Shown here: positions 1 through 23,107 of the stretch, in pieces
Layout of the letters: every line of letters starts with the position of its first letter
Position numbering within the stretch: the stretch's first letter is position 1
IMG/VR virus record: IMGVR_UViG_3300044729_001153
Coordinates: 1-23,107 of that record
Length of the DNA stretch: 23,107 nt
From: a virus
Direction: 5' to 3' (one strand)
The notes under the pieces: model-generated
What the model was told of the DNA's origin: nothing
Databases searched by the model: none
What the model saw: the letters and a program-made list of their open reading frames with translations, nothing else
Made by a program: the position numbers and the translations under genes

Positions 1-33
1 GGTGGTATTAGGGGAAACAGGGGGTACGGGTAA

Positions 34-49
34 GTTAGTGAAGACTAAC
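34..49 (+). repeat. Perfect hairpin inside a G-run tract
   Basis: GTTAGT (34-39), loop GAAG, ACTAAC (44-49). It is flanked by G runs on both sides (roughly 11-30 and 51-62). No U-tract follows, so it does not look like an intrinsic terminator. It may be a structured RNA or DNA element; function unknown. Confidence 0.4.
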
Positions 50-156
50 AGGGGGAGGGGGGTGAGTTTGAAAAAAGTGTGATTGATCGTGGGGATTAAT
101 ATGTCATAGGGACCCATGCCCCCCTCGCTGGCGGGGGTGCCCCCATCCGGGTACCC

Positions 157-169
157 GTCACATTGTGAC
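157..169. repeat. GTCAC-N3-GTGAC palindrome, copy 1
   Basis: Exact 5-bp inverted arms with centre ATT. It lies 13 bp upstream of the GGAACTA box of the first sigma-E-like promoter, an operator-like position. Confidence 0.85.
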
Positions 170-182
170 ATTTTCCATTCCG

Positions 183-211
183 GGAACTATTCGCCCCATT
201 CAATTGTCCAA
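183..211 (+). promoter_or_regulatory. Sigma-E (ECF)-like promoter 1
   Basis: GGAACTA (183-189), a 16-bp gap, then GTCCAA (206-211). The layout matches the known RpoE-type consensus GGAACTT-N15/16-GTCNNA with one mismatch in the -35 box. The same spacing recurs at 1313, 3248 and 5592. It would drive the gene at 261. This copy is the most diverged: it lacks the TCAGGTT spacer word and has CGGGTGTAG where the others have AAGGGTAGG. Confidence 0.5.
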
Positions 212-260
212 CGGGTGTAGTCGCAGTAATCAACCTTTAACTTTTTAATCGGAGAATCAA

Positions 261-848
261 ATGTCTACTATCCAGACTCTTAATGAAAAACTCGTTGTGT
301 TCGGTGCAATGATTGATGAGGCCCTCAACGTTGAGGCGGAGGCCAAGGCCGCAGTTAAGGCCCGCTGGAAGGAAACCGCTCAAGGTGCAATCGATACCTT
401 TGGCGACGACTGGATCCATTTCGCTATGCTCAGCAAGCGGGACCCGGCAATCGCCGCGACTGCCAAGCGACATGTTGACTCTATCAAGAGTTCACACGCT
501 GAGAATGCGAAGACTTTCCGGGAATACGCCTCGGGTATCAAGGCCACGGTAAAAGATAAGGTCGAGGCCCGGGCTGATGATAAGGGCAATTACCGGGAAC
601 AATACAGTCGTTTCTTGGCCTATTGTGTGGAATTGTCCGGGCTGTCTAGTCTGTATGTGCCCAAAGATGCTAATGCACCGGGCACGGGTTCAGGAACCAC
701 CTCTTACGATAAGGTCGCTGAGGCCTTGCGTGTCCTGAGGAACCATCTGTCGCAATGCGAACCCCAGGCCGTGGAAAACCTCTTAACCATGTGGCCCGAT
801 ATCGAAGAGGCCGCGATCGACGACGGCCTTTTGAAAGAATCAGTCTAA
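261..848 (+). CDS. Phage protein of unknown function, paralogue A
   Basis: 195 residues, mostly helical and charged, without a motif I recognise. The start is fixed by CGGAGAATCAA just upstream and by alignment with the paralogue at 1411-1989 (EKLVVFGA versus EKLAIFGA). The pair shares DWIH-AMLSKRDP, REQYSRFLAYCVE, SYDKVAEALRVLRNHL and QCEPQAVENLL, and by eye well over half of positions are identical. Codon choice differs strongly (GAGGCC here, GCAGAA in the paralogue), so the duplication is not recent. It is preceded by a sigma-E-like promoter and a palindrome. The position, first gene of the early region behind its own promoter, suggests an abundant early or regulatory protein, but that is inference. 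Confidence 0.85.
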   Translation: MSTIQTLNEKLVVFGAMIDEALNVEAEAKAAVKARWKETAQGAIDTFGDDWIHFAMLSKRDPAIAATAKRHVDSIKSSHAENAKTFREYASGIKATVKDKVEARADDKGNYREQYSRFLAYCVELSGLSSLYVPKDANAPGTGSGTTSYDKVAEALRVLRNHLSQCEPQAVENLLTMWPDIEEAAIDDGLLKESV

Positions 849-862
849 CCCTGACCTAACCC

Positions 863-882
863 GGCCCCCCGCAAGGGGGGCC
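863..882 (+). other. GC-only hairpin with GCAA tetraloop
   Basis: GGCCCCCC-GCAA-GGGGGGCC, a perfect 8-bp stem closed by a stable GNRA tetraloop between the genes at 261 and 902. No T-run follows, so it is not a standard terminator. It could be an mRNA 3'-end stabiliser, a processing site or a weak attenuator separating expression of the two genes. Confidence 0.55.
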
Positions 883-901
883 ATAACCCGGAGAAAAAAC
901 C

Positions 902-1123
902 ATGATTAACCTCTTAACAGTAACCCCCGCTTATGGTCGCGATTACAAGAGTGCAAAAGACGCACGAGCCGACTGGGATTCGGGCAAAGATTTTTTTGCT
1001 CAGGGTCTAACCTTCCAGGGATACCTCAGCTCCCGTGATTCTGAGGCCCTCAAAAAAGACGGGTATACCGGGATAATGATTCGATACGGTAACCTCAGGA
1101 AGGGAACCCTCTTCGATCTGTAA
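902..1123 (+). CDS. Small conserved phage protein (LLTVTPAYGRDYKS)
   Basis: 73 residues beginning MINLLTVTPAYGRDYKS, followed by ADWDSGKDF and a C-terminal GYTGIMIRYGNLRKGTLF segment. I recall short proteins with this TPAYGRDYKS opening in phages and proteobacteria, but no function is known to me. The Shine-Dalgarno is GGAG at 890-893. It is co-transcribed with the gene at 261, separated by the hairpin at 863-882, and followed directly by a strong terminator, so the two genes form one short operon. Confidence 0.75.
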   Translation: MINLLTVTPAYGRDYKSAKDARADWDSGKDFFAQGLTFQGYLSSRDSEALKKDGYTGIMIRYGNLRKGTLFDL

Positions 1124-1144
1124 CCCTAACTTCTCAGTACATAA

Positions 1145-1168
1145 CCCGGCTTAGGCCGGGTTTTTTTT
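1145..1168 (+). terminator. Intrinsic terminator of the first operon
   Basis: CCCGGC-TTAG-GCCGGG stem-loop followed by eight T. It ends the transcription unit that begins at the 183-211 promoter. Confidence 0.85.
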
Positions 1169-1191
1169 CGCCCAAAAAATCTCACGCCCCC

Positions 1192-1204
1192 GTCACATTG
1201 TGAC
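1192..1204. repeat. GTCAC-N3-GTGAC palindrome, copy 2
   Basis: Exact arms, centre ATT, 24 bp past the terminator T-run. It starts the duplicated non-coding block whose second copy begins at 2042. Confidence 0.85.
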
Positions 1205-1229
1205 GCCCGCCACCCGCCACCGGGTTCTC

Positions 1230-1262
1230 GCAGGGGTCACTGGTATCGTGCGAATTCTCGCC
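1230..1262. repeat. 33-bp direct repeat, copy 1
   Basis: Thirty of 33 bases match 2095-2127 (core CAGGGGTCACTGGT, then CGTGCG and CTCGCC). Each copy lies between two palindromes about 110 bp apart and follows the terminator of a paralogous gene block, so it belongs to the same duplication. A 10-base piece, GGTCACTGGT, also occurs inverted at 10389-10398. Confidence 0.75.
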
Positions 1263-1299
1263 ATCAACCCAGGAATGTCTCGCCATCATCGCCTGAGAT

Positions 1300-1312
1300 G
1301 TCACAGTGTGAC
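1300..1312. repeat. GTCAC-N3-GTGAC palindrome, copy 3
   Basis: Exact arms, centre AGT. It abuts the GGAACTT box of promoter 2 with no gap, so a protein bound here would overlap or touch sigma region 4 contacts. Confidence 0.85.
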
Positions 1313-1341
1313 GGAACTTTTCCTCAGGTTTCATTGTCTTA
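1313..1341 (+). promoter_or_regulatory. Sigma-E (ECF)-like promoter 2
   Basis: GGAACTT (1313-1319), 16 bp, GTCTTA (1336-1341). The spacer contains TCAGGTT, and AAGGGTAGG (1343-1351) follows; both words are shared with promoters 3 and 4. It is bracketed by palindromes at 1300 and 1379 and drives the paralogue at 1411. Confidence 0.6.
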
Positions 1342-1378
1342 TAAGGGTAGGACGCAGTAATGATGTTAAACAAACCCC

Positions 1379-1391
1379 GTCACATTGTGAC
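1379..1391. repeat. GTCAC-N3-GTGAC palindrome, copy 4
   Basis: Exact arms, centre ATT, 19 bp before the ATG at 1411 and about 38 bp past the promoter -10. This is a typical place for repression by roadblock or for mRNA-leader control. Confidence 0.85.
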
Positions 1392-1410
1392 ACTTACCTG
1401 GAGAATCAAA

Positions 1411-1989
1411 ATGCAAGTACAAACCACAGCAGAAAAACTGGCTATCTTTGGCGCGGCAGTAGACACTGTCCTGAACACTGAGGCAGAAGTGCAGGGATTG
1501 ATCAAAGCCCAGTGGCGTGCCACAGCAGGCAAAGCCCTGGAGTTGTTTGGGTGTGATTGGATTCACTACGCCATGTTATCCAAGCGTGACCCCGGCGTGG
1601 TGAAAGTGGCGAAAGCCTATGTTGAGACCATCAAAGGCGAGAACTCCGAGTACGCCAAGACCACGAAAGAATACGCGTCAAGTATTAAGCAGTCAGTGGT
1701 TGAGCGCGTAAAAGCCCGGTCAGACGCGGGCGGCAATCCGCGTGAGCAGTACAGTCGTTTCCTAGCTTATTGCGTGGAGATCGCGGGACTGTCAGAATAC
1801 GCGCCCAGGGAGAAAGCCCCAGGCACAGGCGGCGGCACAACATCCTATGACAAGGTAGCAGAAGCCCTGCGCGTGCTACGCAACCATCTGCCGCAATGCG
1901 AACCCCAGGCAGTTGAGAATCTGCTGGCTTTGTGGGTAGACATCGAGCAGGCAGCCCTGGAAGATGGCGTCATCAAAGAACAAGTTTAG
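1411..1989 (+). CDS. Phage protein of unknown function, paralogue B
   Basis: 192 residues, clear paralogue of the protein at 261-848, with the same block order (EKLAIFGA, DWIHYAMLSKRDP, REQYSRFLAYCVE, VLRNHLPQCEPQAVENLL). An in-frame ATG exists at 1360, but the ATG at 1411 is chosen because TGGAGAATCAAA precedes it exactly as before the paralogue and the aligned N-termini agree. The upstream extension would translate the palindrome as RHIVT. It has its own sigma-E-like promoter and terminator. The function is unknown; keeping two diverged copies suggests different timing or partners. Confidence 0.85.
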   Translation: MQVQTTAEKLAIFGAAVDTVLNTEAEVQGLIKAQWRATAGKALELFGCDWIHYAMLSKRDPGVVKVAKAYVETIKGENSEYAKTTKEYASSIKQSVVERVKARSDAGGNPREQYSRFLAYCVEIAGLSEYAPREKAPGTGGGTTSYDKVAEALRVLRNHLPQCEPQAVENLLALWVDIEQAALEDGVIKEQV

Positions 1990-2009
1990 GCAACCCTCAA
2001 CCCTTAACA

Positions 2010-2035
2010 CCCCAGCCATCGGCTGGGGTTTTTTT
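2010..2035 (+). terminator. Intrinsic terminator after paralogue B
   Basis: CCCCAGCC-ATC-GGCTGGGG stem-loop followed by seven T. Confidence 0.85.
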
Positions 2036-2041
2036 GTGCCT

Positions 2042-2054
2042 GTCACATTGTGAC
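2042..2054. repeat. GTCAC-N3-GTGAC palindrome, copy 5
   Basis: Exact arms, centre ATT, seven bases past a terminator T-run, the same relation as copy 2 has to its terminator. Confidence 0.85.
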
Positions 2055-2094
2055 GCATCCCTGAAGAAATTCCCGCAGGGTTCCATGCCCTTAG

Positions 2095-2127
2095 GCAGGG
2101 GTCACTGGTCTCGTGCGCATACTCGCC
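2095..2127. repeat. 33-bp direct repeat, copy 2
   Basis: Matches 1230-1262 at 30 of 33 positions. It lies between palindromes 5 and 6, paralleling palindromes 2 and 3 around copy 1. Confidence 0.75.
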
Positions 2128-2153
2128 AGCACATCGCAAAAAGCCCCAAAATC

Positions 2154-2166
2154 GTCACTTTGTGAC
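2154..2166. repeat. GTCAC-N3-GTGAC palindrome, copy 6
   Basis: Exact arms, centre TTT. Last palindrome before the AT-rich region, and 13 bp upstream of a possible housekeeping-type promoter. Confidence 0.85.
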
Positions 2167-2179
2167 GTTCCCCTGGAAA

Positions 2180-2209
2180 TTGGCACAGGCGTTGCTTTGA
2201 CCATATTAT
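2180..2209 (+). promoter_or_regulatory. Possible sigma-70-type promoter
   Basis: TTGGCA (2180-2185), 18-bp spacer, TATTAT (2204-2209). It stands 13 bp after palindrome 6 and reads toward the HNH-like gene at 2544. In such A/T-rich DNA chance matches are common, so support is weak. Confidence 0.3.
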
Positions 2210-2317
2210 ATTACATTAATTTACTTATATATTACTATACTATACTACATTATTATTATTATATTACTTTTTTTCTTTTTTTCCAGGAAATTATGAGGCG
2301 CGCGCATTCAAATCGAT

Positions 2318-2336
2318 GGTTTACTCACTGTAAACC
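2318..2336. repeat. Inverted repeat GGTTTAC-N5-GTAAACC, site 1
   Basis: Perfect 7-bp arms around TCACT. A near copy is at 2492-2509. It may be a binding site for an initiator or repressor of the gene at 2544. Confidence 0.55.
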
Positions 2337-2491
2337 CTAAAATTGACCTTTTTTGGCTCGGCGCATGATTTTTTCGGAAAAAAAGGAAAAAAAGAACTTT
2401 ATAGGCCCCATCTCAAGCAAAAAAGTAATATAATAGGAAAATTATGGAAATATATTTGGCTTTTTTACAACACTTTCCCCTCATCTCGTAG

Positions 2492-2509
2492 GGTTACAAT
2501 CTGTAAACC
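2492..2509. repeat. Inverted repeat GGTTAC-N5-GTAAACC, site 2
   Basis: Second, slightly imperfect copy of the 2318-2336 element (one T missing in the left arm). It lies 34 bp before the ATG at 2544, where a repressor could control that gene. Confidence 0.5.
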
Positions 2510-2543
2510 ACGCTGTCTAACCCTCTTTTAGGAGACTCAAACC

Positions 2544-3176
2544 ATGCGATTCGTCCCACTCACCACACCCCATCCAACTTTCCGCGATGCAGCAAATAAT
2601 CCCCTACAATCTACTCAACCATTATCAGACCCCCAAAAACGCGAATTCCTGGCCTGGGTCGCAGAGAACTGTCACGATGTGACGGGGACAAACCTCGATG
2701 AACAAAAAAACAACTGCTGGAACTGGAAGGGTGCAACCGACAAAAACCAAGGCGCCGCCAGGTACATGAATTACCCCGCGCACTCTTACATCTTCAAGCG
2801 TCTGAGCAACACCCTGCACCTTGACCCCGCCACGCTCGGTCGCATCACCCGCACCTGTGGGAACCCCCTATGCGTTAACCCCAACCACTGCCGCATCTCC
2901 GAAGGCCCCCGCACCAAACACAACCGCAAAGTGCAGGATCAGGTAGCTCACCCAAAAGCCGAGATGTCCACAAACGAGTTAATAGAAGAGATCACCGAAG
3001 TGGTCACCAACAACGTGCTGAAAACCCTAACTGCATCCTTAACCCACGACTTAACCAAAACCTTGACGCAAACCCTAACCTCCCAACTGCCAAACCTAAC
3101 CGCTGATGCGGTTGTTGCTGAACTTCTCCGGGTGCGGTTCGATGAGATAGTGGCCCGGGCTGTGAAGGGGAAGTGA
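2544..3176 (+). CDS. HNH-like zinc-fold protein lacking catalytic residues
   Basis: 210 residues. CWNWKGA (about 57-63), then AHSYIFKRL, then RTCGNPLCVNPNHCRI (about 109-124) follow the layout of phage and homing-type HNH proteins (CW-W-GA, AHR..., HLC-N--CVNP-HL). The conserved D-H or H before the first Cys of the last block is T-R here, so the usual general base is absent, while the metal-type Cys, Cys, Asn-Pro and His are kept. This points to DNA binding without cleavage, or a pseudo-enzyme. The C-terminal third is a low-complexity amphipathic stretch rich in TLT repeats, perhaps for oligomerisation. The start has GGAGACTCAAACC upstream. A palindrome inside the gene encodes CHDVT. Confidence 0.7.
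   Translation: MRFVPLTTPHPTFRDAANNPLQSTQPLSDPQKREFLAWVAENCHDVTGTNLDEQKNNCWNWKGATDKNQGAARYMNYPAHSYIFKRLSNTLHLDPATLGRITRTCGNPLCVNPNHCRISEGPRTKHNRKVQDQVAHPKAEMSTNELIEEITEVVTNNVLKTLTASLTHDLTKTLTQTLTSQLPNLTADAVVAELLRVRFDEIVARAVKGK
2671..2683. repeat. GTCAC-N3-GTGAC palindrome, copy 7 (in CDS)
   Basis: Exact arms, centre GAT, inside the HNH-like gene and read as C-H-D-V-T. Confidence 0.85.
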
Positions 3177-3182
3177 GGGAGT

Positions 3183-3231
3183 AAGTGGTTGATTTATGGG
3201 TGGTGTTGTTAAGCGGTTGATTTATGGGTGG
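3183..3231. repeat. Tandem 21-bp direct repeat
   Basis: AAGTGGTTGATTTATGGG with TGG following (3183-3203) recurs at 3211-3231 with one change (T to C), period 28 bp. It lies 16 bp upstream of the GGAACTT box at 3248, where an activator pair could bind. A shorter relative, GAAGTGGTTG, is at 5697-5706 upstream of the AAA+ gene. Confidence 0.7.
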
Positions 3232-3247
3232 ATTTTTTCAGGGTGAG

Positions 3248-3276
3248 GGAACTTAACATCAGGTTTCGTTGTCCAA
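3248..3276 (+). promoter_or_regulatory. Sigma-E (ECF)-like promoter 3
   Basis: GGAACTT (3248-3254), 16 bp, GTCCAA (3271-3276), with the TCAGGTT spacer word and the downstream AAGGGTAGG (3278-3286). It reads into the small-gene run starting at 3364. Confidence 0.6.
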
Positions 3277-3327
3277 TAAGGGTAGGGATAAGTTTTATTT
3301 GTTGTTTTTTGTTTAACCCCCGGGGTC

Positions 3328-3340
3328 GTCACATTGTGAC
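3328..3340. repeat. GTCAC-N3-GTGAC palindrome, copy 8
   Basis: Exact arms, centre ATT, between promoter 3 and the ATG at 3364; same position relative to the gene as copy 4. Confidence 0.85.
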
Positions 3341-3363
3341 ACCCCATAACCCTGGAGAACGAA

Positions 3364-3570
3364 ATGAGTGCAATGTATCTAAAACCAACGGAACTGCGGT
3401 TGGTCAGGCATGAGACCAACAGCCAGACCTTCTACACCTTCCACAAAATCTGGGCCAACGCTGCCGTTGGCCTCCCCCACTACAAATTCATGACCGTCCG
3501 CGATGCCATTAACTGGGCAGACCGGGAGTATCCGGGCGTGGGAGTGGCGATGGGGGGCAATAAAAAATGA
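3364..3570 (+). CDS. Small phage protein of unknown function
   Basis: 68 residues with TGGAGAACGAA as ribosome binding site. It contains aromatic-rich TFYTFHKIW and a C-terminal RDAINWADREYPG segment. Not recognised. It is the first gene after promoter 3 and palindrome 8 and overlaps the next gene by ATGA, so the two are translationally coupled. The N-terminal word MSAMYLKPTELRL offers no clear domain. Confidence 0.75.
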   Translation: MSAMYLKPTELRLVRHETNSQTFYTFHKIWANAAVGLPHYKFMTVRDAINWADREYPGVGVAMGGNKK

Positions 3571-3824
3571 ACGCAACACAAACAACCCTTAACAACTTAA
3601 CAGAACCACGGGATCTCAACGACCCCCAGTGCCGCATGTGCGGCGAGTACCTGGCATTCGCCCGATGGGAGATCGGCAAGCGAACATGTCTGGAGTGTGG
3701 TGAAGAGCAGGCTCGGCAAGAGCGAGCCTACTGGTGCGTGGCTGGCATTAACAAGTCTAACCCCATGCTGGTGACAGACATAGAGACCCTAAAGCAGTTA
3801 AACCCCAAGCGCGTCACAGTGTGA
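3567..3824 (+). CDS. Small zinc-ribbon phage protein
   Basis: 85 residues. CRMC (22-25) and CLEC (41-44) form a two-knuckle C-x2-C...C-x2-C zinc ribbon in the middle of the protein, so nucleic-acid or protein binding is likely. The start overlaps the upstream stop (ATGA). The 3' end runs into palindrome 9, whose TGA is the stop codon. Specific function unknown. Confidence 0.75.
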   Translation: MNATQTTLNNLTEPRDLNDPQCRMCGEYLAFARWEIGKRTCLECGEEQARQERAYWCVAGINKSNPMLVTDIETLKQLNPKRVTV

Positions 3825-3825
3825 C
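3813..3825. repeat. GTCAC-N3-GTGAC palindrome, copy 9 (spans stop codon)
   Basis: Exact arms, centre AGT. The GTC ACA GTG TGA frame ends the zinc-ribbon gene, and the next ATG is 16 bp downstream. Confidence 0.85.
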
Positions 3826-3841
3826 GCAAGGAGAGAGTGAG

Positions 3842-4021
3842 ATGAAAGAGGCAATCACAAGAAAACAAATGTACGCCTACGCACTAGGCTATTACTACGG
3901 ACGTGCAGAAGGTAAAGATCCAGACCTGTATGTGGGCGAGGACGACTGCCGACATTACTACGTAGAAGGTTATGGCGCTGGCGTTACTGACTACTGCGCC
4001 GAGGATGAGGAGGAGAAATGA
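3842..4021 (+). CDS. Small acidic phage protein
   Basis: 59 residues, MKEAITRKQMYAYALGYYYG, then many acidic and aromatic residues and an EDEEEK tail. The ATG at 3842 is preferred over an in-frame GTG at 3821 because AAGGAGAG lies 7-14 bases before it, whereas the GTG sits within the palindrome and has no Shine-Dalgarno. Short proteins with a YxxGYYYGR pattern are frequent in phages; no function is known. Overlaps the next ATG. Confidence 0.7.
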   Translation: MKEAITRKQMYAYALGYYYGRAEGKDPDLYVGEDDCRHYYVEGYGAGVTDYCAEDEEEK

Positions 4022-4200
4022 TGGGTAACTACAACGGGTATGAGACATGGGGCCAGATCAGTACGCGGCAAACCGAGCGCCCATATATAGACCCGAAAGA
4101 GATACAGAGGCAAGAGCGCATAGCCGTGGGGCGCATCTGTCGTTGCCGTGATTGCTTCTGTTGTGCCGAGGCTGGACTAACTAAACAAGGAGAGAAGTGA
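4018..4200 (+). CDS. Small Cys-rich phage protein
   Basis: 60 residues. The N-terminal NYNGYETW stretch is a common phage peptide opening, and CRCRDCFCC near residues 41-49 is strikingly Cys-rich and may bind metal. It is translationally coupled at both ends (overlaps with 3842-4021 and 4200-4343), with GAGGAG as the ribosome binding site. A second ATG follows immediately at 4021. Not recognised further. Confidence 0.65.
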   Translation: MMGNYNGYETWGQISTRQTERPYIDPKEIQRQERIAVGRICRCRDCFCCAEAGLTKQGEK

Positions 4201-4343
4201 TGGGACAGTTTGGTAGGCAGGATGAGGAGTTACACCGAGGCATGATCTACGTCATGCGGAAGGTTAACGGTACATGGGTGCCACTGCGGGTTTGGAATCA
4301 GACCCGATACCAAGAGTGGCTTGGATGTTTTAGCGCGATATAG
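4200..4343 (+). CDS. Very small phage ORF (47 aa)
   Basis: Starts MGQFGRQDEELHRGMIYVMRK and ends in WLGCFSAI. Its ATG overlaps the preceding TGA (GTGATG), and AAGGAGAGAAG supplies a good ribosome binding site. The tryptophan- and arginine-rich content and compact packing argue for a real gene, but nothing identifies a function. Confidence 0.55.
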   Translation: MGQFGRQDEELHRGMIYVMRKVNGTWVPLRVWNQTRYQEWLGCFSAI

Positions 4344-4352
4344 GAGCGTGTC

Positions 4353-4433
4353 ATGGGACAGTTGATCTTTATTTTTTATTTTGTGGTGCTGACTTTTTGT
4401 GGCGCATTGATTCTTTTGAACACGGGGGTGTGA
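4353..4433 (+). CDS. Tiny membrane peptide (26 aa)
   Basis: Almost entirely one hydrophobic helix (LIFIFYFVVLTFCGALILL) after MGQ. TAGGAGCG lies just upstream of the ATG and the stop is followed one base later by the ATG at 4435, so it fits the operon. It is likely a single-pass inner-membrane peptide; role unknown. Confidence 0.5.
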   Translation: MGQLIFIFYFVVLTFCGALILLNTGV

Positions 4434-4434
4434 G

Positions 4435-4683
4435 ATGAAACAAAAAAGCGTATGGCGCGCACGCGGCACCTTGATTAATTACGAAGGTGAAAACGAAGTC
4501 ATTTTTGAAGCCTACTTCACCGACAGGGACACGGCACATGCCGTGTATCACAAGGGAGAGCGTGAGTATGGACTAGCCGCTGGATACACGAGAATGCGTT
4601 GGGAGTTGGAAGGGTTCTACCTTGACGATGATCCACACATTGATCAGATGTTTAACGATGTACGCGAAGCAATGGAGGAATGA
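4435..4683 (+). CDS. Small phage protein of unknown function
   Basis: 82 residues with alternating charged and aromatic residues (WRARGTLINYEGENEVIF, EAYFTDRDTAHAVYHKGERE), predicted alpha/beta by eye, with an acidic C-terminus. It starts one base after the stop of the membrane peptide; GGGGGTGTGAG provides a weak Shine-Dalgarno, suggesting coupling. The stop TGA is followed one base later by the NinX start (TGAGATG). Not recognised. Confidence 0.7.
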   Translation: MKQKSVWRARGTLINYEGENEVIFEAYFTDRDTAHAVYHKGEREYGLAAGYTRMRWELEGFYLDDDPHIDQMFNDVREAMEE

Positions 4684-4684
4684 G

Positions 4685-5017
4685 ATGAAAGTGAAAACGA
4701 GTGAACTACAAGACAAGGCCCTTGACTGGGCGGTGATGCAGTGTGAGGAGTTTGTTGAGGATGTGTTTGAGCCGTCCGAGTACTGGGGTGATGGTGGGCC
4801 GATCATTGAGCGGGAGAAGATTACGTTAGAACATCTTCGTGGAGCAGGGGATACAGGTGCAGATGTTTGGGTAGCCACGCTCACATGTGAGGACAAAAAG
4901 TTTGGTGGTGTTGAGTGTTTTGAAGAACAAGGCCCAACACCCCTGATTGCCGCTATGAGATGTTATGTGGCAAGTAAGTTAGGCGATGAGGTAGAGATAC
5001 CGGAGGAGTTGAAATGA
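4685..5017 (+). CDS. ninX: NinX-like protein (DUF2591)
   Basis: 110 residues. MKVKTSELQDKALDWAVMQC at the start, GGPIIEREKI in the middle and TPLIAAMRCYVASKLGDEVE-PEEL at the end are the family signature of NinX/DUF2591, found in lambdoid and many other proteobacterial phages in the nin-type accessory region; its biochemical role is unknown. The ATG at 4685 is chosen because the family begins MKVKTSEL; an in-frame ATG further upstream would read through the previous gene. ATGA overlap with the next gene. Confidence 0.9.
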   Translation: MKVKTSELQDKALDWAVMQCEEFVEDVFEPSEYWGDGGPIIEREKITLEHLRGAGDTGADVWVATLTCEDKKFGGVECFEEQGPTPLIAAMRCYVASKLGDEVEIPEELK

Positions 5018-5157
5018 GACTTAACTCGACCGAACGCCGTAGGCGTATCCGCAGGGCGCAGGAATTCCGTGCCTTGTTCTTAGATGTTATGGGTGTAGTA
5101 GGTCTTGCGTTTGCAGGTGGCCTGCTGTATTTGATTCTCACGATGTTGTCTTATTAG
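5014..5157 (+). CDS. Tiny basic membrane-anchored peptide (47 aa)
   Basis: Begins MRLNSTERRRRIRRAQEFR, a strongly basic N-terminus, then a hydrophobic segment at about residues 25-45 (VMGVVGLAFAGGLLYLILTML). It is predicted as a single-pass inner-membrane peptide with a positive, cytoplasmic N-terminus. ATGA overlap with ninX and CCGGAGGAG as ribosome binding site support translation. Its stop is four bases before palindrome 10. Function unknown. Confidence 0.55.
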   Translation: MRLNSTERRRRIRRAQEFRALFLDVMGVVGLAFAGGLLYLILTMLSY

Positions 5158-5160
5158 TGC

Positions 5161-5173
5161 GTCACGTTGTGAC
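5161..5173. repeat. GTCAC-N3-GTGAC palindrome, copy 10
   Basis: Exact arms, centre GTT, in the 35-bp gap before the gene at 5193. The word AAGGGTAGG (5176-5184), otherwise seen just after the sigma-E-like -10 boxes, follows it. Confidence 0.85.
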
Positions 5174-5192
5174 AGAAGGGTAGGTTAATGAC

Positions 5193-5591
5193 ATGGGATA
5201 CAGAAGTGAGGTGTTTATGGCTATTGCCGCAGAAGACCCGGAGAAGGGTGAGGAGCAGATGAAAGGCTTCTACGCCCTGTTAGACGCAAGGGGTATAGAC
5301 CTGGATGAGAATTGGTCTCCGAAAGAATACAGCCGTCAAGCCGATCTCTTTGCGTTTCACACCGAAGATGTTAAGTGGTACTCGACCTTCCCAGAGGTGC
5401 AGGACATCGAGTGGATATACCAGATGGCAATGGATCTACACGAGAACGAAGGCCACAGGATATGTGGCAAGTTTGTGCGTATTGGGGAGGAACCCACCGA
5501 CATAGAGGATAAATGTTTTGGCAATGAGTATTTAGAGATGGGTAGCGTGCGTGTGGTGCTGGACTATCCAACTGACTTATTTCAGGGCTAG
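5193..5591 (+). CDS. Conserved phage protein (MGYRSEV family)
   Basis: 132 residues beginning MGYRSEVFMAIAAED; proteins with this opening are widespread in phages and some bacteria, with no function known to me. Aromatic pairs such as VKWYSTFPEVQDIEW and a C-terminal VRVVLDYPTDLF segment suggest a compact alpha/beta fold. The AAGGGTAGG word upstream may act as the Shine-Dalgarno, though spacing is long. It closes the small-gene operon; promoter 4 starts within its stop region. Confidence 0.75.
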   Translation: MGYRSEVFMAIAAEDPEKGEEQMKGFYALLDARGIDLDENWSPKEYSRQADLFAFHTEDVKWYSTFPEVQDIEWIYQMAMDLHENEGHRICGKFVRIGEEPTDIEDKCFGNEYLEMGSVRVVLDYPTDLFQG

Positions 5592-5620
5592 GGAACTTTT
5601 GTTCAGGTTCTATTGTCCAA
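5592..5620 (+). promoter_or_regulatory. Sigma-E (ECF)-like promoter 4
   Basis: GGAACTT (5592-5598), 16 bp, GTCCAA (5615-5620), with TCAGGTT in the spacer and AAGGGTAGG (5622-5630) downstream. It would drive the AAA+/VWA module beginning at 5780. Confidence 0.6.
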
Positions 5621-5632
5621 TAAGGGTAGGTT

Positions 5633-5698
5633 ATGAATTTGTCTATTAATTTGTTGATGTACGGCTGGGCCTGTCACATTGTGACGGGGGTTTTCTGA
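5633..5698 (+). CDS. Possible 21-aa leader peptide
   Basis: ATG at 5633 directly follows AAGGGTAGGTT and opens MNLSINLLMYGWACHIVTG before a TGA at 5696. It reads palindrome 11 in the same frame as the in-gene copies (CHIVT). It could be a leader peptide, but if the sigma-E-like promoter is right, transcription would begin close to this ATG. Weak. Confidence 0.2.
   Translation: MNLSINLLMYGWACHIVTGVF
5673..5685. repeat. GTCAC-N3-GTGAC palindrome, copy 11
   Basis: Exact arms, centre ATT, between promoter 4 and the AAA+ gene. Confidence 0.85.
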
Positions 5699-5706
5699 AG
5701 TGGTTG

Positions 5707-5737
<31 letters not shown>

Positions 5738-5779
5738 GTTGGCTTTTATCTTTCTAACATCTTAAGGAGCATTACTATT

Positions 5780-6850
5780 ATGGCTACAATTTCTTTCGGT
5801 ACATCAGTCAACCACGACGAGGCAGTTAAGTTGGTCGCGGCGCTTGGCACTACTAATACGTTCCTCTTCCGTGGCGAGCCTGGTGTTGGCAAGTCAAGCA
5901 TGCTCAAAGATCTGGCTAAGTTGTTTCCCGAGCATGAGGTGGCGTATATCGATTGCGCGAACCTTGACCTTGGCGACATTGCGATGCCGTTCATTGATCG
6001 TGAGTTGAACTGCACCCGCTACTATCCAAACGCACACTTTAAGTTGCATACAGGCAGGCCCGTGATCATCATGCTTGACGAGATCACCAAGGCATCTCAG
6101 TCGGTGCAGAACATGTTATTGCCTCTCATCCTTGAGGGCAGGCTTGGCGATACGGTGTTACCTGAGGGGTCGATACGGTTTGCTACGGGCAATCTCACAC
6201 AAGACGGCGTGGGCGATCATCTCAAGGCGCATGTGCAGAACCGCATGACTGTCGTGCAATTCCGCAAGCCAACCGCTGAAGAGTGGATCAAGTGGGCGGT
6301 GCGTCACAATGTGACAGAACAAGTTATTGCGTTTGTTGATCAGTACCCCGAGGTCATGGCGTCGTATCTTGACCCGAGCCAGTCTAAGAATTCCTACATT
6401 TTCAACCCCAAAGAAGTACAGAGCGCATTCTGTTCGCCCCGTTCCCTGGAGATGGCCTCTAACATCTTCAAGAAACGCAGCGCTATTGGTGACGAGCCGA
6501 TGCTGGCCTCATTCATGGGCGTGCTGGGCGAGTCTGGTGCTAGGGCGTTGCATTCGTTCATCAACCTGGACGACAAGTTGCCCACCTTCGACTCGATACT
6601 CGCTGACCCGCATGGCATAACCATACCGTCAGATCCCATTGCGAACTGCATTCTTGTCTACAAGGCAGTTATGACAGTTAAACGGGAGAACATTGATCGC
6701 TGGATGATTTACCTTGAGCGGTTGCCCAAAGAGAACCAAGGCGTATTCGCCCGGACATTGCTTGAGTCTGACAATGCCAAGGCGGCTGGGCACCCTGCGT
6801 TTATTGAATGGGCGACCCGCAACAATTACATCTTCGCCAAGGCTAAGTAA
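5780..6850 (+). CDS. MoxR-type AAA+ ATPase
   Basis: 356 residues. Walker A GEPGVGKS (32-39), Walker B VIIMLDE (95-101), sensor-1 region RFATGN (133-138) and a likely arginine finger in QNRM (R155) define an AAA_5/MoxR-like ATPase, as also used by CobS-like phage proteins. ATG 5780 is chosen because AAGGAG (5764-5769) sits before it; the upstream in-frame TTG would add a low-complexity hydrophobic stretch. By family knowledge MoxR ATPases act on VWA-domain partners, and the next gene is such a partner. It probably remodels or activates a complex formed by the downstream products. Palindrome 12 is read as RHNVT (about 175-179). Confidence 0.9.
   Translation: MATISFGTSVNHDEAVKLVAALGTTNTFLFRGEPGVGKSSMLKDLAKLFPEHEVAYIDCANLDLGDIAMPFIDRELNCTRYYPNAHFKLHTGRPVIIMLDEITKASQSVQNMLLPLILEGRLGDTVLPEGSIRFATGNLTQDGVGDHLKAHVQNRMTVVQFRKPTAEEWIKWAVRHNVTEQVIAFVDQYPEVMASYLDPSQSKNSYIFNPKEVQSAFCSPRSLEMASNIFKKRSAIGDEPMLASFMGVLGESGARALHSFINLDDKLPTFDSILADPHGITIPSDPIANCILVYKAVMTVKRENIDRWMIYLERLPKENQGVFARTLLESDNAKAAGHPAFIEWATRNNYIFAKAK
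6303..6315. repeat. GTCAC-N3-GTGAC palindrome, copy 12 (in CDS)
   Basis: Exact arms, centre AAT, in the AAA+ gene, read R-H-N-V-T. Confidence 0.85.
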
Positions 6851-6877
6851 TTAACAGAAAAGGAAAAGGAGCAACGC

Positions 6878-8065
6878 ATGGATCTTTCCAAACTAACAGC
6901 CGAACAGCGTCTGCACAGGGCGCATGTGACGCTCATGGCGCATAAGAAGTTTATCTTGATGTCGGGCATTCTTGTTTCCGGCAAGACCGAAGTTGTCGAC
7001 AACGACAAGCTAACTGCACGCACCGATGGCCTGAATACTCAGTACGGGCGTCACTTTGTGACAGGTCTGACCGACAAACAGTTGAACTTCTTGGTGCTAC
7101 ACGAGAATTGGCACAAGGCATACAAACATATGCTCGTGTGGCGCAGTCTCTACAAGCAGAACCCCAGAATCGCCAACATGGCATGCGACCACGTGATCAA
7201 TCTACAGATCATCAAGTACGACCCACACGGTACGGTAACTGAAATGCCACCTGGTGGTTGCCACGATGAGCGGTTTGAGGGTATGGATGCCCGACAAGTC
7301 TTTGACATCTTAATGAAAGAGCAAGAAGACGACGAGGGTCAAGGTAACGGTAACGGAGAGGGATTCGATGAACACGATTGGGAGAATGCAGAGTCTTGGG
7401 ACGATGCGCAGCGCAAAGAAGTTGAGCGCAAGATTGATCAGGCGATCAGGCAAGGCGAGATCTTACTTAAGAAGAAGGGAGAGGCTGGCTCGGGAGGAGA
7501 ACGAGACTTCGCTGACCTGCTAGAACCAAAGATAGACCCGTATGAACTTCTTAGAGAGTACATGGTCTCAACATGCACAGAGCGCAGCGACTCTTCATGG
7601 CGGCGTCCGAGTAGAAGGTTTCTGTCGCAAGAGATCTATATGCCGACGACCATCTCTGAATCTATGGACTCTGCGGTGCTGGGCATCGACATGTCTGGGT
7701 CTATCGGTCATGACGAGGTGTTGGAGTTTATCTCTGAGACGGTGAACATCTGTAAAACAGTTAGGCCACAGAAGATCCACATCATCTATTGGGACACAGC
7801 AGTCTGTAAGCACGAGGTCTATGAGCAGCATCAGATCGACGACATCCAGACTCTGACCAAGCCCACGGGTGGTGGAGGTACGAACGTTCAATGTCTGAGG
7901 GAGTACATGCTCCGTCACAATGTGACAAGTCAGGTTTTGCTTGTCCTTACTGATGGAGAGTTGGGGGCAGTAAAGGACTGGGGCGGCATGCCTCCCACAG
8001 TCTGGGTAATTAGTAGTAGAGGCAGGGCTGGGAATTTCCCCGGCAAGATCATCAAACTTAAATAA
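6878..8065 (+). CDS. DUF2201-like protein: HExxH metallopeptidase-like plus VWA domain
   Basis: 395 residues. The N-terminal half has HENWH (75-79), an HExxH zinc-peptidase motif, as in the putative metallopeptidase part of DUF2201 proteins. An acidic, Gly/Asn-rich linker follows (about 148-178). The C-terminal VWA-like domain has an intact MIDAS: D271-M-S273-G-S275, T335 in GGGGTNV, and D359 in LTDGE. The neighbouring MoxR ATPase is the usual partner of such VWA proteins. AAAAGGAGCAACGC precedes the ATG. Two palindromes lie in the gene (RHFVT at 7050, RHNVT at 7914). Whether it cleaves protein or is a chaperone adaptor cannot be told from sequence. Confidence 0.88.
   Translation: MDLSKLTAEQRLHRAHVTLMAHKKFILMSGILVSGKTEVVDNDKLTARTDGLNTQYGRHFVTGLTDKQLNFLVLHENWHKAYKHMLVWRSLYKQNPRIANMACDHVINLQIIKYDPHGTVTEMPPGGCHDERFEGMDARQVFDILMKEQEDDEGQGNGNGEGFDEHDWENAESWDDAQRKEVERKIDQAIRQGEILLKKKGEAGSGGERDFADLLEPKIDPYELLREYMVSTCTERSDSSWRRPSRRFLSQEIYMPTTISESMDSAVLGIDMSGSIGHDEVLEFISETVNICKTVRPQKIHIIYWDTAVCKHEVYEQHQIDDIQTLTKPTGGGGTNVQCLREYMLRHNVTSQVLLVLTDGELGAVKDWGGMPPTVWVISSRGRAGNFPGKIIKLK
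7050..7062. repeat. GTCAC-N3-GTGAC palindrome, copy 13 (in CDS)
   Basis: Exact arms, centre TTT, read R-H-F-V-T just before the HExxH segment. Confidence 0.85.
7914..7926. repeat. GTCAC-N3-GTGAC palindrome, copy 14 (in CDS)
   Basis: Exact arms, centre AAT, read R-H-N-V-T inside the VWA domain. Confidence 0.85.
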
Positions 8066-8076
8066 AGGAAAACATC

Positions 8077-8949
8077 ATGCAAACTCAAGCTAACCACAGC
8101 AACATCAATTCACGCGCCATGCTGGTCGAACTCAACATCGGCTTCTGGCAGGGGCGCAAGACTGACCGCGCAGTATCTGAAGAAGTGGCAGTGAGCAAAA
8201 ACGCTAAGAGTCGTGCTGGCAATTACAGCAAGAACTTGTTACCAGGCGTTAAGGAGCATGACGATCTCAAGAAGGCGGTGGGTGCATTCCGTAATTGGCA
8301 CTACTCACAGACCATTCCTTGGCTTGACTCTGGCGTGCGTCTGCTCACGATGAAGAACTATATTAATTACACCACGATAGCAAACGACAAGTTGTCTGAG
8401 CTACACGAACTGAAGCGTCACTTTGTGACAGCTTACCCGACGTTAAAGTCTGCGGTGGCCTTTGAGTTGGGCGACTTGTTCAATGCCGACGAGTACCCCA
8501 CACAGGCAGAAGTTGACCGCAAGTTTTACTTCAACGTGAATTATTACCCATTGCAATCGGCTGGTGACTTCCGCGTGGATGTGGGCAATGAGATGCACCA
8601 GGAGTTGGTGGCTCAGTATGAGGAGCATTTCAAGAACAAGTTACAGGATGCGATGAAGGACGTATGGGACAGGCTGCACACCACACTCAAGCACCTTGCC
8701 GAGCGTCTAGCAGTTGAGGACGGTGGCGAGAAGAAAGTATTCCGCGACTCACTTGTTACCAATACACGTGAGATGTGTGAGTTGCTGTCATCCCTTAACA
8801 TCACAGACGATCCTCGGCTAGAGCAAGCACGCAAGGAGTTAGAACAAGCCATGCTGGGCATCACTGCCCAAGACCTACGCGACTCGGTGCTAGTACGTAA
8901 CGATGTGCATGCCCGCGTCACCGACATCATCAACAAGTTTTCTTTCTAA
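8077..8949 (+). CDS. DUF3150-like phage protein
   Basis: 290 residues, mainly helical. The N-terminal part (MLVELNIGFWQGRKTDRAVS, then KNAKSRAGNYSKNLLP) and the position behind a MoxR ATPase and a VWA/DUF2201 protein fit the DUF3150 family, which I recall in this phage gene context. The family assignment is from memory of pattern, not a search. The second half is rich in long charged helices (about residues 170-290) suited to protein-protein contact. AAAGGAAAACATC precedes the ATG. It is likely a third component of the ATPase module. Palindrome 15 gives RHFVT. Confidence 0.7.
   Translation: MQTQANHSNINSRAMLVELNIGFWQGRKTDRAVSEEVAVSKNAKSRAGNYSKNLLPGVKEHDDLKKAVGAFRNWHYSQTIPWLDSGVRLLTMKNYINYTTIANDKLSELHELKRHFVTAYPTLKSAVAFELGDLFNADEYPTQAEVDRKFYFNVNYYPLQSAGDFRVDVGNEMHQELVAQYEEHFKNKLQDAMKDVWDRLHTTLKHLAERLAVEDGGEKKVFRDSLVTNTREMCELLSSLNITDDPRLEQARKELEQAMLGITAQDLRDSVLVRNDVHARVTDIINKFSF
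8417..8429. repeat. GTCAC-N3-GTGAC palindrome, copy 15 (in CDS)
   Basis: Exact arms, centre TTT, read R-H-F-V-T. Confidence 0.85.
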
Positions 8950-8954
8950 GGAGC

Positions 8955-8967
8955 GTCACAATGCGAC
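8955..8967. repeat. Degenerate palindrome over a start codon
   Basis: GTCACAATGCGAC differs from the exact site by one base, and its centre is the ATG of the gene at 8961. The spacing to its neighbours fits the array, suggesting a decayed or start-codon-constrained copy. Confidence 0.5.
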
Positions 8968-9944
8968 AGTCAGCCGAGAATACTCTCATTGGCCCCATCA
9001 ACATTGGGTTTATCAGCAGCGTGTTTAGTAACAAGTTACGCATCGACGACAGCCCGGAGAACAAGTTGTTCAAGATGGGCCTAGAAGCCCTGCTCTCCCA
9101 CAAAGATCGGGATAACATGTTTCTGAAGGTTGAGTTAAGAGACGTTGCCATGCGGATCGATAGGGTCGATGTCTACAGCGAGTTTGAGAGTGTGTCTACC
9201 ATGTCGATACACCACCCAGACGGTAACGAGCGGAACAGCCCGCAGTTGCAGATCAAGTTTAGTTACGATGTGCAACAGCGTAGTCCGCGCAACGTCAAGC
9301 GTAGTCTGAACCCCAAGGCCATTGCCGAGTTGGTGAGCAAGATTAAACCCATGCCAGAAATTGAACTAACTGCCCATTGCTTGGGTCAAGTAGATGAGTT
9401 TGCCACGATAAGCGTTAAAGCCTCAGGTACAGGCACGGATTCAGTTAACAGCTTATTGCGTGAACTCTACTACCGGAGGTCGGAGGATCAGGTGCAGATC
9501 ATGGAGAGTTTACTGAGCGGCGGTGATGGCATGCTGCCCACAAGGGAGACAGCGGCAAAAGGAAGCACCGGTATAAGTTTCCGTCAGGCTTTCAACGATG
9601 CTTTTGTTGCGCGTCGGGAGTCTGAGGCTCGGTACAAGGAACTTGTTAGGGATTGCTACATGATTGTCGAGTCGCCGGGCGAGAAGTTTACGGCAGTGCG
9701 TCACACTGTGACAGACGGCAACAGAGATTGCATTGTCACTAAGTACGTTGGCAAAGACACTCTGCCCCCGCATGTCATTGGTGGTATGGCGGTTCTTGAT
9801 ATCATCAGTGAGTATGACGACAGGTCTAACAACTTCAAGACAGTGCCTGGTGTTGCTACGCAGTGTGGTCGCATGCAGAATGTTTTTGTAATCTTCGGGA
9901 GCAGCAGTGACACCGGAAGCCAAGGTCAAGGCCCGAGTAATTAA
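8961..9944 (+). CDS. Unknown 327-aa protein of the AAA+/VWA module
   Basis: Not recognised. It is mixed alpha/beta, with a beta-rich N-terminal half (VELRDVAMRIDRVDVYSEF, LQIKFSYDVQQR) and a Ser/Gly-rich, probably disordered end (SSDTGSQGQGPSN). TAAGGAGCGTCACA precedes the ATG, overlapping a degenerate palindrome. It follows the DUF3150-like gene by 11 bp and its 3' end overlaps the VRR-NUC gene by 38 bp, so it is part of the same operon and probably of the same complex. Palindrome 16 is read as RHTVT near residue 247. The function is open. Confidence 0.75.
   Translation: MRQSAENTLIGPINIGFISSVFSNKLRIDDSPENKLFKMGLEALLSHKDRDNMFLKVELRDVAMRIDRVDVYSEFESVSTMSIHHPDGNERNSPQLQIKFSYDVQQRSPRNVKRSLNPKAIAELVSKIKPMPEIELTAHCLGQVDEFATISVKASGTGTDSVNSLLRELYYRRSEDQVQIMESLLSGGDGMLPTRETAAKGSTGISFRQAFNDAFVARRESEARYKELVRDCYMIVESPGEKFTAVRHTVTDGNRDCIVTKYVGKDTLPPHVIGGMAVLDIISEYDDRSNNFKTVPGVATQCGRMQNVFVIFGSSSDTGSQGQGPSN
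9700..9712. repeat. GTCAC-N3-GTGAC palindrome, copy 16 (in CDS)
   Basis: Exact arms, centre ACT, read R-H-T-V-T. Confidence 0.85.
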
Positions 9945-10212
9945 ACTTCTCAAGGAGAGGGGCGCCTACTACGCCATGCCGGTTGCTGGTGGGTTTGGCA
10001 ATGCGGGCGTCCCCGATATCCTGGTTTGTTATAGGGGTAAGTTTATTGGTATTGAATGCAAGGCCGGGCGCGGGCAGACTACCGCGTTACAGGATAAACA
10101 TTTAGAAGACATAAAGAGGGCGGGGGGCATTTCATTGGTTGTTAGAGAAGATGTAGCTGAGTTGGTGGGAGTGTTGTGTCTGCTTGAACGTCCAGCGGGC
10201 GGTGACGAATAA
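9907..10212 (+). CDS. VRR-NUC domain nuclease
   Basis: 101 residues, GTG start with CGGGAG upstream. G-GNAGVPDILV (D37) followed by IGIECKAG (E50, K52) and a Q in TTALQDKH is the PD-(D/E)xK arrangement of VRR-NUC proteins, small phage stand-alone nucleases related to the nuclease domain of FAN1 and often encoded near replication genes. It probably acts on branched or Holliday-type DNA; the exact substrate cannot be told. The overlap of 38 bp with the upstream gene implies coupling. A shorter start is possible but would lose the conserved N-terminal helix. Confidence 0.9.
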   Translation: MTPEAKVKARVIKLLKERGAYYAMPVAGGFGNAGVPDILVCYRGKFIGIECKAGRGQTTALQDKHLEDIKRAGGISLVVREDVAELVGVLCLLERPAGGDE

Positions 10213-10296
10213 CACCCGCAGTGGGGGGCCTCTTACAGCTTTGTCATTTTGGCTTTCCGGGGGGCTGACCCCACACCTCCACTAATTCACCCTTTC

Positions 10297-10309
10297 GTCA
10301 CAATGTGAC
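10297..10309. repeat. GTCAC-N3-GTGAC palindrome, copy 17
   Basis: Exact arms, centre AAT, in the gap after the VRR-NUC gene. It abuts GGAACTTTT with no gap, as copy 3 does. Confidence 0.85.
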
Positions 10310-10337
10310 GGAACTTTTTTAGAAACGCCCAGTCCCA
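10310..10337 (+). promoter_or_regulatory. Possible fifth, degenerate sigma-E-like promoter
   Basis: GGAACTT (10310-10316), 15 bp, GTCCCA (10332-10337). It lacks TCAGGTT and AAGGGTAGG, and its -10 lies inside the terminator hairpin. It may be a relic, or an attenuated promoter. Confidence 0.25.
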
Positions 10338-10358
10338 GCTATACGCTGGGATTTTTTT
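10333..10358 (+). terminator. Intrinsic terminator after the AAA+/VWA/VRR-NUC operon
   Basis: TCCCAGC-TATAC-GCTGGGA stem-loop followed by seven T. It closes the transcription unit started at promoter 4. Confidence 0.85.
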
Positions 10359-10412
10359 GCGCGTAAATTTTGTGATGAACCCCTGAAACCAGTGACCTGA
10401 GAGGACACAGCC

Positions 10413-10676
10413 ATGAACAAAGACAGCCGTTACGAAATCATTATTGAGGCACTCTGCCAGTACGCGGAAGGTCTGGAGCAGAAGTTGATAGAGCAGAACG
10501 CAAAACAACCTACAAAATGGTTGCCCGTAGCGATAGATGAAGCACCACCTGGACTTGCACAAGCAATAAAACAACAGTTAAAACGTCACAATGTGACGCC
10601 CCCCAAGCGTAGCCCCGGCAGGCCGCGCAAGCACCCGGTGAAACCCGTCGTTAAAACCTCGACCCCTACAGTATGA
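10413..10676 (+). CDS. Small AT-hook phage protein
   Basis: 87 residues. A helical N-terminal half (YEIIIEALCQYAEGLEQKLIEQN) is followed by a basic, Pro-rich tail with SPGRPRKHP (about 67-75), whose GRP core flanked by basic residues is an AT-hook, binding the minor groove of A/T-rich DNA. Palindrome 18 is read as RHNVT just before it. GAGAGG (10399-10404) is the ribosome binding site. It stands alone after a terminator. It may be a DNA-organising or regulatory protein; the N-terminal helix could dimerise. Function inferred from the motif only. Confidence 0.7.
   Translation: MNKDSRYEIIIEALCQYAEGLEQKLIEQNAKQPTKWLPVAIDEAPPGLAQAIKQQLKRHNVTPPKRSPGRPRKHPVKPVVKTSTPTV
10585..10597. repeat. GTCAC-N3-GTGAC palindrome, copy 18 (in CDS, last copy)
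   Basis: Exact arms, centre AAT, read R-H-N-V-T. I find no further exact copy in the remaining 12.5 kb. Confidence 0.85.
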
Positions 10677-10686
10677 GGGCGGTCAT

Positions 10687-11073
10687 TTGAAAATCACCCC
10701 TCTTCTCAAGAAGATGTTTAGGCGACTCCCCGATAGCTGGTTCTGCGGGGAGCTGCTGGTGTTACACGAGAGCGGAAGACTTAAAAATTTTTTTTCGGGG
10801 GTAAGTTCAAACGAGATGGCGCTAACAAAGACAGAGAAGTTTTTCGTGAGTTGGGCGATACGTGAGTATTACAAAGATACCTACAGAGACAACCTCAAAC
10901 AAAGGATGATGAAATATGCAATCACCGGAGACGAAGGCGCCAAGTTCAACCCCTTCCATGCACCCCTCGGGCCTGACGATAGAGAGGTGGCAATGGCCCT
11001 TCAAGACGCTACAAGAGAGGCAGCTAGTCGCGGCGTATTTCAAAAAACTCCAAGAAACCCAACCAAACTTTGA
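10687..11073 (+). CDS. Phage protein of unknown function
   Basis: 128 residues from a TTG start preceded by GAGGGCGG; an internal ATG at 10714 would give a nine-residue shorter product. It has basic and aromatic residues near the N-terminus (LLKKMFRRLPDSWF), then a helical middle and a Pro-containing charged C-terminus. No motif recognised. It is ten bases behind the AT-hook gene and leads into a run of HTH genes, so a regulatory or DNA-linked role is possible but not shown. Confidence 0.6.
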   Translation: MKITPLLKKMFRRLPDSWFCGELLVLHESGRLKNFFSGVSSNEMALTKTEKFFVSWAIREYYKDTYRDNLKQRMMKYAITGDEGAKFNPFHAPLGPDDREVAMALQDATREAASRGVFQKTPRNPTKL

Positions 11074-11088
11074 ACAGGCGCTTTTATA

Positions 11089-11289
11089 ATGCCCGTAAAA
11101 GAAAAGCTTAAAGCCTATATCAAAACCCGTAAGACTCCCTTAACCCTAGAACACATTTGCACGCGAATGTTTTGCAGTAGAACCACTGCCGCCAAGGCCA
11201 TGAATGAACTTATTAAAGAAGGCGTGGTCAAAGAAGTTTTGGTGGCATCTAAAACCAACCGATATGTGAGAGGAATCATCAGCAAATGA
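11089..11289 (+). CDS. Small winged-helix DNA-binding protein
   Basis: 66 residues, LTLEHICTRMFCSRTTAAKAMNELIKEGVVKE followed by a short basic wing (SKTNRYVRG). The helix-turn-helix plus wing pattern (residues about 18-60) is that of small wHTH regulators. It shares an ATGA overlap with the next wHTH gene, so the two are co-expressed. The target is unknown; the palindromes of the left part and the GGTTTAC repeats are possible operators but nothing links them directly. Confidence 0.7.
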   Translation: MPVKEKLKAYIKTRKTPLTLEHICTRMFCSRTTAAKAMNELIKEGVVKEVLVASKTNRYVRGIISK

Positions 11290-11579
11290 CCCCCATTGAA
11301 ACGCACAAATTCCTAAAAACCAAAGATGTAGACCTAACAGAGATGATGATTTTAGAGAGGATGGCGCTGTACGACAGACCGATCCTGACAGGACAAATGG
11401 TTAACGATGCAACGACTAACTCCGCCTTTGCCTCACAAGCTACGGTGTTTAAATACCTAGCCACCTTAAAAGAGCGAGAGTTGCTTGGAGAGGTAACCGA
11501 GTACACCGACGCTAGATGCACCTACATTCAGATAACAACCAAGGGCAAGAAACTTCTTAAAGATTGGAGCGCACAATGA
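11286..11579 (+). CDS. Winged-helix (MarR/PadR-like) protein
   Basis: 97 residues. An initial helix is followed by ILTGQMVNDATTNSAFASQATVFKYLATLKERELLGEV and a beta-wing ending in YIQITTKGKKLLKDW. This is the recognisable layout of MarR-type winged helices, in which T-KG in the wing is typical. Overlaps both neighbours by ATGA. A second small wHTH directly after another suggests a regulatory pair or a heterodimer. Confidence 0.75.
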   Translation: MTPIETHKFLKTKDVDLTEMMILERMALYDRPILTGQMVNDATTNSAFASQATVFKYLATLKERELLGEVTEYTDARCTYIQITTKGKKLLKDWSAQ

Positions 11580-11950
11580 ACATGGTTAGAAAAGCAACTG
11601 ATGTGCAACTGGCCTTCCTTCGTAACATTGGGGCTTCCTTCAAAATAATCCTTGCCGATGGCGAGATCATCGTGCATGACCCCAACAACCTGATAGAGCC
11701 AAAGAAGTCTGAGGGTAAGCGTAGGGAGTTACGCAACCCTGGCACCAAACACGGTGAGCCGACAGAGTATGTCATGCCGTTTATCAAAGACTTGGAACCT
11801 GGGCAGGTGGTGACAATACCTAACAAATATCACATAGACACAATGCGGTCAGTCGTGTGCAATCAAGCGCGTAGGTTGTGGGGCGAGGGTGGCTACATGA
11901 CCGAGCAGTCAGAAGATAGAACTACCACGACATTGCTTCGTGTGAAGTAG
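11576..11950 (+). CDS. Small phage protein of unknown function
   Basis: 124 residues from ATG 11576 (GGAGCGCACA upstream, ATGA overlap); an in-frame TTG 12 bases earlier has no better signal. Basic centre (EPKKSEGKRRELRNPGTKHGE), then MPFIKDLEPGQVVTIP, and a C-terminal segment GEGGYMTEQSEDRTTTTLLRV. Such a C-terminus resembles small phage DNA-binding proteins, but I cannot assign a family. Confidence 0.65.
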   Translation: MNMVRKATDVQLAFLRNIGASFKIILADGEIIVHDPNNLIEPKKSEGKRRELRNPGTKHGEPTEYVMPFIKDLEPGQVVTIPNKYHIDTMRSVVCNQARRLWGEGGYMTEQSEDRTTTTLLRVK

Positions 11951-11958
11951 GGGGGCGT

Positions 11959-12291
11959 ATGAAAAAGATCTTAGCTGGTTTGCTGTTTGTACCGGCAATG
12001 GCGAGTGCTGAGTTCCATACCGGCAATGATCTGTACTCTGATCTTCTTAGCGAGAGCAATGGCAAACGCATGTATGCCCTGGGTTACCTTGCTGGCGTGG
12101 CAGATTACGGCAACAACGGGGCGCATTGCATACCATCTAACGTCACGCTAGGGCAGATACAGGACATGGCAATCGACTACCTACGCAAGAACGCTGAGAT
12201 TAGGAACCTCTCTGCGGACATTCTCGTGGGCATGATGTTGATCGAACGTTGGCCTTGTAAGAACAAGTCGAAAGGGGGGAAGGGCGCATGA
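11959..12291 (+). CDS. Secreted Rap1a/Tai-like protein
   Basis: 110 residues. MKKILAGLLFVPAMASA is a typical Sec signal peptide (cleavage after ASA, residue 17). The mature part has TGNDLYSDLLS, ALGYLAGVADYG, CIPSNVTLGQIQDMAIDYLR and a late Cys in RWPCK, the pattern of the Rap1a/Tai family, known as periplasmic immunity proteins of type VI amidase effectors (two conserved Cys, disulphide likely). Phage members exist with unknown roles. Export to the periplasm of a Gram-negative host is expected. A GGGGGCGT ribosome binding site precedes the ATG. It overlaps the next gene by ATGA. Confidence 0.82.
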   Translation: MKKILAGLLFVPAMASAEFHTGNDLYSDLLSESNGKRMYALGYLAGVADYGNNGAHCIPSNVTLGQIQDMAIDYLRKNAEIRNLSADILVGMMLIERWPCKNKSKGGKGA

Positions 12292-12572
12292 TTACCGTGG
12301 AGCAGTACGCCAAGAAACGAAAGATCTCAGTGCGTACTGCCCGTAAACAGTTAGACCGCAAGGTTGATAAGGGTGAGATGGAGCGACAGAAAGGACCAAA
12401 TAATTCGTATGTCTACTACACACCAACATACCAAAACTTCCGATGGCACGACCCGTTCAACAAGACGCTTAAAGTGGCACGATCCATTCAAGAAGACGCG
12501 GGGGAGGGTACCGAAATTGTGGCGGAATCCGGGCACATATCAAACCCAAAAGAAGTGGCCTCTCATGCCTAG
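12288..12572 (+). CDS. Small HTH DNA-binding protein
   Basis: 94 residues. ITVEQYAKKRKISVRTARKQLDRKVDKGEMERQKG is a helix-turn-helix with a following wing or charged segment; the C-terminal third looks unstructured. Its 3' end overlaps the next gene by 8 bp. A regulator or excisionase-like role is possible. The basic recognition region (RTARKQLDRK) is clear. Confidence 0.7.
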   Translation: MITVEQYAKKRKISVRTARKQLDRKVDKGEMERQKGPNNSYVYYTPTYQNFRWHDPFNKTLKVARSIQEDAGEGTEIVAESGHISNPKEVASHA

Positions 12573-12762
12573 GCAAGCGCTAATCCTACATCTATACAAC
12601 GTAGGCTTAGAGACGCATGAGGTAGCAGAGATCGTGCAGGTGACCGTTCAGACTTTGCATAAACATCTCAACCGCATCTACTACAAGTTTGGTGTCCACG
12701 ACCGTAGGGCGGCGATTAGAAAGATGTTGAGGCACAACTGTAAACTTAAAACGAACCACTAG
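12565..12762 (+). CDS. LuxR/GerE-type HTH protein
   Basis: 65 residues from ATG 12565. The core GLETHEVAEIVQVTVQTLHKHLNRIYYKFGVHDRRAAI follows the LuxR/GerE HTH consensus (E-A--L--S--TV--H---I--KL-V--R--A). It is little more than the DNA-binding domain, so it may act without its own sensor domain. A longer in-frame extension upstream would read the previous gene in another frame and is rejected. The Shine-Dalgarno is weak, so it is probably coupled to the preceding HTH gene. Confidence 0.75.
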   Translation: MPRQALILHLYNVGLETHEVAEIVQVTVQTLHKHLNRIYYKFGVHDRRAAIRKMLRHNCKLKTNH

Positions 12763-12781
12763 AAACTTAAAGGGGTGAGAC

Positions 12782-13003
12782 ATGAAACCAAAGATCGAAA
12801 CGCTTGGTAGGTGGGGCGCTCAGGCGTGCCTCCATTCAGCACTAGAAGAAGTTGAGCATGACGATGCAGTGGTCGTAATAACGATGCGAGGAGATGGCCC
12901 TCCGAAATGGTGGACTGCAAACCTCAAAACGTCTACCGCAGTATTTATGGTGGAGTGCGTTAAACAGAAAGTAATGGATGACTTGAAGGAGGGGAAGCAA
13001 TGA
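12782..13003 (+). CDS. Small phage protein of unknown function
   Basis: 73 residues, with AAAGGGGTGAGAC before the ATG. The middle VVVITMRGDGPPKWWTANLKT looks like a beta-hairpin with a Pro-Pro turn, followed by a helical tail. Not recognised. ATGA overlap with the next gene. Confidence 0.65.
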   Translation: MKPKIETLGRWGAQACLHSALEEVEHDDAVVVITMRGDGPPKWWTANLKTSTAVFMVECVKQKVMDDLKEGKQ

Positions 13004-13227
13004 ACGTATTCAAACTAATCGAAGACAACGGTTTGAAGCTGCATGGCGACATCGAACACTTTGCCGAGTTAGTAGCGCAGCAGGAACGTGAGGCGTGTGC
13101 GAAGGTGTGTGAAGAAGATTTACGCGATGCCTACCTTCGCCAAGGTAAACCTGCACGTGACGAAGCGATGTTATGTGCCGCTATTGCAGACTGCGCCAAC
13201 GTAATCAGAGCAAGGGGCGAGAAATGA
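13000..13227 (+). CDS. Small phage protein (QEREACAKVCE family)
   Basis: 75 residues. AELVAQQEREACAKVCEED and a C-terminal ANVIRARGEK are words I know from many short phage proteins of unknown function. It is helical by composition. AAGGAGGGGAAG is a strong ribosome binding site. Both ends overlap neighbours by ATGA. Confidence 0.7.
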   Translation: MNVFKLIEDNGLKLHGDIEHFAELVAQQEREACAKVCEEDLRDAYLRQGKPARDEAMLCAAIADCANVIRARGEK

Positions 13228-13706
13228 GCATCCACACCTGTAGTTATTACTGCGACAGACCTGAGTGCATACGAGCGCAGAGAGATGAGTTACGCCAAAA
13301 GTTAGAGCAGGCAGAGAAGCAAGAGCCTAGTTTGTGGTTTGCTATAGGAAAAGACGGCCGCGTTAAATACACGACGGACAGTGACAGGGCGCTAAAGTGG
13401 AAGCAGGCTGAGTCATATCGTTTGGTGCGTGATTACTACACCTCACCTGTACACGCCAGCGACATATCGCAAGAACGTGTCGATGAAACGGCAAAAGATC
13501 GACATGAGTTAGCCGGAACTATGCCTATATCCAATGGCGGGGTCGCCACAAGAACACCTTCAAGTTTTATTTCGCCACCAAAGCGTGAATGGGTGAGTAT
13601 TCCAGACTGGGAAATTCATGAGATGTATAACGAGCCAACAAGTGACTCTGAAATGATCGCATTTGCACGTGAATTTGAAGCCAAACTAAAGGAGAAGAAC
13701 ACATGA
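13224..13706 (+). CDS. Cassette-type phage protein, Cys-rich start and EAKLKEKNT tail
   Basis: 160 residues from ATG 13224 (ATGA overlap), beginning MSIHTCSYYCDRPECIRAQR with three or more Cys that could bind metal, then a coiled segment (ELRQKLEQAEKQE), a middle KDGRVKYTTDSDRALKW and a C-terminal REWVSIPDWEIHEMYNE ... FAREFEAKLKEKNT. The last part matches the C-termini of the next two genes, so a module has been duplicated. Function unknown. Confidence 0.7.
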   Translation: MSIHTCSYYCDRPECIRAQRDELRQKLEQAEKQEPSLWFAIGKDGRVKYTTDSDRALKWKQAESYRLVRDYYTSPVHASDISQERVDETAKDRHELAGTMPISNGGVATRTPSSFISPPKREWVSIPDWEIHEMYNEPTSDSEMIAFAREFEAKLKEKNT

Positions 13707-14197
13707 GCGACTATGACAAAAGCATACACAGCAACCCAGACGCACAAGCATGGGCTAGATTTTTTATTGACACAATGGCAGAGCAAAGCTGGCGCATAGA
13801 AGACATCGACGAAGGGCTAATGACTGGGTGGTTTGCAAACGCAATGATGGCAATGCACGACCATGTAAAGCGTGAGTGGGTTGGGCTGACGGATGAGGAA
13901 GTCGGTGGGCTTACTGTGTTCGATGGTTTGACGCACATTGAAGTGCCGATACTCGCTGATTTTGTCCGAGCCACCGAAGCCAAACTAAAGGAGAAGAATG
14001 GTGGATAGACAGTGCCCAAGTTGCGGTGGTCTTTGTAAGAGGTCTGGGTGTGAACGAGAGAACGCCAAACAATGGGTTGGGCTGACTGATGAGGAGATCA
14101 AAGAAATCATCGGCCCCTGGGGTCCCACCCCTATCAATGGCTATACCCGCAAGTTGTTTGACCAGATCGAAGCCAAACTAAAGGAGAAGAATACATG
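13676..14197 (+). repeat. Three-copy junction repeat GAAGCCAAACTAAAGGAGAA
   Basis: The word GAAGCCAAACTAAAGGAGAA recurs at 13676, 13976 and 14169 with the following GAA and an ATG close by. It encodes EAKLKEKN and supplies the Shine-Dalgarno of the next gene. Shortened forms (AAAGGAGAAGAACACATGA and AAAGGAGAACACATGA) lie at 14395-14412 and 14586-14600. Confidence 0.75.
13703..14008 (+). CDS. Cassette-type phage protein with WVGLTDEE module
   Basis: 101 residues. The N-terminal half (SNPDAQAWARFFIDTMAEQS, then a WRIEDIDEGLM segment) is followed by REWVGLTDEEVGGLTVF and the tail ATEAKLKEKNGG. The WVGLTDEE word recurs in the next gene. The preceding gene's KEKNT codons supply the AAAGGAGAAGAA ribosome binding site. 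The function is unknown; proteins with WVGLTDEE are common in phages. Confidence 0.7.
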   Translation: MSDYDKSIHSNPDAQAWARFFIDTMAEQSWRIEDIDEGLMTGWFANAMMAMHDHVKREWVGLTDEEVGGLTVFDGLTHIEVPILADFVRATEAKLKEKNGG

Positions 14198-14198
14198 A
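13998..14198 (+). CDS. Cassette-type phage protein, CPSC zinc knuckle
   Basis: 66 residues. MVDRQCPSCGGLCKRSGCERE has CPSC plus two later Cys, a probable small zinc knuckle, then KQWVGLTDEEIKEIIGPWG and the tail FDQIEAKLKEKNT. It overlaps the previous gene by 11 bp. It shares WVGLTDEE and EAKLKEKN with its upstream neighbours, so module shuffling is evident. Function unknown. Confidence 0.7.
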   Translation: MVDRQCPSCGGLCKRSGCERENAKQWVGLTDEEIKEIIGPWGPTPINGYTRKLFDQIEAKLKEKNT

Positions 14199-14413
14199 AA
14201 CTAAACAACATACCAGTCAACAACCCAGAGCGTGACAAGGCATGGGAAGCGTTTATTAAACGCAAAGATGTAAAGGAGTATTTTAAAGAGCCAGAGTTTT
14301 CATTTCCGCTACAACGGGGATACTACGAGATGTGGTGCCTATGCTGGCATAAAGCATGGCATAAGGGGTTTGTAGCGGGCTACGAAACCGCAGAAAAGGA
14401 GAAGAACACATGA
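14195..14413 (+). CDS. Small phage protein, Trp/His-rich
   Basis: 72 residues, NPERDKAWEAFIKRKDV and later YEMWCLCWHKAWHKGFVAGYETAEKEKNT. The W/H-rich middle is unusual. The tail keeps KEKNT and its codons provide AAAGGAGAAGAACAC for the next gene. Both ends overlap by ATGA. The pattern of Trp-rich helix plus AGYETA is frequent in small phage proteins; no function known. Confidence 0.65.
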   Translation: MKLNNIPVNNPERDKAWEAFIKRKDVKEYFKEPEFSFPLQRGYYEMWCLCWHKAWHKGFVAGYETAEKEKNT

Positions 14414-14601
14414 GTAGCGTACAGGCAGTGACACAGGATCTAAAGTTTACCGTCAGGGTTGCAAGTTTCTACGATCTCAACGATGCCACCAAACAAGAGA
14501 TTGTATTAAAGGTTTCAGAAGTAATGTCTGAGTTGGGGAAAAAACATAACTTCGTGATGTGGAGAACGCAATTTGAAATATACCCAAAGGAGAACACATG
14601 A
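14410..14601 (+). CDS. Small phage protein of unknown function
   Basis: 63 residues, mixed beta/alpha (DLKFTVRVASFYDLNDATKQ, IVLKVSEVMSELGKK, MWRTQFEIYPKENT). Its tail again ends in KENT, with AAAGGAGAACAC serving as the ribosome binding site of the gene at 14598. Not recognised. ATGA overlaps on both sides keep it in the cassette operon. Confidence 0.65.
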   Translation: MSSVQAVTQDLKFTVRVASFYDLNDATKQEIVLKVSEVMSELGKKHNFVMWRTQFEIYPKENT

Positions 14602-14861
14602 ACTCACTACTTGACCGACAGATACAAAACAACACCTACTGGTCTGGATTTGTGCTGGGCGTGTTTGTGATGATTTTGGTATTTCTAATCTTTGAACGGC
14701 TCACGGCCCACCCAGAACCTAGTTCAGTCAACATGCCAAAAGATGTTGTCGAAGCCTACCGCATGGGTATCAAGGACGCACTGAGGACAAACCCGCCGTC
14801 TTTAGATCTTGAGCAGACTTGCCTTAACATGTGGGCTGACAAGCAACCAGTAAGGGAGTAA
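14598..14861 (+). CDS. Small single-pass membrane protein
   Basis: 87 residues. A short N-terminus is followed by a hydrophobic helix at about 16-33 (SGFVLGVFVMILVFLIF), then a soluble tail of about 54 residues with VVEAYRMGIKDALRTNPPS. No signal-peptide cleavage site is evident, so it is likely an inner-membrane anchor; topology cannot be judged firmly. Function unknown. It is followed two bases later by the DUF3310 gene. Confidence 0.65.
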   Translation: MNSLLDRQIQNNTYWSGFVLGVFVMILVFLIFERLTAHPEPSSVNMPKDVVEAYRMGIKDALRTNPPSLDLEQTCLNMWADKQPVRE

Positions 14862-14863
14862 TC

Positions 14864-15157
14864 ATGACGATGTTTAAGACCGCACCGTTTCAAGAGATAC
14901 ATGACACCGTGCTTGTAAGCGGCGTGCCCTACGCCGTGCCAGTAGATGCAGTCAATCATCCCCCCCACTACAAGGTTGGCGGCATTGAGACCATCGACTA
15001 CATGAAGGCCAAGTCTACGCCCGAAGAATTCAAAGGCCACCTACGCCTGACCGCCATCAAGTACCTGAGCCGCATGGGCTACAAAGATGATGCACTGCAA
15101 GATCTCAAGAAGGCGCAATGGTACCTAAACCGTTTAATAGAGGAGTGTGAGAAATGA
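14864..15157 (+). CDS. DUF3310 (SaV-like) protein
   Basis: 97 residues. VNHPPHYKVGGIETIDYMKA, then LRLTAIKYLSRMGYKDDALQDLKKAQWYLNRLIEE, is the signature of DUF3310, a small family found in very many phages, sometimes annotated as nucleotide-kinase-like without direct proof. AAGGGAGTAATC is the ribosome binding site. It lies at the entry to the replication genes, its usual place, and shares an ATGA overlap with the next gene. Confidence 0.9.
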   Translation: MTMFKTAPFQEIHDTVLVSGVPYAVPVDAVNHPPHYKVGGIETIDYMKAKSTPEEFKGHLRLTAIKYLSRMGYKDDALQDLKKAQWYLNRLIEECEK

Positions 15158-15501
15158 GCCGCGTTCCAGTATTTTTAGAAGACAACGAACGTTTAAGGTG
15201 CCCCCACTGCGATGCGGATTACCTGCACCAGGGCAAGGTGCAGACTTTTTTCCGGGGGGAAGATGAAGATCAAACCAAAGTATCACTGCACAGTTTCGAG
15301 GAAGACATAACTACAGTGATGACGAATTCTTTGACGTTGAACCCAAGCTACAGAAGGCACGGTCTTAGGATAAGTTTTATTTGCGAACACTGCACAGGCC
15401 CAGAAGGTGACCCCTGGCCCTACATTGGCGACCTCTGCATATACCAGCACAAAGGTCAAACATTCATAGAATGGGATGTAAATGAAAATATTATCAGTTG
15501 A
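15154..15501 (+). CDS. Small zinc-ribbon phage protein upstream of PolA
   Basis: 115 residues. CPHC (17-20) and a later CEHC form a two-knuckle zinc site enclosing a strand-rich middle (ISFICEHC). The 3' end overlaps the polymerase gene by 20 bp, so it is translationally coupled to it and may assist it, but this is only context. Function unknown. The ribosome binding site is AGGAG. Confidence 0.7.
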   Translation: MSRVPVFLEDNERLRCPHCDADYLHQGKVQTFFRGEDEDQTKVSLHSFEEDITTVMTNSLTLNPSYRRHGLRISFICEHCTGPEGDPWPYIGDLCIYQHKGQTFIEWDVNENIIS

Positions 15502-17311
15502 TTTTGAGACTTACTACGACAAAGACATTGGCTTTCGTACCCAGACCACAGAAGAATACGTACGAGACCCAAGGTTTGAAGTCATAGGCGTAGCAGTACA
15601 GGAAGACGATGGTGAGCCTGAATGGTTCAGCGGTTCCCATGCCGAGATAAAAGAATTCTTGAGCCAATACGACTGGGCTAACTCGTTTGCCCTGGCCCAC
15701 AACGCGATATTTGACGGTGCCATTCTTAACTGGCACTTTAACCTACGCCCCAAGGCATGGCTTGACACGTTATCAATGGCACGCCCGATACACGGGATCG
15801 ATGCGGGTGGTAGCCTGAAGGCTTTGGCTGAGCGGTACGAGATCGGCGTCAAGGGTACGGAAGTTGTTAACGCCCTGGGCAAGAAGCGGTTCATGTTCTC
15901 TGCCGCTGACCTGAAACAGTACGGAGAGTATTGCAAGAACGATGTGGCCCTGACCTATAAGCTGTTCAACATCCTCAACGAAGACTTCCCGGTAAAAGAA
16001 CTCAAGCTGATAGACCTGACTATCCGCATGTTCACCGAGCCGACGATACAGATCAACGTGCCGATGCTAGAGCAGTACCTTGAAGAGTTGAAGGTCAAGA
16101 AAGAAGAACTTCTTCAGACAGCAGAAGCCCACAAAGACATCATCATGTCCAATGACAAGTTTGCAGAAGCTCTCATTGCTCTTGGTGTCTCGCCCCCTAC
16201 GAAGATCTCTGCCCGTACCAAAAAGGAAACCTGGGCGTTTGCCAAGACTGACGAAGCTTTCAAGGCATTGCTAGAGCATGAAGAACCAGCAGTTCAGAAC
16301 CTGGTTGCCGCTAGGCTGGGTGTCAAGACCACTATCGAAGAGACCCGCACCCAGAGATTCATAAACATCGGCAAGCGTGGGGCACTGCCTGTACCGTTGA
16401 AATACTACGCGGCGCACACCGGGCGTTGGGGTGGGGCAGACAAAGTTAATCTTCAGAACCTGCCATCGCGTGGTAACACGGCAATCAAAACATCTTTGGT
16501 AGCGCCAGAGGGGTATACCTTCATCGACTGCGACTCTTCACAGATCGAAGCGCGAACCTTGGCGTGGCTGGCGGGTGAGGACAGTCTGGTCAAAGCATTT
16601 GCTAACGGCGAGGATGTCTATAAGATCATGGCGGCAAAGATCTACGGCAAAGACGCAGATGCCATAACGAAGGAAGAGCGGTTCTTTGGTAAGACAGTGA
16701 TTCTGGGTGCCGGGTACGGCATGGGCTACAAGAAGTTTCACCTGATGCTCAAGTTGCAGAACGTCAACATCTCAGAGAGCGAGGCCGAGCGCATTATAAA
16801 AATCTACCGTGCCTCGTATCCGCATATCCGCAATCTATGGGAACAGGGCAACGAAGCCCTGGGTGCCATGCTCAGCAAAGAGTACGTCAGGTTTGGCAGA
16901 GAAGGCGTCGTCACCATCATTAAAGATGGGTTCAAGCTCCCCAGTGGTTTGAAGCTAATCTATAACAACCTAACGGCTAGGCAGGAGGGTTTACCCGCAG
17001 GTGGCTCACGAGCAGTCTATAGCTACGACTCCCGCCGGGAGAAGAACATTCACATCTACGGTGGCAAGGTTGTGGAGAACGTGGTGCAGGCAATCGCACG
17101 CTGTATCGTCGGTGAGCAGATGATTAGAATTTCTAAAAAGTATCGTGTAGTCTTGACAGTTCATGACGCTGTTATGGTCCTGGTGCGTGACTACGAAGCC
17201 AAGGAAGCACGAGACTACGTAGAGCAGTGCATGCGTTGGGTGCCTGAATGGGCGACCGGCCTACCGGTGAATTGCGAATCTGGTGTTGGAAAAAGTTATG
17301 GAGAATGTTAA
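15482..17311 (+). CDS. Family A DNA polymerase (PolA-like, with 3'-5' exonuclease)
   Basis: 609 residues, the length of a Klenow-like enzyme without a 5'-3' exonuclease. Proofreading domain: DFET (D7, E9), N74-AIF-D78, and Y150-CKN-D154. Polymerase: motif A DSSQIEAR (D351), motif B R400-FFG-K404-TVI-L408-GAG-Y412-G, motif C HDA (D562). L408 sits where E. coli Pol I has Phe762 and T7 has Tyr, and A563 replaces the Glu883 equivalent; both occur in some phage PolA lineages. It replicates the phage genome with the primase, helicase and ssDNA-binding protein downstream. Starts MKILSVDFETY and overlaps the previous gene by 20 bp. Confidence 0.96.
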   Translation: MKILSVDFETYYDKDIGFRTQTTEEYVRDPRFEVIGVAVQEDDGEPEWFSGSHAEIKEFLSQYDWANSFALAHNAIFDGAILNWHFNLRPKAWLDTLSMARPIHGIDAGGSLKALAERYEIGVKGTEVVNALGKKRFMFSAADLKQYGEYCKNDVALTYKLFNILNEDFPVKELKLIDLTIRMFTEPTIQINVPMLEQYLEELKVKKEELLQTAEAHKDIIMSNDKFAEALIALGVSPPTKISARTKKETWAFAKTDEAFKALLEHEEPAVQNLVAARLGVKTTIEETRTQRFINIGKRGALPVPLKYYAAHTGRWGGADKVNLQNLPSRGNTAIKTSLVAPEGYTFIDCDSSQIEARTLAWLAGEDSLVKAFANGEDVYKIMAAKIYGKDADAITKEERFFGKTVILGAGYGMGYKKFHLMLKLQNVNISESEAERIIKIYRASYPHIRNLWEQGNEALGAMLSKEYVRFGREGVVTIIKDGFKLPSGLKLIYNNLTARQEGLPAGGSRAVYSYDSRREKNIHIYGGKVVENVVQAIARCIVGEQMIRISKKYRVVLTVHDAVMVLVRDYEAKEARDYVEQCMRWVPEWATGLPVNCESGVGKSYGEC

Positions 17312-17312
17312 A

Positions 17313-17471
17313 ATGGACTACGCGGTGTATTACCTTGAGATAAAGCGTCTTCTGCGTGAGGTGCATGATCTGATGAACGAGCGTCAGTATGCAGAGGCCA
17401 AAGTAAAGATCGAAGAGATGATGGCTAATAACAAGCTACTGTTGAACGTAACCAAGAGTCACCTTGAATGA
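17313..17471 (+). CDS. Small helical protein between polymerase and nuclease
   Basis: 52 residues from ATG 17313, with GGAG nine bases before it; an in-frame GTG at 17283 lies within the polymerase gene and is not needed. YLEIKRLLREVHDLMNERQY and KVKIEEMMANNKLLL suggest a helical hairpin or coiled coil. ATGA overlap with the Cas4-like gene. Perhaps an accessory or clamp-like peptide; unsupported beyond context. Confidence 0.55.
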   Translation: MDYAVYYLEIKRLLREVHDLMNERQYAEAKVKIEEMMANNKLLLNVTKSHLE

Positions 17472-18109
17472 CACCCGCCTGGTCTTATAGTGCTATAGGG
17501 CTTTTTGAGCAGTGCCCTAAAAAGTATTACCACCTCAAGGTGGTAAAAGACGTTACTGAGCCTAAATCAGAAGCCATCACGTATGGCGAGTTGGTTCACT
17601 CGGCGGCAGAGAACTACATCAAGGAAGACAAGCCCATCCCCCCGCAGTTCTCGCAGTTTGAAGAACCCTTGCGGTTGCTAAAAGAGATGCCGGGGGAGAA
17701 GCACTGCGAGTATCGGATGGGTCTGACCGAGCGTGGTGAACCTTGTGGGTTCTTTGATGCCGACCTGATCATCATCAACGATGACGAGGCCCGGATCATA
17801 GACTATAAGACCGGCAAGTCCAGCAAGTACGCAGATACCAAGCAGTTAGATCTCATGGCGCTGTGTGTCTTTTCTCACTTCCCGCAGGTCAAGCACATAA
17901 AGGCAGGGCTACTTTTTCTGGTCTGCCAAGACCTGATCAAACGCAATTACACCAGGGCCGATGTGGTTGGCATCATGCGGGAGTGGACAGAACGCTATCA
18001 ATGGCTGGCCCAGACGTTCAAAGAAGATGTCTGGAATGCCAAGCCAAACTTCACTTGCCGCCAATACTGCCCAGTTGTAAGCTGTGTTCATAACGGGAGA
18101 CACGAATAA
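17468..18109 (+). CDS. Cas4/RecB-like PD-(D/E)xK nuclease with Fe-S-type cysteines
   Basis: 213 residues. The N-terminal WSYSAIGLFEQCPKKYY has C16; YGELVH carries the RecB-type His; the nuclease core is FFDADLI (D97, D99) then IIDYKTGK (D112, K114); QLDLMAL (from Q126) is RecB motif III. C197, C201 and C206 near the end with C16 make the one-plus-three cysteine layout of Cas4 and AddB 4Fe-4S nucleases. It probably processes DNA ends for recombination-linked replication. ATGA overlap upstream; TAATG junction with the next gene. Confidence 0.9.
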   Translation: MTPAWSYSAIGLFEQCPKKYYHLKVVKDVTEPKSEAITYGELVHSAAENYIKEDKPIPPQFSQFEEPLRLLKEMPGEKHCEYRMGLTERGEPCGFFDADLIIINDDEARIIDYKTGKSSKYADTKQLDLMALCVFSHFPQVKHIKAGLLFLVCQDLIKRNYTRADVVGIMREWTERYQWLAQTFKEDVWNAKPNFTCRQYCPVVSCVHNGRHE

Positions 18110-18414
18110 TGCCTTACGTCAACAAACCCAGGCCGTACAAGAAGGAATATCAACAGCAAAAAGCACGCGATGAGCATGACAATCGCATGGAGCGGCAGCG
18201 AGCCAGGCGCAAGATCGACAGCACAGGTAAAGATGCTAACGGCAATGGCAAGGCCGATGTCCGTGAAGGCAAAGATGTAGCCCACAAACGGGCACTGAGC
18301 AAAGGTGGCAGCAACAGCCACGGCGTGACAATCCAATCTCCTAGCAAAAATAGGTCTTTTAAACGGAACTCACAAAGCAAACTCGTGTCAGAGGTTAGTA
18401 AGCGCGAGAAATAA
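18109..18414 (+). CDS. Small basic HNH-like phage protein
   Basis: 101 residues, very basic. The N-terminal helix (YKKEYQQQKARDEHDNRMER) is followed by GKADVREGKDVAHKRALSKGG and PSKNRSFKRNSQSK. The KDVxHKxxLSKGGSN...NRSF pattern resembles compact HNH-type phage proteins; in the relatives I recall, the central D-H pair is intact, while here it is A-H (residues about 57-58). It may bind DNA with or without nuclease activity. TAATG coupling to the Cas4-like gene. Assignment tentative. Confidence 0.55.
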   Translation: MPYVNKPRPYKKEYQQQKARDEHDNRMERQRARRKIDSTGKDANGNGKADVREGKDVAHKRALSKGGSNSHGVTIQSPSKNRSFKRNSQSKLVSEVSKREK

Positions 18415-18427
18415 TTTGTGAGAGCCA

Positions 18428-20017
18428 ATGCAAATAATCGACAACAAAGCCCTCTTACTGAGGCTAAGGAATCCTAATCCCGTTCTCGGGACGATACCAA
18501 ACAGCAAGCTAGTAAAAACAGAAGACGGTGCCTCTGAGGTGCTGGTCAAGTGGGGTCTAGATGAAGCACAGACCCTTGCAAGACTGAACATCAAGAACGT
18601 ACCGTCAACCATAAAAAAAGACTACAACTGGCCTGGGTTCAACAAACCCATGAGCCATCAGATAGAGACAGCATCCTTCCTGACCCTGCACAAACGGGCT
18701 TTCTGTTTCAACGAGCAAGGCACGGGCAAGACGGCCTCCTGCATCTGGGCGGCTGACTATCTAATGAAGAAGGGCGTCATCAACAGGGTGCTGGTCATCT
18801 GCCCGTTGTCGATCATGCAGTCTGCGTGGCAACAAGACTTGTTTGGTTTCGCCATGCACCGCAAGGTAGCCATAGCCCACGGTAGGCCAGAGAAACGCAA
18901 AGAAATTATCGAGAGTGATGCCGAGTTTGTCGTCATCAACTACGACGGCGTGGAGGTTGTACTAAAAGATCTACAAAAAGGTGGCTTCGATCTGATCATC
19001 GTGGACGAGGCGAACGCCTACAAGAACACATCTACCCGTAGGTGGAAGTGCCTTAACAATCTAATGTTCGACAACGTCTGGTTGTGGATGCTGACCGGCA
19101 CGCCTGCGGCACAGTCCCCAGAGGATGCGTTTGGTATCGCCAAGCTTGTCTCTCCGCACAGGGTTCCCAAGTTCAAGACTTCGTGGAAAGACCATGTGAT
19201 GGTGCAGATAAGCAGATTCGTCTGGCTACCAAGATCAGATGCCGTCGAGCGGGTTCATGCCGCGTTGCAACCAGCAATCAGGTTCACCAAAGAGCAGTGC
19301 CTTGACCTACCCGACATAACGTACGTCACGCGCATAGTGCCGCTTACCCGGCAACAGGAAACTTATTACGACAAGATCAAGCGGCAGATGATGATTCACG
19401 CGGCAGACGAGACGATTACAGCAGTCAATGCCGCCACCTTGATGAACAAACTTCTTCAGCTATCGGTAGGGGTCGTGTACTCCGACAACGGAGATGTGGT
19501 CTCTTTCGATGGCAAGAACAGGCTGGACGTTCTGTTAGAAGTTGTTAGGGAAACTACTAATAAGGTTCTAGTTTTTGTCCCGTTCAAGCATGCCATAGGC
19601 TCGGTGTCTGACTTCCTCAAAGACAACGGCGTGACCAACGAGATCATATCCGGGGCCGTGTCGGCTACTCGTAGGGGTGAGATATTCAGGGCTTTCCAGC
19701 AAGACAAAGACCCCAGGGTGCTTGTTATCCAGCCCCAAGCCGCCGCGCATGGCGTGACCCTTACAGCCGCAGACACCATTGTTTGGTTCGGCCCCACCAC
19801 TAGCCTAGAGTCCTATCTACAGGCCAATGCACGGGCGCACCGCAAGGGTCAGCGGAACAAAGTGACGGTCATTCATATCCAAGGAAGCACGGTAGAAGCC
19901 GGTGTTTACAAGGCCCTCCAAAGAAAAGAGGACATCCACGAAAAAGTTGTGGAACTTTTTTATAAAGAGGTTGACAAAGTAAACATGAGCAACCAAACTG
20001 GAGCTAACAATGAGTGA
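18428..20017 (+). CDS. SNF2-family helicase/ATPase
   Basis: 529 residues. Walker A NEQGTGKT (K101), motif II DEAN (D193-E194), motif III TGTPA (223-227), and motif VI QANARAHRKGQ (465-475) with arginine finger candidates R469 and R472 place it in superfamily 2, SNF2-like, as found in many phage replication modules. DEAN instead of DEAH is a common phage variant. It probably moves on double-stranded DNA to remodel or unwind it during replication or recombination. The ribosome binding site is weak (GAGAG). The 3' end overlaps the next gene by 8 bp. Confidence 0.93.
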   Translation: MQIIDNKALLLRLRNPNPVLGTIPNSKLVKTEDGASEVLVKWGLDEAQTLARLNIKNVPSTIKKDYNWPGFNKPMSHQIETASFLTLHKRAFCFNEQGTGKTASCIWAADYLMKKGVINRVLVICPLSIMQSAWQQDLFGFAMHRKVAIAHGRPEKRKEIIESDAEFVVINYDGVEVVLKDLQKGGFDLIIVDEANAYKNTSTRRWKCLNNLMFDNVWLWMLTGTPAAQSPEDAFGIAKLVSPHRVPKFKTSWKDHVMVQISRFVWLPRSDAVERVHAALQPAIRFTKEQCLDLPDITYVTRIVPLTRQQETYYDKIKRQMMIHAADETITAVNAATLMNKLLQLSVGVVYSDNGDVVSFDGKNRLDVLLEVVRETTNKVLVFVPFKHAIGSVSDFLKDNGVTNEIISGAVSATRRGEIFRAFQQDKDPRVLVIQPQAAAHGVTLTAADTIVWFGPTTSLESYLQANARAHRKGQRNKVTVIHIQGSTVEAGVYKALQRKEDIHEKVVELFYKEVDKVNMSNQTGANNE

Positions 20018-20405
20018 TCTCAGCGCCGACAAACTGGCAAAAATCTATATCAAAATGCGTGACACGCTACAGCAGATGGAGCGTGAGCATGAGGAGCGGG
20101 TGGCAGATCTGAAGTCTCAGATGGAAACCGTTGAGACGGAACTTATGGAGATCTGCAAGGCCACCGGGGCAGACAGCATCAAGACCCCCCACGGCACGGT
20201 CATCCGTTCGGTGAAGACCCGGTATTGGACTTCTGACTGGGAGTCTATGCACAACTTCATCCAAGACCACAAAGCCTTTGACCTTCTAGAGCGTCGTGTT
20301 CACCAGACCAACATGAAGTCATGGCTAGAGGAAAACCCTAATTTTTTACCCCAAGGCCTCAATTCCGAGAGCCGCTATTCCGTAACCGTAAGGAGATCTA
20401 AATGA
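20010..20405 (+). CDS. Coiled-coil phage protein (KTRYWTSDWE family)
   Basis: 131 residues. Residues about 8-55 form a charged coiled coil (MEREHEERVADLKSQMETVE). The conserved C-terminal half is HGTVIRSVKTRYWTSDWE, DLLERRVHQTNMKSWLEENP and a final YSVTVRR. I recall this family beside phage helicase and ssDNA-binding genes, with no proven function. The shape (coiled coil plus a small beta domain) recalls Gam-type host-nuclease inhibitors, but that link is a guess. Overlaps both neighbours. Confidence 0.75.
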   Translation: MSDLSADKLAKIYIKMRDTLQQMEREHEERVADLKSQMETVETELMEICKATGADSIKTPHGTVIRSVKTRYWTSDWESMHNFIQDHKAFDLLERRVHQTNMKSWLEENPNFLPQGLNSESRYSVTVRRSK

Positions 20406-21283
20406 GCGGAGAACTGTCGTTGTTTAAGGGCAACCTGCCTGAATACCTGAAGAACCGTAGCCTTAGCGCGACAACCCGTGCGCTCATGGGCAGTAGTCAG
20501 AACAAAAGAATCTCCATTCGTGGCGGTGTCTTTCGTATGATGGTCGGTGGTCAAGAGACTGCAAAGTCTGAAGACCGTTCCATGCCGGTGGTCATTGTGT
20601 CTGCCGCTGAACACGTTAACCGTCAGTATTACGCTGGCACTTACGAAGAAGGCACGCAAGCCGCACCTGAGTGCTGGTCTGCTGATGGTATTCGCCCTAA
20701 CTCTGAAGTCAAGGCCCCCCAACATAGCACCTGTGCCGACTGCCCCAAGAACATCGCAGGGTCTGGTCAGAATCAGTCACGGGCTTGTCGTTTCCAACAG
20801 AAGCTGGCGGTTGTGCTGTCTAGTGATATGAACGGAGAGATTTTCCAGCTTACCCTCCCGGCTACTTCTATCTTTGGTAAGCCAGAGAACAACAAGATGC
20901 CTCTGCAAGCCTATGTGAAATACCTTGCGGCCCACGGCGTCAACGTAGAAGATGTTGTTACAGAGATGCGGTTTGACATCGACTCTGCAACGCCTAAGTT
21001 GTTTTTCTCCCCCGTGCGTCCTCTGGAAGAGCATGAACACAACATCTGCTCACTGAAGGCACAGACCCCCGAGGCCAAAGCCGCTATCACTATGACGGTT
21101 ACGCAGACCGATGGCGTGCAAAACAAGGCCAAGGTGGCTCTACCCAAGCCTACCCCTAAGGTAGAAGAACCGGCTGAAGAAGAGTCGGCACCCCCCACCA
21201 AGAAATCTGCTAAGAAGCAGGAAGAAGTCAAGGCCACCAAGTCGGCATCTGAACTTCTGACCGAGTGGGATGACGACAACTAA
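20402..21283 (+). CDS. Probable ssDNA-binding protein with acidic tail
   Basis: 293 residues. The first 215 or so residues look like a single globular domain with a Cys group, CADCP and ACR (about 106-125), probably a zinc site. A Pro/Lys/Glu linker follows, ending ASELLTEWDDDN, an acidic tip of the kind SSBs and T7 gp2.5 use to contact polymerase and helicase. Its position between helicase and primase supports the role. No OB-fold motif can be proved by eye. ATGA overlap upstream; a 107-bp gap with hairpins follows. Confidence 0.65.
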   Translation: MSGELSLFKGNLPEYLKNRSLSATTRALMGSSQNKRISIRGGVFRMMVGGQETAKSEDRSMPVVIVSAAEHVNRQYYAGTYEEGTQAAPECWSADGIRPNSEVKAPQHSTCADCPKNIAGSGQNQSRACRFQQKLAVVLSSDMNGEIFQLTLPATSIFGKPENNKMPLQAYVKYLAAHGVNVEDVVTEMRFDIDSATPKLFFSPVRPLEEHEHNICSLKAQTPEAKAAITMTVTQTDGVQNKAKVALPKPTPKVEEPAEEESAPPTKKSAKKQEEVKATKSASELLTEWDDDN

Positions 21284-21390
21284 GTCTTAATTTCCTGTCC
21301 CCCCAGGAGCGCCATTCGTCAGGCGCGGCTCAAACTAGCGTCGGGCTAGGTTGACGGAACCCGACTTCTTTATTTTTTGAGGAGACTAAG
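21284..21390 (+). other. Structured intergenic region
   Basis: Two inverted repeats follow the SSB-like gene: GCGCC-N8-GGCGC (21309-21326) and GTCGGG-N14-CCCGAC (21340-21365), the second followed by T-rich TTCTTTATTTTTTG. They may act as a terminator or attenuator, or protect mRNA ends. The Shine-Dalgarno GAGGAGACT for the gene at 21391 closes the region. Confidence 0.45.
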
Positions 21391-21621
21391 TTGATCGGCT
21401 ATACACAAGACGTAGTTGCTAAGAACAAGGCGGCGGTCGGTGACGGCCCTGGCGTGATGCTAGGCCGCATCTGCATCGAGAAGAACGTACCCGTTAACGT
21501 GGTTGCTAACTTCTTCGGTGTGTCACGCCCAACGATTTACGCTTGGTTTTGCGGGAACAAAAGCCCTAGCAAGGATCGTATTCCAGAGATACAGGAGTTT
21601 ATAAATAATCTCAAAGGTTAA
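21391..21621 (+). CDS. Small HTH DNA-binding protein
   Basis: 76 residues from a TTG start with GAGGAGACTAAG upstream; no better start is in frame. VMLGRICIEKNVPVNVVANFFGVSRPTIYAWFCGNKSPSK is a helix-turn-helix of the Xre/Hin type (V-ANFFGVSRPTIY-W). A short C-terminal helix follows. Possible roles are regulator or replication accessory; it sits just before the primase gene, which follows two bases after its stop. Confidence 0.75.
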   Translation: MIGYTQDVVAKNKAAVGDGPGVMLGRICIEKNVPVNVVANFFGVSRPTIYAWFCGNKSPSKDRIPEIQEFINNLKG

Positions 21622-21623
21622 CC

Positions 21624-23107
21624 ATGCAAGATTTCTTGAGAGCCATTCTTGCTGGGGAAGGTTTTTACTGCATCACGGGGATAAATAAGAAGGCAGACCG
21701 CCCTGTAGTCCAATCCTTTTTCAGCACCATAGAGGAAACGGAAAACACGATATACGAGTTCCTGGCACAGCACAGGGATGTTTACTTCGCGTTAAGTACG
21801 TTCAAAGATTTAGAAGTTGCCAAGCCACGTTCGCAGACCAACGTGCTATGGGTCAAGTCCATATGGATAGACCTAGACTGTAGTGAAGAGAAGGCAGAGA
21901 CCAACAAAGGATACATAGACAAAGACGCGGCTATCGAGGCCCTTGAGAAGTTTTTAGAAGAAACGGGACTACCCTGGCCTGCGCTTGTAGATTCAGGCGG
22001 TGGGTTCCATGCTTACTGGCCTTTCACAAACCCCATAACCAGGGAAGAGTGGCAACCTCTTGCCGAGAGCCTGCGGATTCTGTGTGAGCAGAAAAATCTG
22101 CTGATCGATGCTGGCTGCACGACAGATGCGGCACGGATTCTACGCATACCCGGCACATACAACCTCAAAGAAGAGGAACCCCGGCAGGTCAAGCTTCTGA
22201 TACCGCCAGAGACTTTCTTCGATAAAGATGAAATAGCCAAACTGCTACCCCCGCCACCACCCCCACGGGTGGATCTTGGCATGCCCCGCAAAGAGCCAAG
22301 CGCCTTGACAAAGGCATTGATGGGCAACCGGGTAACTTATTTTAAGAACATACTGATCAAGTCGGTAAAAGGTACAGGGTGTTCTCAACTGCTGAACATC
22401 TACGAGAACCAGGAGACTACCGACTACAACCTATGGCGTGGTGGCCTGTCGATTGCGGAACATTGCGAAGACGGCCCGAAGGCTATCCATAAGATCTCAG
22501 AAAAGCACCCCAACTATAACCCCCAGGAAACTGAAGATAAAGCTGCTGACACCAGGGGCGAAGGCAAGGGGCCGTACCTCTGCGATACGTTTGAAAAGCT
22601 TAACCCCGGTGGGTGTGATGACTGCCCCAACAAAGGCAAGATTAAATCTCCAATCGTGCTGGGCGCTGAGATACCAGCATCAAAAGAGACCGAGATTGTC
22701 GTACAGATTGAGGGTTCGACCGAAGAAATATCCTATGAGATACCCAAACTTCCAGACCCGTATTTCCGTGGGAAGAAGGGCGGCATCTATCGGCATGGTG
22801 GGGACGATGACCAGACTGTTGTTTACATCCACGACTTGTTTGTGGTGCAGAGAATTTACGACCCGGTAGAGGGCGAGAGTGCATGGATTCGGCTACACCT
22901 GCCGAAAGATGGCGTAAAAAACTTCACGGTGGCAATGAACAGCCTCACATCTATAGACAGCTTCCGCAGTGAGTTCTCAAAGAGAGGCGTCCTGACCTTT
23001 GGCAAACAGTGGCTGGAGATTCAGACCTACATTATCAGAGCGGCACAGGAACTACAGATGAGCAAGAGAGCAGACACGGCATACCATCAGTTTGGGTGGT
23101 CTAAGCG
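21624..23107 (+). CDS. AEP/PrimPol-type primase with downstream zinc and DUF927-like region (partial)
   Basis: 494 residues visible; the gene continues beyond the window. Archaeo-eukaryotic primase motifs are complete: D83-L-D85 in WIDLDCS, S124-GGGF-H129-AYW, and D168-AAR-ILRIPGTYN. A proline run (LLPPPPPP) separates the AEP domain from a second part with a C...C-x2-C cluster (YLCDTF, GGCDDCP) and the GKIKSPI word that precedes DUF927/helicase regions in phage primases. The visible later part (GGIYRHGG, YIHDLFVVQRIYDPVEG) fits that. It would prime replication for the polymerase at 15482. The start is preceded by AAAGGTTAACC. Confidence 0.9.
   Translation, partial: MQDFLRAILAGEGFYCITGINKKADRPVVQSFFSTIEETENTIYEFLAQHRDVYFALSTFKDLEVAKPRSQTNVLWVKSIWIDLDCSEEKAETNKGYIDKDAAIEALEKFLEETGLPWPALVDSGGGFHAYWPFTNPITREEWQPLAESLRILCEQKNLLIDAGCTTDAARILRIPGTYNLKEEEPRQVKLLIPPETFFDKDEIAKLLPPPPPPRVDLGMPRKEPSALTKALMGNRVTYFKNILIKSVKGTGCSQLLNIYENQETTDYNLWRGGLSIAEHCEDGPKAIHKISEKHPNYNPQETEDKAADTRGEGKGPYLCDTFEKLNPGGCDDCPNKGKIKSPIVLGAEIPASKETEIVVQIEGSTEEISYEIPKLPDPYFRGKKGGIYRHGGDDDQTVVYIHDLFVVQRIYDPVEGESAWIRLHLPKDGVKNFTVAMNSLTSIDSFRSEFSKRGVLTFGKQWLEIQTYIIRAAQELQMSKRADTAYHQFGWSK

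What the first reader, a model, noticed from the sequence alone, without database searches (positions are those of the whole stretch)
157..10597. Eighteen exact copies of a 13-bp palindrome, GTCAC-N3-GTGAC, spread over 10.4 kb
The arms are invariant and the centre varies (ATT, AAT, TTT, AGT, GTT, GAT, ACT). Ten copies are intergenic and eight are within or at the end of genes; a ninth genic site (8955) has one mismatch. With ten fixed bases the chance expectation in 23 kb is about 0.02, so this is strongly selected. Dispersed sites inside and between genes resemble the stoperators of mycobacteriophage L5 or a multi-site centromere. The binding protein is not identified. The site also contains CACNNNGTG, so a modification or restriction role is possible.
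Basis: partly seen in the sequence, partly recalled or inferred. Interest (0 to 1): 0.9.

Follow-up and report, generated by a model that had tools for sequence, protein, structure and literature searches.

The report
Dispersed repressor sites in phage genomes
A phage's early-gene region carries about 18 evenly scattered copies of a short mirror-image DNA site, apparently docking points for a tiny phage-encoded switch protein that stalls RNA polymerase just after it starts; the same layout, with changed letters, recurs in dozens of related uncultivated phages that look strictly lytic.

Summary
In detail: 18 exact GTCAC-N3-GTGAC copies at 157-10597, about 0.02 expected, plus one degenerate copy (8955). 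It is not a host word. In 87 kb of the closest relative, 20 of 21 copies lie in the same early block. In more distant relatives the letters change but the array stays: CTAAC-N3/4-GTTAG, ATAAC, GTAAC, GTAAA. By one criterion 67 of 80 relatives carry one. The site is a symmetric ~15-17-bp double-stranded operator: outer bases vary independently on the two arms, which argues against hairpins. Best candidate binder: a 76-aa Cro/CI-type HTH protein (21391-21621) found in 35 of 49 relatives searched. Its recognition-helix residues 45, 47 and 51 change with the site sequence, though phylogeny confounds this. Sites avoid promoters. In relatives they lie about +30 to +50 downstream of sigma70 promoters; in the window, at +31, +45 and +46 of ECF-type promoters. 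They also occur inside genes and are spaced more evenly than chance. Most likely this is stoperator-like early shut-off: the HTH dimer blocks elongating polymerase. No integrase, ParA or ParB was found, so probably lytic. It resembles L5, R4 and phiC31 systems but is no member. Binding and blocking are inferred.

The parts
157..169 (+). site 1 GTCACATTGTGAC, intergenic, 13 bp upstream of an ECF-type -35
1192..1204 (+). site 2 GTCACATTGTGAC, intergenic after a terminator
1300..1312 (+). site 3 GTCACAGTGTGAC, abuts the -35 of the promoter at 1313
1379..1391 (+). site 4 GTCACATTGTGAC, about +31 of the promoter at 1313, just upstream of SD and ATG 1411
2042..2054 (+). site 5 GTCACATTGTGAC, intergenic
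2154..2166 (+). site 6 GTCACTTTGTGAC, intergenic
2671..2683 (+). site 7 GTCACGATGTGAC, inside the HNH-like gene 2544-3176
3328..3340 (+). site 8 GTCACATTGTGAC, about +45 of the promoter at 3248, upstream of SD and ATG 3364
3813..3825 (+). site 9 GTCACAGTGTGAC, at a gene end
5161..5173 (+). site 10 GTCACGTTGTGAC, leader of gene 5193-5591
5673..5685 (+). site 11 GTCACATTGTGAC, about +46 of the promoter at 5592, upstream of the ATPase gene
6303..6315 (+). site 12 GTCACAATGTGAC, inside the MoxR-like ATPase gene
7050..7062 (+). site 13 GTCACTTTGTGAC, inside the gene 6878-8065
7914..7926 (+). site 14 GTCACAATGTGAC, inside the gene 6878-8065
8417..8429 (+). site 15 GTCACTTTGTGAC, inside gene 8077-8949
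8955..8967 (+). degenerate site GTCACAATGCGAC over the start codon at 8961
   Evidence: one mismatch
9700..9712 (+). site 16 GTCACACTGTGAC, inside gene 8961-9944
10297..10309 (+). site 17 GTCACAATGTGAC, after the VRR-NUC-like gene, before a terminator
10585..10597 (+). site 18 GTCACAATGTGAC, last site, inside the small ORF 10413-10676
21391..21621 (+). candidate binding protein: 76-aa Cro/CI-type HTH
   Evidence: family in 35 of 49 relatives; recognition helix 46-53; P47, A51 and S45 change with the site; AlphaFold pLDDT 91.8; XRE-like folds
183..211 (+). ECF/sigmaE-like promoter GGAACTA-N16-GTCCAA
1313..1341 (+). ECF/sigmaE-like promoter GGAACTT-N16-GTCTTA
3248..3276 (+). ECF/sigmaE-like promoter GGAACTT-N16-GTCCAA
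5592..5620 (+). ECF/sigmaE-like promoter GGAACTT-N16-GTCCAA
10331..10353 (+). intrinsic terminator near the end of the array

Best explanation
The palindromes are operators for a dimer of a small phage-encoded Cro/CI-type HTH protein (window 21391-21621). Its gene lies in the replication block, downstream of the array. When that protein accumulates it occupies some 18 sites spread over the ~10-kb early block. Many sites lie just beyond the footprint of an initiating polymerase (about +30 to +46), others just upstream of genes, and others inside long genes. A bound dimer therefore blocks elongating host RNA polymerase rather than promoter binding, and redundancy shuts the whole early block off while the middle block escapes. 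SHOWN by sequence: the array, its restriction to the early block, symmetry without arm-to-arm coupling, placement relative to promoters, even spacing, and recurrence with changed letters. INFERRED: that this HTH is the binder, that it dimerises, that it blocks elongation, and that the purpose is early shut-off in a lytic cycle.
For: Array recurs with altered arms in 67 of 80 relatives and is confined to the early block of long or complete genomes. The symmetric information spans 17 bp (ACCTAAC-ANT-GTTAGGT), falls off outside it, and shows no promoter element at fixed distance. Outer bases are independent on the two arms (z -0.19, 820 sites), as for a dimer on dsDNA. HTH family found in 35 of 49 relatives searched. 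Within the HTH, columns 47 and 51 rank first and second for association with the arm; on a tree, S45 co-changes with the arm at 4 of its 5 changes and P47 at 4 of 10. Fold is XRE-like. Strict sigma70 promoters of relatives: 37 have a site at +20 to +59 and none overlaps from -40 to +19; the opposite-strand control has none at +20 to +59. The window's own ECF-type promoters have sites at +31, +45 and +46, repeated in L001. Spacing is more even than random (P 0.0002-0.04). In-gene ATPase sites are kept within clades and relocated between them. Precedent: C.Kpn2I, a small controller protein of the same fold class, blocks elongating polymerase from a site in its own transcribed gene (PMC6237814; C.Kpn2I appears among the fold matches).
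Against: No binding, footprint or transcript data. The site-HTH association is confounded by phylogeny: many ATPase columns, which are not expected to contact the sites, associate just as strongly, so only the ranking inside the HTH is informative. 14 of 49 contigs gave no HTH match, many of them fragments. Some genomes mix 3- and 4-nt spacers, unusual for one dimer. Some sites abut a -35-like element from upstream (1300, 10297), a position from which an HTH protein could activate instead. A site in the leader just before the SD could also act on RNA.
Confidence: 0.55

Rival explanations
1. The HTH protein is an immunity repressor of a temperate phage that persists without a recognisable integrase (plasmid-like prophage), the array being a stoperator system for lysogeny as in L5 or phiC31.
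For: Dispersed repressor sites are known from temperate phages.
Against: No tyrosine or serine integrase in 23 contigs, including two with circular-type ends (G004, G007), while both controls rang. No ParA or ParB. Only one conserved HTH of this kind was found.
Confidence: 0.15
2. The array is an architectural or silencing element: the HTH bridges evenly spaced sites to fold or condense the early block, repressing it as a nucleoprotein rather than by single roadblocks.
For: Spacing more even than chance with gaps never above about 1.4 kb, many in-gene sites, pairs bracketing promoters about 110-120 bp apart (19 bracketed against 1.7 expected).
Against: Strong preference for +30 to +50 of promoters and for positions just upstream of SD sequences is better explained by transcription control.
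Confidence: 0.12
3. The sites are dispersed activator or antitermination sites: the HTH, bound upstream of or near promoters, promotes transcription or modifies polymerase.
For: Sites 1300 and 10297 abut a GGAACTT -35, an activator-like position; many sites lie in leaders.
Against: Most sites have no promoter at fixed distance; in-gene sites are unexplained.
Confidence: 0.08
4. The palindromes work as hairpins: N4-type single-stranded promoter hairpins for a phage RNA polymerase, or RNA stem-loops in leaders.
For: 5-bp stem and 3-nt loop, all in the gene direction in the window; frequent position just upstream of SD.
Against: Outer pair shows no coupling between arms. Loop asymmetry occurs in both orientations in L001. 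The 2155-aa virion protein gave no RNA-polymerase Pfam domain; its phrog_2206 match covers a segment that by my recollection lies after the N4 catalytic core. No PF00940 match, but that control rang nowhere. In-gene sites are unexplained.
Confidence: 0.07
5. Multi-site centromere or restriction/modification recognition sites.
For: Dispersed palindromes; GTCACNNNGTGAC contains CACNNNGTG.
Against: No ParA or ParB; CACNNNGTG not kept in relatives; sites co-locate with promoters and leaders.
Confidence: 0.03

Closest known systems
L5-type (cluster A mycobacteriophage) repressor/stoperators; also Streptomyces phage R4
   Same: Twenty or more repressor sites dispersed between genes; proposed to stop transcription elongation.
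   Different: L5 sites are asymmetric 13-mers oriented with transcription, bound by a 183-residue monomer with two DNA-binding domains in temperate phages. Here sites are symmetric, the candidate is a 76-aa single-HTH protein, sites also lie inside genes, and no integrase was found.
phiC31 repressor system
   Same: 18-30 dispersed repressor sites in the L5 and phiC31 systems; from my own knowledge the phiC31 sites are conserved inverted repeats of similar length.
   Different: Temperate phage with a larger repressor made as three isoforms; no homology was tested or seen.
C.Kpn2I controller protein
   Same: Small XRE-fold protein acting as an elongation roadblock from a site about 20 bp downstream of the start point, inside the transcribed region; structural match.
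   Different: One site regulating its own gene in a restriction-modification system, not a genome-wide array.
Lambda Cro/CI and 434 repressor operators
   Same: Five-helix HTH fold; palindromic operator with the axis on a central base (17 bp for lambda, own knowledge).
   Different: Lambda operators overlap promoters; here sites avoid them and are dispersed over 10 kb.
N4 virion RNA polymerase hairpin promoters
   Same: 5-bp stem, 3-nt loop (own knowledge); both phage groups carry MoxR-like ATPase and phrog_1314 neighbour genes.
   Different: No arm coupling, no directionality in L001, no polymerase domain found.

Membership tests
L5-type stoperator system | many repressor sites dispersed in intergenic and early regions | tested here: met
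L5-type stoperator system | asymmetric site oriented with transcription | tested here: not met
   symmetric palindrome; loop asymmetry in both orientations in L001
L5-type stoperator system | about 183-aa monomeric repressor with HTH plus Stoperator domain | tested here: not met
   the candidate is 76 aa with a single HTH domain
L5-type stoperator system | temperate phage with integrase | tested here: not met
   no PF00589 or PF00239 in 23 contigs, controls positive; the window itself is a fragment
L5-type stoperator system | bound repressor stops elongation | not testable with these tools
   geometry only
phiC31 dispersed-repeat repressor system | dispersed inverted-repeat repressor sites | tested here: met
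   the comparison with phiC31 repeats is from own knowledge
phiC31 dispersed-repeat repressor system | homologous repressor with isoforms | not tested
   no phiC31 repressor was compared
Cro/CI (XRE) family regulator | helical HTH fold of the XRE type | tested here: met
   best matches are XRE proteins, probabilities about 0.9-1.0, but E-values above 0.1 because the protein is short; Pfam HTH_3 only below cut-off
Cro/CI (XRE) family regulator | binds the palindrome as a dimer | not testable with these tools
   indirect: arm independence, recognition-helix covariation
N4-type hairpin promoters | stem pairs maintained by compensatory change within genomes | tested here: not met
   z -0.19 at the outer pair
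N4-type hairpin promoters | phage-encoded single-subunit RNA polymerase | tested here: inconclusive
   (the PF00940 control rang nowhere)
multi-site centromere (parS-like) | ParA/ParB partition proteins | tested here: not met
   controls positive
modification/restriction site | fixed recognition word kept in relatives | tested here: not met
   CACNNNGTG replaced by TAAC-type arms in relatives

The most novel reading that the evidence does not exclude
A widespread group of lytic aquatic phages controls its early genes with a 76-aa Cro-like protein acting on ~10-25 evenly spaced operators inside and between genes. It silences a whole 10-kb block by roadblocking or DNA bridging, with protein and operator letters co-diverging between lineages to make mutually insulated specificities.
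Probability: 0.4. Interest if true: 0.75.

Novelty: new variant of a known kind. Interest (0 to 1): 0.62.

Why it matters
Dispersed repressor sites that stop elongation are known from a few temperate actinobacterial phages. Finding the same logic with a minimal single-domain protein in many apparently lytic phages would separate the mechanism from lysogeny, and would offer a natural series of protein-operator specificity pairs. The +30 to +46 placement makes the roadblock model directly testable in a simple reporter. No paper describing such arrays in these phages turned up in the searches made; those searches cover only an open-access library.

Tried and rejected
The N4-type hairpin promoter was my first idea (MoxR plus phrog_1314 genes, 5-3-5 hairpin, all in gene direction); dropped after the coupling test, the two-way loops in L001 and the absence of a polymerase domain. 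Centromere. Integrase. Rfam search of the window: nothing. Nearest named phages: megablast no match, HTH tblastn no match in the phage collection. KPP25, Rollin, pelagiphages HTVC023P/HTVC027P, CRP-902 and DSL-LC04 showed no array of this kind, and Caulobacter phage RW only 5 weak copies, in the stretches read. Covariation by mutual information alone was judged insufficient after the ATPase control. Two Pag-Yong1 genes annotated as DNA-binding or AlpA-like were read without identifying a binder for its array.
Full report
OBSERVATION. One search confirms 18 exact GTCAC-N3-GTGAC copies from 157 to 10597, one copy with a mismatch at 8955, and none in the remaining 12.5 kb. The ten fixed bases make 0.02 copies expected.

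NOT A HOST WORD. Megablast finds no near phage record. Relatives were fetched through the MoxR-like ATPase at 5780-6850. The nearest (L001, 86% ATPase identity, an 87-kb contig) has 21 copies, 20 of them in the same 11-kb early block. The 46%-identical relatives L005 and L006 have no GTCAC copy but 16 and 15 copies of CTAAC-N3-GTTAG in the same block. Across 80 loci, 67 carry at least four copies of one 5-bp-arm palindrome at a probability far below chance. The arms seen include CTAAC-3, CTAAC-4, ATAAC-3, GTAAC-3, GTAAC-4, TTAAC-4 and GTAAA-3. Looser arms recover arrays in several of the rest. In long or circular genomes the sites are confined to the early block and absent or sparse elsewhere.

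WHAT KIND OF SITE. The CTAAC sites have a symmetric 17-bp information profile, ACCTAAC-ANT-GTTAGGT, with nothing conserved outside. In 820 sites the outermost base of one arm is independent of that of the other arm within a genome, as expected for a protein dimer reading two half-sites and not for a base-paired hairpin. The inner arm bases are invariant and cannot be tested. In L001 the asymmetric loop base occurs in both orientations.

CANDIDATE BINDER. A 76-aa HTH protein (window 21391-21621) is conserved; in G004 its gene lies between the homologue of window gene 20402-21283 and a primase/helicase-like gene. An HMM finds it in 35 of 49 contigs. It is predicted as a five-helix domain with recognition helix 46-53 (pLDDT 91.8), and its best structural matches are XRE-type regulators, including a lambda repressor fragment and C.Kpn2I (E-values are weak because the protein is short). 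Site classes match recognition-helix residues: TAAC arms go with Asn (or Ser) at 51, TCAC arms with Ala or Tyr; CTAAC with Gln, Met or Ala at 47, G-TAAC with Thr, GTCAC with Pro; two ATAAC genomes have Lys for Arg at 46. Columns 47 and 51 rank first and second within the HTH. By my recollection of 434 repressor they align with its base-contacting Gln29 and Gln33. CONTROL: many ATPase columns associate equally strongly because of shared descent. On a tree with 7 site changes, S45 co-changes at 4 of 5 and P47 at 4 of 10 of its changes, about one expected for P47. This is moderate, not decisive, evidence.

PLACEMENT. Strict sigma70-type promoters near arrays have a site starting +20 to +59 from the predicted start in 37 cases, none between -40 and +19, and none at +20 to +59 on the opposite-strand control. 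A looser set gives 58 of 199 promoters with a site 40-59 bp after the -10, and 19 bracketed by two sites against 1.7 expected. The window itself lacks such sigma70 promoters but has a repeated element resembling ECF/sigmaE promoters (consensus from own knowledge), GGAACTT-N16-GTCCAA, at 183, 1313, 3248 and 5592. Six pattern matches were found where 0.3 are expected (two of these are probably a terminator stem and a coding match). Sites follow at +31, +45 and +46, and L001 repeats this with +31, +32, +45 and +46. Sites are spaced more evenly than random in seven genomes (P 0.0002-0.04). In-gene sites are real: in the ATPase gene they sit at residue 229 in 42 loci and residue 98 in 34, but at residue 177 in the window and L001 and at 155, 158 and 327 in others.

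MECHANISM. A site at +31 to +46 lies just beyond an initiating polymerase, so a bound dimer would not prevent initiation but would meet the elongating enzyme. Sites before genes and inside long genes add further blocks. The HTH gene lies downstream of the array in the replication block, so its product could close the early block while the middle block continues. A small protein of the same fold class, C.Kpn2I, is shown to act as an elongation roadblock from a site about 20 bp downstream of a start point (PMC6237814). Everything from binding onward is inference here.

LIFESTYLE. No tyrosine or serine integrase and no ParA or ParB in 23 contigs, with positive controls; two contigs (G004, G007) have circular-type ends. 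A lytic lifestyle is likely but not proven.

KNOWN SYSTEMS. L5 and R4 stoperators and the phiC31 repeats are the closest in logic (PMC9283540, PMC4557955, PMC10276819). L5 membership fails on site symmetry, protein architecture and integrase. Isolated, more distant phages carry analogous arrays with other letters and spacers: Planktothrix phage Pag-Yong1 has 22 GTTCA-N3-TGAAC sites, many just upstream of gene starts; Alcaligenes phage QDWS535 has 11 CCTAA-N2-TTAGG; Rhizobium phage RHph_TM3_14A has 20 TTACC-N6-GGTAA. They lack a recognisable copy of this HTH, so shared mechanism there is only a guess.

VERDICT. A real, conserved, phage-specific array; best read as dispersed operators for a tiny Cro-like protein with stoperator-like action, a new variant of a known kind.

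Noticed in passing
window 183, 1313, 3248, 5592; L001 4114, 5449, 7859, 9801: Repeated promoter-like element GGAACTT-N16-GTCCAA(TAAGGGTAGG), resembling ECF/sigmaE promoters, in the early block; relatives with CTAAC arms have sigma70-type TATAAT promoters instead. A phage using an envelope-stress-type sigma for early genes would be unusual.
   Followed up: partly
window 1230-1266 and 2095-2131: A 37-nt element GCAGGGGTCACTGGTMTCGTGCGNATWCTCGCCA, 89% identical in two copies, each between a pair of palindromes about 110 bp apart.
   Followed up: no
window 2180-2530: AT-rich low-complexity noncoding stretch with inverted repeats in the middle of the early block; possible origin or promoter region.
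   Followed up: no
window 261-848 and 1411-1989: Two paralogous early genes (about 195 aa) with no Pfam or PHROG match.
   Followed up: no
G001 (87-kb contig), 16302-16526 and 82732-82953: Two different HTH paralogues (GVSRPTVYAWF and GVSRVSIYTWF) on one contig; either a second regulator or a chimeric or larger genome.
   Followed up: no
window 13677-14413: Four copies of GAAGCCAAACTAAAGGAGAAGAA(C/T)ACATGA at ends of consecutive small genes (C-terminal EAKLKEKNT plus the next start codon), suggesting repeated cassette-like small genes.
   Followed up: no
L152 (Planktothrix phage Pag-Yong1) 8816-47583: 22 copies of GTTCA-N3-TGAAC in an isolated, annotated phage, a dozen or so about 20-30 nt upstream of a gene start; the binder there is unidentified.
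   Followed up: partly
L082 (Rhizobium phage RHph_TM3_14A) 30610-33693: Annotated 'putative integrase' of 1028 aa gives no PF00589 or PF00239 match and sits where relatives have a primase/helicase-like gene; probably misannotated.
   Followed up: partly
G004 32803-35634 and 26077-32544: 943-aa DUF927 primase/helicase-like protein and 2155-aa polyvalent protein (LPD39, DarB-like) at the end of the early and late blocks.
   Followed up: partly
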